A stretch of 64,000 bases of DNA from Variovorax sp. HW608 (GTDB lineage: Bacteria > Pseudomonadota > Gammaproteobacteria > Burkholderiales > Burkholderiaceae_C), in NCBI RefSeq assembly GCF_900090195.1, contig NZ_LT607803.1:1240001-1304000 (forward strand). The letters run 5' to 3'. Each line of letters opens with the position of its first letter. Positions within the stretch are counted from its first letter, which is position 1. Below are positions 1 to 64,000 of the stretch, in pieces. A program made the translations under genes and the position numbers. The notes beneath the pieces are model-generated. The model made no database searches. It saw only the letters and a list, made by a program, of their open reading frames with translations, and was not told the DNA's origin.

Positions 1-2
1 GG

Positions 3-839
3 CTCGTCTCTGCGCCTGGGAACGGTGTCGCCGTCGTTCGCATCTGGCAAGCCAATATCCAGAAAAGAATCGTCGCTCATGTCCCCATGCAAGATGGACA
101 GGTCCAGGAGACTGGCGATTTCGAGCTCGACGGCGTGACCTTCCCTGCGGCTGAAATCAAGCTGGAATTCCTGGACCCAGGCGCTGATGAAGATGGCGAG
201 GGCGGCGCCATGTTCCCAACGGGCAACATGATCGACAAGGTCGACGTGCCGGGTGTGGGCGTCATCGAGGCCACCCTCATCAATGCCGGCAATCCGACCA
301 TCTTCGTGGATGCGGCAACGCTTGGCCTCGGCGGCTCGGAATTGCAGCCCGAAGTCAACATGGATGCCGAGCTCCTGATGAAGGCCGAAGCCATCCGCGC
401 CAACGCAACCGTGGCAATGGGCCTCGCATCCAGCGCCGCGGAAGCGACCGAGAAGCGCCCCCACACGCCGAAGCTGGCATTTGTGGCTGCGCCCATTGGC
501 TATACGGCGTCAAGCGGCAAGGCGGTCCGTCCCGAAGACATGGACCTGTGCGCGCGCATCTTCTCGATGGGCAAGTTGCACCATGCCATGACCGGCACAG
601 GCGCCGTCGCCATTGCGGTGGCTGCGGCCATTCCGGGAACGCTCGTCTCGCGCGTACTCGGTGGCGGCCGCCACGACGAAATCCGCTTCGGCCATCCCTC
701 CGGCACGCTGCGGGTTGGTGCACACGCTTGCGAGCAGGATGGCACGTGGGCGGTCACCAAGGCTCTCATGAGCCGCAGCGCGAGGCGCCTCATGGAGGGG
801 CAGGTCTTCGTTCCGGCGCGCTGGAACACAGAGAAGTGA
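3..839 (+). CDS. PrpF-like 2-methylaconitate cis-trans isomerase family protein (5' end outside window)
   Basis: The reading frame is open from the first bases of the window, so the N-terminus is missing. About 279 codons of a family usually near 390 are present. PrpF proteins are cofactor-free isomerases of the diaminopimelate-epimerase fold, acting on 2-methylaconitate or related unsaturated tricarboxylates such as 4-oxalomesaconate. Visible family segments are VRIWQANIQKRIVAHVP at the left edge, GAMFPTGN, NAGNPTIFVDA, HHAMTGTGA and GHPSGTLRVGA. The neighbouring Bug binding protein and amidohydrolase suggest a role in peripheral carboxylate catabolism rather than the methylcitrate cycle, since no prpB, prpC or acnD gene is near. 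The family call is firm; the exact substrate is not known. Confidence 0.9.
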   Translation, partial: LVSAPGNGVAVVRIWQANIQKRIVAHVPMQDGQVQETGDFELDGVTFPAAEIKLEFLDPGADEDGEGGAMFPTGNMIDKVDVPGVGVIEATLINAGNPTIFVDAATLGLGGSELQPEVNMDAELLMKAEAIRANATVAMGLASSAAEATEKRPHTPKLAFVAAPIGYTASSGKAVRPEDMDLCARIFSMGKLHHAMTGTGAVAIAVAAAIPGTLVSRVLGGGRHDEIRFGHPSGTLRVGAHACEQDGTWAVTKALMSRSARRLMEGQVFVPARWNTEK

Positions 840-840
840 G

Positions 841-969
841 ATTGCCATCGACCCCTTGCGTTCCCAGGCAATCCAGTTCACCGCGCCCTATGTCCCCATG
901 GAAGGCTGCTACCTGGTGCGCGAAGGTTCCTCGTTTCACACGCATCAGCACGTCGACCGACTGCTCTAA
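841..969 (+). pseudogene. Remnant of a family 3 solute-binding protein
   Basis: Directly after the prpF stop, one frame reads AIDPLRSQAIQFTAPYV, then EGCYLVREGS, then a TAA stop. This matches the internal segment of periplasmic amino-acid-type binding proteins (SBP_bac_3) in which a conserved T/D-P-x-R region precedes F-x-x-PYV and a YLVR strand. Only about 42 codons remain, with no start codon, signal peptide or remaining domain. It is best read as a decayed gene fragment left by a deletion or rearrangement. Its stop overlaps the 3' end of the opposing LysR gene by four bases. The call rests on recognising the motif by eye. Confidence 0.55.
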
Positions 970-1898
970 CGCGGGCTCCGTCGCCGCTGGACCGGCCTGG
1001 CACCGAATTCCTGCGCGATCAGGTCGCGCAGCCACTTGTTGCCGGCATCTTCGCTGAAACGCCGGTGCCAATGCATGCGGATCACGGACGCGGGCACGGG
1101 GATCGGCAGCGCCAGCGTCACCAAACTGCCATGCCGCGAGAAGGCGTCCGCCAACTGGCCCGGCACGACGGCCAGGAAGTCGCCCGCCTCCAGCAGCGGC
1201 GGGATCATCAGGTACGAGGGGAGCTCGACACATTCGGCGCGGACAAGCCCGTGGCTGGCCAGACAGGCTTCGATTCGATCCTGCACGCCGGACGCTGCCC
1301 GCACGACGATCTGCGGCGTCGCGGCAAAGCTGCGCAGCGTCAGCGTCTTGTGCGCCAGCGGATGACCGCCGGCCACCAGCGCAACATAGTCACGATCGAA
1401 GAGACGCTGCTGAAACAGGGAATCGGGAAGGTCCGGGTAGCTGCCGATGGCCAGGTCCACCTGCCCCTCCGCCAGAGCGGGCCCGATTTCCGACTGCTTC
1501 AGCGTCTTCAGTACGAGCCGGACACCGGGAGCCGTGGTGCGGACGGCGCGAACGACCCGGGGCCACAGCACGTAGGCCCCGACGTCCGAATGCGCGATCC
1601 GAAACTCGCTCCTCGCCGTTTGCGGATCGAAGGTCGAGCTTTGCAGGATGCGGTCGCGCACACGCTCCAGGATCTCCGCCACGGGCTCGCTCAACGCGCT
1701 GGCTCGCGACGTGGGATGAAGTCCCCGTCCAGTGCGGACGAACAGTTCATCGCCCAGGAGTTCGCGCAGCCGCCGCAACGCCGTACTCAGCGCTGACTGG
1801 CTCATGTTCAGCTCGCGCGCAGCCAGGGTCACGCTGCGATGCCTCAGCAGCGCATCCAGCACCGGGAGCAGGTTCAGATCGACCGCCCTGATATCCAT
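966..1898 (-). CDS. LysR family transcriptional regulator
   Basis: A 310-residue protein of normal LysR length. The N-terminal winged helix-turn-helix (residues about 5-65) contains SVTLAARELNMSQSALSTAL followed by LRELLGDELFVRTGRGL. The rest is a periplasmic-binding-like effector domain beginning near residue 90. It is transcribed divergently from the Bug binding protein at 1991, with 92 bp between them, so it probably controls that gene and the downstream amidohydrolase. Two direct copies of TTGCGC lie at 1915-1920 and 1924-1929 just upstream of its start and could be part of the operator. The inducer is unknown, but the context points to a small carboxylate or aromatic acid. Confidence 0.95.
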   Translation of the reverse strand: MDIRAVDLNLLPVLDALLRHRSVTLAARELNMSQSALSTALRRLRELLGDELFVRTGRGLHPTSRASALSEPVAEILERVRDRILQSSTFDPQTARSEFRIAHSDVGAYVLWPRVVRAVRTTAPGVRLVLKTLKQSEIGPALAEGQVDLAIGSYPDLPDSLFQQRLFDRDYVALVAGGHPLAHKTLTLRSFAATPQIVVRAASGVQDRIEACLASHGLVRAECVELPSYLMIPPLLEAGDFLAVVPGQLADAFSRHGSLVTLALPIPVPASVIRMHWHRRFSEDAGNKWLRDLIAQEFGARPVQRRRSPR

Positions 1899-1990
1899 GG
1901 CATGGATTTTAGAGTTGCGCGATTTGCGCTATTCAGGAACTCCCCTCCAGCCTACGCTTCGCTCCAGATCTACAAGACGGAGACACGCCC

Positions 1991-2968
1991 ATGTTCAGGC
2001 TGATGGGTCGGGCCGCGGCACTCGCGGCCATCGTGATGACATTCCACGGCGCGGGGCATGCCCAGGCCCCGGCCTCGGGCACGCCCATGATCATGGTCGT
2101 GCCAGCCGCCGCCGGAAGTGCGCCGGACATCGTGGCTCGATTGCTCAGTGACGAACTGCAGCAGCGGCTCGGGCAGCCCTTCATCGTCGAGAACAAACCC
2201 GGCGCGGGCGGCATCATCGCCGTCATGGCAGCCAGGTCCGCGCCCGCTGCTCGTGCGAACACCCTCCTGTTCGTTCACGCGGCGATCGCGACGGTGACGC
2301 CCTTGACCTACCGCGCGGCGAAGTTCGACCTGGCCACCGACTTCGAACCCATCGCCATCGTTGCCGACACGCCGATGATGTTTGTCGCCAACCCGGCCAA
2401 GGGCCCCAGGTCGCTGGCCGACGCCATCGCCCAGGCCAAGGCGGCACCGGACAGCGTCGCACTGGGTAGCACGGCCCGCGGCTCGATTCCTCATCTGGCG
2501 GGCGTCCTGCTCGGACAAATGACGGGAACCCAGTTCAACAACGTTGCCATGAATGCCAGCGGTCAGGCCCTGCAGTCGGTCATTGCCGGCGACACGGCGA
2601 TGTCGGTCGACGGCATTGCACCCTTGTTGCCAATGGTCAAGGCGGGCCGCATCCGCGCATTGGCCGTCACCGCCAACAGAACATTGCCAGGCCTGGAGGG
2701 ACTTCCCTTGGCCAGGGACACCGTTCCGGGGCTGGAACTGACGGGCTGGTTCATGCTGTTCGCCAACAAGGGCGCGCCAGAGGCGCGAATCCAGGAGATC
2801 AATGCGGCCGTCAACGCTGCGCTGAAGTCGCCCGACATGATCAAGAAGCTGCAGAACACCGCCAACTACCCGGTCGGCGGTTCGCCCACGGAGGCTCGTG
2901 AGTTTCTCCAGTCCGAAAAGGCCAAGCTGGCCCGCGCGGTCAGGCAAGCCGGCTTGACGCCGGAGTGA
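1991..2968 (+). CDS. Bug family tripartite tricarboxylate transporter substrate-binding protein
   Basis: A 325-residue periplasmic binding protein of the TctC/Bug family, a group greatly expanded in Burkholderiales. An N-terminal signal peptide ends near GAGHAQA. The mature part begins with the family strand MIMVVPAAAGSAPDIVARLL, followed by PFIVENKPGAGG, which carries the ligand-loop glycines. A GGAG ribosome-binding site lies just before the ATG. No TctA or TctB membrane subunit is nearby, which is usual for orphan Bug proteins. They either share a distant transporter or act as sensors. Its position between a divergent LysR gene and an amidohydrolase suggests it binds the compound processed by that hydrolase. 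Confidence 0.95.
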   Translation: MFRLMGRAAALAAIVMTFHGAGHAQAPASGTPMIMVVPAAAGSAPDIVARLLSDELQQRLGQPFIVENKPGAGGIIAVMAARSAPAARANTLLFVHAAIATVTPLTYRAAKFDLATDFEPIAIVADTPMMFVANPAKGPRSLADAIAQAKAAPDSVALGSTARGSIPHLAGVLLGQMTGTQFNNVAMNASGQALQSVIAGDTAMSVDGIAPLLPMVKAGRIRALAVTANRTLPGLEGLPLARDTVPGLELTGWFMLFANKGAPEARIQEINAAVNAALKSPDMIKKLQNTANYPVGGSPTEAREFLQSEKAKLARAVRQAGLTPE

Positions 2969-3012
2969 CTCCATTGCGAAGCGCTCCACCTCACTTAGTA
3001 AGGATCTCGAAC

Positions 3013-3939
3013 ATGACCAAAGGTCGCATTGACACCCACCAGCACATCGTTCCCCCAGCCTATGCCGCCTGGCTCGACCAGCAGGGCGTCACCGCCGGCG
3101 GCCTTCCCATTCCGAAGTGGAGCGCAGAGGGTGCGCTGGATCTCATGGAAAGCGCAAGGATCGAGACGGGCATCCTGTCCGTGTCCACGCCCGGCGTGCA
3201 TCTCGGCGACGATGGAGCGGCCCGAAGCATGGCGCGCCTGGTCAACGAGTTCGCGGCGGATGCTGTTCGGCAGCATCCGGGCAGATTCGGCTTTTTTGCG
3301 ACCCTGACGCTGCCCGACGTCGATGGCGCCTTGGCGGAAGCCGCCCATGCCTTGGATGTACTGGGTGCGGATGGAGTGGTGCTTCTCACGAACGTCCGGG
3401 GCGTCTACCTGGGAGACGCATCGATCGAACCGCTGATGGAGGAGCTGGAACGAAGGAAGGCGGTCGTCTTTGTTCATCCCTCCGAACTGCCTGCGCCGGC
3501 GGTACCCGGCATACCGCCCTTTGCCGCCGACTTCCTGCTCGACACGACTCGCGCCGGAATCAACATGGCCAGGCGAGCTTGGCTGGAGCGCTATCCCAAC
3601 GTGAAGATCATCCTGTCGCATGGGGGCGGCTTCATTCCCTATGCAGCCGAAAGGATCGCGCGCATGTGTTCGCCGGACGGCGACTCGGCGCGGGGCATCG
3701 AGAACCTGCGCCGCTTCTACTTCGACACCGCCCTGGCCAGCAGTCCCTATGCACTGCCATCCTTGCTGGCGTTCGCGGATCCGAGCCACGTCTTCTTCGG
3801 CAGCGATTGGCCCTATGCGCCCAAGGAGCGCTCCTTGCACTTTGCCGGACTGCTGGACAAGTTCGAGCTTGGCCCCGATCTTCGGATGGCGATCGAACGA
3901 GGCAATGCCGAGCGTGTTTTCCGTCGCTTGGCGGTCTGA
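3013..3939 (+). CDS. Amidohydrolase family protein (ACMSD/decarboxylase-like)
   Basis: A 308-residue TIM-barrel metal-dependent hydrolase or decarboxylase of the amidohydrolase_2 (ACMSD-like) group. Metal ligands are visible in order: the N-terminal HxH in DTHQH, the His of VFVHPSE, the His of ILSHGGGF and the Asp of FFGSDWPYAP. The ATG at 3013 was chosen because the protein then begins MTKGRIDTHQH as in relatives, and a TAAGGA ribosome-binding site lies about ten bases upstream. The longer frame from 2965 would overlap the preceding gene. It probably shares a transcript with the Bug protein. Members act on aromatic or dicarboxylic substrates; which one is not evident here. Confidence 0.93.
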   Translation: MTKGRIDTHQHIVPPAYAAWLDQQGVTAGGLPIPKWSAEGALDLMESARIETGILSVSTPGVHLGDDGAARSMARLVNEFAADAVRQHPGRFGFFATLTLPDVDGALAEAAHALDVLGADGVVLLTNVRGVYLGDASIEPLMEELERRKAVVFVHPSELPAPAVPGIPPFAADFLLDTTRAGINMARRAWLERYPNVKIILSHGGGFIPYAAERIARMCSPDGDSARGIENLRRFYFDTALASSPYALPSLLAFADPSHVFFGSDWPYAPKERSLHFAGLLDKFELGPDLRMAIERGNAERVFRRLAV

Positions 3940-3984
3940 AGCCCAACCCGCGCGCGCCCCAGGTGGCCTGCGGAACAGAGATCT

Positions 3985-5592
3985 TCACGAGGTAGCGGTA
4001 ATCGAGCTGATGTGTCCCCGATCGATGACACGCATCGCCTCGCCGTGCCGGTCCAGCTTGAAGACGCCAACCGCCTGCGCCAGGCCGTCCGCCTGCTGCC
4101 GCAGCGACGAGGCGGCCGCTGCCGCCTCTTCCACCAGCGCGGCGTTCTGCTGTGTCACCTGATCCATCTGCGTGATCGCCTGGTTGATCTGCTCGATGCC
4201 CGAGGTCTGCTCCTGGCTTGCCGCCGTGATCTCGCCCATGATGTCGGTCACGCGCTTGACGCTGCCCACGATCTCGTCCATGGTCTGGCCGGCTTCGCCC
4301 ACCAGCGCGCTACCCGCTTCGACCTTGCTCACCGAGTCATCGATCAGCGTCTTGATTTCCTTCGCCGCGGCAGCCGAGCGCTGCGCGAGGCTGCGCACTT
4401 CGGAGGCAACCACCGCGAAGCCGCGGCCCTGCTCTCCAGCTCTCGCGGCTTCGACGGCGGCGTTCAGCGCCAGGATGTTGGTCTGGAACGCGATGCCGTC
4501 GATGACGCCGATGATGTCGACGATCTTCCTGGACGAGGCATTGATCGAGGCCATGGTGTCCACCACCTGGCTGACCACCTCGCCGCCCCTGAGCGCCACT
4601 TCGGACGCGGACTGCGCCAGCTGATTGGCCTGGCGGGCGTTGTCGGCGTTCTGCTTGACCGTCGAAGTCAGCTCTTCCATCGACGCCGCGGTCTGCTCCA
4701 GCGAGCTCGCCTGCTCTTCCGTTCTCGACGACAGGTCCTGGTTGCCGCTGGCGATCTGGCTCGACGCCGAGGCGATGGTGTCGGTGCCGCCACGCACTTC
4801 GCCGACGATCTTCGCCAGGCTTTCATTCATGACCTTGAGGGCCTGCAGCAGTTGGCCGGTTTCGTCGGCGCGCCCGACATCGATTCGCGAGCTCAGGTCG
4901 CCGGCGGCGACCGTCTGTGCGACTTGCACCGCTTCACGCAAGGGGCGCGTGATCGAACGCGTGATGCCATATGCAAAGCCGATGCCGATCAATACGGCCG
5001 CCAGACCCAGCCCGATCATCAGATTGCGGGCCGACTCGATGTCTTGCTTTGCCAGCTCGCCACTTGCCTCGACCCGCTTTTTCTGATGCTCTGCAAGAGC
5101 CTCGATGTGTTGCTGGAGCACATCCAGGGCTGGAAGCGTTTCGCCATTCACCATCCTGGTGGCCTCATCGCGTTTTTCCTCTCCGAGCAACTGCGAGACC
5201 TTGCTGAAGGAGGCCACGTAGGCCGCTCTGGATTCCTTGATCTTCGCAAGCAAGGCCCTCGCTTCCGGCGAGGCAACCAGCTTGTCGAGTGTTTCGAGCG
5301 CGCCGTCGATGGCCTTCTTGTTGGCGTCGATCTGTCGATGGATCCTGTTCACCTGATCCTTGTCGCTCGTGACGAACAGTTCCATGGTCCGCCGCGCATT
5401 GGCGCGGGTCCTGGCATTGATGGTCTGCGCAGCCTCCGCCTTGACCCAGTCCTGGCTGATGATCTTGTCGTTGATGTCGTCGATGTTCGCGAAGCGAACG
5501 AGTCCGACGACGATCAGGGCCACCATCAGCGACAGTACCAGCCCGAAGCCCACGCCCAATCGGGCGCCAATTTTCATACTCGAGAGATTCAT
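3985..5592 (-). CDS. Methyl-accepting chemotaxis protein
   Basis: A 535-residue inner-membrane chemoreceptor. Order: TM1 (about residues 10-32, [20 protein letters not shown]), a helical periplasmic four-helix-bundle ligand domain, TM2 (about 190-210, [17 protein letters not shown]), a HAMP domain, and the cytoplasmic signalling hairpin with [20 protein letters not shown] and [19 protein letters not shown]. The C-terminus ends in ITATS and has no NWETF-type CheR-binding pentapeptide. The ATG at 5592 is preceded by AGGAA. A longer frame exists but adds only an arginine-rich tail with no ribosome-binding site. A sigma-28 promoter lies upstream, so expression should follow the flagellar regulon. 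The ligand is unknown. Confidence 0.95.
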
Positions 5593-5674
5593 TTTCTTGT
5601 TCCTTTTTCTTGAACGAAGCTTGAAGCAGCCCCGCCTCGTGCGCCTGAAGCGCATTCAGGTCGGAGCTATCTGG

Positions 5675-5701
5675 CTATCGGCTGATTTCGGGGAGGATTT
5701 A
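5675..5701 (-). promoter_or_regulatory. Sigma-28 (FliA) promoter for the chemoreceptor gene
   Basis: On the minus strand TAAA (5701-5698) is followed after exactly 15 bases by GCCGATAG (5682-5675). The established flagellar sigma-28 consensus is TAAA-N15-GCCGATAA, so 11 of 12 consensus positions match. It lies 82 bases upstream of the chemoreceptor ATG, within the 5593-5864 stretch that otherwise holds no gene. The functional match between a class III flagellar promoter and a chemotaxis gene supports the call. Confidence 0.8.
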
Positions 5702-5864
5702 GGGGAAACCCCGATCGATCGAATGATCCGGTGACCGAATGGCCTGAGCGGCAAGGCCCCTGCGCCCGCCTTGCGTCTGCGCCGCGCAACGCGTCAGCAA
5801 TCTCTTTCGTCTGCGTGTCGGATTCCACATGCAACAGCGCTCGGTGCCTCGCACAATGGTCTGC

Positions 5865-6182
5865 ATGAACGCGAATCGGCCACCCTTCTGGTATCGCCAT
5901 GCATGGTGGCTTCCGGCCGCCGGCACCGCCATCGCGGTGCCACTCGTCGCTGCGGCATTGAAGCCCTCGGAGCAGAGCGTCCTCTTGGTCGTGGCGATAC
6001 TGTGTGCCCTGCCCTGGTCGCTCGCGCTGCTCCTCCTGGATCTGAGCGCAGGCTTCGCAGATCGCGCGGCCCTGGTCGTCTTCCTCGGCCTGTGCGCCAA
6101 TCTCGCGATACTGTGGTGGTCGACCGCCCTCCTGCGCGAGCGCTTCCGCGAACGGCATCAGGACGCTTTCGACCCTGCGTAG
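5865..6182 (+). CDS. Small hydrophobic membrane protein of unknown function
   Basis: A 105-residue protein starting MNANRPPFWYRH and composed mainly of about three hydrophobic helices (roughly residues 13-32, 38-58 and 65-85), ending in a charged tail. I do not recognise a family. An in-frame ATG at 5829 would add 12 residues; neither start has a strong ribosome-binding site. The leftward chemoreceptor is divergent, and the next gene (DUF3422) is 92 bp downstream on the same strand. Coding status is supported by the clean hydrophobic pattern and the absence of a better overlapping frame. Function cannot be inferred. Confidence 0.6.
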   Translation: MNANRPPFWYRHAWWLPAAGTAIAVPLVAAALKPSEQSVLLVVAILCALPWSLALLLLDLSAGFADRAALVVFLGLCANLAILWWSTALLRERFRERHQDAFDPA

Positions 6183-6274
6183 TCAGGCTGCCACGCGGTG
6201 CAGCGAGCCCGCAGTGTCATCAGCGAGTGAGGGTTCCTTGGCAATAATGGCCTGCCCGAACCAACACCCGCAGA

Positions 6275-7555
6275 ATGCATTCGCCCCAACACCCGGACCG
6301 CATCGCCCTACACAACGAGATCCACGCCCGGCCGCCCGAAGCCATGGCGGCACCGCTGGCGATTGCGCATATCGTGATGCTTGCAGACCCGTCGCAGCGG
6401 GCAGCAAGCCGACATCACCTCGCCAAGCTGCTGCGCGACCACCACGTGGCTCCGCCCGACGAGCAGGTGACGCACGTTCGCACGGACCTGGGCGCATTTC
6501 GACTGCGGTGGGAAATGCACACCGAATTCGTTACCTGGACCTTCGCCCTGCGGATCCGGGGCGATCAACTCGCCGCCGCGGATCTCGCCAGTGCGCTGGA
6601 CGCCGCCCCCCGGGAATGGCTCGCCGGCCTGCCCGGTCAGTGCATCGGCAGCCTCGACCTCTGGGTGCTTCCGGGGCTGCGCAACGGCGACGACCGGCTT
6701 CGGCAACGCGCCCTCCACGATGAGTTGCTGGTGGGTTCGGCGGTCGCCGGTGAGCAGGCGCAGGTCTTCACGGATTTCGCGATCCACCCGAACGGCTCGT
6801 CCCGCTTCCTGCTCTACGCCGGCGAATTGCCCCACCGGCGGCTCGGCCGGCTGGTACAGCGATTGCTGGAGATCGAGACCTACCGGATGGCGGCGATGCT
6901 GGGCCTTCCCACCGCGCGAGAGACGGGGGTCGCGCTTGCAAGCGCCGAGAGCGAACTCGCGGAGCTTGCCCACGCCATCCAGCGCGCAGAACGGCAGGAA
7001 GAGGCTCAATTGCTGGATCGGCTCACACGCCTGGCCGCCCAGGTGGAGAGCCAGTACGCCGCGACCCACTCGCGCTTCTCGGCCAGCAGCGCGTATTTCG
7101 AACTGCTCGATCAGCGCATCGTGCAGATCGGCGAAGCACGTCTTGAAGGCCTTCAGACGATCGGCGAATTCATCGATCGCAGGCTGACGCCTGCGCGAAA
7201 GACCTGCGAGTGGGCGACGAGGCGGCAGGACGCCCTGTCCAGGCGCATCTCGCGCGTGAGCAGCCTGCTGCGCACGCGCGTGGAAATCGAGCAGCAGCAG
7301 AACAGCCAGGCATTGCTGGAGGCGCTCAATCGGCGGCAGGACCTTCAGTTGAAGCTGCAGGCCACGGTGGAAGGCCTCTCGGTCGCGGCAATCACCTATT
7401 ACATCGTGGGGCTGGTGAGCTATCTCGCCAAGGGCGGACAGAAGCTCGGCTGGCCGCTCTCGGCGGAATCGACGGCCGCCCTGGCGATTCCGCTGGTTGC
7501 GGGATCGGTCTGGTGGTCACTGCGCCGGCTGCATCGGAGCATGTTCTCGCATTGA
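6275..7555 (+). CDS. DUF3422 family membrane-anchored protein
   Basis: A 426-residue protein. The opening HPDRIALHNEIHARPPEAM is the hallmark of DUF3422, where the NEIHARP motif is highly conserved. The middle is charged and helical, with a probable coiled coil from about residue 225 to 350. Two hydrophobic segments close to the C-terminus (VAAITYYIVGLVSYLAKGG and ALAIPLVAGSVWWSL) suggest an inner-membrane anchor with most of the chain in the cytoplasm. The family is common in alpha- and betaproteobacteria and has no established biochemical function. It stands alone between the small membrane protein and a stem-loop that probably ends its transcript. Confidence 0.92.
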   Translation: MHSPQHPDRIALHNEIHARPPEAMAAPLAIAHIVMLADPSQRAASRHHLAKLLRDHHVAPPDEQVTHVRTDLGAFRLRWEMHTEFVTWTFALRIRGDQLAAADLASALDAAPREWLAGLPGQCIGSLDLWVLPGLRNGDDRLRQRALHDELLVGSAVAGEQAQVFTDFAIHPNGSSRFLLYAGELPHRRLGRLVQRLLEIETYRMAAMLGLPTARETGVALASAESELAELAHAIQRAERQEEAQLLDRLTRLAAQVESQYAATHSRFSASSAYFELLDQRIVQIGEARLEGLQTIGEFIDRRLTPARKTCEWATRRQDALSRRISRVSSLLRTRVEIEQQQNSQALLEALNRRQDLQLKLQATVEGLSVAAITYYIVGLVSYLAKGGQKLGWPLSAESTAALAIPLVAGSVWWSLRRLHRSMFSH

Positions 7556-7593
7556 GGCCATCGGGCGCGGGCGCTGGGCGCCAGTTTGAACGT

Positions 7594-7643
7594 GGCCCCG
7601 TCATGGAAACGCCGGGCACATAAGTGACGGGGCCGCCGTTTTT
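7594..7643 (+). terminator. Probable transcription terminator after DUF3422
   Basis: A perfect 10-bp inverted repeat, GGCCCCGTCA (7594-7603) and TGACGGGGCC (7625-7634), with a 21-base loop. After GCCG it is followed by five T residues (7639-7643). The loop is longer than in textbook terminators, so an attenuator ahead of pabBC is a second possibility. It occupies most of the 224-bp gap between the DUF3422 stop and the pabBC start. Confidence 0.55.
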
Positions 7644-7779
7644 CCTCACCTGCTGCACCGCCAGAATCGCGCCTTTTGTTCCGGCGCGCCGTCGTGAGCA
7701 TGGCGGTGCGATCCATTCGAAATCATCTTTCTGTTCATTCCAGGATGGCTCACAACCTCTGGATCGTCGTGAGCGAATC

Positions 7780-9534
7780 GTGACCCATCCGTCGCCTGTC
7801 CACGTCTCGATCGACTTCGTTTCGCCCGGCCCCGGCACACCCGCGTTGCGCGCCGCATTCGCGCAACCCCTTGAAGTCCTCGCAGCCCATTCGCTTCATG
7901 AGGTGCGCGGCGTGCTCGACGCGGTCCAGGCGCATGCGAAAGCTGGCCGCTGGTGCGCAGGCTTCGTGCGCTACGAGGCCGCGCCGGCGTTCGATGCTGC
8001 GCTCGCGACACACCCGCCACGTCCTGGCCCGCTTGCGTGGTTCGGCGTCTTCGATGAGCCCCGTCCATGGCCAGTCCAGGACTCGAGTCCCGTTTCGCTC
8101 GACTGGCACACACCATTGCAGGCCGAGGAAGCGCGTGCGGCCATTGCCAGCATCCACAGCCGCATCGCCGCGGGCGAGGTCTACCAAGTCAACCACACGG
8201 CCCGCATGCGCGGCACGCTGCGCGCGGGCTCGCCGCACGACCTGTTCGCGGCGCTGCAGCGCTTCCAGCCCGGCACCTATGCGGCCTGCATCGACACCGG
8301 TGCCGAGCAGGTGCTCTCGGTCTCGCCCGAGCTTTTTTTTGATTGGCGTGCGGACGGCAACATCCTTTCGCGACCCATGAAGGGCACGGCCGCCCGCGGC
8401 GCCAGCGCGCACGAAGACGCGGCGAACGTGGCCGCGCTTCGCGCGAGTCTCAAGGAACGTGCGGAGAACGTCATGATCGTGGACCTGATCCGCAACGACC
8501 TCTCACGCATCGCCGAACTGCACAGCGTTGCCGTTCCGCGCCTGTTCCACGTCGAGGCACTGCCAACGGTGTGGTCCATGACCAGCGACGTCACTGCCAA
8601 GACCCGCTCCGGCACGACCTTGGCCGAAGTGTTCGCCGCCCTCTTTCCCTGCGGTTCGGTCACCGGGGCGCCCAAGGTGCAGGCCATGCGCACGATCCGC
8701 GAGCTGGAGCCCGACGCGCGTGGCGTGTATTGCGGCGCGGTCGGCGTCGTGCGTCCGGGGGGCGCGGCAACGTTCAATGTGGCGATCCGAACGCTCGAAT
8801 TCGATGGCGGGACCGAGGTGTGCTGCGGCATCGGCAGCGGCGTCACCATCGATGCGACTTTTGATGGGGAATGGGCCGAGTGGGGCCACAAGGCAGCCTT
8901 CGTCCGGCGAGCGAGCGAGCCGTTCGCATTGCTGGAAACACTGCGGATCGAGGACGGCGCGGCCCGCAATGCCGAGTTTCATCTGACGCGCCTCGCAGCC
9001 AGTGCCTGGCACTTCGGTTATCCCTGTGAGCTGGGGAAAGTTGCCGGTGCGCTCGAAGGTCTGTCGTCGAAGCATCCGCGGGGTGTTCGCCGCGCGCGCC
9101 TGCTGCTGCACGCCGATGGTCGTCTCGAGACCGAGGCTGCCCCGATGCTCGACCACACGGGACCGGCACTCGTGCGCATGGCGCCCCAACCCATGCGCGA
9201 GGCCGGTGGCGAGTTCGTTCGCCACAAGACCACGCGGCGCGCGCACTATGATGCCTTCGCTCCTACTGAAGGTGTGTTCGACACGCTCCTCTGGAACGAG
9301 GCCGGAGAGGTCACGGAATTCACGCGCGGCAATGTGGCCGTGAAAATCGCGGGCCACTGGATCACGCCGCCGCTTGCCAGCGGCCTGCTGCCCGGCGTCG
9401 GCCGCGCACAGGCGCTCGCCGCCGGAACAATGAAGGAGCAAATCATCCGCATCGACGATCTGGCGCACGCCGAGGAAATTGCTTTCCTCAACAGCCTGCG
9501 CGGCTGGATCGTCGTGAAGTTCGAGCTCAATTAG
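7780..9534 (+). CDS. pabBC: Fused aminodeoxychorismate synthase component I and aminodeoxychorismate lyase (PabB-PabC)
   Basis: A 584-residue bifunctional enzyme for p-aminobenzoate, the folate precursor. Residues about 1-360 form the chorismate-binding domain: AGEVYQVNHTARMRG, SPELFF, SRPMKGTAARG, DLIRNDLSRIA, FPCGSVTGAPKVQAM and CGIGSGVTID. Residues about 370-584 form a PabC-like fold-type IV PLP enzyme with FALLETLRIEDG, a lysine in HKTTRRAHYDAF and LLPGVGRAQAL. The GTG at 7780 was chosen because homology begins right after it (THPSPVHVSIDF); the frame runs further upstream but with non-protein-like sequence. It ends five bases before bioM, so it is probably cotranscribed with the biotin transporter genes. 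The glutaminase partner PabA is not in the window. Confidence 0.93.
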   Translation: MTHPSPVHVSIDFVSPGPGTPALRAAFAQPLEVLAAHSLHEVRGVLDAVQAHAKAGRWCAGFVRYEAAPAFDAALATHPPRPGPLAWFGVFDEPRPWPVQDSSPVSLDWHTPLQAEEARAAIASIHSRIAAGEVYQVNHTARMRGTLRAGSPHDLFAALQRFQPGTYAACIDTGAEQVLSVSPELFFDWRADGNILSRPMKGTAARGASAHEDAANVAALRASLKERAENVMIVDLIRNDLSRIAELHSVAVPRLFHVEALPTVWSMTSDVTAKTRSGTTLAEVFAALFPCGSVTGAPKVQAMRTIRELEPDARGVYCGAVGVVRPGGAATFNVAIRTLEFDGGTEVCCGIGSGVTIDATFDGEWAEWGHKAAFVRRASEPFALLETLRIEDGAARNAEFHLTRLAASAWHFGYPCELGKVAGALEGLSSKHPRGVRRARLLLHADGRLETEAAPMLDHTGPALVRMAPQPMREAGGEFVRHKTTRRAHYDAFAPTEGVFDTLLWNEAGEVTEFTRGNVAVKIAGHWITPPLASGLLPGVGRAQALAAGTMKEQIIRIDDLAHAEEIAFLNSLRGWIVVKFELN

Positions 9535-9539
9535 GCAAC

Positions 9540-10304
9540 ATGTTCTTCTCTTCATCTACCGAACCATGGACGCCCTCCGCCACGGGCATCCAGATCGAAT
9601 CCGTCGTGCTCGAGCGCGGCGGCCAGCGCGTGTTCGACGGCCTCACGCTGAGCCTGGATGAGCCGCGCATCGGCATCATCGGCGACAACGGGGCCGGCAA
9701 GAGCAGCCTGCTGCGCTTGATCGCCGGCCTGGACCAACCTCAGCGCGGCCATGTGAAGGTGCACGGCCACGATGCGAGGTCCGATCGCTCCGCACTGCCG
9801 CGCAAGATCGGCCTGATGTTCCAGAACCCCGATGACCAGGTCATCTGTCCCACGGTCGAGGAAGAGCTGGCCTTCACCCTGAGCGCCCGGAACCTTTCGC
9901 GCAAGGAGGCACGCAAGGAAGCGCGCGCCTTCCTCGCGGACCGTGGGCTGGCGCACTGGGGCACCCGCGCCATCGCCGAGCTGAGCCAGGGACAGCGTCA
10001 ACAGGTGTGCCTGCTCGCGCTGCAGATCGGCCGCCCGCTCACGCTGCTGCTCGACGAGCCGTTCGCCAGCCTCGACCTGCCGAGCCAACATCGGCTCTCG
10101 CGGCAGATCATGGCCAGCACGCAGCAACTGGTCTTCTCGACGCACGTGCTCGAGCAGGTGCGCGACTTCGAGCGGGTGATCTGGCTCGACCGCGGACAGG
10201 TGCGCGCTGACGGAGCGGGCCGCGAAGTCTGCGAGGCCTACCGTGCCGACGTGATGCGCCGCGCCGACGCGTGCACACCGGAAATGGAGCCGTCGTTGTG
10301 CTGA
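9540..10304 (+). CDS. bioM: Biotin ECF transporter ATPase BioM
   Basis: A 254-residue ABC ATPase of the energy-coupling-factor class. Walker A is GDNGAGKSSLL, the Q-loop region is GLMFQNPDDQVICPTVEEEL (the NPDDQ form is typical of ECF ATPases), the signature is ELSQGQRQQV and Walker B is LTLLLDEPFASLD, with the switch His in FSTHVLEQ. The signature reads LSQGQ instead of LSGGQ. It powers biotin uptake with BioN and BioY, encoded immediately downstream. The stop overlaps the proposed GTG start of bioN. Confidence 0.94.
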   Translation: MFFSSSTEPWTPSATGIQIESVVLERGGQRVFDGLTLSLDEPRIGIIGDNGAGKSSLLRLIAGLDQPQRGHVKVHGHDARSDRSALPRKIGLMFQNPDDQVICPTVEEELAFTLSARNLSRKEARKEARAFLADRGLAHWGTRAIAELSQGQRQQVCLLALQIGRPLTLLLDEPFASLDLPSQHRLSRQIMASTQQLVFSTHVLEQVRDFERVIWLDRGQVRADGAGREVCEAYRADVMRRADACTPEMEPSLC

Positions 10305-10891
10305 GCCTGTACGGCGCAAAGATGACCTGGCTGCATCGCGTTCCAGCCAGCCTGAAGTTGCTGGCGGTGTGCCTCTGCGGGACCACGCTGCTGCTCGTGA
10401 CCGACTTGCGCTGGCTCGCAGGCGCTTGCGCGCTGACCATCGCGGGCTATGCGTCGCTGGGCTCGCTCGCCTGGCGCCACGCGGGCCGACTGCGCGGCGT
10501 GGTGATCGCTGCGGCGCTGATCGCGGGCTTCCATGCCTGGGCCGGATCGCCCGGCCTCGGTATCGCCAGTGCCCTGCGCCTCATGACCGCGATTCTGCTC
10601 GCGACGATGCTGACGCTCACCACCCGATTCGATGACCTGCTCGACGTGCTCGAAGCCCTGCTTCGCCCCTTGCAGCTGCTCGGTGTGCCGACCGGGCGCC
10701 TGGCGCTGGCACTGGCCCTGGTGCTGCGTTTCGTCGATGTCTTCCACGGCCGATGGCAACGCCTTGACGATGCGCATCGCGCCCGTACGGGTCGCTCCGG
10801 TGGGCTGCGGCTGCTCGCCCCCCTGACGGTGCGTGCGCTGCAGTCGGCCGAGCACGTCGCCGATGCACTGGCCGCCCGGCTGGGCCACTGA
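10298..10891 (+). CDS. bioN: Biotin ECF transporter transmembrane subunit BioN
   Basis: A 197-residue EcfT-type membrane protein starting LSLYGAKMTWLHRVPASLKL, with four or five hydrophobic helices and the cytoplasmic coupling segment containing DDAHRARTG, equivalent to the Ala-Arg motifs that contact the ATPase. The GTG at 10298 was preferred because it has a GGAG eight bases upstream and overlaps the bioM stop; an in-frame GTG at 10271 would give 9 more residues. It couples BioM to BioY in the inner membrane. The order M-N-Y with overlaps or short gaps indicates one transcript. Confidence 0.92.
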   Translation: MLSLYGAKMTWLHRVPASLKLLAVCLCGTTLLLVTDLRWLAGACALTIAGYASLGSLAWRHAGRLRGVVIAAALIAGFHAWAGSPGLGIASALRLMTAILLATMLTLTTRFDDLLDVLEALLRPLQLLGVPTGRLALALALVLRFVDVFHGRWQRLDDAHRARTGRSGGLRLLAPLTVRALQSAEHVADALAARLGH

Positions 10892-10911
10892 GACCCACTT
10901 CAATTCATCCA

Positions 10912-11496
10912 ATGACAACCATGAACCCAACGCCTTCCACCACTTCCTCCCGTTCGCTCGCCCACGTCGCGCTCTTCGCGGCGCTGATCGCGGTGATGGG
11001 GCTGATCCCCAAGATCGATCTGCCTTTCGGGGTTCCGATCACCCTGCAGACGCTGGGCGTCATGATGGCCGGCTGCCTGCTCGGCGCCCGGCGCGGCTTT
11101 CTCGCCGTGGGCCTCTTCCTGCTCATGGTGGCGCTGGGCCTTCCGCTGCTTGCGGGGGGTCGTGGCGGCCTCGGCGTGTTCGTTGCGCCGTCCGCCGGGT
11201 TCCTGATCGGATGGCCGTTCGGTGCCGCGGTCTGCGGCTTCGTGATGCGCCGCCTGTCGCACCTGCGGGGCCGCGCGCTGCTGGCGGGCGCCTTCGTTGC
11301 GGCGCTCGTCGGCGGTATCGGCGTCGTCTATGCCTTCGGCATCGCCGGCCTGGCGCTGGTCGCCAAGCTCTCCGTCCAGCAAGCGGCGCTGGCCAGCGCG
11401 GTGTTCATCCCGGGCGACCTCGTCAAATGCGCGATCTGCGCTGCCGTGGTGCAGACCGTCGTGCGCGGACTGCCGCATTGGCGCCTGGCCGAGTAA
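10912..11496 (+). CDS. bioY: Biotin-binding S-component BioY
   Basis: A 194-residue integral membrane protein of the BioY family with about six helices. Characteristic parts are ITLQTLGVMMAGCLLGARRG after the first helix and the glycine-rich stretch GLPLLAGGRGGLGVFVAPSA, which in BioY forms part of the biotin pocket. It captures biotin and works with BioM and BioN. It starts 20 bp after bioN and is followed 10 bp later by the ligase gene. The C-terminal helix (AVFIPGDLVKCAICAAVVQ) retains the conserved PGD element. Confidence 0.94.
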   Translation: MTTMNPTPSTTSSRSLAHVALFAALIAVMGLIPKIDLPFGVPITLQTLGVMMAGCLLGARRGFLAVGLFLLMVALGLPLLAGGRGGLGVFVAPSAGFLIGWPFGAAVCGFVMRRLSHLRGRALLAGAFVAALVGGIGVVYAFGIAGLALVAKLSVQQAALASAVFIPGDLVKCAICAAVVQTVVRGLPHWRLAE

Positions 11497-11506
11497 GGCC
11501 GGGCGG

Positions 11507-12967
11507 GTGACGAAGTTCGACACGGTGCACGCGCCGATCGCCTACTGGGCGGCGCGCACACCGAATGAAACGGCCATCGACGACGGCTCGCTGAGCCTGA
11601 GCTTCGAGGCGCTGGCCGACCAGGTCGACGCCCAGGCGAGAACACTGCGCGGTGCATCTACATCTTCATCCGTACCGGCGCCGCTGTGGGTCGACGACAC
11701 AGGCACCCCGGGCGCGCAGCTGGTCAGCTTCCTGGGGATCCTCGCTGCCGGCCATGCCGCCGCGGTCGGAGATCCCGACTGGTCCCCGGCGCTGCGGCGC
11801 CAGGTGATGGCGCTGCTGGGCACGGCATCGACCGCCGGGCCGGCGCGCGACGCGACGCTTGCTGCGGGCTCGTTCTATGTCGGCTTCACCTCCGGCAGCA
11901 CCGGCCTGCCCAAGGGCTTCGTGCGCAGCCATCGCTCCTGGACGAGCAGCTTCGAAGCCTGTCTCGAAGCCTTCGGCCCCGCGGCGCGCACCACCCTGCT
12001 CGCCCCGGGACGGCTTTCGCACTCGCTGTTCCTGTTCGGCGCGCTGCTGGGCTTGTGGACCGGTGCCGGCGTGCGCCTGCAGACGCGCTTTTCCGCGGGC
12101 GCCGCACTGGACAGCCTGATGCAGGGCAATGCAAGGAGCCTCATCGCGGTGCCCAGCCAGCTCATCCTGATGCTCGAGCAGGCCCATCGTCACGGCCCGC
12201 GCGCCATCGAGGAGACGCAAGGGGTGATGATCGGCGGCGCGCCCTGGCCTCGCGCGCGTACGCCGCAGTTGCAGGCGCTGTTTCCCAACGCGCGCATCGT
12301 CGAGTTCTATGGCGCCTCCGAAACCAGCTTCATTGCCTGGACCGACAGCCGGGCCGACCTGCCGGCCACGGCCGTCGGGCGACCGTTTTCGAACGTGGAG
12401 TTGCGCATCGAACAGCTCGCCACCGCGCGCGAGGACTCGACCGCATCCGGTGCACGCCCGGGTCTGATCCATGTGCGCAGTCCGATGCTCTTCACGGACT
12501 ACGTGACGCCCGCATCGGCCGAGGCCCCCGCGATCCTGCGCGACGGCGATTGGCTCTCGGTGGGCGACATGGGCCACCTCGATGCCGACGGCATCCTCCA
12601 TCTGGCGGGGCGTCGACAGCGCATGTTCGTCGTGCAGGGCAAGAACCTGTTCCCCGAAGAAGTGGAGCAGATCCTGACCGACCATCCATCGGTGGTGGCG
12701 GCCTCGGTCCAGGCCGTGCCCGACGTCGTGCGCGGCATGCGCGCGGTCGCGGTCGTTGAGTTGGCCGAGGCCGTCGATCGTGCCACCCTGGCTTCGTGGT
12801 GCCAGGCACGCCTGGAACCGTACAAGACGCCACGCCGCGTCTACGTTTGCGCCCAGTGGCCGCGCACGACCAGCGGCAAGACCGACCATGCGGCACTGGC
12901 ACGGCTGCTGGCTGCCCATCCGGAGGGGCCCGCGGACTGGCAAGTCCTGCCGTGGCAGCTCTCATGA
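11507..12967 (+). CDS. AMP-dependent acyl-CoA ligase of the biotin locus (YhfT-like)
   Basis: A 486-residue ANL-superfamily enzyme that should adenylate an acid and transfer it to CoA. Motifs in order: FTSGSTGLPKGFV (P-loop), FYGASETSF, GDMGHLDADGILHLAGR and the C-terminal catalytic lysine in TTSGKTDHAAL. The GTG at 11507 gives TKFDTVHAPIAYWA and follows bioY by 10 bp. The adjoining thiolase gene overlaps it by four bases (ATGA). Biotin-transporter genes next to a ligase and a thiolase recall the yhfU-yhfT-yhfS order of Bacillus subtilis, where the roles of the ligase and thiolase are not settled. A pimelate or other biotin-related acyl chain is a plausible substrate, by inference only. Confidence 0.88.
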   Translation: MTKFDTVHAPIAYWAARTPNETAIDDGSLSLSFEALADQVDAQARTLRGASTSSSVPAPLWVDDTGTPGAQLVSFLGILAAGHAAAVGDPDWSPALRRQVMALLGTASTAGPARDATLAAGSFYVGFTSGSTGLPKGFVRSHRSWTSSFEACLEAFGPAARTTLLAPGRLSHSLFLFGALLGLWTGAGVRLQTRFSAGAALDSLMQGNARSLIAVPSQLILMLEQAHRHGPRAIEETQGVMIGGAPWPRARTPQLQALFPNARIVEFYGASETSFIAWTDSRADLPATAVGRPFSNVELRIEQLATAREDSTASGARPGLIHVRSPMLFTDYVTPASAEAPAILRDGDWLSVGDMGHLDADGILHLAGRRQRMFVVQGKNLFPEEVEQILTDHPSVVAASVQAVPDVVRGMRAVAVVELAEAVDRATLASWCQARLEPYKTPRRVYVCAQWPRTTSGKTDHAALARLLAAHPEGPADWQVLPWQLS

Positions 12968-14142
12968 CCATGACATCGGATGCGCCCGTGTTGCTGGGTT
13001 GGGCCCGCAGCGCGGTCGTGCCCCGGGGCGGCGCGCTCGCGCAGCTGGCTGCGCACGAGATCGCGGCACCGGTCGCGAAGGCGCTGCTGGCGCGCAGCGG
13101 CGTCGATGCGCGGGCCGTTGATGCGATGGTCTGCGGCAACGCGCTCGGCGCGGGTGGCAATCCGGCGCGGATGGTCGCGCTCGCCGCCGGATTGCCCGAG
13201 TGCACGGCGGCCTTCTCGGTCGACACGCAGTGCTGCTCCGGGCTCGATGCCGTTTCGATGGCTGCCGGATTGATCGCCGCCGGGCAGGCGCAGGTGGTCG
13301 TGGCCGGCGGGGTCGAGGCCTGGAGCCGCTCGCCGATCCGGCAGCATCGCCCGCTCACGCCCGACGAGGCAGCGCTGCCCTATGAACGGCCGGCCTTCGC
13401 GCCCGACCCCGCGCGCGACCCCGATCTGCTCCTGGCTGCGGCCCGTTACGCCGGGCAGGCGTGCATCGCGCGAACGGCGCAGGATGCGTACGCCGTGCGC
13501 AGTCATGCCAAGGCGCTGGCCTGGCGCGAGCGCATGGCCTCGGAAATCGTTCCCATCGGCGCGGCCGTGCATGACAGCTATGCGCGTGCGCTCACCGATG
13601 AGCGCGCGGCGCGCACGCCCGTCGAGGCGGTCTCGGATCAGTGCGCCTCCTCGGACGTCGATCCGCGTGCCACGGCGGTCAGCCGGCTCGCGATTGCACC
13701 GCAGGCCGATGGCGCGGCGTTTGTCCTGATGGCCTCGCCCCAGGCAGCCACTGCGCTTGGCTTGCCTGCCCTGCTGCGCTGGCGGGGCGCACTCGCGGTC
13801 GGCATCGCGCCGGAGATGCCGATGCTGGCTGCGGCGCGTGCGGCAAAGGGTTTGCTCGCCCGTCAGAGGCTCGCGGCATCCGCGCTATGGGGCGTGGAGC
13901 TGCACGAGGCCTTTGCCGTGCAGGCACTCGCATTCGCAGATGAGTTGGGCATCGCGCCCGAGCAGCTGAACCGTGGAGGCGGCGGCCTGGCGCGTGGCCA
14001 TCCCATCGGCGCCTCGGGCGCGGTCAGCCTGGTGCGGCTGCTCGCCGACATGGCGCTCGAGGCCCATTCCGGCGCTCTCGGTCTCGCATGCATTGCTGCT
14101 GCGGGCGGCCTCGGCTCAGCAGCGTTGGTCGAGAAACCGTAG
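12964..14142 (+). CDS. Thiolase (acetyl-CoA acetyltransferase family, YhfS-like)
   Basis: A 392-residue thiolase. The nucleophilic cysteine lies in DTQCCSGLDAVS, the His-containing catalytic loop in LHEAFAVQALAF (HEAF in place of the usual NEAF), the second His in GGGLARGHPIGASGAV, and the C-terminal Cys in LACIAAAGGLGSAA. All catalytic elements are present. The ATG at 12964 overlaps the ligase stop, implying translational coupling. With the ligase and BioMNY it forms the end of the vitamin operon. It could cleave a beta-ketoacyl-CoA made from the ligase product or run in the condensing direction; direction and chain length cannot be judged from sequence. Confidence 0.9.
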   Translation: MTMTSDAPVLLGWARSAVVPRGGALAQLAAHEIAAPVAKALLARSGVDARAVDAMVCGNALGAGGNPARMVALAAGLPECTAAFSVDTQCCSGLDAVSMAAGLIAAGQAQVVVAGGVEAWSRSPIRQHRPLTPDEAALPYERPAFAPDPARDPDLLLAAARYAGQACIARTAQDAYAVRSHAKALAWRERMASEIVPIGAAVHDSYARALTDERAARTPVEAVSDQCASSDVDPRATAVSRLAIAPQADGAAFVLMASPQAATALGLPALLRWRGALAVGIAPEMPMLAAARAAKGLLARQRLAASALWGVELHEAFAVQALAFADELGIAPEQLNRGGGGLARGHPIGASGAVSLVRLLADMALEAHSGALGLACIAAAGGLGSAALVEKP

Positions 14143-14157
14143 CCGCGGCCAGCTTGG

Positions 14158-14874
14158 CTATCGCACCACGCGCAGGAACTCCGACACGTCGCGCCGCACC
14201 GTGCGCACCTTGTTCTCGGGGGCCGATGGGTCGGCATAGCCGATCGAGAGACCGCAGACGATCGACTGGCCTATATCGAGCCCCAGCACGTCGCGCACGA
14301 CATGGGGGTAGGAAGCGAGTGCACCGATGGCGCAACTCCCCAAGCCACGCGCCGCCGCCGCGAGCATGAAGCCGTAGAGGCACATGCCCAGGTCCATGTA
14401 GCAGCCGCTGCCCATGCGGGCGTCGATGGTGATCACGAGCGCGACCGGCGCATCGAAGAAGCGGAAGTTGCGTTCGAACTGCGCGCGGCGCGCTTCCTGG
14501 TCGTCGCGCTCCGCACCCAGGGCGCCATAGAGCGCCTGCGCTGCCGCCACCTGGCGCCTGCGCAGCGTCATCGGCATGGGAACAGGAAAGTAGCTGTAGT
14601 CCTCGTTCTGAGGCGCACCGCCCCGGTACGTCTCCACCAGCCGGTCCGAGAGCCTCTGGCGCGCTGCCCCCTCGATGCGGATGAACTCGCCCGGTTGCAG
14701 GTTCGCACCGCTGGGCGCGCGCCGCGCCTCCTTCAGCATCTGCGGGATCCACTCATCCGGCACGGGCCGGTCCGTGAAGCGGCGGGTCGAACAGCGGCCA
14801 TCGGCCAGTGACGACCAGCCTTGCACTGCGACGGGGGTGTCGGCGCGCAAGCTGTGCATGTCCTTCGTGGTCAT
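14158..14874 (-). CDS. Nitroreductase family protein
   Basis: A 238-residue flavin-dependent oxidoreductase of the nitroreductase fold. FMN-contact segments are CSTRRFTDRPVP near residue 30 and RAPSGANLQPGEFI near residue 52; LSIGYADPSAPENKVRT near the C-terminus is the usual phosphate-side loop. FMN and NAD(P)H use is expected from the family; the physiological acceptor is unknown. It is convergent with the thiolase gene (15 bp apart) and divergent from the methyltransferase gene, so it is its own transcription unit. Confidence 0.93.
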   Translation of the reverse strand: MTTKDMHSLRADTPVAVQGWSSLADGRCSTRRFTDRPVPDEWIPQMLKEARRAPSGANLQPGEFIRIEGAARQRLSDRLVETYRGGAPQNEDYSYFPVPMPMTLRRRQVAAAQALYGALGAERDDQEARRAQFERNFRFFDAPVALVITIDARMGSGCYMDLGMCLYGFMLAAAARGLGSCAIGALASYPHVVRDVLGLDIGQSIVCGLSIGYADPSAPENKVRTVRRDVSEFLRVVR

Positions 14875-14958
14875 CCGCGGATTTTCCAGGAATTCCCTCG
14901 CGGTCCTGAACTCGGAGTTCTAGAGCTCTATCGGTCCCGTTCCGATGAGAGGGCACCC

Positions 14959-15786
14959 ATGTCCTACTCGACCATGACGCAGCTTGTTCGCAGCTTTCTC
15001 GAAGGCCCGCTCACGCGCTGGTTGCTGATGCGATGGCGTCGAAAGCAATTCCTGTCATCTGCTGGTTTCGGGTGTTACTTCGGCGCATATTCCTCATTCG
15101 AGGAGGCTCGACAGTACCTGCCGCCCTCGCCGGGGTTCGACGAGGAGGCATTGACCGAGGAACACGTCACCATCCGCACCAACAGGATCTTCGCTTACGA
15201 CTACCCCATGCTGTGGTGGCTCTCTTCGGCTTTCGGATCGGGCGCCAAGAGCATTCTGGATATAGGCGGCTCCGTCGGCGTTCACTTCTACGCATACCGG
15301 CCCTGGCTTCGGTATCCGCCGGAGCTCAGGTGGACCATCGTGGAAGTTCCCGCCGTCGAACGGGTGGGAAGACGCCTGGCGGCAGAACGAGAAGCCACTT
15401 CATTGGACTTCTGCACAGACCTGTTGGAGGCAGTCTCTCGTACTGGCGCGAGCATCTGGATATCCGCGGGAGCCCTCCAATATCTGGCGCCTCCCTCCTT
15501 GTCGGTTCTGCTCCACACGTGCAGCAGGCATCCGGGGCACATCCTCCTCAACAAGCTGCCGCTCTTCGATGGCGACGACTTCGTGAGTGCGCAGAACCTT
15601 GGCGAATCCTGCTTCTCGCCCGTGCACATCTTCAATCGGGTGCGCTTCGTCGAATCCATCCTGGCCGAGGGCTATGTTCTCAAGGACCAGTGGGCCGTGT
15701 ACGAGCGGAGCTTTTATCTGCCTGGCTATCCGGAGCGCAGCTTCCCTTGCTTCACGGGCCTCTATTTCGTTGCCGATGAGTCGTGA
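14959..15786 (+). CDS. Putative SAM-dependent methyltransferase (TIGR04325-like)
   Basis: A 275-residue protein with a class I methyltransferase glycine loop, ILDIGGSVGVHFYAY, near residue 95, followed by WTIVEVPAVERVGRRLA (acidic end of the second strand) and ISAGALQYL. The pattern and length fit the TIGR04325 putative methyltransferase family, whose genes usually lie in surface polysaccharide clusters; none is present here. The ATG at 14959 was chosen over an in-frame ATG at 14821 because MSYSTMTQLV begins the recognisable protein. By eye its codons carry more A/T than the neighbours, and it stands alone, consistent with acquisition by transfer. The acceptor is unknown. Confidence 0.8.
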   Translation: MSYSTMTQLVRSFLEGPLTRWLLMRWRRKQFLSSAGFGCYFGAYSSFEEARQYLPPSPGFDEEALTEEHVTIRTNRIFAYDYPMLWWLSSAFGSGAKSILDIGGSVGVHFYAYRPWLRYPPELRWTIVEVPAVERVGRRLAAEREATSLDFCTDLLEAVSRTGASIWISAGALQYLAPPSLSVLLHTCSRHPGHILLNKLPLFDGDDFVSAQNLGESCFSPVHIFNRVRFVESILAEGYVLKDQWAVYERSFYLPGYPERSFPCFTGLYFVADES

Positions 15787-15893
15787 TTCCCTTCTGCCCA
15801 GGTCCGCATCCTTCAAGTGCTCAAGCGGATCGCTGACGCAAGCCAGGATCGAAATCCTGGAGACCTGAAGAAGGAACTCGAAGGAGAGCAACC

Positions 15894-16358
15894 ATGAGCA
15901 AAGAGCAGACCCGCTTCGTCTACGTGACCTACATCCGGTCAACCTCGGAAAAGGTATTCGAGGCCATCATGAAACCGGAGGTCACGCGGCGCTACTGGGG
16001 CCACGAGAACGTCTCCGACTGGAAGCCCGGGTCGACCTGGGAGCACGTGCGCGCCAACCAGGAGCGCACGGTCGACCTGGTCGGCAAGGTGGTGGAGGTC
16101 TCGCCGCCGACGCGCCTGGTCTTCACGTGGACGAGCCCCTCGCAGGCCGCCGACCCGGACAGCTACACCCGCGTGAGCTTCGAGGTCGTGCCGTACGAAG
16201 ACATGGTTCGGCTGACGGTCACCCACGACGAACTCGAGGCAGGCAGCGAGATGGACAAGGGCATCCAGCACGGCTGGCCGATGGTTCTTTCCAGCCTGAA
16301 GTCGCTGCTGGAAACGGGACAGGGCCTCGACGTCTTTGCCAAGCCGAAGGCGGCCTGA
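15894..16358 (+). CDS. SRPBCC/AHSA1-type protein
   Basis: A 154-residue helix-grip protein of the START/Bet v1 superfamily in the activator-of-Hsp90-ATPase homologue group. It opens with the typical VYVTYIRSTSEKVFEAI and the W-x-G element RRYWGHENVSDWKPGSTWEH, and closes with a long helix ending in SLKSLLETGQGL. A GGAGAG ribosome-binding site precedes the ATG. Such proteins often sit beside an ArsR-type repressor; none is found here. The fold implies binding of a small hydrophobic ligand, but no specific function can be assigned. Confidence 0.92.
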   Translation: MSKEQTRFVYVTYIRSTSEKVFEAIMKPEVTRRYWGHENVSDWKPGSTWEHVRANQERTVDLVGKVVEVSPPTRLVFTWTSPSQAADPDSYTRVSFEVVPYEDMVRLTVTHDELEAGSEMDKGIQHGWPMVLSSLKSLLETGQGLDVFAKPKAA

Positions 16359-16483
16359 GCCCATTGGCCTCGATACGCCCTCGAAGCTCGCGGTGCCGAC
16401 AAAAAACGTCCGTCTGTTCAGCAGGCCGCGCCTGCGGTACAACCGCCCCGTTCAAGCATTGATCGAGAAGCTAGGAGGTCGCG

Positions 16484-16579
16484 ATGCGTCGCCTGTTCGC
16501 CAACCGGCTGGCCGTAGCCACCGCGGTCGTCGTGGTGCTGGGATCGCTCGTCTTCGCGGCCGTCCGCGTGAGCACCTGA
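16484..16579 (+). CDS. 31-residue single-pass membrane peptide
   Basis: A short frame MRRLFANRLAV... ending VRVST, with an arginine-rich N-terminus (RR and NR) and a hydrophobic stretch of about 18 residues (AVATAVVVVLGSLVFAAV). It is preceded by TAGGAGGT, an almost complete Shine-Dalgarno sequence, five to six bases before the ATG. Such a strong site in front of so short a frame argues for real translation. It ends four bases before the 3' end of the opposing dctD gene. No family is recognised. A membrane peptide that modulates a transporter or sensor is conceivable but not shown. Confidence 0.6.
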   Translation: MRRLFANRLAVATAVVVVLGSLVFAAVRVST

Positions 16580-16583
16580 GCGC

Positions 16584-17951
<1,368 letters not shown>

Positions 17952-17958
17952 TTGTTGA

Positions 17959-19776
17959 TCACTCCTGTGGGGTGTTTCGAATGGCGGCCGGCAGATCGAC
18001 GACGAAGCAGGCGCCGCCGTCCGGCAGGTTGGCGGCACGCAGCGTGCCGTCCATGGCCCGCACCAATTGTGCCGAGATCACGAGGCCCAGGCCCAGCCCG
18101 GTGCCCGCCGGCTTGCTGGTGACGAAGGGCTCGAACAGGCGCGCCAGGATGTCGGGCGGGATGCCGGGCCCGGTGTCGCTCACGCGCAGGATCACGCGGC
18201 CGCCCTCCCGCGGCATCGCCTCGAGCCGCAGCGTGCGCCGGGGCGCGGCCTGCATGGCGTCGATCGCGTTGCGCATCAGGTTGACGAGCACGCTGCCCAG
18301 CGCGGCCTCCTCGGCCATGACGCTCAGGGTGGCGGGCTGCACGTCGACCTCGATCACGATGTCGTTCTTCTTCGCGGCCTCGGCGACGATGAGCCGTGCA
18401 TCGGCCGCGGCCTGCGCCAGCGCCACCGGCGCGAGCTGCAGCTCGCTCTTGTGGGCGAAGGTCTTGAGCTGCGAGGTCAGGCGCGCCAGGCGGTCGACCA
18501 TGCCGCGGATGCGGTGCAGGTTGCCGCGCACGTCGTCGAAGCGGCTCTGGTCGAGCAGGATGGTGGCGCTCTCCGAGAGCGCGCGCATGGCCGTCAGCGG
18601 CTGGTTCAGCTCGTGCACCACGCCGGCCGAGATCTGGCCCAGCGCGGCCATCTTGCCGGCATGCACCAGCTCGCCCTGGGCCGCACGCAGCTGCGCGGTG
18701 CGCGCGACCACCGTCGATTCGAGGCTGTCGTGCGCCGCCTGCAGCGCGGCCTGGTTGGCCAGTTTCTGCCGCACGGCGCGGCGGCGCTGCCACAGCGTGA
18801 CGGCGATCAGCAGCAGCACCGCCATCGCCAGGCTCGCGGTGATGGCCGCGTAACGCGCGCCCAGGCGCACGGGCGCCAGGTCGTCGAGCACCACCAGCTG
18901 CCAGGGCGCCCCGCGCAGCGTGCGCGTCGAGGCGAGCTGATCCACGCCGTCGAGCACGACGACCCGCACGTCGCGCGCCAGCGCCTCTTTCTGCGCCCAC
19001 TGCAAGGGCTCGAGGCCGGCCTCGCCATAGGGACGCGAGCGCTGCACCTCGGCGCGCTGCAATGCTTCCAGCGGCCGCAGCGGACGGAACTTCAGGTCCT
19101 CGCGGGTGGCCAGGATCACCACGCCGCGCTGGTCGAACAGCGCCACGTCGCCCGGCAGCAGGCGCCAGGCGCGCTCGGACTCCTCGAGATTCACCTTGAC
19201 GGCCACCACGCCGCGCGCCGGCTGGTCGCGGCGCAGCGCGTACGACAGGTAGTAGCCGGGTTTGCCGCTGGTGATGCCGATGCCGTAGAAACGGCCCCAG
19301 CCTTGCCGCAGCGCATCGATGACGTAAGGCCGGAACGACAGATCCTGGCCGATGGTGGTGCCGGGCCGGTCCCAGTCGGAGGCGGCCAGCGAAGTGCCGC
19401 TGGCGTCGAGCACGTATAGCATCTCCGAGCCCGCGGCGGCGTTGACGCCATCGAGGTAGCGGTTGACCGCATCGCGCAAGCCCGGATCCGAAGGCGCGCC
19501 GAGCAGCGCCGGGACGATGGGCGTCATCTCCAGCAGCGCCGGCAGGTACTCGAAGCGGGCCAGGTCGGCATCGAGCCCGGTCGCGAGCATGTCGAGCCGG
19601 TGCTCGGCCGCCTCGCGCAGCCGGGCCAGGCCGCTCTGCATGGCCAGATGGTGGCCGGCGACGGCGGCCAGCGCCACCAGCGCCAGCGCGCCGCACCAGC
19701 GCGGCAGGCCGCGCCAGCGCTTTTTCCGAGTCTCGAAAGGCAGATCGAAGCGCCGGGCCGGCTCCCATGAAATCAT
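17959..19776 (-). CDS. dctB: C4-dicarboxylate sensor histidine kinase, DctB-like
   Basis: A 605-residue membrane kinase. A first TM segment (about 22-42) leads into a double-PDC periplasmic sensor domain with the DctB-type ligand strand SFRPYVIDALRQGWGRFYG and GITSGKPGYYLSYAL; a second TM segment (about 295-315) leads through a coiled-coil linker to the kinase core. The H-box is GVVHELNQPLTAMRAL, the N-box is VNLMRNAIDAM, and the G boxes are VSDTGPGIPP and GTGLGLGLVIS. The ATG at 19776 gives MISWEPARRFDLPFE; a longer frame adds only low-complexity residues. It lies between dctA and dctD, fitting a role in sensing succinate, malate or fumarate. Confidence 0.92.
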   Translation of the reverse strand: MISWEPARRFDLPFETRKKRWRGLPRWCGALALVALAAVAGHHLAMQSGLARLREAAEHRLDMLATGLDADLARFEYLPALLEMTPIVPALLGAPSDPGLRDAVNRYLDGVNAAAGSEMLYVLDASGTSLAASDWDRPGTTIGQDLSFRPYVIDALRQGWGRFYGIGITSGKPGYYLSYALRRDQPARGVVAVKVNLEESERAWRLLPGDVALFDQRGVVILATREDLKFRPLRPLEALQRAEVQRSRPYGEAGLEPLQWAQKEALARDVRVVVLDGVDQLASTRTLRGAPWQLVVLDDLAPVRLGARYAAITASLAMAVLLLIAVTLWQRRRAVRQKLANQAALQAAHDSLESTVVARTAQLRAAQGELVHAGKMAALGQISAGVVHELNQPLTAMRALSESATILLDQSRFDDVRGNLHRIRGMVDRLARLTSQLKTFAHKSELQLAPVALAQAAADARLIVAEAAKKNDIVIEVDVQPATLSVMAEEAALGSVLVNLMRNAIDAMQAAPRRTLRLEAMPREGGRVILRVSDTGPGIPPDILARLFEPFVTSKPAGTGLGLGLVISAQLVRAMDGTLRAANLPDGGACFVVDLPAAIRNTPQE

Positions 19777-19908
19777 GAGCGCGTTATTGCACAAGGTCGG
19801 GTGGGGCCGCATCGGTGACTGCCCGGTGGCGCGCGTGTCGGACTCGGGTCGCTCGGGCCCGCCACTGGCCAGCGCCACGCCCATGCCGCCGGCGACGCAC
19901 AGCGACGT

Positions 19909-21252
<1,344 letters not shown>

Positions 21253-21272
21253 GGGTGAACTCCTGGAAGGTT

Positions 21273-23582
<2,310 letters not shown>

Positions 23583-23620
23583 GATGCGATCTCCGTATGT
23601 CTGTAGAGGTATGGCCACGA

Positions 23621-24415
23621 TCAGTTCTGGGCCAGCGCGCAGACGGCGCACAGCCAGTCGTTGAGTCCGCCCAGGAGGGCGTCCGGCTGGTCCGCGTGCA
23701 CCCAGTGGCCGGCATCCGCAATGCGCTGGAACTCGGCGCCGGGAAACAACGCCCGGATGCCGGGCTTGGATGCGGGCTGCAGGTAGTCGGACTCCGCGCC
23801 GGCAATGAAGAGCGCCGGCCCGTCGTAGCGGGCATTGCGCAGCGACGCTGGAAAGTCGCAGAGATCGCGCATGCACAGGCCCGTCGCCAGCAGATTGAGC
23901 CGCCAGTCGAAGCGGTCGCGCTCCCGGCGCAGGTTCTGCATCAGGAAGTCCACCGGCGCATCGGCGCAGAGGCTTTCGGCCAGTGCCCGGCGGATCTCGT
24001 GGCGGCCGGCCGCGCCGGCCATGTCGAGGTTGCGCATGGCCGACATGTACGAGGAGAACTGGCCCGCATAGCTTTCAGGGGCGATGTCGATCACGGCCAC
24101 GCCGCCGACGGCTTGCGGGTGCGAGAGCGCCAGCGTCATCGCCGTCTTGCCGCCCATGCTGTGGCCGACGACGAAGGGCCGCTGCAGTTGCTCCCGCTCG
24201 ATGAGCGCCAGCGCGTCCTGCGCCATCTCGGCGTACGACATCGATGGGGCCCACGGCGAGGCGCCGTGGTTGCGCGCGTCGGGCAGGTAGATGCGGTAGT
24301 TCGCAGCCAGCGACTGCGCGACGTGGGTCCAGTTGCGTCCGGCACCGAAGAGGCCATGCAGGATCACCACCGGAGGCCCCGATCCCACGACCTCGAAAGC
24401 GAGTTCTAGCGGCAT
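23621..24415 (-). CDS. Alpha/beta-fold hydrolase (YbfF-like esterase)
   Basis: A 264-residue alpha/beta hydrolase beginning MPLELAFEVVGSGPPVVILH with the oxyanion HGLFGAGRNW. The nucleophile Ser is in VVGHSMGGKTAM, and the catalytic His in DAGHWVHADQP. This matches the YbfF esterase group that cleaves short acyl esters or thioesters. The ATG at 24415 lacks a ribosome-binding site, but a short frame with a good site overlaps it (24406-24453), which may deliver ribosomes. It is 38 bp upstream of maeB on the same strand and could be cotranscribed; an involvement in C4 metabolism is not evident. Confidence 0.93.
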   Translation of the reverse strand: MPLELAFEVVGSGPPVVILHGLFGAGRNWTHVAQSLAANYRIYLPDARNHGASPWAPSMSYAEMAQDALALIEREQLQRPFVVGHSMGGKTAMTLALSHPQAVGGVAVIDIAPESYAGQFSSYMSAMRNLDMAGAAGRHEIRRALAESLCADAPVDFLMQNLRRERDRFDWRLNLLATGLCMRDLCDFPASLRNARYDGPALFIAGAESDYLQPASKPGIRALFPGAEFQRIADAGHWVHADQPDALLGGLNDWLCAVCALAQN

Positions 24416-24453
24416 GCGTGCGGCGCGGGGTCAAGCTCACCCATGGTGCTCAT
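24406..24453 (-). CDS. Short upstream frame overlapping the hydrolase start
   Basis: On the minus strand CAGGAGACAAATCG precedes an ATG at 24453 that opens a 15-residue frame (MSTMGELDPAPHACR, then TAG). Its stop lies just inside the hydrolase gene, whose own ATG at 24415 has no ribosome-binding site. The arrangement fits a leader peptide with translational coupling. A remnant of an older N-terminus shifted out of frame is the alternative. Confidence 0.4.
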   Translation of the reverse strand: MSTMGELDPAPHACR

Positions 24454-24619
24454 CGATTTGTCTCCTGTGTCCTGGGCCAGATCCGCGTCGGGCGACGCAG
24501 CCGGGCCTCTGGTGCTGAGCAATCGATGTGCCACGCGGCGCAAGGCGCCCGGAGCGCGCTAAGTCATTGATTTCACGAGGAATGAAATGAGGATGACGGG
24601 CAGGGCCTGCCGATGATCC

Positions 24620-24649
24620 GGATTCGGAACGCAAATCCCGTCCGAATCC
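24620..24649. repeat. Inverted repeat in the gap between LysR and hydrolase
   Basis: GGATTCGG (24620-24627) and CCGAATCC (24642-24649) form a perfect 8-bp stem with a 14-base loop, followed nearby by a further ATTCGG. It lies in the 258-bp non-coding stretch 24454-24711, where I see no protein-like frame and no T-run. It may be a structural element of an RNA or a regulator site. A second stem, GGCCTTG (24692-24698) with CAAGGCC (24713-24719), sits at the 3' end of the LysR gene and could help end its transcript. Confidence 0.35.
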
Positions 24650-24711
24650 CCGGACCGGTGATTCGGTAAAACCCTGATGTCACGCGCAGACGGCCTTGCT
24701 CGAGACAGCGC

Positions 24712-25659
24712 TCAAGGCCTGGATCGTGGAACACCACCATCCGGAAAAGACTCGGCCGCCGCCGTCTCGGCGAGCCAAGCCGTGAACGCCGCCGCCAGCG
24801 GGTCTTGCGCCCGGTGCGGCGCCACGAAGACGCTGTAGCCCCGCTGACCGTGTCCCACGTGCGGATGGGCCAGCACCAGGTCGCCTGCCTGCAACTCGCG
24901 CCAGGCGAAATAGCGCGGTACGAGCCCGACACCGAGATCGGCCCGCACCGCCTCGACCAGCATCGAGAACAGGTCGAAGCGGTGCCCTGCCGCCGTGTTC
25001 ACCGGGACACGGTCGACGCCGGCCTGCGCGAACCATTCTTCCCACCCGCCGAGTCGCGAGGTCAGTTGCAGCAGCGTGGCGCCGCGGAAGTCGCCGCGTG
25101 CCATGGCGCGCCGGCCGCTGGCCTGCGGCGCGCACACGGCCACGCATTGCTCCTGCATGAGGGGCAGCACCAGGGCGCCAGGCCACACGGCATCGTCGTA
25201 TTGCACCGCGACGTCGAAGGCCGGTTCGGGCATGTAGATCTGCGTCGGGAACACCTGCAGGTGCAGGCTGCAGCTCGGCTCGCGCTGCGCGAATGCGGGC
25301 AGCCGCGGGATCAGCCAGCGCTCGGCCAGCACCGGCACCGCGCCCACCAGCAGGCTCACGCCGTCGGGCCGCTGTGCCATCGCTTCGAGGGTGTGGTTCT
25401 CCAGCCGCAACAGATCACCCGAAATCTGGGCGTGGTAGCGCCGGCCGGCTTCGGTGAGCCGGGAGCCGCGCGAAGTGCGCTGCACCAGTTGCACGCCGAG
25501 CTGGTCTTCGAGCAGGCGCAACTGTTGGCTGACGGCGCCGTGCGTGAGGCTCAGCGCCTCGGCCGCCTTGCTCAGGCCGTGATGGCGCGCCACGGCATCG
25601 AACACCACCAGCGCGCGGGTGGTAGGGATGTGGCGGCGGCCGCTGTTAGAGAAGCTCAC
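24712..25659 (-). CDS. LysR family regulator, GcvA-like
   Basis: A 315-residue LysR protein. It opens HIPTTRALVVFDAVARHHGL, close to the GcvA-type P-x-x-x-L-x-x-FEA beginning; the helix-turn-helix contains GLSKAAEALSLTHGAVSQQL, followed by LEDQLGVQLVQRTSRG. The effector domain starts near residue 95. It is divergent from the exported M20 peptidase gene with under 100 bp between them, so that gene is the likely target. The C-terminus is proline- and arginine-rich, as often seen where the last residues are not conserved. Confidence 0.94.
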   Translation of the reverse strand: MSFSNSGRRHIPTTRALVVFDAVARHHGLSKAAEALSLTHGAVSQQLRLLEDQLGVQLVQRTSRGSRLTEAGRRYHAQISGDLLRLENHTLEAMAQRPDGVSLLVGAVPVLAERWLIPRLPAFAQREPSCSLHLQVFPTQIYMPEPAFDVAVQYDDAVWPGALVLPLMQEQCVAVCAPQASGRRAMARGDFRGATLLQLTSRLGGWEEWFAQAGVDRVPVNTAAGHRFDLFSMLVEAVRADLGVGLVPRYFAWRELQAGDLVLAHPHVGHGQRGYSVFVAPHRAQDPLAAAFTAWLAETAAAESFPDGGVPRSRP

Positions 25660-25740
25660 AGCACGCTAGATTAAAGGAGAGCGGTGCAGGCCGCAAAGCG
25701 AAAGAATGTCGACCTGCCGTCCACACTCACTGATCGCACC

Positions 25741-27105
25741 ATGTCCCGCATCCTCGGTACTCGACTCGCCCACCTCGCCTCGGCCGTCGCGCTGCTGGCC
25801 GCCAGCGCCGCACAGGCCCAGAGCTTCAACGCGGTGGCGCCGACGCCGGTGCAGGTCAAGCCGGCGGTCGACCAGGCCTACACGCAGCTCACGGGATCGC
25901 CTGCCATCGCGAAACTGCTCGACGCGGTCAAGGCCGACCACGAGCGCTCGGTGGAAGACCTGAAGATGCTGACGGAGATCGAGGCGCCGCCATTCAAGGA
26001 GCAGAAGCGCGCCGAGGCCTACCTCGCGCGCATGAAGGCGCTCGGACTCGCAGATGCGCACATCGACGCGGAAGGCAATGTGGTCGGCCTGCGCAAGGGC
26101 ACGGGCAACGGACCCAAGCTGTTGATCTCGGCACACCTCGATACCGTGTTTCCGGCCGGCACCGATGTCAAAGTCAAGGAGCGCGACGGCAAGCTCTACG
26201 CACCCGGCATCTCGGACGATGTGCGCGGCCTGTCGGTGCTGCTCTCGTGGCTCAAGGTGCTCAACGACAACAAGGTCCAGACGGTCGGCGACCTGCTCTT
26301 CGTGGGCAACGTCGGCGAAGAAGAGCTGGGCAATCTGCGAGGCATGAAGCAGATTTTTGCCGAGCACCGCGACATCGACGGCATGGTCGGGCTCGAGCCG
26401 GCACCCGACGGCAGCGTGCTGATCCTGGGCACCGGCAGCCGCCGCTACGAATTCACCTTCAAGAGCCCGGGCGGCCACAGCTACGTGGCGTTCGGCCAGG
26501 TGCCGAGTGCAATCCACGGCATGGGCCGCGCGATCGCCAAGATCGCCGACATCAAGACGCCGACCTTCCCCAAGACGACCTTCACCGTCGGCACGGTGGG
26601 GGGCGGCACCTCGGTCAACACCATCGCGCCGGATGCGCGCATGGCCGTGGACATCCGCTCGGATGCCATGGAGCCGCTGCTCGAAACCGAGAAGAAGATC
26701 CTGGCCGCAGTGGACGAGGCCGTGATCGAGGAGAACAAGCGCTGGAACGTGAACACGCTGGCTGTCACGAACAAGCTCATCGGCGATCGCCCCGGTGGCC
26801 GAACCGCGGCCGATTCGGTGATCGTGGAAGCCGCCGTCCGCGCCAACAGCGTGTTCGGCCACAAGACGCTGCTCTCCGGCGCGAGCACGGACGCCAACGT
26901 GCCGATGGCGCTCGGCATCCCGGCCATCATCATCGGCGGCGGCGGCAAGACCGGCGGTTTCCATGCGCTCGGCGAATGGATCGACGTGACGGATGGCTGG
27001 AAAGGCGCGCAGAACTCTCTGCTGACGGTGCTGGGACTGGTCGGCGTGCAGGGCGTGAGCGAGCCCCTGCTGCAAAAGCGTCCGCCGCGCGCCGCGGCAA
27101 TGTAG
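25741..27105 (+). CDS. Exported M20 family metallopeptidase
   Basis: A 454-residue zinc peptidase of the M20 clan with an N-terminal signal peptide (hydrophobic ASAVALLAASAAQAQS). Metal and catalytic sites are visible: HxD in ISAHLDTVFPAG, the bridging Asp in SDDVRGLSVL, the Glu pair in GNVGEEELGN, the third ligand region GLEPAPDG, the dimerisation-domain His in PGGHSYVAFG and the last His in FHALGEW. A GTG at 25684 is also in frame and has a better ribosome-binding site (AAAGGAG), which would lengthen the signal n-region by 19 residues. The protein resembles tripeptidase or carboxypeptidase G2-like enzymes. Periplasmic peptide or acylamino acid cleavage is likely; the substrate is unknown. 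Confidence 0.92.
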   Translation: MSRILGTRLAHLASAVALLAASAAQAQSFNAVAPTPVQVKPAVDQAYTQLTGSPAIAKLLDAVKADHERSVEDLKMLTEIEAPPFKEQKRAEAYLARMKALGLADAHIDAEGNVVGLRKGTGNGPKLLISAHLDTVFPAGTDVKVKERDGKLYAPGISDDVRGLSVLLSWLKVLNDNKVQTVGDLLFVGNVGEEELGNLRGMKQIFAEHRDIDGMVGLEPAPDGSVLILGTGSRRYEFTFKSPGGHSYVAFGQVPSAIHGMGRAIAKIADIKTPTFPKTTFTVGTVGGGTSVNTIAPDARMAVDIRSDAMEPLLETEKKILAAVDEAVIEENKRWNVNTLAVTNKLIGDRPGGRTAADSVIVEAAVRANSVFGHKTLLSGASTDANVPMALGIPAIIIGGGGKTGGFHALGEWIDVTDGWKGAQNSLLTVLGLVGVQGVSEPLLQKRPPRAAAM

Positions 27106-27144
27106 CAGCGGCGTCGAGCGGGCGCGCAGTCTTCGACCGGGTGT

Positions 27145-27963
27145 CTACCAGGCGGTGGCGCCGGCATCGATCGCGAAGTCGGCCGCGGTGACCCAGCTCG
27201 ACTCGTCGGAGGCCAGAAAGACGGCGCACCAGGCAACGTCTTCCGGTTGGCCCAGCCGCTTGAGCATGAACTTTTGCAGCGCCTGCTCGCGAAAGCCGGG
27301 TATGTTGTCGAGCGGCTCGCGGGTCGCCGCCGTTTCGACCAGCGCCGGCGAGATCGTATTGACGCGGATGCCGTGCGCCCCGCCTTCCATGGCCAGTTGG
27401 CGCGACATGGCCAGCACCGCTCCCTTGCCGGCGCAATGCGCGAGCGCCGGCGACAGCGGCAACGCCATGCGCGCGTTGGCCGACGCGAAGTTGATCATCG
27501 AGCCGCCGCCGCGCGCTTTCAGATACGGCCAGGCAGCCTGGGCCGCCAGGAACACGATGTCGACTTCGCCGGTCAGCGTCTTGCGCCACTGGCTCTCGTA
27601 ATCCATTTGCTCCAGCCACTGGAAAGCACCGAAGGCGGCGGCGTTGACGACGATGTCGATGCCGCCGCAAAGCTTGGCCGCATGCGCCATCAACCGGCGA
27701 ACCTGCTCGGGCTGCGTCAGGTCCAGCGGGTGTAGGCTGTGCATCGTCAGGCCCTGCGACGCGGCAGTGTCCAGCGTGGCCTGCGCGGCCGCCGCATCGA
27801 TGTCGCAGCCGATCACCTGGGCCCCTTGCTGGGCGAACAGAAGGGCACAGCCGCGCCCGATGCCGGCGCCGATGCCGGTGACCACGGCGACCTTGCCGGC
27901 CAGCCGGGTTCCGCGACTGCCCGGCAGTGCGGGCTTGGGGGAGGGGTTCACGTGCATCGTCAT
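27145..27963 (-). CDS. Short-chain dehydrogenase/reductase family protein with altered active site
   Basis: A 272-residue SDR, the last gene of the 16-gene minus-strand run. The cofactor loop is VVTGIGAGIGRG (about 27-38), with an acidic residue after strand 2 (GCDID) suggesting NAD. The active-site Ser lies in NFASANARM (S161), but the YxxxK position reads HCAGK: His176 replaces the catalytic Tyr while Lys180 is kept. The codon is CAT, one base from TAT. The NNAG element reads VNAAAFG. The C-terminus (TAADFAIDAGATAW) is typical. The start lies 3 bp after the MFS stop. It may be an inactive or mechanistically different SDR. Confidence 0.9.
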   Translation of the reverse strand: MTMHVNPSPKPALPGSRGTRLAGKVAVVTGIGAGIGRGCALLFAQQGAQVIGCDIDAAAAQATLDTAASQGLTMHSLHPLDLTQPEQVRRLMAHAAKLCGGIDIVVNAAAFGAFQWLEQMDYESQWRKTLTGEVDIVFLAAQAAWPYLKARGGGSMINFASANARMALPLSPALAHCAGKGAVLAMSRQLAMEGGAHGIRVNTISPALVETAATREPLDNIPGFREQALQKFMLKRLGQPEDVAWCAVFLASDESSWVTAADFAIDAGATAW

Positions 27964-27966
27964 CGA

Positions 27967-29211
27967 TCAAGCTCCGAATTGTGGCGCCGGTCGACGCCGC
28001 GCCGCACCCGCCATGGCCGCAACGATGGCCAGCGCGACCAGCACGAAGCCGACCAGGCCGACGGCCTGGGCACGCGGGACGACCAGGCCCTTTTCGAGCG
28101 CCACGATCACGATCGGGTTGACGAACAGGCCGAGAAAGAAACCCGACTGGAACGCACCGGTGCCCATGCCGCGGCGCGAGACCGGCAGTCCTCGCATGTT
28201 CCAGGTCACCAGGGCCGGCAGCGTGATGCCGGCACCCAGGCCGTTGACCATGCCGGCGACCGTCAGGGCTGCGTAGCTGTCGGCGGACTGCATCAGCACG
28301 AAGCCGATGCCGGCCACCAGCGCGCCAGTCGCGAGCTGGAATGCCACGCGCAGCCGCCCTGCCAGCACCCAGCCGAACAACAGGGTGCCTGCGATCACCC
28401 CGAGGCTGTTGAGTCCATAGGCGAAGCCGATCGCAGAAGGAGACTGCACCCCGATGGCGCCATGCAGGTAGCCGAAATGCACCGGCACGGTCAGGAACAT
28501 GATGCCGTTCAGGAAGGACAGCACGCAGGTGAAGACGAGCAGGCCCGGGCGAAAACCACGGCTGTCTTCGGCGACCTGCTCGGCGGTCATGCTGGCGCGG
28601 CTTTGCGGTTCCCACAGGTAGATCGCCATCAGCGGCGCCAGCAGCAGGCTCAGCGCGAACACCGCGTAGGGCGCACGCCAGCCGTGCTCGGCGACCACGC
28701 CGCCCACCATGTTCAGCAGGAACGCCGACGATGCCGACACGGTGGTCTGCAGCGACATGAAGCGCTCGCGCTTCGCGCCGCTGTAGTAGTCGCCGATCAT
28801 CGTGGTGCTGACCGTCATCAGCACGGCTTCCATGATGCCCAGGGCGAAGCGACTGGCGATGATCGCGCCCAGCGACTGCAGGTAGAGCGGCGCGGTGCCC
28901 ACCAACGCGTACAGCAGCGTGGCGACCACCAGCAATCGCTTGCGGCCGAAGCGGTCGGCCAACTCGCCGGCGAACACGCTCAGGCCGGCCATCATGAGCA
29001 TCGGCGCGGTCATCGTGAGCGGGACCAGGAAGTCGGCGCTGGGCACATCGGCGAAGTGCGCCTGCATGGCCGGCAGGCTCGGCCCGAGGATGGCCGTGAC
29101 GAGCACCGTGAGGCCACTGGTGATCAGCAGGATGAAGGCCTGGATCGGGCGCGGCGCCGGTCGGCTCGCTGGGGTCGCGGCCGGATCGGAAGGAACGGGA
29201 GAGTCGAACAT
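27967..29211 (-). CDS. MFS transporter
   Basis: A 414-residue major facilitator with about 12 hydrophobic helices. The loop 2-3 signature is present as GELADRFGRKRLLV, and the first periplasmic loop contains GPSLPAMQAHFADVP. It probably imports the substrate or exports an intermediate of the operon. It is separated from the upstream SMP-30 gene by 156 bp, the largest gap in the run, which contains a palindromic repeat. A secondary promoter there is possible. Confidence 0.94.
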   Translation of the reverse strand: MFDSPVPSDPAATPASRPAPRPIQAFILLITSGLTVLVTAILGPSLPAMQAHFADVPSADFLVPLTMTAPMLMMAGLSVFAGELADRFGRKRLLVVATLLYALVGTAPLYLQSLGAIIASRFALGIMEAVLMTVSTTMIGDYYSGAKRERFMSLQTTVSASSAFLLNMVGGVVAEHGWRAPYAVFALSLLLAPLMAIYLWEPQSRASMTAEQVAEDSRGFRPGLLVFTCVLSFLNGIMFLTVPVHFGYLHGAIGVQSPSAIGFAYGLNSLGVIAGTLLFGWVLAGRLRVAFQLATGALVAGIGFVLMQSADSYAALTVAGMVNGLGAGITLPALVTWNMRGLPVSRRGMGTGAFQSGFFLGLFVNPIVIVALEKGLVVPRAQAVGLVGFVLVALAIVAAMAGAARRRPAPQFGA

Positions 29212-29310
29212 GTTTGTCTCTTTGTCTGGTTGTTTTGTATTGCGAGGCGTGCCGCTAGGGCCGGCGCCGGGCCGCCAGCGCGGCGAAGTCCGCGCTTCGC
29301 ACGGACGGGG

Positions 29311-29366
29311 CGGCCTGCGGCCCCCTTCGGGAGGCAGTGACCCACACGAAGTGGGGAAACGTGGGG
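29311..29366. repeat. Palindromic intergenic repeat (REP-like)
   Basis: The segment has two adjacent G/C-rich hairpins: GCCCCCTTCGGGAGGC (29320-29335) and CCCAC-ACGAA-GTGGG (29341-29355), ending in ACGTGGGGG. The combination of a CCCCC/GGGGG hairpin, CAGTGACCCAC and a GTGGGG tail resembles the short dispersed intergenic repeats I associate with Comamonadaceae genomes. It fills the space between the SMP-30 and MFS genes and may stabilise or attenuate the operon mRNA. Confidence 0.5.
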
Positions 29367-29367
29367 G

Positions 29368-30384
29368 TCATCCAGGCCGCCAGTGTGACATCGCCAGTCC
29401 GGCCACCGGCGAGCGGAAACTGGGCAGCGTGGTACCCATCAGGCTGCCCAGGTAGACCGTTTGCAGATCCGGCCCGCCAAAGGTCAGGCTGGCCATCATG
29501 GGTGCCAGCGTGCCCCGGCAGGCGCCCATCAGTTCGGGCGTCACCGTGCCGTCGGCGTAGTGCTGCTCGTAGCTGGCCAGCGCAGCCGGGTTTCCGTCGT
29601 CGAGCAGGGTCAGCAATTCGCCGTCGGGCGTGAGCGCGACCAGGCGCTCCGTGAGCACCAGGGTGATCCACAGGTTGCCGAAGGCGTCGAAGGCGAAGCC
29701 GTCCGGGAAGCCGCCGAGATCGCTCGGGCCGAAGACTTCCCGCGCGCTCACCCGTGCATCGTCGTCCACGCGCAAGCGCGATATCCGCCGTGCATTGGTT
29801 TCGACGACATACAGCCATTCTTCGCTCGCGTCGAAGCGGATCTCGTTGGTACCGACGAAGCCGTCGGCCACGATGCGGATGCCGCGCTCGTCGATCACGC
29901 CGACATAGCCGTCGGCGGTCCTGGCGTTGATCGACTTCGTCCACGGCACTTCGCGCGTGGTCACGGTGAACCAGATCCGGCCGCGCCGGTCGCACAGCAC
30001 GAAGTTGGTCTTGCCCAGCGGCTGGCCGTCGACGCTGTCATAGAGCGTGCGCAACTGGCCATCGCGTGTCATCAGCTCGATCGCGTCGGTGCCGAAGTTG
30101 GCGATGACGATGTTGCCGTCGCGGTCGAAGGCGATGCCGTTGGGCAGGCTGCCGCCCAGCACGGCCGATTCGGCCGTGAGCGACCGGTCCGCGACGCCCC
30201 GCTGCCGGACCAAGGTCTGTGCGCCATCGGCGTCGATGCGCATCACGCCGCGCGCGTCGGCCGTCCAGATCGTGCCGTCGCGCTCGGCCAGGATGCATTC
30301 GGGACGCTGCAGGCCGACACCCAGGTGGCGGATCGCCGATCGGTCGACCCGCCAACCTTTGAGAGGGTTGCTGTCTTTGCTCAT
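29368..30384 (-). CDS. SMP-30/gluconolactonase family protein
   Basis: A 338-residue six-bladed propeller. Metal-site regions are visible: the Glu in LQRPECILAE, the Asn in VGTNEIRFDA and the Asp in FPDGFAFDAFGNLWI. Members are Ca/Zn-dependent lactonases or related hydrolases. The ATG at 30384 gives MSKDSNPLKGWRVDR; longer readings overlap the preceding SDR. In the operon it could open a lactone formed by the dehydrogenases or by a Baeyer-Villiger-like step, but that is an inference from context. No signal peptide is seen, so it should be cytoplasmic. Confidence 0.92.
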   Translation of the reverse strand: MSKDSNPLKGWRVDRSAIRHLGVGLQRPECILAERDGTIWTADARGVMRIDADGAQTLVRQRGVADRSLTAESAVLGGSLPNGIAFDRDGNIVIANFGTDAIELMTRDGQLRTLYDSVDGQPLGKTNFVLCDRRGRIWFTVTTREVPWTKSINARTADGYVGVIDERGIRIVADGFVGTNEIRFDASEEWLYVVETNARRISRLRVDDDARVSAREVFGPSDLGGFPDGFAFDAFGNLWITLVLTERLVALTPDGELLTLLDDGNPAALASYEQHYADGTVTPELMGACRGTLAPMMASLTFGGPDLQTVYLGSLMGTTLPSFRSPVAGLAMSHWRPG

Positions 30385-30404
30385 CTCACTTGTTTCCTTT
30401 GAGT

Positions 30405-31151
30405 TCAGAATCCGAAGCCGCCGCCATCCACGTTCAGGACCTGGCCGGTGATGAAGCCGGCGGCGTCGCTGGCGAGGAAGGCCAGCGCGCCGGTCAGGTC
30501 GTCGGGCAGTTCGGTGCGCGGAATGAACTGGCGCGCGCGCACACCCTCGAAGGCTTCGGCCGGAATGTTCGCGGCACTGCCGGCGTGGCGAGTGAGTCCG
30601 GGCGAGATGGCGTTCACGGTGATGCCCTGCCCGCCCAGTTCCGAGGCCAGCGCGCGCGTGAGGCCGACCACGGCCATCTTGCTGGTGGCATAGGCCGACA
30701 TGCCCGGGGGCGGGCCCCAGACGGTGCTGGACGCCAGGTTGATGATGCGACCCCAGCCGCGCGCGGCCATCTGCGGCGCCAGCGCCTGTGCCAGGAACAG
30801 CGGCGCATCGACGTTGACCGTCATGATCTGGCGCCACAGCGCGGGCGTGATCTCGGCCAGCGCACGCATCGGCATGAAGGCCGCGTTGTTGACCAGCACG
30901 TCGATCCGGCCGGCCTGCGCCGGCGCCGCGGCGGCAAAGCGTTGCACGTCGGCCAGGTCCGCCAGGTCGCAGGCCAGCTCGATGGCCTCTCCGCCTTGCG
31001 CGCAGATCCTGCCCGCGATATCGGCACACGACAGCCGGTCGGTCAACACCAGCCGGTGACCGGCCTCGGCCAAGCGCAATGCAAAGGCCTGGCCCAAGCC
31101 ACCGGCGGCGCCGGTCACCAAGGCCACGCGCGCGGACGTTGAATGGTTCAT
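30405..31151 (-). CDS. SDR family oxidoreductase
   Basis: A 248-residue classical short-chain dehydrogenase. The glycine loop is TGAAGGLGQAF, the NNAG element is VNNAAFMPM, the catalytic Ser is in NLASSTVWG and the YxxxK motif is intact as YATSK. The C-terminus GQVLNVDGGGFGF is standard. Unlike the SDR at 27145, all catalytic residues are present. It sits 20 bp upstream of SMP-30 and 22 bp downstream of the FAD monooxygenase, so it probably oxidises or reduces an alcohol/ketone intermediate. Confidence 0.95.
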   Translation of the reverse strand: MNHSTSARVALVTGAAGGLGQAFALRLAEAGHRLVLTDRLSCADIAGRICAQGGEAIELACDLADLADVQRFAAAAPAQAGRIDVLVNNAAFMPMRALAEITPALWRQIMTVNVDAPLFLAQALAPQMAARGWGRIINLASSTVWGPPPGMSAYATSKMAVVGLTRALASELGGQGITVNAISPGLTRHAGSAANIPAEAFEGVRARQFIPRTELPDDLTGALAFLASDAAGFITGQVLNVDGGGFGF

Positions 31152-31173
31152 GTCGATGATTCCTGGTCGCGGG

Positions 31174-32307
31174 TCAAATGGATGCGGTCAGTGCACGCAT
31201 CGCATGCACCATGACCTCGGTGTGTTCTTCCTTCGAGCCGCCGGACTGCTCGATCTCACCCATTCGCATCGAGCTACCGACCACCAGTCGCGCCCGGTCG
31301 TAACGGCGGCCCGCATAGGCAGTCAGCGCTCCCTCGAGGAAGTGGCAGCGCGCCAGCTCATCCGCCAGCACCACCGCGCCTTCGACCGCGATGCCCGCGC
31401 CGGAGGCCAGGTGCGGCGTGGTCGCATGGACCGCGTCACCGAGCAGGACGACGCGGCCGCGATGCCACGGCGCCGACAACATCAGGCCGGCCAGCGGGCG
31501 ATAGACGATGCGGTGCTGCGGCAGGCTGCCGTCGAGCAGGCCGCTGCGAATCTCGCCGATGGCACCGCCGAACTCGGACAACAACTCGGCCAGCAGGCTG
31601 GGCCATCGATCAACCGGAAGAAACTCGAGGCCGTCGCGCGGGTCGAGCACGAACAGGTAGCTCTCGGTCTCGCTCACCGGATTCAGGCCCGCCTTGGTGG
31701 ACCGGCCCATGTAGATGGTGGAGTTCTGCCGCGTGCGCGGCACCACGGCGCGCCAGGAGCCCTGGCCGGTGAACTTCGGGATCGGGGCACCCGGGAACAC
31801 GGCTTCACGGACCTTCGAATTGACGCCATCGGCGCCGATCACCAGGTCATAGCGGCCGCGCGTGCCGTCGCTGAAGACGACGTCCACGCCGTGCTCGTCC
31901 TGCGCAATCGACTCGAACGTGAGGCCGAGGCGGACGGTCGTGCCGGCCTGGCGCGTGGCGCGGCTCAGGATGTCGGCCAGCACCGGCCGCATGATGCCGC
32001 CGGCCGGCGGCAGATCCTCTGCGCCCACCGCAGGCGCAACGGGCACGGTGGCCGTCACCGTCCCATCGGCGGCGCAGATGTCGATCGCGGACCAGTGGCC
32101 GCCGCGCGCGAGCACCTCGTCCACCACGCCCACCGTGCGCAGCGCACGCAGGGTCGGGCCGCTGACGGTGATGCCCGCGCCGTAGACCGTCCATTCCGGA
32201 TTGAGCTCGACCAGATCGACGGCGACGCCGTGCTTGCGCAGTTGAATGGCGGCGCACATGCCGCCAATGCCGCCGCCGACGATCAGAACCTTGTTGACCA
32301 GTGTCAT
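31174..32307 (-). CDS. FAD-dependent aromatic-type monooxygenase
   Basis: A 377-residue class A flavoprotein monooxygenase (FAD_binding_3). Motifs: Rossmann GxGxxG in LIVGGGIGGMCAAIQLRKHG at the very N-terminus, the DG motif in YDLVIGADGVNSKVRE, and the GD motif in GRVVLLGDAVHATTPHLASG. The ATG at 32307 puts the Rossmann strand at residue 6, as in the family. Such enzymes hydroxylate phenolic or N-heteroaromatic rings using NAD(P)H and oxygen. In this operon it could prepare a vicinal diol for the extradiol-type dioxygenase encoded two genes upstream. The C-terminal extension of larger phenol hydroxylases is absent. Confidence 0.93.
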   Translation of the reverse strand: MTLVNKVLIVGGGIGGMCAAIQLRKHGVAVDLVELNPEWTVYGAGITVSGPTLRALRTVGVVDEVLARGGHWSAIDICAADGTVTATVPVAPAVGAEDLPPAGGIMRPVLADILSRATRQAGTTVRLGLTFESIAQDEHGVDVVFSDGTRGRYDLVIGADGVNSKVREAVFPGAPIPKFTGQGSWRAVVPRTRQNSTIYMGRSTKAGLNPVSETESYLFVLDPRDGLEFLPVDRWPSLLAELLSEFGGAIGEIRSGLLDGSLPQHRIVYRPLAGLMLSAPWHRGRVVLLGDAVHATTPHLASGAGIAVEGAVVLADELARCHFLEGALTAYAGRRYDRARLVVGSSMRMGEIEQSGGSKEEHTEVMVHAMRALTASI

Positions 32308-32320
32308 GACGCAAATTTCC

Positions 32321-33478
32321 TTAGGCGACGTTGCCGCCGAGTTGTTCGGCCAGCCAATCCGCGATCTGATTGCCGGCGTTGTGGGGGTTGTCCAGCGAGC
32401 TGTGTTCGACGCCGCCTTCACGGGCGGTGAAGATCATCAGATCGCGCCGCGGGCTGTTGACCAGTTGCTCGTAGGTCTGGTGCGCGTACTTGAGCGGGAT
32501 CTGCCGGTCGTTCTCGCCATGGGTCACGAGGAAGGGAACCCGGATGCGATCCAGCACGCCGTTCAGATGCATGGCCTCGGCCTTGGCCAGGAAGTCGTCG
32601 ATGTCCCTGGCGCCGAAGACCCATTGCACGTGCTTCCAGTAGTGCGGCACCGGGTTCTCGCCTTCGCGCTTCAGGCGCGCTCGTTGAACCTCGCGCCAGT
32701 CGTGGTTGGCGCCCCAGACGGCGCCGCAGGCGAAGCGCGGCTCGAAGGCGACGGCGCGCGGGCAGTAGTAACCGCCCAGCGAGACGCCCAGGGCGCCGAT
32801 GCGCATGGCATCGACATCGGGCCGCTGGACCAGCCAGTCGACGACCCTGGAGGCCCAGACCTCGGACTCGGGCACGGCCGGCAACTCGTGCAGGCGCAAG
32901 GCCTCGCCGGTGCCGGGCTGGTCCACGAAGAGCGCCGACAGGCCGCGGCGGGCGAGCATCGTGCCCATGACGCTTTTCTGCAGCATCTCCTTGGTGCTGT
33001 CGAGACCGTTCATCACGACGACGATGGGGGCCGGGCCGCTCACGTTTTCGGCGCGCACGTACAGGGCGCTCAGGTGTGCGTCGCCGTACGGGATCTCGAC
33101 GCGCTCGCAGTTCTCGCGCGCCAACTCGCGAGCCTGGGCAAACAGCACCAGCGAGCGCTGGTACATCGCCAGGCGCTGCTCGAAACCATGCGCCTGCATG
33201 CGTTCGGCAATGCCGCAATACAGTGCGGCGCGGCCGAGCTTCTCGCCTGCCGACAGCCTGTGGCCCTTGGCGAGGTCAGCCTCGGCGAGCGCGATCAACT
33301 TGTCGCCGCCGCCCTTCCAGGCCTCGTAGAAGGCCAGCGTGCCGGGGTCGTCGCCCGCGCGCGCCGCTTCGAGGAGGGGCGCGCACATCGCGTCCACCTC
33401 GCCGATGTTGCCGCCATGGGTCAGGGCGATCATCGTGGACAGGCTCCAAACGTAGTTGGAGGGAAAGTACTGGAACAT
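32321..33478 (-). CDS. Alpha/beta hydrolase with N-terminal helical cap (DUF1100/DHPON-hydrolase-like)
   Basis: A 385-residue hydrolase. An N-terminal helical region of about 130 residues (FYEAWKGGGDKLIALAEADL) precedes the alpha/beta core. The core has PIVVVMNGLDSTKEM for the oxyanion area, the nucleophile Ser in ALGVSLGGYY, the acid in VTHGENDRQIPL and the His in GGVEHSSLDN. This layout resembles FrsA/DUF1100 proteins and 2,6-dihydroxypseudooxynicotine hydrolase, a C-C bond hydrolase. After extradiol ring cleavage, a C-C hydrolase is the expected next enzyme, which suits its place two genes after the dioxygenase. The start at 33478 follows the Rieske gene by 14 bp. Confidence 0.9.
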   Translation of the reverse strand: MFQYFPSNYVWSLSTMIALTHGGNIGEVDAMCAPLLEAARAGDDPGTLAFYEAWKGGGDKLIALAEADLAKGHRLSAGEKLGRAALYCGIAERMQAHGFEQRLAMYQRSLVLFAQARELARENCERVEIPYGDAHLSALYVRAENVSGPAPIVVVMNGLDSTKEMLQKSVMGTMLARRGLSALFVDQPGTGEALRLHELPAVPESEVWASRVVDWLVQRPDVDAMRIGALGVSLGGYYCPRAVAFEPRFACGAVWGANHDWREVQRARLKREGENPVPHYWKHVQWVFGARDIDDFLAKAEAMHLNGVLDRIRVPFLVTHGENDRQIPLKYAHQTYEQLVNSPRRDLMIFTAREGGVEHSSLDNPHNAGNQIADWLAEQLGGNVA

Positions 33479-33492
33479 GGTGAGCTCAGCCT

Positions 33493-33849
33493 CTAGATCG
33501 AATCGAAGGGTGTGGGCAGCGCGTCGCCGATCCACACCACGCCAAGGTTGTCGATGCGGGTCGGCACCGGGATCAGCGCCTTCCCCTCGCAGGGGCCGGC
33601 AAAGCAATGGCCGCTGCGGATATCGAAATGCGCCGAATGGGCGTAGCAGACGATGTGCCGTCCGTCGCCCGACAGGAACTGGTCCTGCCGGTACTCGAGC
33701 GGCCGGTGGTCGTGCGGGCAGTCGTTGCGCCAGACGAAGACCTCGTCGCCCTGCCGCACGGCGAACACCTGGTCGTCGTTGCCCTGTCGCAGCAGGCCGC
33801 GCGCGCCGCCATCGGGCAGGTCGGAAATGCGGCACAGCATCTTCGTCAT
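33493..33849 (-). CDS. Rieske [2Fe-2S] ferredoxin-like protein
   Basis: A 118-residue protein consisting of one Rieske domain. The cluster ligands are the C-x-H in NDCPHDHRPLEY and the C-x-x-H in HIVCYAHSAHFD, followed by the usual G-x-C-x-x-GPCEGKAL. The length fits a ferredoxin component of a multicomponent oxygenase or a NirD-like subunit. The ATG at 33849 shares a base with the dioxygenase stop (TGATG), so translation is coupled. No Rieske oxygenase alpha subunit or ferredoxin reductase is in the window, so it may serve the dioxygenase itself or an enzyme encoded elsewhere. Confidence 0.92.
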   Translation of the reverse strand: MTKMLCRISDLPDGGARGLLRQGNDDQVFAVRQGDEVFVWRNDCPHDHRPLEYRQDQFLSGDGRHIVCYAHSAHFDIRSGHCFAGPCEGKALIPVPTRIDNLGVVWIGDALPTPFDSI

Positions 33850-34775
33850 CACTCGCCAGGCGCCCATTTCGGGCGGTGCTCGAACAGGAAGATCTGCGAG
33901 TTGTCGGCGCCCGGCGGCATGGCGCGCGGCGTCCAGCTGTCGTCGTGCAGGTCCATGTCGGCGTCGAACTCCATGGTGCCGCCGAAGGGGCTGTTGAAGT
34001 ACCAGAAGTAGTTGCTGCCCATGACGTGGCGGCCCGGGCCCCAGAAGCTCTTGTAGCCCTTCTGCGCGAAGCGCCAGCCGGCATGCAGCACCTCGTGCGC
34101 CGAACCGAGGTGGAAGGTGAAATGGTTCATGCCGACCATGTGGTCGTTGAAGCTCTGGATCATGAACAAGGTGTGGTGATCCAGCGTGCCGGCCGGGCGC
34201 ATGAAGGGCCCGAGGCCGATGAAGCGGTCGGTCACCCGAAAGCCGAGCCGTTGCTCGTAGAAGGCCTGAGCCTTGGCGACGTCGGGCACGAAGTAGACGA
34301 CGTGCGACAGCGAACGCGGCAGCATCACTTCGTCCTTGTCGGCGGCGCAGACGTTGGGTGCGCGGCCCGGCATCTGGCCCGGCACGTTGATGCCGATGTG
34401 CGGTGCGACGATCGCGCGCCGGCGCGTGACGCGGAACGCAATCGCATAGCCGCCGTCGTCGACGGTATGGATCGTGCCTTCGGCGTCGGTCGCGAGCGCG
34501 CGGTCCTGCCCCAGGTTGTCGGCGATCGCGGCCAGGGTCGCGGCGTCGGCCACGCCGTAGATCGTCTCGCGCAGGTTGGGCGACGGCGCATTGGCCTTGG
34601 GGAGGCCGGGATCGCTGGCGTGGCGCAGCACCACGGCCGTGCCGTCCAGCGCCTCGTAGTTGCCGCCCGCGGCCGAGGCCTCGGTTTCCTTCAGGCCGTA
34701 GTCGAGCAGGTACTGCCTGCCGGCGGCCATGTCTTCGACACCGAAGACGAGTGCGTCGAGTCCGACGATGTTCAT
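33849..34775 (-). CDS. Two-domain VOC extradiol dioxygenase-like protein
   Basis: A 308-residue protein of two vicinal-oxygen-chelate domains, like type I extradiol dioxygenases. The second domain carries the probable iron triad: His in RSLSHVVYFV, His in VGMNHFTFHL and Glu in GGTMEFDADMD, within the family signature region NYFWYFNSPFGGTMEF. The N-terminal domain (about 1-140) lacks such ligands, as is usual. The substrate-side acid/base His cannot be assigned by eye. It should cleave a catechol-like ring next to the diol. The following Rieske gene is translationally coupled to it, and the epimerase gene lies 29 bp upstream. Confidence 0.88.
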   Translation of the reverse strand: MNIVGLDALVFGVEDMAAGRQYLLDYGLKETEASAAGGNYEALDGTAVVLRHASDPGLPKANAPSPNLRETIYGVADAATLAAIADNLGQDRALATDAEGTIHTVDDGGYAIAFRVTRRRAIVAPHIGINVPGQMPGRAPNVCAADKDEVMLPRSLSHVVYFVPDVAKAQAFYEQRLGFRVTDRFIGLGPFMRPAGTLDHHTLFMIQSFNDHMVGMNHFTFHLGSAHEVLHAGWRFAQKGYKSFWGPGRHVMGSNYFWYFNSPFGGTMEFDADMDLHDDSWTPRAMPPGADNSQIFLFEHRPKWAPGE

Positions 34776-34804
34776 GGTTGGTTTCCTTTCAGTGGGTCAG
34801 GCGC

Positions 34805-35761
34805 TCAGTCGGCCATGGCCCGGGTGATGAGTTGCTGGACCGTGCCGTCGTGGGCCAGGCCGAGCGCTTCGGCCTGCGGCGTCGACAGGGGTGGATAGGC
34901 GGCGAACAGGCGTTCGATGAAGGCGTCGGGGGCGTAGCTGACCAGCGCACGCCGGTCGGCGCCGAAGCGCTCGGCGAGCGCGTCCACCACTTGCTGGATC
35001 GTCAGCCGCAGCACGGGCATCTGGTAGCTGCGGCGGGCATTGAAACGCTGCGGGTCGACACAGGCCGCATGCAGCAGGTTGTCCACGCAGGCGCCGACCG
35101 AGATCCACCAGGCCACGCCCCCGGGCGAGACCGGCACCGTGAGCGGCTGGCCGGCAGCGAGCTTCCAGAACAACTGGCTCATGAAGGCCGACATCAGGCC
35201 GGCGCCGTCGCCGGGGCGCGCCACCACGCCGGGCAGGCGCAGCGAACAGCCCTCTACCCAGCCCAGGCGCGAAGCGTCGGCCACCAGGTACTCGCCCATC
35301 AGCTTGTGCGCACCGTAGCTCAGGGCCGGGGCCGGCAGCGTGTGTTCGTCGACCTGCGGCGGCAGCTGCTCGCCATGGACGGCCACCGTGCTGGCGAACA
35401 CGAAACGCGGCGCCGGCCGGCCCGCGACGGCCTGGCCGCGCAGATCTTCGAGCAGCCCGAGCGTGGCGTCGAGATTGATCGCGCGGCCCTGCGCATAGTT
35501 CTTCTCGGCCGCACCGCCGGGAATGCTGGCGAGATGGAACACGGCATCCACCGGCGTCGCATAAAGCCGCGCGCGCACGCCTGCATCGGCGATGCTGCCG
35601 CCCACCTGCCGCACGCGCGCATCGGCATGCGCCGCGTCGAAGGCGATGTCGACCAGCGACAGCCGGGTGACCGGCGTGCCGTTCAGGCCGTCCCGCAGCA
35701 GGCGCTCGACCAGCGCCCGGCCGACGAAGCCCTGGGATCCGGTGACGACGACATGGCTCAC
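34805..35761 (-). CDS. NAD-dependent epimerase/dehydratase family protein (DenD-like)
   Basis: A 318-residue extended SDR. The cofactor loop is VVVTGSQGFVGRALVERLL, NAD contacts appear in VDAVFHLASIPGG, the catalytic Ser/Thr in FASTVAVHG and YxxxK as YGAHK. It most resembles D-erythronate dehydrogenase and related UDP-sugar epimerase-like oxidoreductases. The GTG at 35761 overlaps the preceding stop (GTGA), implying translational coupling with the phytoene-dehydrogenase-like gene. A sugar-nucleotide role is unlikely in this catabolic context; oxidation of a hydroxy acid or alcohol is more probable. Confidence 0.92.
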   Translation of the reverse strand: MSHVVVTGSQGFVGRALVERLLRDGLNGTPVTRLSLVDIAFDAAHADARVRQVGGSIADAGVRARLYATPVDAVFHLASIPGGAAEKNYAQGRAINLDATLGLLEDLRGQAVAGRPAPRFVFASTVAVHGEQLPPQVDEHTLPAPALSYGAHKLMGEYLVADASRLGWVEGCSLRLPGVVARPGDGAGLMSAFMSQLFWKLAAGQPLTVPVSPGGVAWWISVGACVDNLLHAACVDPQRFNARRSYQMPVLRLTIQQVVDALAERFGADRRALVSYAPDAFIERLFAAYPPLSTPQAEALGLAHDGTVQQLITRAMAD

Positions 35762-37632
35762 TTCCGGTCCCCCTTGCGGAACGGCAGCGTCGCCAGGAAA
35801 GCCGCCTGCTTCAGCCCCAGCATCTTCAGACCGGCGCGCGCCGAAGCCGCATCCAGGCGCGCCTCCATCGGCAGGGTGCCGAAGCTCTTGCCCTTGACGA
35901 CCAGCTCGTTGCCGACGCGCGTGAGCGACTCGACGTTCATCAGCTCTTCATCGGCCGCGCCGCGCAAGACCATGCCACCGCTGGCCCGGGCCGCGGACAC
36001 CGTGGCCGGCACGCCCAGGTCCTGCCGCGCGCCACCGCTCACGGCTGCGAAATCCATGCCGAGCTGCTCGAACATCCTGATCGCGGTCGCGCGACCGGCG
36101 CCGTAGACGCCGCCGCCCGGGTGCTGGAACGGGCCCGCGAGATACAGGCGCTCGACCCCGGGCACGGTGAACTGGCCCAGATCGGGTGTCGGCCGGTGCC
36201 CGGCGCTTTGATAGAAGTACGGCGCCACGCCGTGCACGTCGCCGCGCATCATGCTGTTGGGGCTGGACCGCTCCAGGTCCACCGGGCTGACGATGCTGCG
36301 GGCGATGATGTTGTCATCAGTGAGGTTGGAAACGAACTTGCGGTAGTGCGCCAGCGAGAGGTCGCCGATCTCTTCCTTGAACTCGTCCCAGTGCCTGCCG
36401 GCCCAGCGCTCGTCCTTGACGCTGTAGGGCGCGAAGGTGATGCCGTGGAACATGCCGGCGCCCGCCGGCACGCGGGTCTTGTCGCCGATGCTCTCGTCGC
36501 CGCCCGCGCACAGGCGCCGTTCGGTGATCAGGCCGCGCTTGAGGCCGTCGAAGTCGGCCAGCATCTCGTCCAGGCGGTCGGTCGCCATGAACTCGAGCAT
36601 CGTCGCGTAGCCGACCTCCTCGCCGGCGTGGTACCTGACGTTCTCCTTCAGGTCGTAGTGGCTGACCATGATGGAAAACGGCGCCAGCGTGGCGCGTTCG
36701 GCGCGCGCCAACACCGGCTCGGGCACGCCCTCGACGAACTTGCGGATGACATGCGGGTGGAGCGCGCCGATGACCGCGTCGCGCGCCATGATCTGCTCGC
36801 CATCGGCAAGCTGGACGCCCGTGGCGCGGCCACCGCGGGTGAGAATCCTGGCGACCTCGGCATTGCAGCGCACCTCGCCGCCATGGCTCTCGATGCAGCG
36901 CACCAGCGATTCCGTGAGCTTGCCGCTGCCGCCGATGGGCTGCGACACGCCATAGGTGTGGATGATGCCGGGCATCAGCAGCACGCCCATGCCGGTGCCG
37001 AGCTCGCTCGGCGCCTGCAGGTTCTCGCTCACCAGGCGCAGCAGGTGGATCTTGATCCTGTCGCTCTCGTAGAGCTGGTTGACCAGGTCCAGGCAGTCGC
37101 GGTTCATGTAGTCCAGCATCAACCGGCCTTCGTCGCTGCGATCGAGCATCGCGACGAGCTCGCCCAGCGGCGGCGGCGGCGCATACAGGCCCGGCATGAA
37201 CATCTGCAGGACCTGCTGGCTCGTCTTGACGAAGCCGCGATAGGTCTCGGCGTCCTTGGCCGAGACCTTGGCGAAACACTCGCAGGTCTTGTCGATGTCC
37301 TTGTAGGTGAAGAGCGCCGACTGATCCGGGAAGATCGTCGCGTGCGGCACCGGCGAGTAGTGGTACTTCAGCCCGTGCTGACCGATCAGGCCGAGCTCGT
37401 CCTGGCGCAGCATCGGGTTGCCCTGGATCATGATGTGCACGCTGCTGTGCTCGTCGTGCCAGTAGCCGGGCGTGTTGAGCTGGCGCGTCGACACGCCGCC
37501 GCCCGGGTAGGACTTGCGCTCCAGCACCAGCACCTTCTTGCCGGCCTTGGCCAGGTAAGCGGCGGCGACCAGGCCGTTGTGGCCGGCACCCATTGCGACG
37601 ATGTCGTAGCTGTTGCCATTCATTGCAGACAT
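35758..37632 (-). CDS. Phytoene-dehydrogenase-like FAD oxidoreductase
   Basis: A 624-residue flavoprotein of the phytoene desaturase/amine oxidase superfamily. The dinucleotide-binding start is YDIVAMGAGHNGLVAAAYLA, followed by VLVLERKSYPGGGVSTR, and the C-terminal FAD-binding motif is VERLYLAGPFQHPGGGVYGAGRATAIRMF near residue 500, given here in two parts: YLAGPFQHPGGGVY and GAGRATAIRMF. A further 100 residues with mixed character follow. Such enzymes desaturate or oxidise hydrophobic C-C or alcohol groups. In an operon with envelope lipid-transport-like genes this supports a hydrophobic substrate, by inference. ATG at 37632; a second ATG three codons later is also possible. Confidence 0.9.
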   Translation of the reverse strand: MSAMNGNSYDIVAMGAGHNGLVAAAYLAKAGKKVLVLERKSYPGGGVSTRQLNTPGYWHDEHSSVHIMIQGNPMLRQDELGLIGQHGLKYHYSPVPHATIFPDQSALFTYKDIDKTCECFAKVSAKDAETYRGFVKTSQQVLQMFMPGLYAPPPPLGELVAMLDRSDEGRLMLDYMNRDCLDLVNQLYESDRIKIHLLRLVSENLQAPSELGTGMGVLLMPGIIHTYGVSQPIGGSGKLTESLVRCIESHGGEVRCNAEVARILTRGGRATGVQLADGEQIMARDAVIGALHPHVIRKFVEGVPEPVLARAERATLAPFSIMVSHYDLKENVRYHAGEEVGYATMLEFMATDRLDEMLADFDGLKRGLITERRLCAGGDESIGDKTRVPAGAGMFHGITFAPYSVKDERWAGRHWDEFKEEIGDLSLAHYRKFVSNLTDDNIIARSIVSPVDLERSSPNSMMRGDVHGVAPYFYQSAGHRPTPDLGQFTVPGVERLYLAGPFQHPGGGVYGAGRATAIRMFEQLGMDFAAVSGGARQDLGVPATVSAARASGGMVLRGAADEELMNVESLTRVGNELVVKGKSFGTLPMEARLDAASARAGLKMLGLKQAAFLATLPFRKGDRK

Positions 37633-37646
37633 GCGCTCCCCTCCGC

Positions 37647-38930
37647 TCAGGCCGTCGCTGCGAGCCGGCGTACCCGGATGTCGGCCTGTTCCTTGTGGCC
37701 CGCCAGGTGCTCCAGCGCGCACAGGCGCGAGCAGACCTCGCCGACCATCACGCTGGCCTCGTCGCTCAGCACGCGCTGGTAGGTGTGGGTCTTGATGAAC
37801 TTGCCGACCCACAGCCCGCCGGTGTAGCGGCCCGCGCCCTGCGTGGGCAGCGTGTGGTTGGTGCCGATCACCTTGTCGCCGTACGAGACGTTCGTGCGGT
37901 GGCCCAGGAACAACGCGCCGTAGCGGGTCATGCGCTGCAGATACCAGTCGGGGTCGCGCGTCATCACCTGCACGTGCTCCGAGCACAGCCGCTCGGCTTC
38001 CTGCAACGCTTCCTCGTCGGTGTCGCAGAGGATCAGTTCACCCCAGTCGCGCCAGGCCACGCTGGCCACCGGGGCCGTGTCCAGTCGGCTGAGAACGTTC
38101 TCGATCGCAGCCGGCAATTCGGCCGCAATCTTCTTGCTGGTGGTGATGCAGTAGGCCGGCGATGTCGGTCCGTGCTCGGCCTGGCCCAGCAGGTCGACCG
38201 CCACCAGTTCGGCGTCGACCGTGTCGTCGCAGATCACCATGGTTTCGGTCGGCCCGGCGAACAGGTCGATGCCGACGCGGCCGAAGAGCTGCCGTTTGGC
38301 CTCGGCCACATAGGCATTGCCGGGGCCGACGATCATGTCGACGGCAGCGATGCTCTCGGTGCCGATGGCCATCGCGGCCACCGCCTGCACACCGCCCACG
38401 CAGTAGATCTCGTCGGCGCCGGCCAGGTGCATGGCGGCGACGATTTCCGGGCAGGGCTTGCCCTCGAACGGAGGCGCGCAGGCGATCACGCGCTTCACGC
38501 CGGCCACCTTGGCGGTCAGCACGCTCATGTGGGCCGAGGCGATCAGCGGGTACTTGCCGCCGGGGATGTAGCAACCGACCGAGTTCACCGGAATGTTGCG
38601 GTGGCCCAGCACCACGCCCGGCAGGGTCTCGATCTCGACGTCGTGCATCGAGCTCTTCTGGATCTGCGCGAAGCGGCGGATCTGCGCTTGCGCGAACTTG
38701 ATGTCGGCCAGCGCCTGCGGCGACAGCGCGGCGATGCAGGCGTCGATGTCGGCCTGGCCCAGGCGGAAGGATGCGGGCGACCAGTTGTCGAACCGGGTGC
38801 TCCACTCGCGCACCGCCGCGTCGCCGCGGGCTTCGATGTCGGCCAGGATGCCTTCGACGGTGCTGCGCACCTGGGTGTTGATGTCGGCCTTGACCGAAGC
38901 GGCCTGGCCTTTCTTGAGGTGGTGGATCAT
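37647..38930 (-). CDS. HisD-like NAD-dependent alcohol dehydrogenase
   Basis: A 427-residue member of the histidinol dehydrogenase family. All the catalytic elements have counterparts: [16 protein letters not shown] and AGPTETMVI for cofactor and substrate, the zinc Gln/His in [12 protein letters not shown], the catalytic Glu-His in CSEHVQVM, the Asp in [15 protein letters not shown] and the last His in [11 protein letters not shown]. No histidine biosynthesis gene is nearby. Catabolic homologues such as sulfopropanediol dehydrogenase oxidise a primary alcohol to a carboxylate in two NAD-linked steps. That two-step alcohol oxidation is the likely role here; the substrate is unknown. Confidence 0.92.
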
Positions 38931-38968
38931 GGGGTGCTCTGGGTTCGGATGAGAAGGGATCGTCGCGT

Positions 38969-39433
38969 TCAGGCCGGACGCGCCGGGCGCGCCGGACGCG
39001 ATTCGAAAGGCTGCAGGAACTCGATCAGGTTGCCGGCGCAATCGCGCACGAACGCCGTGGGATTGCCGTCGACCGTGAGTTCGAATGCGATGTCGGCGCC
39101 CGCGGCGCGCAGCGCGGCCACCGCCGCCGGCACGTCGGGCACCTCGAAGCACATGTGCTTGTTGCCATGCGTCTTCAAATCCAGGTTCGGCACGCGCCGG
39201 TCTTCGGGCAGCGCGGCGGCGCCCTCGACCTCGAAGATCTCGACGCGGAAGTCACCGCGCTTGAGGAAGGCGATGCGCGCCGGAATCTTGGCGATGAACA
39301 GCTGCTCTTCGAGCTCGAAGCCAAGCATGCGCGCATACCAGGCCACGGCCGCGTCCAGATCGGGCACGCTGATGCCGAAGTGATGCGGGCGCAGCGATCC
39401 GATGGCGCCGGGATGGTTGAAAAGATCTGTCAT
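38969..39433 (-). CDS. Single-domain VOC (glyoxalase-like) protein
   Basis: A 154-residue vicinal-oxygen-chelate protein with two beta-alpha-beta modules. Likely metal ligands are the His in [12 protein letters not shown], the Glu in [10 protein letters not shown], the His in [11 protein letters not shown] and the Glu in [10 protein letters not shown], as in glyoxalase I and methylmalonyl-CoA epimerase. It starts 10 bp after the RND gene. It could be an isomerase, epimerase or dioxygenase of the pathway. The C-terminal [10 protein letters not shown] tail is unusual but short. Confidence 0.92.
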
Positions 39434-39443
39434 TGCGAACGGT

Positions 39444-41846
39444 TCAGGGCAGTGCTGGCGCGACGGCGGGTGACGACTCGGGCGTGGTGGCGATTTGCGG
39501 GCGCAGCAGCCAGTGGGCCAGCGCCGGCAACAACACCAGCGCGCCCAGCATGTTCCACAGGAACATGAAGGCCAGCAGCAGTCCCATGTCGGCCTGGAAC
39601 TTGATCGGCGAGAAGACCCAGGTGGCCACGCCCACGCCGAGCGTCAGGCCGGTCAGCAGCACCACCCGGCCGGTGAACTGCAGTGCGCGGCGGTAGGCCT
39701 CGCCCACGCTCGCGCCTTGCCGCAGCGCGCCCAGCATGACGCTGACGATGTAGAGCGCATAGTCGACGCCGATGCCGACGCCGAGTGCGATCACCGGCAG
39801 CGTGGCCACCTTGACGCCCATGCCCAGCGCCACCATCAAGGCTTCGGCCAGCACCGAGGTCAGCATCAGCGGCAGCACCGCAACCAGCACCGCGCGCCAC
39901 GAGCGGAAGGTGATGAAGGCCAGTACCGCCACCGCCGCGTAGACCAGCAACAGCATGCGCGTCCAGGCTTCCTTGACCACGATGTTGGTGGCCGCCTCGA
40001 TGCCGGCGCTGCCGGCCGCGAGCTGGAACTGGACGCCGTCGCCGTCGTTGTCGCGCGCGAAGGCCGCGACCGCATCGACCACGCGCGTCAGCGTGGCGGC
40101 CTTGTGGTCGCCCAGGAAGGCGTAGACGGTGAGCAGATTGCAGGTGTCGTTGTAGAGCCCGCGCGGCGCGTTGGCGGTCACCGTGTTGAGCATGCCCTGG
40201 TTCTTGATCAGGTCGAACCACCTGGGCTGGCCTTCGTTCAGTCCCGCCAGCACGAAGCGATTGAGCTGGGCCAGCGTCTGCGTGGCCTCCACGCCCTCGA
40301 TCTGGCGCAATTGCCATTCCAGCGCATCGACGCGCATCAGCGTGCGATAGGCCGAGCAGTCGCCATCGGGCGTCTTCACCATCACCGCGAACACGTCGCT
40401 GCTGGCCCCGTAGCTGGCGTTGACGAAGGCCACGTCGCGGTTGTAGCGCGACAGGGGGCGCAGTTCCGGCGCGCCGGGGTCGAGATCGCCGATGGCCAGC
40501 CGCTGGCTCATCACCGCCCCCAGGCCGGCCAGCAGCACCGCCACCGCAACGGTGGGAATCGCCCAGCGCCTTTCGGTGAACCGCTGCAGCGTCCGCCACA
40601 GGGCGGTGCCGCCCTCTGCTCCGTCACCGCGCACGCTGCGCGCCGCGGCCGTGGCGCTGACGCCGGTGAATGACAGCAGGATCGGCAGCATGATCAGGTT
40701 GGTGAAGATCAGCGCCGCAACGCCGATGCTGGCTGCCACCGCCAGCTCCTGGATGACGCGGATGTCGATCGCCAGCAGGACCGCGAACCCCACCGCATCG
40801 GCCAGGAGCGCCGTCAGGCCGGCCAGGAAAAGACGCCTGAAGGTGTAGCGGGCCGCGACCCACTTGGGCACGCCACGGCCGATGTCCTGCATGATGCCGT
40901 TCATCTTCTGCGCGCCATGGCTCATGCCGATGGCGAACACCAGGAAGGGCACCAGCATCGAATAAGGGTCCAGCGCGTAGCCCAGTGCCGGCAGCGCGCC
41001 GAGCTGCCAGACCACCGCCACCAGCGAACTCGCCACCACCAGCAAGGTCGAGCGCACGCAGCGCGTGTAGGCGAAGACCATGGCCGCCGCGATCGCGATG
41101 GCCACCGCGAAGAACAGCAGGACCTTGTTCAGGCCTTCGATCAGGTCACCGACGATCTTGGCGAAGCCGGTGATGTGCAGTCGCACGCCTTCGCGCTCGT
41201 ATTGACTGCGCAGGTCCTCCAGCGCGGCCGAGAAGCGCGCGTAGTCGAGCGGCTGGCCCGTGGCATCGGTGGCGAGCAGCGGCACGTAGATCACGCTGGA
41301 GCGGCCGTCCTGCGCGACCAGCTGGCCGATCTCGCCCGAGCGCTGCACGTTGGCCTCGAGCTGGCGCAGGCTCTCGGCCTTGCCGTCGTAGGTATCGGGA
41401 ATGACCGGGCCGCCCTCCAGTCCTTCTTCGGTGACGCCGACCCAACGCGTATTGGGTGTCCAGAGCGACTTCATGCCGGCGCGGTCGACCCCGGGCAGCA
41501 GGAACACGGCGTCGTTCAGCCGACGCAAGGTGTCGAGGTACTTCTGCTCGTACAGGGTGCCGCCTGCATTCTCGACCGTGATGCGCACCGCATTGCCCAG
41601 TCCCTTCAGGTCGCTGCGGTGCGCCAGGTAGTTGGCGATGAAGGCGTGGTGCGCGGGGATGGTCTTTTCGTAGCTGGCGTTGAACCTCAGGTGCGAGGCC
41701 TGCCATCCGAGCAGGAGCGTGATCAATGCGCAAGCCATCAGCACCATGCCGCGGTGGTTGAACAGCAGGCGTTCGACCAGCGATCCCGATCGCGGGTCGA
41801 ACCCACGCCCGGCGTCCTGCGGGCCAGCTGACAAATCGGGGGTCAC
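39444..41846 (-). CDS. RND/MMPL family membrane transporter
   Basis: An 800-residue inner-membrane protein with the two-fold RND layout: one TM helix near residue 35 (MVLMACALITLLLGW), a large periplasmic domain, then five or six helices, repeated. The sterol-sensing-like halves contain VFAIGMSHGAQKMNGI and LGVGIGVDYALYIVSVML; the Asp-Tyr in the second is typical of MMPL proteins. The GTG at 41846 has AAAGGA upstream and overlaps the YCF48 gene stop (GTGA). No membrane-fusion protein or TolC partner is encoded nearby. The family exports lipids and hopanoids or moves hydrophobic compounds, fitting a trans-envelope role with DUF1329 and DUF1302. Confidence 0.93.
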   Translation of the reverse strand: MTPDLSAGPQDAGRGFDPRSGSLVERLLFNHRGMVLMACALITLLLGWQASHLRFNASYEKTIPAHHAFIANYLAHRSDLKGLGNAVRITVENAGGTLYEQKYLDTLRRLNDAVFLLPGVDRAGMKSLWTPNTRWVGVTEEGLEGGPVIPDTYDGKAESLRQLEANVQRSGEIGQLVAQDGRSSVIYVPLLATDATGQPLDYARFSAALEDLRSQYEREGVRLHITGFAKIVGDLIEGLNKVLLFFAVAIAIAAAMVFAYTRCVRSTLLVVASSLVAVVWQLGALPALGYALDPYSMLVPFLVFAIGMSHGAQKMNGIMQDIGRGVPKWVAARYTFRRLFLAGLTALLADAVGFAVLLAIDIRVIQELAVAASIGVAALIFTNLIMLPILLSFTGVSATAAARSVRGDGAEGGTALWRTLQRFTERRWAIPTVAVAVLLAGLGAVMSQRLAIGDLDPGAPELRPLSRYNRDVAFVNASYGASSDVFAVMVKTPDGDCSAYRTLMRVDALEWQLRQIEGVEATQTLAQLNRFVLAGLNEGQPRWFDLIKNQGMLNTVTANAPRGLYNDTCNLLTVYAFLGDHKAATLTRVVDAVAAFARDNDGDGVQFQLAAGSAGIEAATNIVVKEAWTRMLLLVYAAVAVLAFITFRSWRAVLVAVLPLMLTSVLAEALMVALGMGVKVATLPVIALGVGIGVDYALYIVSVMLGALRQGASVGEAYRRALQFTGRVVLLTGLTLGVGVATWVFSPIKFQADMGLLLAFMFLWNMLGALVLLPALAHWLLRPQIATTPESSPAVAPALP

Positions 41847-42952
41847 GATGCCAATCCTTTCTTGCTCGGCGCGGCCAGGCCGACGCCGCGCCAACCGGCC
41901 ACCAGCAGGCTTCCGCCGTCGAGCGCGAGCAGCGCGCCCACCTGCGGTGTCGGTGACTCGCCGAACGGCGCCAGGGTGCGGCCGGCATCCCGGCTGACCA
42001 TCACCTGGCCGGCCTGGTCGGCCAGATACAGCGCGCCCTTGGCATCGAGCGTGGCGGCGGTCAGCGATACCGGCATCGGCACCGCAATGCGCTGCCAGCT
42101 CTCGCCCTGGTCGGCGCTGCGCCATGCGTTGCCACGCAGGCCGGCGACGACGATGGCCGCGCCGCCGCCGTCGGGCACCAGCGTGGCGGTGAAGAAACTG
42201 CCGCTGTAGGGCAGCGCGAGACGCCTGAAGCTGGCGCCGGCGTCGGCGGAGTGAAGAACCAGTCCTTGTTCGCCGGCCAGCCAGATCTCGTCCGCCTGGC
42301 GCGCGATCGCATAGAGATGGCTGGCCTTGGGGTTGGGCAGGCGGTCGAGCCAGGGTTGCCAGCTCTTGCCGCCGTCCTCGGTGGCGAGCGCCAGGTTGTA
42401 GGCACCGACCACGATGCCGCGCAGCGCGTCGATGAAGTGCAGCGCGAGCCAGGGCTTGTCGGGCCCGTCCTGGACGCCGCGCTGGGCCTCCTTCAGTGCC
42501 CTCGCCGAAGCATCGTCGCCGGCACCGTGCGCCTGGGCCGCCTGCAGCACCCGTTGCGCCGCTGTGTCGCCATCGAGCAGGCGTTCCCAGTGCTCGCCGC
42601 CGTCTTCGCTCCTGAGCACCGCGCCGTAATGCCCGACCGCGTAGCCGGTACGCGCGTCGATGAACTGCACCGCCGTGAGCGTGACGCTGACCGGCACGGC
42701 GGCCGCCTGGCGCCAACTGCGCCCCGCGTCGTCGGACAGCACGACGATGCCGCGCTCGCCGACCGCCACCAGGCGGCTGCCGGCGCGTGCCAGCCCGAGC
42801 AGGGCGGAGCGCGCCGCCAGGCGGGTCGGCAGTGCCGGCCGATCGAGCGGCTCGGCCACGGCGGCCACGGCCTTCGGCGCCGCCAGGCCAGGGAGGAGCG
42901 CGGCGCCGCCGAGCAACAGGGCGGTGCGCCGCGACAGTGCGTGCGTGGTCAT
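41843..42952 (-). CDS. YCF48/BNR-repeat exported protein
   Basis: A 369-residue beta-propeller of the YCF48-like (photosystem II assembly, BNR) type. Repeated blades show S/D-DAGRSWRQ, SEDGGEHWERL, TEDGGKSWQPW and HSADAGASFRRL. The N-terminus SRRTALLLGGAALLPGLAA has a twin-arginine-like signal, so it is probably folded before export. It lies between DUF1329 and the RND transporter, overlapping the latter by four bases. Proteins of this type recur with RND transporters and DUF1329/DUF1302 genes in proteobacteria; I take it as a periplasmic scaffold, by inference. Confidence 0.9.
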   Translation of the reverse strand: MTTHALSRRTALLLGGAALLPGLAAPKAVAAVAEPLDRPALPTRLAARSALLGLARAGSRLVAVGERGIVVLSDDAGRSWRQAAAVPVSVTLTAVQFIDARTGYAVGHYGAVLRSEDGGEHWERLLDGDTAAQRVLQAAQAHGAGDDASARALKEAQRGVQDGPDKPWLALHFIDALRGIVVGAYNLALATEDGGKSWQPWLDRLPNPKASHLYAIARQADEIWLAGEQGLVLHSADAGASFRRLALPYSGSFFTATLVPDGGGAAIVVAGLRGNAWRSADQGESWQRIAVPMPVSLTAATLDAKGALYLADQAGQVMVSRDAGRTLAPFGESPTPQVGALLALDGGSLLVAGWRGVGLAAPSKKGLAS

Positions 42953-42967
42953 GGATCGGGCCGGATA

Positions 42968-44338
42968 TCAGCGCACGCCGTCGCCGACCAGGGCATCCGC
43001 CGTGAACCGGGTGTCGGGGTAGCGCGGCATCAGCTTGAATTGCTCGGGCGCGTCGTTGAGTGCGCTGTCGAAGTACCAGGCGCCGGAGACCAGGTCGTAG
43101 AAGCCGAACTGCTGCGGCGAGGTCGTGCCGGGCAGGTCGGGCATCACGATCGGGTTGGCGAAGCCCATCTGCCAGAGCTGGCCATTGGCATCCCAGTGAT
43201 CGGCAAGCACGGCGATCCAGGTGTCCTCGTCGAGGTAGTAGCGGCGCTTGGGGGACACATGCCGCTTGCCTTGCGCGACCGTGGCCTCGATCACCCACAC
43301 CCGGTGCAGCTCCCAGCGCATGTGCTCGGGATTGAGATGGTGCGCCATCAGCACCTCCGATTCCTTGGGTTGCAGCAGCTTGTTGCCGTTGTAGGGGATC
43401 AGCATTTCCTTCTTGCCGACGATCTTCCAGTCGAAGCGGTCGAGGCGCCCGTCGAACACGTCGGTCTGGTCGAAGGTCGCCACGCCGGCCGAGGCCTGGG
43501 TCGGCGTGTCGCAGCAGGCGTTGGGAACCTTGCGCACGCGGCGCTGCCCGGGGATGTAGACCCAGACCTGGGTCTTGTCCGGATCCAGGTTCTGGCGCCC
43601 GGTGATGGCCTCGCCGGCGCGGATCGGCGGGCCGGAGCTCAGGAGCCGGATCATCCAGTGCTCGCCGTTGAACTTGTCGAGCGATCCGTCCTTGAAGTAG
43701 TAGGGCATCTGAAAGTCGCCCGACAGCTCGCCGGTCATCACGTGGCTGCCGTCGGCGGTGGTCTGGATGCCCTTGACCGCCACGTGCCAGGACTCGCCGC
43801 GCCAGCGCAGCACGTGGTTCCACATGGCCTCGGCGCCGCTCTTCGGGATCGGAAACGGAATGCCGCCGTACGCGCCCTCGAGCGCATTGCCGTTGAGCTT
43901 GGCGTTGGTGGCATTCTTGTACGTGTTGTCCAGCACCCATTGCGGCGCCACCGCGGTGCGCCGCGCCGGATAGACGTCGACGCGGAAGCTGTCCGGGTAC
44001 TTCTTGAGCATCGCCTTGACGCCGTCGGTGAGCTTGTCGGCGTAAGAGTCCATGTTCTTCGCATTCACCGAGTACAGCGGCTTGTCGGCGGCAAACGGGT
44101 CGCCGCGCTTGCCGCCGTTCTTGAAGCCGGGGATCGGCGTGGTGTAGCCCCCGCTCCAGGCCGGGATGCTGCCGTCCTTGTTGCCGGCCTTCTCTGCGCC
44201 CAGCGGGGTCAGTTCGGTCTTGAGCCTGGCCGCTTCGTCGCCCGAGACCGCCGCCTGGACGGATACCGCCGCGGCAGCCGACAGGATCGCGGCCGCCGCA
44301 ATGCGCGCCGCGCGCTTGTGCTTCTGCTTGTGAATCAT
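42968..44338 (-). CDS. DUF1329 family outer-membrane-lipoprotein-carrier-like protein
   Basis: A 456-residue exported protein with a signal peptide (AARIAAAAILSAAAAVSVQA). The mature start LKTELTPLGAEKAGNKDGSIP and AWSGG are diagnostic for DUF1329, as are VWVYIPGQRRVRKVPNAC and GKKEMLIPYNGNKL. The family is regarded as LolA/LolB-like in fold, that is, a half barrel that can hold a lipid. It is placed immediately after DUF1302, as usually found. Role in this operon: probable periplasmic shuttle for a hydrophobic compound, by inference from fold and neighbours. Confidence 0.93.
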   Translation of the reverse strand: MIHKQKHKRAARIAAAAILSAAAAVSVQAAVSGDEAARLKTELTPLGAEKAGNKDGSIPAWSGGYTTPIPGFKNGGKRGDPFAADKPLYSVNAKNMDSYADKLTDGVKAMLKKYPDSFRVDVYPARRTAVAPQWVLDNTYKNATNAKLNGNALEGAYGGIPFPIPKSGAEAMWNHVLRWRGESWHVAVKGIQTTADGSHVMTGELSGDFQMPYYFKDGSLDKFNGEHWMIRLLSSGPPIRAGEAITGRQNLDPDKTQVWVYIPGQRRVRKVPNACCDTPTQASAGVATFDQTDVFDGRLDRFDWKIVGKKEMLIPYNGNKLLQPKESEVLMAHHLNPEHMRWELHRVWVIEATVAQGKRHVSPKRRYYLDEDTWIAVLADHWDANGQLWQMGFANPIVMPDLPGTTSPQQFGFYDLVSGAWYFDSALNDAPEQFKLMPRYPDTRFTADALVGDGVR

Positions 44339-44357
44339 GCTGATGTCTCCTTGGCGA

Positions 44358-46088
44358 TCAGAACGTGCGCCGTACGTTGAAAGAAATGAAGTCCCGGTCG
44401 GCATTCGATTGCAGGAACGAACGGTGGTAGTTGCCGCTGGCATCGGCGATCAGGAAGGTCCCGGCCTTGCCGAGGTAATGGGTGTAGTTGAGTGCGAAGT
44501 TCCAGACCCCGAGGTAGGTCCCGTTCAAGCCGATGCTGAGGTCGCCCGTGTCCTTCCCGAGGAAGGCGCCGACCGCAGCCGAGTTGCCCATGAGCCCCCA
44601 GCCCAAACCGACCGGCACCGAGAAATCGAGCCCCGGAAGCACCTGCCGGTACTTGGGCTCGAAGACAGTGCGCACGTTGGCCGCATCGCGCGTTGCATTG
44701 GGATTGAGCGCGGAGAGGTTCTTGGTCACGGAGAGCACCCGGTTCCAGGCCAGTTCGCCGACGAAATCGGCCTCCCTCGAAAGAAAGCTCGGGCCGAGTG
44801 CGGCGATCCACGACAGCTGCGCATGCGCGGTCTTGCCGACTGCGTAGAGGGGGTTGTCGCTGTTGTTGCCGCGGCCGGTGAGATCGACCTGGGCGTCGCT
44901 GTCGAGCGACGCGTTGTAGCGAACCGAAGCCTCGCCCGCGAGGTTGACGTTTCCGACCGTGGTGCTGAAGCTGCCGCCCACCGCCTTCACGCCTTCGTGA
45001 TAGACCCACTGGTAGGTGCCCACCTGCAGGCCCAGGCCGTTGATGTTCGCCAAAGGCGCGATCGTCGTGTAGGGGTGCAGGTACAGCTGCGGGCCGTGTT
45101 CGTTCCAGCGCGCGGCATAGAGACCGTAGTCGACCTCGCCGACATGCCATTTGATCTGCGCCCCGCCCTGGCCCGAGGACTTGGCCTCCATGTCGGCCTG
45201 GCGATAGAAGCCGACATTGCCCAGCGGCGAGGACCCGACGATCAAGCGCGTCGCGCCGGTGCCGAGAAAGTCCACGTTCGAGAAGTAGCTGCCGGTGGCC
45301 GGCAGGCGATCGGGCTCCCAGCCCAGCATGTAGTAACCGCCGACAGTGACGTCCGAGTTGATCTGCAGCTGCCCCGAAATCTGAGGGGTCGGGCGCATGA
45401 ATTCCTTGAACAGCGAGTTCGGCACCGACGCGGCCTTGATCACGTCGACGGCGCCCGCGGCGGCGGCCATGCCGTTGAAACCCATCATGAAGCTCTCGCC
45501 GTACAGCTGGTTGAAGCGGCCCAGCTTGACGGACAGCGGCATGCTCCCCAGATCGGTCTTGCCGAAGACGAAGGCGTCCAGGACTTCGGCATCGCCGCCG
45601 TGCAACTGGCTCGTCGCCGACGTGAACCTGTTGTAGGGCACCGAATTGGAAGTCTGCGGCGAGGTGTTGGCAGTTCCGCGGTGGTAGACGCTGTCGCCCC
45701 AGGCCGCCACGCTGACTCGGCCGCCGAAATCCTTGTAGCTGAGGTCGAATTCGCCCAGCAGGTCGAGCCGGTTCGAGATCAGCCCCCGATTGAAATTGCG
45801 ATCGCCGTCGTCCATGTTGGGGAAGTACAGCGACGAGTTGGGATTGGTGCTCGGGTCGGAGATCAATGCCGGCGACGCCGACTTCAGGCGAAACGCATTG
45901 CTGTACTTGACGGTCGTGTCGAGCCGCATCTTGAGATCGGGGTTGTCGGTCTCCAGTTCGAAGGCCCAGGCCGCCGGACTGGCAGCGGCCAGCAGGGCGG
46001 CTGCGGTCAGGGCGGCGAATGCGGGGGCGGCGTCTTTGCCGTTTCGGCGGCGTGCCTCGGGCGGGCGGAAGGCGGATAGGCGTGTCAC
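44358..46088 (-). CDS. DUF1302 family outer-membrane protein
   Basis: A 576-residue exported protein with a signal sequence (AFAALTAAALLAAASPAAWA) and a mature part rich in alternating strands, ending in ISFNVRRTF, a C-terminal aromatic residue as in outer-membrane beta-barrels. The start FELETDNPDLKMRLDTTVKY matches DUF1302. The GTG at 46088 gives a compact signal peptide; a GTG at 46232 is also in frame and begins two bases after the stop of a short leader frame. It is the first gene of the 16-gene run and probably forms the outer-membrane entry channel. Confidence 0.9.
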   Translation of the reverse strand: MTRLSAFRPPEARRRNGKDAAPAFAALTAAALLAAASPAAWAFELETDNPDLKMRLDTTVKYSNAFRLKSASPALISDPSTNPNSSLYFPNMDDGDRNFNRGLISNRLDLLGEFDLSYKDFGGRVSVAAWGDSVYHRGTANTSPQTSNSVPYNRFTSATSQLHGGDAEVLDAFVFGKTDLGSMPLSVKLGRFNQLYGESFMMGFNGMAAAAGAVDVIKAASVPNSLFKEFMRPTPQISGQLQINSDVTVGGYYMLGWEPDRLPATGSYFSNVDFLGTGATRLIVGSSPLGNVGFYRQADMEAKSSGQGGAQIKWHVGEVDYGLYAARWNEHGPQLYLHPYTTIAPLANINGLGLQVGTYQWVYHEGVKAVGGSFSTTVGNVNLAGEASVRYNASLDSDAQVDLTGRGNNSDNPLYAVGKTAHAQLSWIAALGPSFLSREADFVGELAWNRVLSVTKNLSALNPNATRDAANVRTVFEPKYRQVLPGLDFSVPVGLGWGLMGNSAAVGAFLGKDTGDLSIGLNGTYLGVWNFALNYTHYLGKAGTFLIADASGNYHRSFLQSNADRDFISFNVRRTF

Positions 46089-46233
46089 GTTGTCTCGTTC
46101 TAGGTCTGGTTGTCGTGGTGGACGGAAATCCGGGCGCGCCAGGCATGGCTGCGCCCAACCCGCCAGTTCGCGCATGCGCGCTGGACGGGGTTCGTGCTCG
46201 GGGATTTGCGGGGCGGACGCCCGCGGGCTCACC

Positions 46234-46269
46234 TCAGCGGTGACGGTCTCTGGCTGCGAATTTCGTCAT
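46234..46269 (-). CDS. Possible 11-residue leader frame of the catabolic operon
   Basis: On the minus strand GAGGAGAC precedes an ATG at 46269 that opens MTKFAARDRHR and stops at TGA (46234). An in-frame GTG for a longer DUF1302 reading lies one base after this stop. It lies in the 308-bp stretch 46089-46396 between DUF1302 and the divergent LysR gene, which otherwise holds only regulatory sequence. The strong ribosome-binding site suggests it is translated; a leader peptide with reinitiation is one reading, an ancestral start lost by frameshift another. Confidence 0.35.
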   Translation of the reverse strand: MTKFAARDRHR

Positions 46270-46318
46270 GTCTCCTCGTTCTCTTGAATTTGCCGGCCGC
46301 AATGTTAGGAATGGCTTC

Positions 46319-46348
46319 GATTCCCGAAAATCAAATGATTTCGGAATC
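46319..46348. promoter_or_regulatory. Inverted-repeat operator candidate between LysR and the catabolic operon
   Basis: The 30-bp element pairs GATTCC-CGAAAATCA (46319-46333) with TGATTTCGGAATC (46336-46348) around a two-base centre; one extra C and one extra A in the left arm are the only mismatches. It lies 49 bp before the LysR ATG and 50 bp upstream of the leader-frame ATG on the other strand, where LysR proteins usually bind. It is the strongest palindrome in this intergenic region. Confidence 0.6.
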
Positions 46349-46396
46349 AGCTGTTGATGCCATCAAATCCTCGGCGCCGGGTGCCAGAATGAGGCC

Positions 46397-47362
46397 ATGC
46401 GACTCGGCCACTTCGATCTCAATCTCTTCCTTGCGCTCGATGCGCTGCTGGAAACCCGCAACGTCACGCGTGCCAGCGAGCGCCTCCACATCGGCGCCTC
46501 CGCCACCAGCAGCGCGCTCGGGCGCCTGCGCGAGCAGTTCGGCGACGAGTTGCTGGTGCAGATCGGCCGGCGGATGGAGCTGACGCCGCTGGCCCAGGAC
46601 CTGCGCGAGCCGGTGCGCGACATCATCCTGCGCTCGCGCGCAGCGCTGGCGGCCAAGGCCGAGTTCGACCCGGCGAGCGAGCGCCGCCGCTTCGTCTTCA
46701 ATGCCTCGGACTACGCGACGACGGTGCTGCTGACGCCGCTGGCGCAGCGCCTGGAAACGGAGGCGCCGGGCATCTCGATCGACGTGGTCGGCCTCGGCGA
46801 CAGCAACGTCGAGCGGCTGGAACGCGGCGACGTGGACATCGCGATCTACCCCGAGCGCAACGCCAGTGCGCAACACCCGATGGAGGCACTGCTCGAGGAA
46901 AGCTACCGCTGCGTCGTGTGGTCCGGCAATCACCTGCAGGGCGACTCGGTGAGCTTCGACGACTACATGGCCGCGCGCCACGTGGCGGCGCAGTTCGGCG
47001 ACCGGCGGATCCCGAGTTTCGAAAGCTGGTTCCTGTCCACGCACGGGGTGATGAGGAACGTCGTCGTGACGGCCAGCACGTTCAACGCGCTGCCCTTGCT
47101 GGTCGTGGGCACCCAGCGCATCGCCACGATCCATACGCGCCTGGCGCTCATGTATTCGCGCCTGCTGCCGCTGCGCCTGCTGACGCCTGCCTTCGAGATC
47201 CCCAGACTGGATCTCGTGATGCAGTGGAATCCGCACAACAACCTCGACGCGGCGCACGCCTGGCTGCGCCGGCGGTTGAAGGCATTGGCCAACGAGGTTG
47301 GGGAGGGTTCACCCCTCGCAGTTCAGCCGGGAGGATGCTCCGGCAGTTCGTACCCCAACTGA
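46397..47362 (+). CDS. LysR family regulator of the catabolic operon
   Basis: A 321-residue LysR protein of the NodD/NahR-like branch, starting MRLGHFDLNLFLALDALLET. The helix-turn-helix is NVTRASERLHIGASATSSAL, followed by LREQFGDELLVQIGRR. The effector domain begins near residue 95. It is divergent from the 16-gene operon with an inverted repeat in between and is therefore the best candidate for its activator. Relatives respond to aromatic or flavonoid-like compounds, in keeping with a ring-cleavage pathway. Its last 40 bp overlap the 3' end of the convergent ParE gene. Confidence 0.95.
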   Translation: MRLGHFDLNLFLALDALLETRNVTRASERLHIGASATSSALGRLREQFGDELLVQIGRRMELTPLAQDLREPVRDIILRSRAALAAKAEFDPASERRRFVFNASDYATTVLLTPLAQRLETEAPGISIDVVGLGDSNVERLERGDVDIAIYPERNASAQHPMEALLEESYRCVVWSGNHLQGDSVSFDDYMAARHVAAQFGDRRIPSFESWFLSTHGVMRNVVVTASTFNALPLLVVGTQRIATIHTRLALMYSRLLPLRLLTPAFEIPRLDLVMQWNPHNNLDAAHAWLRRRLKALANEVGEGSPLAVQPGGCSGSSYPN

Positions 47363-47718
47363 CGCTCGTGCCGTATCGAGAGGAACACCACCTCTCGCTC
47401 GGAGTGCGCATACAAGACGACATGGCGAGCCAGCACCAGTTCTCGCAGGCCGGGCTGACCCACTGCTTGGGCAAGTTTTCGTGCCTGCTCAGCTTGAAAC
47501 TGCCCCCAACCCGACCTGGCATCAAGAAATCGAGCGGGTCGACCGCTTGCGGGTGCGAATGAGAGAAGCGCCCGCGCCTTGACCACTTCGGCCTGCAATT
47601 TCCTGAAGCGCATCGACGCGGAAGCGGCGTCCTGCTCTTCCATGAAGCTGCGCACGGCTTGCAGCGATGCAAGGAAGTTCGGAACCGCCCGAACTCTTGC
47701 GTTGACGGGAAGGCTCAC
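47323..47718 (-). CDS. RelE/ParE-family toxin
   Basis: A 131-residue protein, somewhat longer than the usual 95-110 for ParE. The C-terminal strand pair HVVLYAHSEREVVFLSIRHE with RQLGYEL matches the RelE/ParE fold, where the I-R-H element is typical. It starts within the antitoxin stop (ATGA), as expected for a coexpressed type II pair. ParE-like members act on gyrase and RelE-like on ribosomal mRNA; which applies is not evident. The 3' end overlaps the LysR gene on the other strand. Confidence 0.82.
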   Translation of the reverse strand: MSLPVNARVRAVPNFLASLQAVRSFMEEQDAASASMRFRKLQAEVVKARALLSFAPASGRPARFLDARSGWGQFQAEQARKLAQAVGQPGLRELVLARHVVLYAHSEREVVFLSIRHERQLGYELPEHPPG

Positions 47719-48008
47719 GACTTCGAGGCGACGCCCAGAGCCTGGTCCAGTTCCTCATCAGATACGAACTGCCCAGCCAAGGCCTGCCGTAGGCCCCTGA
47801 TTGCATCTTCAGCCAGCACCAGGTTGGCGTGCTCCGCCTCCAGCGCGTGGTAGTAGTCCAGCCGGCGCGCATCCACCAAGGCCACGTAACTCGCACCGTT
47901 CTTGGTCAGCACCTTCTCGGAGCCGCTCCCCACCACGTCTTCGGCCAACTCCGTGAGCCGAGCGCGCGCTTCGCTGATTGGAACGATGTCCGATGCTCTC
48001 AAGGCCAT
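47715..48008 (-). CDS. Phd/YefM-family antitoxin
   Basis: A 97-residue protein with the Phd/YefM DNA-binding N-terminus: SDIVPISEARARLTELAED, then VLTKNGASYVALVDARRLD, where TKNG-x-x-AVL-type spacing is diagnostic. The C-terminal half is helical and acidic (LVLAEDAIRGLRQAL), fitting a toxin-wrapping tail. It precedes and overlaps the toxin gene. It should neutralise the toxin and repress its own promoter; two direct CGTTAA repeats upstream may be the binding sites. Confidence 0.88.
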   Translation of the reverse strand: MALRASDIVPISEARARLTELAEDVVGSGSEKVLTKNGASYVALVDARRLDYYHALEAEHANLVLAEDAIRGLRQALAGQFVSDEELDQALGVASKS

Positions 48009-48019
48009 ATTGCGGTATC

Positions 48020-48037
48020 CGTTAAGGTCTTCGTTAA
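48020..48037. promoter_or_regulatory. Direct-repeat operator candidate of the toxin-antitoxin pair
   Basis: Two copies of CGTTAA (48020-48025 and 48032-48037) with a 12-base period lie 12-30 bp upstream of the antitoxin start on its promoter side. The local A/T richness is high for this genome, as expected for a promoter. Autorepression by Phd-type antitoxins through short repeats is well established; the assignment here is from position only. Confidence 0.4.
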
Positions 48038-48102
48038 TGTCAGTCTAGCAGCCAAGCCTGTCCCCTTGCAATCACAGGGTGTCGACCCGACACGCCGCCG
48101 GC

Positions 48103-49092
48103 CTACATGCCCCAACGCAGCGCCGCAGTGTGCAGGGGCGCGTCCCAGAGCGAAAGCATCTCGCTGTCCATGGCACTCACGGTGATGGAACAGCCGGCCA
48201 TCTCCAGCGAGGTGACGTAGGAGCCCGTCAGGTGCCGGACCGCGTGGACGCCGGCGCCCTCGAGGATGCGGTGCACCGCATGGACCATCACGTACAGCTC
48301 GTGCAGCGGCGTGCCGCCGAAGCCGTTCACCAGCAGGACCACCTCCTGCCCGCGCTTGAGCGACAGGTCCTTCAGCACATTGCCGGTCAGCTCCGCGGCG
48401 ATGTCGTCCGCGCTGGCCATCTTGACGCGCCGGCGGCCCGGCTCGCCGTGGATGCCGACGCCCAGTTCCATTTCGTCCGCGGCGATCTGGAAGGTCGGCT
48501 GGCCGGCCGCAGGTACCGTGCACGAACTGAGCGCGACGCCCATGCTGGCCGTGCACCGGTTGACCGAATCGCCCAGCGCCTTCAGATCGGCCAGGCCCCT
48601 GCCGAGCTCGGCCGCCGCACCCACGATGCGCTCGACCAGGAGCGTCCCGGCGACCCCTCGCCGCCCCGTGGTGTAGGTGGAGTTCTCGACCGCGACGTCG
48701 TCGTTGATGACCACCATGTCGCTCTCGCGGTCGAGCATCTCGGCGGCCATCTCGAAGTTCATCATGTCGCCCGAGTAGTTCTTGACCACGAACAGCACGC
48801 CGGCGCCGGTGTCCACGGACTCCGCCGCCGCGAGCATCTGGTCCGGCGTGGGCGAGGTGAATATCTGCCCGGGACAGGCCGCATCGAGCATGCCGTGGCC
48901 CACGAAGCCGATGTGCAGCGGCTCGTGTCCGGAGCCGCCGCCGGAGATGAGCGCCACCTTGCCCTCTTTGAGGGTGCGCCGGCGCACGAACTGTCTTGCG
49001 TCCCCGAGGGTGACGATGTCCGCGTGCGCGGCAGCGAAGCCGTCCAGCGATTCGGCCAGGACGCTGTCGACGTGGTTGATGAGTTTTTTCAT
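48103..49092 (-). CDS. dhaK: Dihydroxyacetone kinase subunit DhaK
   Basis: A 329-residue DhaK. The substrate-binding segments are ISGGGSGHEPLHIGFVG and VKNYSGDMMNFEMA, and the His that binds the ketone covalently lies in GVGIHGEPGRRR. It binds dihydroxyacetone or a related ketose through a hemiaminal and presents it to DhaL. It is the last gene of the ABC-importer run, 49 bp after dhaL. The adjoining importer and the LacI regulator suggest that the substrate is imported and phosphorylated; triose or tetrulose are candidates. Confidence 0.94.
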   Translation of the reverse strand: MKKLINHVDSVLAESLDGFAAAHADIVTLGDARQFVRRRTLKEGKVALISGGGSGHEPLHIGFVGHGMLDAACPGQIFTSPTPDQMLAAAESVDTGAGVLFVVKNYSGDMMNFEMAAEMLDRESDMVVINDDVAVENSTYTTGRRGVAGTLLVERIVGAAAELGRGLADLKALGDSVNRCTASMGVALSSCTVPAAGQPTFQIAADEMELGVGIHGEPGRRRVKMASADDIAAELTGNVLKDLSLKRGQEVVLLVNGFGGTPLHELYVMVHAVHRILEGAGVHAVRHLTGSYVTSLEMAGCSITVSAMDSEMLSLWDAPLHTAALRWGM

Positions 49093-49141
49093 GGGGCGCT
49101 TCCGTGTGATTCCGAGTGGGGGCAACGGGGTTGACCGGGAG

Positions 49142-49729
49142 TCATAGCGTGTCGCAAATGGCACCGATGATCAATGCCATGGAACGCGAACCCGGGTCGA
49201 CATGGCCGCGCGCGCGCTCGCCCAGGAACGACGCGCGGCCGCGTGTCGCCTCGATGTGCGCGGTGGCATTCGCGCTGTCCAGCGCGCATTGGCGGACCCG
49301 GGCTCCGAGGTCCGCGCCGCCCTGCTCCAGCACCCGGCGCACCGGGTCGAGCACATCCAGCAGCGTCTTCTGGCCGACCTCGGCCTTGCCGAGGCGGGTC
49401 AGTGCCTTGATGCCGGTGTCCAGCGCCCGGGCCAGGTCGTCGGACGAGGGCCGGGCCGGCAACTCCTTGCCCAGGGTGACCAGCAGCGTGCCGAAGACCG
49501 GACCGGACGAGCCGCCGATGCTCGACATGCAGATCATGCCCATCGACCGCAGCGCGTCGTTGAGCGAATGGCCGTCGAATTCGTCGATGCGCGCCTGGAT
49601 CGCCTGCGCGCCGCGACGCATGTTGAGGCCGTGATCGCCGTCGCCGATGGCGCGGTCGAGTTCGGTGAGTTCGTCGGTGTGGTCGATCAGCGCCTGCGTG
49701 GCGGCCTGGATCAGGGCTTTGTGCATCAT
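49142..49729 (-). CDS. dhaL: Dihydroxyacetone kinase ADP/ATP-binding subunit DhaL
   Basis: A 195-residue DhaL. The Mg-nucleotide site shows in LDRAIGDGDHGLNMRRG, and GGSSGPVFGTLL is the conserved phosphate loop. The family transfers phosphate from bound nucleotide to the DhaK-bound ketone. No DhaM-type PTS subunit is encoded in the window, so the phosphate donor could be ATP directly or a distant DhaM. The ATG at 49729 follows the ATPase gene by 29 bp. A GGGAGA-type ribosome-binding site lies upstream. Confidence 0.93.
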   Translation of the reverse strand: MMHKALIQAATQALIDHTDELTELDRAIGDGDHGLNMRRGAQAIQARIDEFDGHSLNDALRSMGMICMSSIGGSSGPVFGTLLVTLGKELPARPSSDDLARALDTGIKALTRLGKAEVGQKTLLDVLDPVRRVLEQGGADLGARVRQCALDSANATAHIEATRGRASFLGERARGHVDPGSRSMALIIGAICDTL

Positions 49730-49758
49730 GGTCTCCCTTTCGGTCGGGTGATGTCGGA

Positions 49759-50793
49759 TCAGGCTGCGACCCGCTGGCCGTGCGCATCGAACCACAGCGC
49801 ATGCCGCCACTGGAGCCGCACCGCGTCTCCCGGCGCGGCGCGGGCGCCGGCCGGAAGGCTGGCGACGATCTCGTGCCCGCTGCCTTCCAGCGCCACGTGC
49901 GCCAGGCGCTGGTCGCTCAGGCTCTCGAGCCGGAGCACGCGCGCCGCCGCGCCGCCGCGCGCCGCGGCGCTGGCGCTTGCCGCCAGCTCGAGGTGCTCGG
50001 CGCGCAGGCCCGCGGTCTCGGCCTGCGGCGGCGCCGCGGCTTCGCCCAGGGCGCTGCGCGGCACGAGGTTGATGCGCGGCGATCCGAGGCGCGAGGCGAC
50101 GTAGCTGCTCACCGGGTTCTCGTAGATCTGCCTGGGCGTGCCGACCTGCACCAGGCGGCCGCGCTCGAGGACGCCGACCCGGTGGGCCATGGTCATGGCC
50201 TCGGTCTGGTCATGCGTCACGTACAGCATGGTGGCGCACAGGTCCTGCTGGATGCGCTTGAGTTCCAGCCGCAGGTCGTCACGAAGCTTCGCGTCCAGCG
50301 AGGACAGGGGCTCGTCCATCAGCGTCACGGCCGGGTTGCGCACGAGGGCGCGGCCGATGGCCACGCGCTGCATCTGGCCGCCCGAGAGCCGCGTCGACGG
50401 ACTCTGGAGCTTGTCCTCGATGCGCAGGAGCCGCGCTACTTCCTCGACCTTGCGCCGGATCTCCGCCTCGGGCGTCTGTCGCAGCGGCGAGCGCAATGGG
50501 AACGCGAGGTTCTCGAACACGCTCAGGTGCGGATAGAGCGAATACTGCTGGAAGACGAAGGTCACGTCGCGCCGGGCCGGCGCCAGGGTCGTGACGTCGC
50601 GCCCTGCGATGTGCACCCGCCCCTCGTCCGGGCGCTCCAGCCCGGCCACGAGGCGCAGGGTGGTGGTCTTGCCTGCGCCGCTCGGCCCGAGCAGGACGAT
50701 GAATTCGCCCGACCGGACCTCCAGGTCCAGGCCCTGGACCGCCGCAACCGCAGCGAAGCGCTTGGTGACGGATGACAGCCGCAGTTCAGCCAT
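49759..50793 (-). CDS. ABC transporter ATP-binding protein (MalK/UgpC family), second ATPase
   Basis: A 344-residue ATPase with complete motifs: Walker A GPSGAGKTTTL, Q-loop FVFQQYSLYPH, signature LSGGQMQRVAIG, Walker B VTLMDEPLSSLD, and the switch His in YVTHDQTEAM. After about residue 235 comes an OB-fold/TOBE domain (LVPRSALGEAA, then GLRAEHLEL). The ATG at 50793 overlaps the previous ATPase gene by eight bases. Two different intact ATPases in one sugar-type importer suggest a heterodimer. Confidence 0.93.
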   Translation of the reverse strand: MAELRLSSVTKRFAAVAAVQGLDLEVRSGEFIVLLGPSGAGKTTTLRLVAGLERPDEGRVHIAGRDVTTLAPARRDVTFVFQQYSLYPHLSVFENLAFPLRSPLRQTPEAEIRRKVEEVARLLRIEDKLQSPSTRLSGGQMQRVAIGRALVRNPAVTLMDEPLSSLDAKLRDDLRLELKRIQQDLCATMLYVTHDQTEAMTMAHRVGVLERGRLVQVGTPRQIYENPVSSYVASRLGSPRINLVPRSALGEAAAPPQAETAGLRAEHLELAASASAAARGGAAARVLRLESLSDQRLAHVALEGSGHEIVASLPAGARAAPGDAVRLQWRHALWFDAHGQRVAA

Positions 50794-51907
50794 GGTCGAC
50801 TCCCGCACGGGTGCCAAGGGGAAGGTCGTCGCGCGCCGTTCGCAGCGAGCGGCCCGAGGCGCGATCGAACAGCGAAACGGCGGCGGCGTCGAACTGCAGG
50901 CCCACGTGGTCGCCGCGGGCGGCCGCGGTGTTCACGTCGGCCTTGGCGCGCAGCGTGGTGCCGTCGGCCGTCGCCAAGGTCACGATCTGGCAGTTGCCCA
51001 GGTACTCGGTCGCCAGCACCTCGGCGCGCAACGCGGCGTCATGGGAGAAGTGGATGTGCTCGGGCCGCACGCCACACAACAGGGGCCGCGCACTCACGTC
51101 CTCGCGCAGCACGGGCACGGGCACGGAGGCGCCGCCGACGCGGATGGCCTCGGCGCCACGCGCCAGGGCGGCCTCGAACGGCAGGAAGTTCATGGCCGGC
51201 GAGCCGATGAAGTCGGCCACGAACACGCTTGCCGGCCGCTCGTACACCTCCATCGGCGGTCCGAGCTGCTCGACCACTCCGCCATTCATGACCGCGATCG
51301 TGTCGGCCATCGCCATGGCCTCGATCTGGTCATGGGTGACGTAGACCGTGGTGGCATGGATGCGCTCGTGGAGCGCCCTCAGCTCGACGCACATGAGGTG
51401 CCGGAACTCGGTGTCGAGCGCGCCCAGCGGCTCGTCCATCATGAAGGCCTTGGCGCGGCGGACGATGGCGCGGCCCAGCGCGACGCGCTGGCTGTCGCCG
51501 CCCGAGAGGCCGGCCACCGGGCGATCGAGCAGATGCTCGATCCGCAGCAGTGCAGCGACCTCCGCGACGCGACGCCTGATCTCGGCCCGCGGCACGCTCT
51601 GGCAACGCAGCGGGAAGGCGATGTTTTCCCGCACGTTCATGCGCGGGTAGAGCGCGAACAGCTGGAAAACGAAGCCGATGTCCCGGTGCGAGGCGCGGCT
51701 GAAGGTCACGTCCTCGCCGTCGAGCAGGATCTTGCCGAACGAGGGCAGCTCCAGCCCGGCGATCATGCGCAGCGTGGTCGTCTTGCCGCAACCCGACGGG
51801 CCGAGGAGGACGAAGAAGTCGCCATCGGCGACGGTGAAGGACGCCTCGCGCACGGCGGTGAAGTCGCCGAAGCGCTTCTGCAGGTTTTCCAGACGGATCT
51901 CGGCCAT
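50786..51907 (-). CDS. ABC transporter ATP-binding protein (MalK/UgpC family), first ATPase
   Basis: A 373-residue ATPase: Walker A GPSGCGKTTTL, Q-loop FVFQLFALYPR, signature LSGGDSQRVALG, Walker B AFMMDEPLGALD and the His in YVTHDQIEAM. The C-terminal TOBE region contains CGVRPEHIHFSHD. It is clearly distinct in sequence from the second ATPase, so the pair is not a recent duplication. It starts four bases after the small membrane protein stop, all within the importer operon. Confidence 0.93.
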   Translation of the reverse strand: MAEIRLENLQKRFGDFTAVREASFTVADGDFFVLLGPSGCGKTTTLRMIAGLELPSFGKILLDGEDVTFSRASHRDIGFVFQLFALYPRMNVRENIAFPLRCQSVPRAEIRRRVAEVAALLRIEHLLDRPVAGLSGGDSQRVALGRAIVRRAKAFMMDEPLGALDTEFRHLMCVELRALHERIHATTVYVTHDQIEAMAMADTIAVMNGGVVEQLGPPMEVYERPASVFVADFIGSPAMNFLPFEAALARGAEAIRVGGASVPVPVLREDVSARPLLCGVRPEHIHFSHDAALRAEVLATEYLGNCQIVTLATADGTTLRAKADVNTAAARGDHVGLQFDAAAVSLFDRASGRSLRTARDDLPLGTRAGVDHG

Positions 51908-51911
51908 GGCG

Positions 51912-52142
51912 CTACTCCGGAAAGTGGCTGGTGACGAGAAAGCCGACGGTGCCGGCGAGGATCACCGGGAACGACCAGGTGTAGAGCTCCATGGCGATCG
52001 GCTGCATGAGCATGAAAAGGCCCAGGCCGATCACGAGGGTCGAGGCGTTCTCCCACGGCCCGCGCCGCAACAGGCGGCCCTTGCCACGGCCACTTTCGCG
52101 GCCATCGCCGCCGGCTTCTTCGGGTGTTGGCTGGCGGTTCAT
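51912..52142 (-). CDS. 76-residue membrane protein of the ABC importer operon
   Basis: A 76-residue protein with a hydrophilic, arginine-rich N-terminus and two hydrophobic helices (STLVIGLGLFMLMQPIAM and FPVILAGTVGFLVTSHF). Its ATG overlaps the permease stop (ATGA), and the ATPase gene follows after four bases, so it is part of the operon and coexpressed with the transporter. Similar two-TM small proteins occur with two-ATPase polyol importers, for example the Rhizobium glycerol system. I cannot say that it is an orthologue. It may be an accessory transporter subunit. Confidence 0.75.
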   Translation of the reverse strand: MNRQPTPEEAGGDGRESGRGKGRLLRRGPWENASTLVIGLGLFMLMQPIAMELYTWSFPVILAGTVGFLVTSHFPE

Positions 52143-53092
52143 TTGCGTACCGCTCCGAAGGTGATCCCGCGCAGCAGGTGCTTGCGCAGCAGCACGGTGA
52201 AAACGAGGATGGGAATGACGAACAGCGTCGTCGCCGCCGCCACCGCGGGCCAGTCCTGTCCGCCCTCGCCGATGATGAACGGAATGAAGGGCGGCATGGT
52301 CTGCGCATTGCCGCTGGTCAGCAGCACCGCGAAGGCGTATTCGTTCCAGGAAAAGATGAGGCAGAACACCGCCGTCGCGGCGATGCCCGTGGTGGCCTGC
52401 GGCAGCACGGTCTTGACGAACGCCTGCAGGCGCGTATAGCCGTCGACCAGCGCGGCCTCTTCGTATTCGCGCGGGATCTCGTCGATGAAGCCCTTGAGCA
52501 GCCAGACCGCGAGCGACACGTTGACCGAGGTGTAGAGAAGGATCATGCCGAGGTAGCTGTCGAGCAGGCCCGCCTGGCGGAACATCAGGTAGATCGGGAT
52601 CGCGACCGCGATCGGCGGCATGAAGCGCGTCGACAGGATGAAGAACATCAGGTCGTCCTTCAGCGGCACCTTGAAGCGCGAAAGCGCGTAGGCGGCCAGC
52701 GTGCCGACGAAGACCGCGAGGAAGGTCGAGCCGAAGCCGATGACCAGCGAGTTCATCAGGCGCCCGGGCGTCTTCGAGGGCCCGGCGATGACCATGTTCT
52801 GTTCGCGCGCGATCCGGGCGCAGTAGCCGTCGGGCGGCGGCAGCGCGGCCATGAACTCCTGCGTCTGGTGCGAGCGGATCGTGAAGAGGTTGCAGTAGCC
52901 CTCCAGCGACAGCTCGGAGAACACCTTCGGCGGATAGGCGATCGCGTCCTGCGAGGTCTTGAAGCTGGTGAGGAAGATCCACAGGAGCGGCGTGATCATC
53001 ACCAGCGCGTAGACCACGACCAGGGTCCCCGCGATCCGCTTGGTCCAGGCAGAGGCCTCGACCACCGAGTGGGCAGTCATCGTGTTGCTCAT
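52139..53092 (-). CDS. Carbohydrate ABC transporter permease, MalG-like
   Basis: A 317-residue CUT1-family permease with about six helices. The EAA loop that docks the ATPase is REYEEAALVDGYTRLQAF, followed by KTVLPQATTGI. It has an unusually long first periplasmic loop between TM1 and TM2 (about residues 45-110, including SLEGYCNLFTIRSHQ) containing three cysteines or aromatic-rich stretches. The ATG at 53092 overlaps the stop of the partner permease (ATGA). Together with that permease it forms the translocation pore. Confidence 0.94.
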   Translation of the reverse strand: MSNTMTAHSVVEASAWTKRIAGTLVVVYALVMITPLLWIFLTSFKTSQDAIAYPPKVFSELSLEGYCNLFTIRSHQTQEFMAALPPPDGYCARIAREQNMVIAGPSKTPGRLMNSLVIGFGSTFLAVFVGTLAAYALSRFKVPLKDDLMFFILSTRFMPPIAVAIPIYLMFRQAGLLDSYLGMILLYTSVNVSLAVWLLKGFIDEIPREYEEAALVDGYTRLQAFVKTVLPQATTGIAATAVFCLIFSWNEYAFAVLLTSGNAQTMPPFIPFIIGEGGQDWPAVAAATTLFVIPILVFTVLLRKHLLRGITFGAVRK

Positions 53093-54066
53093 CGCTGCTT
53101 CACCTTGTTGAGGGCCTTGACGTAGATGTTCGCGGCGCCGAACACCGCGAGGAACAGGATGATGGCCAGCGCCGAGGACCAGCCCGTGCGCCACTTCTCG
53201 AACGCGGCCCGCTTCAGGGTGATCGACACCGTCTCGGTCAGCGCACCGGGACCGCCGTTGGTCAGCAGGTTGACCATGTCGAACATCTTGAAGTTTTCGA
53301 TGGCGCGGAACAGCACGGCCAGCATCAGGAAGGGCATGACCATGGGCAGCGTCACCGACCAGAAGGTGCGCCAGGTCGATGCGCGGTCGACCTCCGCCGC
53401 CTCGTAGATCGAATCGGGGATCGAGCGCAGGCCGGCCAGGCAGATCAGCATGACGTAGGGCGTCCACATCCAGGTGTCGACCAGCACGATGGTCCAGGGC
53501 GCGAGCCGCACGTCGCCGATCATCTGGAACGAGCTCGGCGCAATGCCCGTGAAGAAGCTGACCACGTAGTTGAAGAGGCCCGCCTGCGGCTGGAACAGGA
53601 AGGTCCAGAAGTTGCCCACCACCGCCGGCGAAAGCATCATCGGCAGCAGGATGATCGTGGTCCAGAAGCTGTGGCCGCGAAACCTGCGGTTGACCAGCAA
53701 CGCCAGTCCGAAGCCCAGCAGCACCTCGAACAGGATCGACCAGAAGACGAAGTGCGCCGTGGTCTGCATGCCGGACCAGAGGTCCGCGTCGGTCAGGATG
53801 TCGATGTAGTTGTCAATCCCGACGTTGCGGACCTTCAACCATCCCATGTTCGCCTTGAAATTGGTGAACGACATCCGGATGGTCCAGATGAGCGGGAAGA
53901 TGTTGACCGCCAGCAGCAGGACGATGGTGGGTGCAATGAAGAGCCATGCGATGCCGCGGTCCGACATGCCGGCCGAACGTACGGCAGGGCGATGTTCGCG
54001 GGCCGGGGCCGTGCCGGGGATGACCGGCGCGACCGCTTCGTCTGCAATTCCGATACGCGCGTTCAC
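53089..54066 (-). CDS. Carbohydrate ABC transporter permease, MalF-like
   Basis: A 325-residue CUT1 permease with about six helices: TM1 GIAWLFIAPTIVLLLAVNIF, and the EAA loop SIYEAAEVDRASTWRTFWSV followed by TLPMVMPF. The GTG at 54066 is preceded by AGAGGAGACGTCC, a strong ribosome-binding site, so it is preferred to an ATG at 54105, which would add 13 residues. It is separated from the binding-protein gene by a gap with a stem-loop that may lower its expression relative to that protein. Confidence 0.93.
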   Translation of the reverse strand: MNARIGIADEAVAPVIPGTAPAREHRPAVRSAGMSDRGIAWLFIAPTIVLLLAVNIFPLIWTIRMSFTNFKANMGWLKVRNVGIDNYIDILTDADLWSGMQTTAHFVFWSILFEVLLGFGLALLVNRRFRGHSFWTTIILLPMMLSPAVVGNFWTFLFQPQAGLFNYVVSFFTGIAPSSFQMIGDVRLAPWTIVLVDTWMWTPYVMLICLAGLRSIPDSIYEAAEVDRASTWRTFWSVTLPMVMPFLMLAVLFRAIENFKMFDMVNLLTNGGPGALTETVSITLKRAAFEKWRTGWSSALAIILFLAVFGAANIYVKALNKVKQR

Positions 54067-54150
54067 GGACGTCTCCTCTGCGTTGATGGCCGTCGGCCGG
54101 TTCACAGCCGGATCGCTGAAGCTGCGGGAGTGGCGCAGTGGCCTCCCCAG

Positions 54151-54180
54151 CCCGGAGTCGTCCGCTCAGGGCGACCCGGG
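54151..54180 (-). promoter_or_regulatory. Intercistronic stem-loop between binding protein and permease genes
   Basis: CCCGGAGTCG (54151-54160) and CGACCCGGG (54172-54180) pair with one bulged base around an 11-base loop. The element lies 13 bp after the binding-protein stop in the direction of transcription. There is no T-run, so it is more likely a partial terminator or a 3' stabiliser that keeps the binding protein in excess over the permeases, as seen in other ABC operons. Confidence 0.5.
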
Positions 54181-54192
54181 CCAGGTGCCGGC

Positions 54193-55524
54193 CTACTTGC
54201 CGCTGTCCTTGAAGTCCTTGTCCCAGTCCTTGACCAGGCCGTCCAGCGCCTGCTGCGCGGAACCCTGGCCCGCCACCACGTAGTTGTGGATGCGCTTTTG
54301 CATGTCGAGCAACAGGGAGGCGTAGTTCGGCTCGGCCCAGAAGTCCTTGACGATGGCCATCGTCGCCAGGAAGTCAGGCGCGAACGGCGCGCTCTTCGGG
54401 AAGCTCGGCGCATCCACCACCGCCTTCAGGGCGGAGTAGCCGCCGATCTCCCACCACTTCTGCTGCACGGCCGGCTGCGCGAACCACTTGATGTACTGCA
54501 GCGCATCGTCCTGGTGCTCCGAGTAGGACACCACGGAGATGCCCTGCCCGCCGAGCTGGCTGAACTGCCCCTTGGGCCCCGCCGGGTTGACGAAGAAGCC
54601 GATCTTCTCCGGGCCCATGGCCTTGTAGAGCCCCGGGAAGAAGGCGAACCAGTTCATCTGCATGGCGACCTGTCCCGACTTGAAGGCGTCGAGCCCTTCG
54701 GACATGTAGGCATTGGTCATGCCCGGCGCCGTGCAGCAGTCGAAGATCTCCTTGTAGATCTCCAGACCCTTGACCGCGCCCGCCGAATTGACGAAGCCGT
54801 TCATCTGGTAGGCCTTCTTCGGGTTGTCGTAGTCGAAGCCGTAGCCGTACAGGACGTTGGTCACGCCCATCGTGATGCCTTCGGAGCCCCGCTCCGTGAA
54901 GACGTAGGCGCCGTAGACCTTCTTGCCGTCGATCTCGCGGCCCTGGAAGAACTTGGCCACCTGCAGGAACTCGTCCCAGTTCTTGGGCGGCGCCAGCTCG
55001 CGGCCGTACTTCGACTTGAACTCCGTGCGCAGCGCGGGCTTGGCGAACCAGTCCTTGCGATAGGTCCACCCTACCGCGTCGGCCATGGCCGGAAGGGCCC
55101 AGTAGTTCGGCGTGTTCTTGGGCCACTCGGAATAGCCCACCACCGTCGCCGGCACGAAGTCGCTCATCTTGATGCCGTTCTTGTCGAAGAAGTCGTTCAG
55201 CTTGACGTAGTGCTTGTTCTCCGCCGCGCCGCCGATCCACTGGCTGTCGCCGATGATCAGGTCGCACAGCTTGCTGTGCGAGTTCAGCTCGTTGAGGAAG
55301 CGATCGGCGTAGCTCGTCCATGGCACGAACTCGAACTTCATCTTCACCCCGGTCTTGGCGGTGAAATCCTTGGAGAGCTCGACCAGCGCATTCGCAGGAT
55401 CCCAGGCGGCCCAACACAAGGTGAGCGTCTTGTCCTCGGCACGCGCGGCGCTCGTTCCGAGCGCAAGCGCTGCGAAGGCGGCGATGGTGGCGAATCCCCG
55501 GGTGAACTTGGCAATCGATGTCAT
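54193..55524 (-). CDS. Extracellular solute-binding protein of the ABC importer
   Basis: A 443-residue periplasmic binding protein (family 1 sugar type) with a signal peptide (IAAFAALALGTSAARAEDK). The mature start LTLCWAAWDPANALVELSKD and the later SGQVAMQMNWFAFFPGLY are typical of carbohydrate/polyol CUT1 binders. Aromatic residues are plentiful in the expected ligand cleft (WAAWDP, NYWALPAM, MNWFAF). The ATG at 55524 lies 62 bp after the LacI gene. Ligand is unknown; the DhaK/DhaL kinase suggests a polyol, ketotriose or ketotetrose. Confidence 0.95.
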   Translation of the reverse strand: MTSIAKFTRGFATIAAFAALALGTSAARAEDKTLTLCWAAWDPANALVELSKDFTAKTGVKMKFEFVPWTSYADRFLNELNSHSKLCDLIIGDSQWIGGAAENKHYVKLNDFFDKNGIKMSDFVPATVVGYSEWPKNTPNYWALPAMADAVGWTYRKDWFAKPALRTEFKSKYGRELAPPKNWDEFLQVAKFFQGREIDGKKVYGAYVFTERGSEGITMGVTNVLYGYGFDYDNPKKAYQMNGFVNSAGAVKGLEIYKEIFDCCTAPGMTNAYMSEGLDAFKSGQVAMQMNWFAFFPGLYKAMGPEKIGFFVNPAGPKGQFSQLGGQGISVVSYSEHQDDALQYIKWFAQPAVQQKWWEIGGYSALKAVVDAPSFPKSAPFAPDFLATMAIVKDFWAEPNYASLLLDMQKRIHNYVVAGQGSAQQALDGLVKDWDKDFKDSGK

Positions 55525-55586
55525 AAGGCGATCTCCAAACTTGGGTTGTGGACTCATTGGCACACACGCACACATCCGACGACCGT

Positions 55587-56618
55587 TCAGTCCATGTTTT
55601 CGGCAGTCAAGATCTCGACTCGCGGCTGCACCACGCTCAGTGCCCCGCGCACGTTCTCGCACAGGGCGCGCAGGACGCGCGCCGCGGTCAACACGCAGTA
55701 ATGGATGTCCTGATGCAGCACGTACGACAGGCCGCCGCTGCTGAGCAGCGCGCGATGCTCGTCGGTGAGGTCGTGCGCAATGGCGCCGACCCGGCCCACG
55801 AGCCCGAGCCCTGACAGCGCCTGGACCACGCCTGCACTGGCGCTGCCCACGTTGTAGATGCCGCAGACGCGATCGAGCTCGACCTCGCTCGTGAGGAAGC
55901 GCGTGAGCGCGTCCGCGGCGCCGGCGTCGTCGGCCGGCAGGTCGGGCGTGCGCACCATGCGCAGCTCGGGGAATCGCTCCTCGAGCACCTGCGCGAAGCC
56001 GATGCGGCGCTCGATCTCGCCCGAGATGCGCGTGGCCTGTGAAGACAGCAGCAGCACGTCCCGGACGCCGGCCTGCGCCATGCGTGCGAGCAGCAGCCCG
56101 GCGGTGCGCCCGGCGGCACGGTTGTCGGCGCCGATGTGGGTCTCCCGCATGGACCCCGCGACATCGGAGAAGAAGGTGACGACGTGGACGCCGCTGCGCG
56201 CGAGTTCGTTGATCGCGAGCTTGATGGGCGGCAGATCGGGCGCGAGCAGGGCGATGCCCTGGCAGTCGCGCAGCTTGGACAGTTCGTCGGCGAACGCGGC
56301 CGGATCGCTGGCGTCGATGCGCAGGGTGATTTCCGTGATGTGCTGATGGCGGAAGTCACCCGCGGACTGCGCGACCTGCCGCTCGATGAGCGCCAGGTGC
56401 GGGAACTCCGCGGCCGGCAGCACGTAGGCGAAGCGGAAGTTCTCGCCCTTGCGAGGGCGGCCGGGCTGGGGCGGGGCCCCCATTTCCCTGACCACCTGCA
56501 TCACCCGCTCGACGGTCTCCGCGTTGACGCCGGGCCGGCGGTTCAGCACCCGGTCGACCGTCGCAGTGCCAACGCCTGCGATGCGGGCAATCTCGGAGAT
56601 GGTGGGTACGGCAGCCAT
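55587..56618 (-). CDS. LacI family regulator of the ABC importer operon
   Basis: A 343-residue LacI protein. The DNA-binding part is TISEIARIAGVGTATVDRVL with the hinge region RRPGVNAETVERVMQ; the D-R-V-L form is seen in a subgroup of polyol regulators. The rest is a periplasmic-binding-like ligand domain. It is the first gene of the minus-strand run and reads through to the importer with 62 bp between, so it likely represses or activates that operon in response to the sugar or its phosphate. Confidence 0.94.
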   Translation of the reverse strand: MAAVPTISEIARIAGVGTATVDRVLNRRPGVNAETVERVMQVVREMGAPPQPGRPRKGENFRFAYVLPAAEFPHLALIERQVAQSAGDFRHQHITEITLRIDASDPAAFADELSKLRDCQGIALLAPDLPPIKLAINELARSGVHVVTFFSDVAGSMRETHIGADNRAAGRTAGLLLARMAQAGVRDVLLLSSQATRISGEIERRIGFAQVLEERFPELRMVRTPDLPADDAGAADALTRFLTSEVELDRVCGIYNVGSASAGVVQALSGLGLVGRVGAIAHDLTDEHRALLSSGGLSYVLHQDIHYCVLTAARVLRALCENVRGALSVVQPRVEILTAENMD

Positions 56619-56767
56619 GCGGAGGTGTTCGTTGATGTGCTAAGACTAGACACATCGATAAATAAATCAATCAGTAGTAACGAGCACCGGCCGGCCGTAC
56701 GTCCGAGGCCCTCACGGGCCGCCATGGCGCGCAACTTGCATCGCGCCTTGGACACATCCGCCGCATC

Positions 56768-57715
56768 ATGACTGCCACGTTCATCAAGGCTGCAGAGGTC
56801 TGGTTGCCGAGCCCTGACGGCACGCTGCTCGAATTCGGGAGCGGCGCATTCGGCGACGCACGGCGCTTTGCGGCCATCAGCCGCGAGATGTGTTTCGGCC
56901 GCGGAGAAGGGCTGCCGGGCCGCGCCTGGGACGAGGGCAGGCCGGTTCTTCTGCCCCGGTTCGAAGGCTCGAACTTCCGCCGCAATTCGGCGGCCCACGC
57001 GGCCGGCCTGAGCTGCGCCGTCGCGCTGCCGATCTTCGTGCACGACAGCCTCACATCGGTGCTCGTGATCTTCTGCGGCCATGAGGCCGCGACGGCCGGT
57101 TGCCTCGAGCTCTGGCATCACGATGCGCGCATCACCAGCGACATGACACTCGTCGATGGCGCCTACGGCCCCGACGGAGTGGCCTTCGAAGCGGCCTCGC
57201 GCGAGACCTACCTGCCGCGCGGCGTCGGCCTGCCGGGGCTCGCATGGCAGCGCGGCGAAGCGGTATTCCTGGACAACCTGCCCGCGAGCCCGCGCCATTT
57301 CCTGCGCGCACGAGAGGCGGCCGACGCCGGCCTGCTGCGGGGCCTGGCGATCCCGGCCAGTTCCAGGCTGGAGGACAGCCACGTCGTGACCATCCTGGCG
57401 GGCGCGGCCCTGCCGCTCGCACACCGCATCGAACGCTGGGTTCCCGATTCGGCCGGCGGCCTGCTGCGGCGCGCCTTCGCCTTCAGCGAACTGCACGGGG
57501 GTTTCTCGCACACCGAGGCCTCGGTGGGGCTGTCGGCGCCGACGGGATCGATCGCCAGGGCCTGGCTCACCGGAACGCCGGCGATCAACGACTTTCCGGC
57601 GTCCGAGCCCGGCGCGCCCGCCGCGGCCGCGACCACCATCGGCGCCCGGGCCCTGCTGGCCTTGCCGGTCGTGTGGGAGGGCGAGGTGGTCGAGGTGGTG
57701 GCGCTGTACCTCTAG
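56768..57715 (+). CDS. GAF-repeat protein
   Basis: A 315-residue protein built of apparently three GAF-like modules of about 100 residues. The same element recurs: GEGLPGRAWDEGRPVLL (near residue 46), GVGLPGLAWQRGEAVFL (near 150) and APTGSIARAWLTGTPAI (near 260). The first two have the hydrophobic cores SCAVALPIFVHDSLTSVLVI and RGLAIPASSRLEDSHVVTIL. No output domain (kinase, cyclase or HTH) is attached, so it may sense a ligand and act through a partner. It is divergent from the LacI gene across 149 bp. No strong ribosome-binding site precedes the ATG. Confidence 0.85.
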   Translation: MTATFIKAAEVWLPSPDGTLLEFGSGAFGDARRFAAISREMCFGRGEGLPGRAWDEGRPVLLPRFEGSNFRRNSAAHAAGLSCAVALPIFVHDSLTSVLVIFCGHEAATAGCLELWHHDARITSDMTLVDGAYGPDGVAFEAASRETYLPRGVGLPGLAWQRGEAVFLDNLPASPRHFLRAREAADAGLLRGLAIPASSRLEDSHVVTILAGAALPLAHRIERWVPDSAGGLLRRAFAFSELHGGFSHTEASVGLSAPTGSIARAWLTGTPAINDFPASEPGAPAAAATTIGARALLALPVVWEGEVVEVVALYL

Positions 57716-57743
57716 CACGCAAGCCGCGGGACGCAACCAAACG

Positions 57744-58037
57744 TCAGGCGCCCGCAGGCAGCGTGGCGGTCAACTCAATGCCTAACGCCCTCATCACGGC
57801 CAGAGTGGTCTTCAAGGTCGGATTGCCGTTCTCGCTGAACGAGCGGTAGAGCTGCTCGCGGGACAAGCCGGTTTGGCTGGCGATCTGCGCCATGCCTCTT
57901 GCCCGGGCCACCACGCCCAACGCATGCGCGATGTAGCCCACATCATTCGTGTGGAATGCTTCGGCCATGAAGGTCGCGACCGCTTCATCGGTCGTGAGAT
58001 CCTCGGCGGGATCGTAGGTCGTCAGTTTTTCAGCCAT
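57744..58037 (-). CDS. HigA-like helix-turn-helix antitoxin
   Basis: A 97-residue protein with an Xre-type helix-turn-helix in its C-terminal half (ARARGMAQIASQTGLSREQL, then YRSFSENGNPTLKTTLAVM), as in the addiction module antidote family that pairs with HigB-type toxins. The N-terminal part (TDEAVATFMAEAFHTND) is acidic and probably contacts the toxin. It follows the toxin gene with one base between; toxin-first order is typical of higBA. The ATG at 58037 was chosen because homology begins with MAEKLTTYDPAEDL. Confidence 0.9.
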   Translation of the reverse strand: MAEKLTTYDPAEDLTTDEAVATFMAEAFHTNDVGYIAHALGVVARARGMAQIASQTGLSREQLYRSFSENGNPTLKTTLAVMRALGIELTATLPAGA

Positions 58038-58038
58038 T

Positions 58039-58335
58039 TCATTCGCTCCATTCCTCGGCCAGACGTTGGGCCGTCTTGATGTCCTTCGCTTGCGAACCCT
58101 TGTCGCCGCCGCACAGCAGGACGATGATCGTGTTCCCGCGGCGTTGAAAGTAGACGCGGTAACCGGGCCCATGGTGGATGCGCAACTCGCTGACGCCATG
58201 CCCTACCGGCTCTGCGTCTCCAGCATGTCCGAACGCAAGTCGGTCGATTCGGGAAGCAATCAAGGCGCGTGCTCTTGTGTCCTTCAGCCGTCTTCGCCAT
58301 CTCAGAAAAGTCTCGGTCTGCTTGATCTCGATCAT
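58039..58335 (-). CDS. HigB-like toxin (phage Gp49-like family)
   Basis: A 98-residue RelE-superfamily toxin starting MIEIKQTETFLRWRRRLKD. Family marks are SRIDRLAFGHAGDAEPVG, the core GVSELRIHHGPGYRVYF, then VLLCGGDKGSQAKDIKTAQ. The G-Y-R-V-Y-F and GGDK-x-x-Q elements are typical of addiction-module killer proteins that cleave ribosome-bound mRNA. The first gene of the pair; the ATG at 58335 is preferred to one three codons upstream because the strand begins there. Confidence 0.9.
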   Translation of the reverse strand: MIEIKQTETFLRWRRRLKDTRARALIASRIDRLAFGHAGDAEPVGHGVSELRIHHGPGYRVYFQRRGNTIIVLLCGGDKGSQAKDIKTAQRLAEEWSE

Positions 58336-58553
58336 CGGAGGCAATTGTCGTTTCTAAACTACACACTTTGCAAGACTCCACGGTGAATGCGCAGAGTTCA
58401 GCCGGCGTCGCCATTCGCGCTGCGAGCCAGGATCCGCCGCTGGGCCAAGGCACTACGAGATGCCGGCCGCGACATCCCGGTTGCCCTGGGCATTGTTCGG
58501 CCACGAAGGAGAGTGACCCGCGCGAGGGCGCCGCCAACCGAAGGAAGAACACC

Positions 58554-58787
58554 ATGAACATCAACACCGCCGCAATTGACGACGCCGTCCTGGCGTTGCT
58601 CCACTTGACTTTGCGCGACTACAACCGCGCTTGGAAGGGCTTCGACTGGGACGTTCTCAACCGGTTGCATGCACGGGGGCTTATCGGCGATCCGGTCAAC
58701 AAGGCGAAATCCGTGGCACTCACCGAGGATGGCTTGCGCGAATCCGAACGCCTCTTCAAGCAGTTCTTCCTCGTGTCCGACAAATGA
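58554..58787 (+). CDS. DUF6429 family small protein
   Basis: A 77-residue protein with the pattern NTAAIDDAVLALLHLTLRD, AWKGFDWDVLNRLHARGLI and DPVNKAKSVALTEDGL, which matches DUF6429 throughout. It resembles a winged-helix fragment, but no function is established. AAGGAAG lies seven bases before the ATG. An upstream in-frame ATG at 58368 would add unlike sequence. It stands alone on the plus strand next to the higBA pair, a frequent position for such small accessory genes. Confidence 0.85.
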   Translation: MNINTAAIDDAVLALLHLTLRDYNRAWKGFDWDVLNRLHARGLIGDPVNKAKSVALTEDGLRESERLFKQFFLVSDK

Positions 58788-58926
58788 AATACGCGAGTCT
58801 TCACGGCGGTGATCCGCGAACCGCTTCACTTACAGTCAAGGCTGGGCAGCAGGTTGATCGCACGCGTTGCTGCCGGCACGAGCGGAATTGCAGTCAGCGG
58901 ATTGACAGCCACCTTCGGACGAGACC

Positions 58927-59808
58927 ATGAACTCGCAGCAACTTGACATCTTCGATGACAGCCGCGACACGGTGTTGTGCAACGACGTCGCGGTCGCCCT
59001 CGAGCGGCGCGACCCCGTCGGCGCCAGAGCGGCCTGGGCCACATTCGCCGAAGAATTCCCGGACCACGAATCCCTGACGCCGCTTTCCGTGCTCGTCGAG
59101 GCGCTCGACCAGCGCGCGGCTGCACCGTTTGAGGATCACGAGTCGCTGCGCGATGCGCGTCTTGCTTTGTGCGATGTGATCGAACCGGCAGCACTGCGCA
59201 TATTCGGGGCGCGCGCGGGTTCGACGTGGCTCGTCTCGTCGTGGCGCGAGTTGGCGCAGCGGGCCACGCCGCTTCCATTTCGCCCAGACCGCAGTGATGA
59301 CCACGCGGCTGCGCTGTGGCTGCGCGCCGGCGACTGGGCTGCAGCCAACGAGGCCGTGGCGCGTATCGAATCATGGCGCCGAATCCCGGCCCCGCTGGCA
59401 TGGATGGCGGAGGCGCGCTACCGCATGCACGATCTCGACGATGCGTGGGGCCTGCTTGCCGAACTCGCCTGGCTGTCATGCGAGCGGTTCGACCAGTTGA
59501 CCAGGCGGCTCGCCGACCCCTTGCTGGAAAGACTGCGCAGGCATTTCGATTCGACGTTCGAGGGTCATGGCGACCTGCGAGACCTGGCCTGGTTTCCCGC
59601 CTGGGTCCTCACGGAAAAGCCCGCCTTGTCGCGCCAGTTGAGCCAGGCGCAGCGCGCCCTCCATACAGAGCCCGAGCAGGCGATGAGACTTCTGCTGGAG
59701 CTGCTCGGCCTGGAACGGCAGGGCCGGCACCATGACGTGGTCGCGCGACGCAAGGCGCTGCGCGATACCCATCCGTCGCTGTATGCGGCCTATATGAAGT
59801 CACGGTGA
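58927..59808 (+). CDS. Uncharacterised alpha-helical repeat protein
   Basis: A 293-residue protein with no signal peptide or membrane helix. It is mostly helical, with repeated tryptophan- and alanine-rich pairs (AALWLRAGDWAAANEAVARI, then WMAEARYRMHDLDDAWGLL), suggesting tetratricopeptide-like helix hairpins in the middle third. I do not recognise the family. The ATG at 58927 follows a purine-rich GGACGAGACC. The next gene is convergent. A protein-protein scaffold is the only role the sequence hints at. Confidence 0.8.
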   Translation: MNSQQLDIFDDSRDTVLCNDVAVALERRDPVGARAAWATFAEEFPDHESLTPLSVLVEALDQRAAAPFEDHESLRDARLALCDVIEPAALRIFGARAGSTWLVSSWRELAQRATPLPFRPDRSDDHAAALWLRAGDWAAANEAVARIESWRRIPAPLAWMAEARYRMHDLDDAWGLLAELAWLSCERFDQLTRRLADPLLERLRRHFDSTFEGHGDLRDLAWFPAWVLTEKPALSRQLSQAQRALHTEPEQAMRLLLELLGLERQGRHHDVVARRKALRDTHPSLYAAYMKSR

Positions 59809-59851
59809 GCGCGTGCGCGCTCAGTCGGTGTCCTGCGCAGGTCGCCCAGTC

Positions 59852-61291
59852 TCAGACCCCAGAGCGCGAAGCAAGGACCTCGTCGAGCGCCGCCGCGACG
59901 CCGGCGGACTCGATCCGGCGCAGCCAATGGACCACGCGCGGCGCCCAGCGCTCGTCGTCCGCGCAGCCGGCGGGCCAGATGGAGGCCACCGACAGCAGCG
60001 CGCGAACAGTGCCCTCGGCATCGCCCGCATGCTGGCGGGCCAGCGCCTGGAGCGCGTCGGCCTGCGGGTCCGACATGCCGTAGGCGCGCCCGGCTTCGTC
60101 TTCGCCGCGCAGGTAGCGCATCCAGGCGGCGCACGCCAGCGCCAGCGGCTCCACCTCGCGTCCCGCGGCCAGCGCAGCGCGCAGCGCCGGGCCCCAGCGC
60201 AGGGGAATCTTCAGGGAGCTGTCGCTCGCGATCTGGTGCACGCGGTGATGCAGGTGCGGATTGGCGAAGCGCGCGAGCAGCGCGTCGCGGTACGCGGGCA
60301 GGCCGGGCCGGGTCAGGCTCGGCATGGCCACATGCGTCATGAATGCGTGCACGAAGCGCCGCACCCCGGGCAAGGCCATGCCATCGGCCACCGTGGCCCA
60401 GCCCTGCACCGCGCCGACCATGGCCAGCGCGGTATGGCTGCCGTTGAGCATGCGCAGCTTGGCGTCCTCGAAGGGCTTGACGTCCTCCACCACGGTCACG
60501 CCGGCCTGCGCCAGCAATTCGGCGTCCGACGGCTCGGCCATGCGCCGCTCGATCACCCATTCCCAGAAGGCCTCCGTGCTGAGCGCGCCGCGGTCCTCCA
60601 CCCCCAGCGCCGACGCGGCAGCGTCGTACTGCGCCTGGGTGGCGGCGGGAACGATGCGGTCGACCATGCTGTTCGGGAATGCGCATAGCGCCTCGATCCA
60701 GGCGGCCAGCGCGGGGTCTCGCGCCGCGGCATCCGACAGGCACAGCGCCTGCAGCTTGCGGCCGTTGTCCGAGAGGTTGTCGCACGAAGCCACGGTGACG
60801 CCGGGCAGGCCTGCCTCTTTGCGCCGCGCGAGGCCATCCACGATCAATGCGGCAAGGTCCGGCGTGTAGCCCTTCTCGGTCACCGTCAAGGTGATCCAGC
60901 GCGCCGCCGGCGCCGCGATGGCGTCGACGACCTGCTGCCGCTCGCGCGCGGCGACGCAGGTGCGCAGCAGGGCGCCCGGTATCTCCCAGCGCACCGAGCC
61001 GGCATCCGCGATCTGCACTGAATAGAGCCCGTGCTGCGCACTCAGGTCGTCCGCGAGCTGCGTGCTGCGCATGGCCACGCCGACCACGCCCCAGCGCGGA
61101 TCGCCGCCCGCAATCAGGCGCTCGTAGACCAGCGCCTGATGCGCGCGGTGAAAGGCGCCCAGCCCCAGATGCACCACCCCGGGCCGGGCGCCGCTGCGCG
61201 CCTGATCTGGTAAGACCACCTTGGCGCCCGAATCGAGTGCGGACGCAGGCAGAGTGCTGAGGAGACGGGATGCAAGACGGGGCAGGGACAT
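59852..61291 (-). CDS. Mannitol dehydrogenase family oxidoreductase (UxuB/fructuronate reductase-like)
   Basis: A 479-residue polyol dehydrogenase. The N-terminal Rossmann region is VVHLGLGAFHRAHQALVYER, the middle has TVTEKGYTPDL and FPNSMVDRIVP, and the catalytic Lys is in AKLRMLNGSHTALAM. It interconverts a polyol or aldonate and a ketose/keto acid with NAD. It is divergent from a GntR regulator with TGGT/ACCA operators resembling UxuR-type sites, which supports a mannonate-fructuronate or similar hexuronate role. Substrate is inferred, not shown. Confidence 0.92.
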   Translation of the reverse strand: MSLPRLASRLLSTLPASALDSGAKVVLPDQARSGARPGVVHLGLGAFHRAHQALVYERLIAGGDPRWGVVGVAMRSTQLADDLSAQHGLYSVQIADAGSVRWEIPGALLRTCVAARERQQVVDAIAAPAARWITLTVTEKGYTPDLAALIVDGLARRKEAGLPGVTVASCDNLSDNGRKLQALCLSDAAARDPALAAWIEALCAFPNSMVDRIVPAATQAQYDAAASALGVEDRGALSTEAFWEWVIERRMAEPSDAELLAQAGVTVVEDVKPFEDAKLRMLNGSHTALAMVGAVQGWATVADGMALPGVRRFVHAFMTHVAMPSLTRPGLPAYRDALLARFANPHLHHRVHQIASDSSLKIPLRWGPALRAALAAGREVEPLALACAAWMRYLRGEDEAGRAYGMSDPQADALQALARQHAGDAEGTVRALLSVASIWPAGCADDERWAPRVVHWLRRIESAGVAAALDEVLASRSGV

Positions 61292-61366
61292 GGTGGGAGA
61301 CGCGCGCGGTAATGGAAAAGTAGGGGGAGATGCGGATTAGATCGCCGGACCGACCAATCCCTATTC

Positions 61367-61376
61367 TGGTAAACCA
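61367..61376. promoter_or_regulatory. TGGT-N2-ACCA palindrome, GntR operator candidate
   Basis: TGGTAAACCA lies between the divergent dehydrogenase and GntR genes. Operators of the FadR/UxuR branch of GntR proteins have the core TGGT-N(2-3)-ACCA. It is 76 bp from the dehydrogenase start. Confidence 0.55.
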
Positions 61377-61408
61377 CTATGGGCCTAACGGCACACCAAT
61401 CGAATAAT

Positions 61409-61419
61409 TGGTCCAACCA
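61409..61419. promoter_or_regulatory. TGGT-N3-ACCA palindrome, GntR operator candidate
   Basis: TGGTCCAACCA, 10 bp before the proposed GntR start at 61430, with an extra T/A extension (TTGG). Spacing of three matches FadR-type cores. It lies 42 bp from the first site, so cooperative binding is possible. If the protein began at the earlier ATG (61379), this site would fall inside the gene. Confidence 0.55.
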
Positions 61420-61429
61420 CTTTTCGATC

Positions 61430-62164
61430 ATGAACCTCAAGCTCATTCCCGGCAACGCCCAGGCCGAAGGCCCTTCCAAGGTCGGGGAGCGCTCGTACCT
61501 GCGCCTGGCGGCGGCAATCATGGAGCTCATCCGCCACGGCGAGATCAAGCCCGGCGAACGCCTTCCCGCCGAGCGCGTGCTGGCCGAGCGCTTCGACGTC
61601 AGCCGCACCGCGGTGCGCGAGGCCACGATCTCGCTCGAGATCCAGGGCGTGGTCGAAGTGCGCGGCGGCTCCGGCGTGTACGTCACGCAGACGCTGGCCC
61701 GGAGCCCGGTCGTCTCCCCCTTCATGTCGGCCTCCGAGCCGGGCCCCTTCGAGCTGCTGCGGGCACGCTGCCTGATCGAATCGGAGATCGCCGGCCAGGC
61801 CGCGCAAGTGCGCAAGGACTCGGACCTCGACCGCATCTTCTCGGCCCTCACCGAGATGCACGAGCAGATGGACAACAAGGAGGCCAATGCCGAGGCCGAC
61901 CGCCTGTTCCATGTGCGCATCGCCGAAGCCACCGGCAACAGCGTGCTGATGCAGATGGTCACCGCGCTCTGGGCCCAGGCGCGCGGCCCGATCTGGACCA
62001 AGATCGAGCACCACTTCCATACGCCGGAGCTGCGCCTGGCCTCGCATGCGGACCACCAGCGCATCTTCAACGCCCTGCTCGCGCGCGACGCGGAGGGTTC
62101 GCGTGCCGCCATGCGCGCGCACATCGAGCGCGTGATCGGCGAATTTGCCCAGGCCTGGCGCTGA
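61430..62164 (+). CDS. GntR (FadR/FCD) family regulator
   Basis: A 244-residue regulator. The winged helix contains GEIKPGERLPAERVLAERFD, then VSRTAVREATISLEIQGVVE and RGGSGVYVTQ, and the FCD ligand domain follows with the usual metal-site His positions (DRLFHVRIAEATGNSV, then HADHQRIFNALLARD and HIERVI). The ATG at 61430 (MNLKLIPG) was chosen over 61379 because the latter would place an operator inside the gene and adds an unlike segment. Likely represses itself, the divergent dehydrogenase and perhaps the two downstream binding proteins. Confidence 0.94.
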   Translation: MNLKLIPGNAQAEGPSKVGERSYLRLAAAIMELIRHGEIKPGERLPAERVLAERFDVSRTAVREATISLEIQGVVEVRGGSGVYVTQTLARSPVVSPFMSASEPGPFELLRARCLIESEIAGQAAQVRKDSDLDRIFSALTEMHEQMDNKEANAEADRLFHVRIAEATGNSVLMQMVTALWAQARGPIWTKIEHHFHTPELRLASHADHQRIFNALLARDAEGSRAAMRAHIERVIGEFAQAWR

Positions 62165-62208
62165 ACGCGCCGGCCACCAGAGCCATCATTCCAACAGGAG
62201 ACAAGCCC

Positions 62209-63072
62209 GTGCCATCCACTGCCCTGCCCCAGCGCGCCGCCATGCGCCGCGCTCTTGCCTGCGCCACCCTGGCACTCGCAGGCCTTGCACCCCTTCTTGC
62301 CACGGCGCAGACACCACCGGCGCAAGGCGTGAGCCCGCGCATCGACGCGATCCGCAAGTCGGGCGAGTTGCGCGTGGGCGTGCTGCAGAACGCCCCGTGG
62401 CTGCTGGAGAACACCAGCGGCAGCGGCGAGCCCTGGAGCGGCCCGGTCTGGCTGCTGGCGAACGAATACGCGCGCCTGCTCGGCGTGAAGCTGCGCACGG
62501 TGCCGGTGTCGCACGAGACCAAGGTGCCCGTGCTGGCGGCCAACCAGGTCGACATGACGATCAGCCCGCTCGGCGAAACGCCGGAGCGGCTCAAGGTGGT
62601 GGACTTCGTCCTCTATTCGAGCACCAGCGTCTGCATGTTCGGGCGCGCCGACAACCCGCGCTTTTCCAAGGCGGCGTCGGTCGACGACCTGAACAATCCC
62701 GACGTGACCATCGCCTACTTCACCGGCGGCGCCGAGGAGAACTGGGTCAAGGAGCGCTTTCCGAAGGCGCGCCTGCGCGCGGTGGCCAGTTCGGGCGCCA
62801 CCGCCCCGGTCGAGGAAGTCATGGCCCGCCGCGCCGACGCCGCCCCGATCAACCGCGTGCCATGGGTCGGCCTGCAGCGCAAGGTCAAGGGCCTCGCGGT
62901 CCTGCCGCAAGCCGACAACTGCCAGCACAGCACCGAGAAGGCGTCGCCGGTCGGCCTGGCGGTCGACAAGAACCAGGGGCCGTACCTCGACTGGCTGCGC
63001 GCGGTCGCGAAGACCATGCAGCCCAAGCTCGACGCCGAAGAGGCGCGCGTGATCCAGGCGCAGCAGCCCTGA
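62209..63072 (+). CDS. Family 3 periplasmic binding protein
   Basis: A 287-residue binding protein (SBP_bac_3) with a signal peptide (ALACATLALAGLAPLLATAQ) and the family start RIDAIRKSGELRVGVLQNAP. Typical later parts: GEPWSGPVWLLANEYARLLG, then SPLGETPERLKVVDFVLYS and CMFGRADNP. The GTG at 62209 has CAGGAG nine bases upstream. It is 45 bp after the GntR gene on the same strand. No ABC permease or ATPase is visible yet; these may lie beyond the window edge. Confidence 0.93.
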   Translation: MPSTALPQRAAMRRALACATLALAGLAPLLATAQTPPAQGVSPRIDAIRKSGELRVGVLQNAPWLLENTSGSGEPWSGPVWLLANEYARLLGVKLRTVPVSHETKVPVLAANQVDMTISPLGETPERLKVVDFVLYSSTSVCMFGRADNPRFSKAASVDDLNNPDVTIAYFTGGAEENWVKERFPKARLRAVASSGATAPVEEVMARRADAAPINRVPWVGLQRKVKGLAVLPQADNCQHSTEKASPVGLAVDKNQGPYLDWLRAVAKTMQPKLDAEEARVIQAQQP

Positions 63073-63166
63073 CGGGCCTGCTCCCCTCCAACACAAGCCA
63101 GGCAACGCCGCCGCGGCGGCGCCAAGGCATGACTCGCCCTCCACTTTTTCCACAAGAGAGACACCC

Positions 63167-64000
63167 GTGAAGACACTCGCCAACACCACCCTGCGCGCCA
63201 TCCTCTCGGCCGCTCTTGCGTTCGCCGCCACCGCGGCCATCGCGCAGACGCCCCCAGCCCCAGGCGCCAGTGCGCGCGTCGATGCCATTCGCAAGGCCGG
63301 CGTGCTGCGCGTGGGCGTGGTCAACAACCCGCCCTGGCTGTCGCAGAACACGACCGGTGAGGGCGAGCCGTGGTCGGGCCCCTCGTGGACGCTGGGCAAG
63401 GAGTTCGCCAAGCTCTTGGGCGTGAAGGTCGAGCCGGTGCTCGTCAGCCACGAAACCAAGGTGCCGGCGCTGGTGGCCAACCAGATGGACATCATGATCG
63501 GCCCGCTGAACGAGACGGCCGAGCGCGCCAAGATCATCGACTTCGTGACCTTCTCCAACACCGGCGTGTGCATGTTCGGCCGCGCCAACAACCCGAAGTT
63601 CACGGCCGTCAAGTCGCTCGAGGACTTCAACAAGCCGGACATGACGCTCGCCTACTTCTCCGGCGCCGGCGAGGAGCCGCTGATGAAGCAGACCTTCCCC
63701 AATGCCAAGCTGCGCGGCGTGACCAACTCCGGGTCGGTGGCGCCGATCGAGGAGGTCATGGCGGGCCGCTCCGATGCCGCACCCCTCAACCGCATGCTCT
63801 GGCCCAACATCAGCAAGAAGGTCAAGGGCCTGGCGGTATTCCCTTCCGAGAACGACTGCCAGGACAGCAGGATCTTCCAGCTCGACACCGGCATGGGCGT
63901 GGCCAAGGACCAGAAGGTCTACCTGGACTGGCTGCGCGCCGTCGCGCAGCGCATGCAGCCCGCGCTGGCGCAGGAAGAGCGCGAAGCCACCAAGAACCTC
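63167..64000 (+). CDS. Family 3 periplasmic binding protein, tandem paralogue (3' end outside window)
   Basis: The frame starts at GTG 63167 after AAGAGAGACACCC and remains open to the last base, 278 codons. The signal peptide is ILSAALAFAATAAIAQT, and the mature start ARVDAIRKAGVLRVGVVNNP closely parallels the preceding gene. Matching blocks include GEPWSGPSW, VSHETKVPALVANQMDIM and CMFGRANNPKF, and DAAPLNRMLW against DAAPINRVPW. The two genes are clearly a tandem duplication. At most a few C-terminal residues are missing, judged by the neighbour. Ligand unknown. Confidence 0.93.
   Translation, partial: MKTLANTTLRAILSAALAFAATAAIAQTPPAPGASARVDAIRKAGVLRVGVVNNPPWLSQNTTGEGEPWSGPSWTLGKEFAKLLGVKVEPVLVSHETKVPALVANQMDIMIGPLNETAERAKIIDFVTFSNTGVCMFGRANNPKFTAVKSLEDFNKPDMTLAYFSGAGEEPLMKQTFPNAKLRGVTNSGSVAPIEEVMAGRSDAAPLNRMLWPNISKKVKGLAVFPSENDCQDSRIFQLDTGMGVAKDQKVYLDWLRAVAQRMQPALAQEEREATKNL

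Follow-up and report, generated by a model that had tools for sequence, protein, structure and literature searches.

Which compound is degraded by the sixteen genes that follow one another on the minus strand of the window, that is, the whole stretch of 64,000 nucleotides of Variovorax sp. HW608 that was analyzed? The earlier note read them as a catabolic unit in which a hydrophobic aromatic is hydroxylated on the ring, opened by extradiol cleavage and hydrolyzed at a C-C bond; this part stood, and the synteny is conserved. Its statement that no characterized pathway has this set did not hold, since the core is the described fde/ifc core and the front genes DUF1302-DUF1329-YCF48-RND correspond to AmeABCD, a cassette already described. 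Judged by its genes, the chemistry is not unknown, yet the cluster is distinct from both fde and ifc. We read the operon as one more variant among the flavonoid pathways that cleave the A-ring, most likely for flavan-3-ols or dihydroflavonols (catechin, taxifolin), with a probability of about 0.55. That it encodes some flavonoid pathway with A-ring cleavage seems very likely, and the odds for catechin and taxifolin as the substrate class appear about even.

All sixteen open reading frames are intact and run from 46088 to 27145 on one strand, as had been claimed, and the domain matches agree with the gene families previously named for all sixteen genes. With the chosen starts, the successive junctions measure 19, 15, -4, 10, 38, 14, -4, 29, -4, 14, 13, 22, 20, 156 and 3 bp. 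This recount gives three 4-bp overlaps instead of the four reported earlier, and the 156-bp gap between the SMP-30 and MFS genes was obtained again. A search of other genomes for the gene order, proposed in the earlier note, revealed conserved synteny. The identical order, including DUF1302 to RND, was observed in Rhodoferax sp. OV413 and Azohydromonas aeria, with two additional genes (SDR and FAH) between the HisD and CrtO-like genes, and much of the order is kept in Derxia gummosa. Because the same order recurs in the Rhodoferax and Azohydromonas strains, the arrangement is more than chance. We infer that the genes are co-transcribed. Separate expression of three blocks (Ame, enzymes, MFS-SDR2) is unlikely. 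It would fit the 156-bp gap before the MFS gene, the Paraburkholderia-type loci, which have the MFS gene on the opposite strand and lack an Ame block within 10 kb, and the reshuffled blocks of Pseudomonas citronellolis and P. oryzagri, but not the order kept in Rhodoferax and Azohydromonas. A scan for sigma-70-like promoters between 27000 and 46500 gave 0 matches (1.6 expected from shuffles), but the operon front also gave 0, so the scan says little.

The operon begins with a transport cassette (46088 to 39444). It consists of an AmeA-like outer-membrane DUF1302 protein (44358 to 46088; PF06980; GTG start), an AmeB-like DUF1329 protein (42968 to 44338; PF07044), an AmeC-like YCF48-like protein (41843 to 42952; COG4447; PF14870, YCF48/PSII_BNR) and an AmeD-like MMPL/HAE3-like RND transporter (39444 to 41846; PF03176; GTG start; 4-bp overlap with the preceding gene). 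The best match of the RND protein, TIGR00921 (HAE3), scored 146.9 bits against a cut-off of 351.9. The tetrapartite RND system AmeABCD was described in Castellaniella defragrans, in a source whose pertinent part is the description of AmeA (PMC6394551). The last two genes encode an MFS transporter (27967 to 29211; PF07690, MFS_1) and SDR2, a classical SDR (27145 to 27963; PF13561). Transport would be the task of the Ame-type set together with the MFS protein.

A LysR-type regulator gene (46397 to 47362, plus strand; Pfam HTH_1 and LysR_substrate) faces away from the operon front, 308 bp from it, and its product would regulate the operon. The protein is 72 to 74% identical to counterparts flanking the cluster in Azohydromonas, Derxia and Rhodoferax; the gene is divergent from DUF1302 in the first two and lies at the far cluster end in Rhodoferax. 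An LTTR-like palindrome without assigned strand (T-N11-A, 6-bp arms; 46354 to 46366) is located 30 bp before the LysR start, near a second dyad at 46319 to 46348. A partly conserved stretch occurs at a similar distance in Azohydromonas and Derxia, where the full palindrome is absent.

The ifc paper names an FdeE/IfcA monooxygenase, an FdeC/IfcB glyoxalase-type dioxygenase and an alpha/beta hydrolase like DHPON hydrolase (PMC11069340), and the Rieske protein FdeD is given as the partner of FdeE in the relevant passage of another source (PMC8552027). The same A-ring-cleaving core appears to be present in the window as a group A FAD monooxygenase (31174 to 32307; PF01494, FAD_binding_3), an FdeD-like Rieske ferredoxin (33493 to 33852; PF00355; CxH...CxxH motif at 45-72) that adjoins the dioxygenase as in fde, an FdeC/IfcB-type VOC extradiol dioxygenase (33849 to 34775; PF00903) and a candidate C-C hydrolase (32321 to 33478), an alpha/beta hydrolase like 2,6-dihydroxypseudooxynicotine hydrolase. 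The fde anchor consisted of gene order and one protein named FdeE by a source, in place of the H. seropedicae and V35 sequences themselves. The window dioxygenase is 56 to 63% identical to the copies in loci L040-L091, and the hydrolase 60 to 66% where present; for the fde-order locus of B. anthina the values are 60 and 63%. To the dioxygenases of fde-order loci, which stood in for SmR1 FdeC, the identity is 56 to 60%. The dioxygenase residues H158, H218 and E269 and H201, H250 and Y259 align with BphC, including the 2-His-1-Glu ligands, and do not vary across 27 aligned sequences, made up of the window enzyme and 26 of the 120 homologues listed; through BphC, we take them to be active-site residues. 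The hydrolase matched PDB 2jbw (E 5e-27), with the GxSxGG, Asp and His regions aligned. Domain searches found no FdeA-like protein, cyclase or cupin (fde roles assigned by gene order) among the sixteen genes; a query with the fde-type cupin gave no match within the window, and an IfcD-like cupin is also absent from the sixteen genes.

The monooxygenase shares 49% identity with the FdeE-named protein, 50% with the fde-order enzyme of B. anthina and 38 to 39% with the ifc-like enzyme of B. elkanii (Bradyrhizobium), which was compared in place of V35 IfcA. An IfcA-type assignment was rejected on these values. Membership in the FdeE clade was also rejected, since the tree places the window enzyme within a clade of 25 loci (fork support, 87), beside the FdeE-type enzymes, and the FdeE-named protein in a separate one. 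Gene content was compared in the best 80 of 457 found loci, 25 of which belong to the window clade and 55 do not. HisD was found in 19/25 clade loci versus 0/55 others, the CrtO-like gene in 20/25 versus 0/55, the SDR of the SDR-FAH pair (c17) in 21/25 versus 0/55, SMP-30 in 21/25 versus 1/55, SDR1 in 22/25 versus 0/55 and the VOC protein in 18/25 versus 1/55. Cupin (0/25 versus 22/55) and cyclase (0/25 versus 23/55) showed the reverse, indicating that in the window clade HisD, the CrtO-like flavoenzyme, SMP-30, VOC and the SDRs apparently replace the cupin and cyclase genes. FAH occurs in 19/25 clade and 24/55 non-clade loci, and DenD in 19/55 of the latter. The linkage of SDR1 to the CrtO-like gene is not strict: L028 has the CrtO-like gene without SDR1, and L036 and L038 have SDR1 without a full CrtO-like gene. 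HisD and SDR also occur with other monooxygenases in Massilia, and SMP-30 does so in Azospirillum. Because HisD, SDR, SMP-30, FAH and DenD are also found outside the clade, none of them alone points to a flavan-3-ol.

The operon could instead serve the same flavanones and flavones as fde (naringenin type) with different downstream enzymes, SMP-30, HisD and SDR taking the place of cyclase and cupin. FAH and DenD are present in both kinds of locus, an SMP-30 protein 70% identical lies in an Azospirillum B510 cluster with an fde-like monooxygenase and cyclase, and the substrates of FdeE include flavanones, flavones, flavonols and isoflavones, as the pertinent portion of the source states (PMC11303751). 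This is improbable, however, given the separate monooxygenase clade and the extra CrtO-like and SDR1 genes. Furthermore, an fde-like core adjoins this cluster in Burkholderia sp. Ax-1719 (L022) and Sphaerotilus hippei (L129), and both clusters occur on separate contigs in Trinickia terrae (L035, L089) and Paraburkholderia bannensis NBRC 103871 (L031, L084).

Between the Ame-type set and the core lie the genes for a VOC (glyoxalase-fold) protein (38969 to 39433; PF00903, PF13669), a HisD-family dehydrogenase (37647 to 38930; PF00815, Histidinol_dh), a CrtO-like/phytoene-desaturase-like FAD enzyme (35758 to 37632; Amino_oxidase) and a DenD-like extended SDR (34805 to 35761; Epimerase; NF043036 at 233.8 bits, below the cut-off of 325). 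A DenD-like SDR is the last gene of fde-order loci. SDR1, a classical, clade-specific SDR (30405 to 31151; PF13561), and an SMP-30/gluconolactonase-like lactonase (29368 to 30384; SGL, PF08450, E 7.7e-26) follow the core. SMP-30 residues E29, N127, N180 and D228, presumably active-site residues, do not vary among 16 aligned sequences, namely the window copy and 15 of the 22 copies from the loci. The CrtO-like enzyme had CrtO as its best NCBIfam match (E 8.5e-65), but its 219.3 bits are far under the cut-off of 1000, and identity as a CrtO ketolase was rejected. C4 ketolation of a ring CH2 by CrtO would be analogous to the conversion of catechin to taxifolin, and by this analogy the enzyme is a tentative candidate for a catechin C4 oxidase.

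HisD is closer to HpsN (sulfopropanediol 3-dehydrogenase; PDB 8v35, E 4.3e-115), its nearest solved relative, than to biosynthetic HisD (1k75, E 4.8e-70), with motifs kept at 249, 317, 350 and 411. HpsN acts on a primary alcohol; the route proposed below holds no obvious primary alcohol for HisD, which counts against it. A non-flavonoid resorcinol- or phloroglucinol-type substrate (dihydrochalcone, acylphloroglucinol, lichen or lignan phenol) whose CH2OH group HisD oxidizes would provide one, the core chemistry would need only a suitable 1,3-diol ring, and same-genus HisD relatives have differing neighborhoods. This is quite unlikely, as the characterized dioxygenase/monooxygenase pairs act on flavonoids in the sections concerned (PMC11069340, PMC8552027) and Paraburkholderia oxyphila catabolizes catechin.

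For the flavan-3-ol route, the reactions, their order and the substrate are inferred as follows. The CrtO-like flavoenzyme and SDR1 would oxidize C4 of the flavan-3-ol to give a dihydroflavonol, which is speculative. Assisted by the Rieske protein, the FAD monooxygenase would hydroxylate C8 of the A-ring, the FdeC-type dioxygenase would cleave the 7,8-diol at C8-C8a, and the DHPON-hydrolase-like enzyme would cut the acylpyruvate at C4a-C5 to oxaloacetate and an aryl delta-lactone. In Variovorax sp. V35, disruption of the DHPON-hydrolase-like gene left daidzein degradation unaffected (PMC11069340), and this fourth step may therefore belong to another enzyme. SMP-30 would then open the lactone, HisD, DenD and the SDRs would oxidize side-chain alcohols, and an FAH hydrolase, encoded at a second locus with a second HisD and SDR, would split the diketo acid, yielding a benzoate plus a small acid.

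The c17 SDR and FAH, which lie between HisD and the CrtO-like gene in, e.g., L013, L018, L020 and L039, have no close match in the window. The genome carries a HisD-SDR-FAH set at 2.11 Mb, together with a broken SMP-30 gene and a LysR gene. Its HisD is 86% identical to the window HisD, and its SDR and FAH are 71 and 69% identical to those of Rhodoferax (L013); a further FAH relative (51%) is at 3.26 Mb. The second locus may serve another pathway. The absence from the window of a pair whose SDR is in 21 and FAH in 19 of the 25 clade loci could mean that the pathway is decaying by loss of the pair, but this is highly improbable with all sixteen frames intact, the set at 2.11 Mb beside LysR and the FAH relative at 3.26 Mb.

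The P. oxyphila NBRC 105797 locus (L032) has the enzyme set and is the sole FdeC-like dioxygenase locus of that draft genome, the other seven dioxygenase matches being 30 to 40% identical. Catechin catabolism, with taxifolin made from catechin, was reported for this species in the passages concerned (PMC7979770, PMC11794353). The link is a correlation only, in one draft genome. Jeffrey et al., as cited in PMC3877349, reportedly described in 1972 the A-ring hydroxylation of taxifolin and the A-ring fission of dihydrogossypetin. Counter to an A-ring route, C-ring hydrolysis of taxifolin was proposed for a Pseudomonas in a part of PMC3877349. Aerobic catechin breakdown was studied decades ago, and no assigned genes were found in the literature searched. 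It is possible, though doubtful, that the cluster encodes the aerobic pathway from catechin through taxifolin and dihydrogossypetin known from the 1972 biochemistry, in which the CrtO-like enzyme and SDR would make taxifolin by C4 oxidation and SMP-30, HisD, SDR and FAH would degrade the aryl lactone; complementary loss of genes following a duplication would then have divided the pathway between two loci in this genome.

Among plant phenols, catechins and the condensed tannins, which are their polymers, are abundant. Bacterial oxidation of catechin to taxifolin is reported in parts of several sources (PMC12203004, PMC7979770, PMC11794353, PMC3877349), the first of which, a 2025 paper, ascribes it for the anaerobic route to "unknown enzymes" in the relevant lines. 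The clade gene set provides a marker that tells apart the kinds of clusters cleaving the flavonoid A-ring, hints at a new reaction both for CrtO-like flavoenzymes and for HpsN-branch HisD proteins, and, being conserved and giving one-enzyme predictions, is testable in a catechin-growing type strain.

No description of the HisD/CrtO-like/SMP-30/VOC/SDR part and its clade was found in the literature searched. The CrtO-like enzyme shares the FAD-binding fold of the CrtO beta-carotene ketolase/phytoene desaturase family but lies outside a carotenoid cluster, and, unlike the setting of HpsN, no sulfonate gene was recognized among the sixteen. DUF1302, DUF1329, YCF48-like and RND genes stand in the order of AmeABCD of C. 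defragrans; that system belongs to a monoterpene island, whereas the window set lies in a flavonoid-type operon. With ifc of Variovorax sp. V35 (isoflavones), the operon shares the monooxygenase, the glyoxalase-type dioxygenase and the DHPON-hydrolase-like protein, but its monooxygenase is distant from the Bradyrhizobium ifc-like enzyme, the IfcD-like cupin is missing and the downstream enzymes differ. With fde of Herbaspirillum seropedicae SmR1 (naringenin), it shares LysR, the FAD monooxygenase, the Rieske ferredoxin and the VOC extradiol dioxygenase. Going by the gene order of fde-order loci (B. anthina L096, for example), the alpha/beta hydrolase and the DenD-like SDR are shared as well, and so is FAH, which here lies at the second locus. 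It differs from fde in its separate monooxygenase clade and in lacking the MetA-like outer-membrane protein, cyclase and cupin, and goes beyond fde with HisD, the CrtO-like enzyme, VOC, SMP-30, SDR1, SDR2 and the Ame-type set.

The sixteen minus-strand genes described in the earlier note are present in the window, from the DUF1302 gene (start at 46088) to the second classical SDR gene, SDR2 (end at 27145), and the domain assignments made there were borne out. Junctions measure 38 bp or less in 14 of 15 cases, and the gap between the SMP-30 and MFS genes is 156 bp, as had been read. Four overlapping junctions had been counted; with the start choices made here, three were found, each of 4 bp. 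The alpha/beta hydrolase gene (33478-32321, minus strand) is followed by the FAD monooxygenase gene (start at 32307, minus strand). A LysR gene on the plus strand (46397-47362) points away from DUF1302, and the 308 bp between them contain a T-N11-A palindrome at 46354-46366. Azohydromonas and Derxia have an imperfect stretch resembling this palindrome at about the same distance. Transcription of the operon, its regulation and all reactions proposed for it are predictions from sequence. At 48103-56618 the window also encodes a dihydroxyacetone kinase in two parts (Dak1 and Dak2), together with a LacI regulator and ABC transporter genes of the sugar type.

The same gene order was looked for in other genomes, a check proposed in the earlier note, and was found with an extra SDR-FAH pair in Rhodoferax sp. 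OV413 (loci L013 and L163) and Azohydromonas aeria (L018 and L164). The genes there run in one direction as DUF1302-DUF1329-YCF48-RND-VOC-HisD-SDR-FAH-CrtO-DenD-dioxygenase-Rieske-hydrolase-monooxygenase-SDR1-SMP30-MFS-SDR2. In Derxia gummosa the order is held from DUF1302 to SDR1, and SMP-30 and MFS lie across LysR on the other side. In Azohydromonas and Derxia the LysR gene is transcribed away from DUF1302; in Rhodoferax it lies at the far end of the cluster. Comparison with these three genomes indicates that the lack of the SDR-FAH pair is what distinguishes the window from these loci. A close SDR-FAH pair is located at 2.110-2.112 Mb of the same genome, behind a second HisD gene (86%) and a broken SMP-30 gene, with a LysR gene. 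This second locus (about 7822-12799 of L092, genome positions 2102001-2121000) looks complementary to the window operon; a 4-hydroxybenzoate 3-monooxygenase gene lies about 4 kb from it. HisD-SDR-FAH-DenD occurs with a different monooxygenase in Massilia and also on a 5.2-kb contig (L143) on which no dioxygenase was seen, indicating a movable module. Two further genomes of the genus (L141 and L142) have an HpsN-branch HisD gene (86-87%) near SDR and DUF1302 genes, and in L142 also DUF1329; an MFS gene was recognized by eye, and no dioxygenase of the query set was found in the 20 kb examined. Another use of this HisD is possible there.

A dioxygenase profile run against a species-level genome collection gave 457 relatives, of which the best 80 loci were kept and queried with all window genes and other recurring genes. 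In a FAD monooxygenase tree of 89 rows, built by a quick method with SH-aLRT support only and with long branches flagged by the program, the window grouped with 25 of these 80 loci; the support of this fork was 87, under the 95 at which the program sets a star. Just outside this clade, two Acinetobacter rows attached with a support of 95. By tblastn thresholds, and within the best 80 of 457, the 25 clade loci contained SDR1 (22), the SDR of the SDR-FAH pair, SMP-30 and DenD (21 each), CrtO-like (20), HisD and FAH (19 each), VOC (18), MFS (15), LysR (14), SDR2 (12) and the Ame-type RND (4). Among the 55 other loci, HisD, CrtO-like, the SDR of the pair and SDR1 were found in none, SMP-30 and VOC in one each, DenD in 19, MFS in 21, FAH in 24 and RND in 34. 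A cupin (22/55) and a cyclase (23/55) occurred outside the clade, and both were at 0/25 inside. Fisher tests of eight genes gave 8e-17 to 7e-5, values that are descriptive only since kin genomes were counted as independent. Some absences reflect how far the available sequence extends: a contig end leaves only the end of CrtO-like in L012, only a C-terminal piece of it lies in L036, and SMP-30 and MFS of Derxia are located outside L020. A strict joint loss of CrtO-like and SDR1 was rejected, as L029 alone is without both with full flanks; L030 stops at a contig end, and L028 has CrtO-like without SDR1. Pseudomonas loci among L045-L091 have a recurrent LysR-dioxygenase-Rieske-monooxygenase-DUF1302-DUF1329-YCF48-RND-MFS unit, which has a third monooxygenase clade and often adjoins a gene resembling an amidohydrolase by eye.

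The nearest named relatives of the window place it in the order Burkholderiales. The CrtO-like gene was detected in 1 of 100 genomes of the genus, the own genome (E <= 1e-100). Of 200 genomes of the family, two gave a match at E <= 1e-200, again counting the own genome, which indicates that the operon is a rare accessory in genus and family. In a large protein set, all 120 CrtO-like homologues among the matches listed had at least 78% identity. CrtO orthology was rejected, the score being far under the cut-off, and a biosynthetic HisD was rejected since the window HisD is nearer to HpsN. Of the flanking genes, the M20 neighbour was matched in 93/100 genus genomes (E <= 1e-150) and Dak1 in 20/100 (E <= 1e-120). 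The FdeC-type dioxygenase was present in 9/100 genus genomes, own included (E <= 1e-80). By similarity to the Bradyrhizobium elkanii and Burkholderia anthina loci, respectively, six of the other eight have an ifc-like cluster (isoflavone), one an fde-like cluster (naringenin), and one an fde-like cluster plus an ifc-like one in which the monooxygenase was not found.

The operon is proposed to encode an aerobic, A-ring-cleaving pathway for catechin/taxifolin. The enzyme set is present in the draft genome of Paraburkholderia oxyphila NBRC 105797 (L032), which we take to be the type strain OX-01; this draft has seven other dioxygenase matches, 30-40% identical. PMC7979770 and PMC11794353 describe catechin catabolism by P. 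oxyphila, with taxifolin made by two oxidations. PMC3877349 reports Variovorax, Burkholderia and Pseudomonas isolated on catechin, and titles cited there concern taxifolin A-ring hydroxylation and dihydrogossypetin A-ring fission by a Pseudomonas. Among the matches listed for catechin/taxifolin catabolic genes, none named a catechin catabolic gene cluster in its entry or the opening of its abstract, and a literature search gave no paper combining HisD, flavonoid, SMP-30 and extradiol. This cluster and an fde-like core share a genome in L022, L129, T. terrae and P. bannensis, which suggests that its substrate differs from that of fde. In Sphaerotilus hippei (L129 and L039), the HisD/CrtO-like cluster is immediately preceded, on its own strand, by an fde-like core of hydrolase, dioxygenase, Rieske and monooxygenase genes.

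In a scheme that we derived from compounds X1-X3 of PMC11069340, cutting a 7,8-dihydroxy A-ring at C8-C8a would turn C8a into an ester carbonyl. Hydrolysis of a 5-hydroxy flavonoid at C4a-C5 would release oxaloacetate, and a delta-lactone would remain if the C-ring is saturated. Such a product would require a lactonase, for which SMP-30 is proposed; it was found in 21 of the 25 clade loci (of the best 80 of 457), and its four presumed metal residues are invariant in 16 aligned sequences. Two papers in Biochem. J. from 1972 on taxifolin and dihydrogossypetin reportedly gave oxaloacetate and an aryl hydroxy-oxo-valero-delta-lactone as products. The isoflavone product, according to PMC11069340, is a pyranone acted on by the cupin IfcD; no cupin was seen in the window operon or in the 25 clade loci. 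The HpsN-branch HisD is without a clear place in the proposed route.

The earlier note knew of no characterized pathway with this set, a claim that fails because the core appears in the fde and ifc papers. IfcA 8-hydroxylates daidzein, there is evidence for ring cleavage by IfcB, the two were compared to FdeE and FdeC, respectively, and disruption of a DHPON-hydrolase-like gene in the ifc cluster was without effect on daidzein degradation (PMC11069340). FdeE functions together with the Rieske protein FdeD (PMC8552027). Fde-order loci contain, in this sequence, a MetA-like porin, hydrolase, dioxygenase, Rieske, monooxygenase, MFS, cyclase, cupin, FAH and DenD, and from the gene count and from where C, D and E are known to lie we infer that they correspond to fdeA-J. 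A C-glycoside substrate was rejected, as DenD and FAH also occur in these clusters and are thus not indicative of a sugar. A Burkholderia anthina plasmid typed as conjugative (L096, 867-2450 and 8936-19101) carries a whole fde-order cluster with an extra EthD gene and, upstream, a CrtO-like paralogue (47%). In alignment, the window dioxygenase retains BphC-type ligands and second-sphere residues, and DHPON hydrolase is the best solved relative of the window alpha/beta hydrolase; active-site residue roles and numbers of BphC, DHPON hydrolase, HisD and SMP-30 are those we presume. Membership in fde or ifc was rejected on the monooxygenase clade, the cupin and the cyclase. With fde-order loci and one protein called FdeE in a source (sharing 67% identity with the monooxygenase of B. 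anthina) standing in place of SmR1 sequences, the window monooxygenase is 49-50% identical to the FdeE-like enzymes, compared with 38-39% for the ifc-like monooxygenase of B. elkanii.
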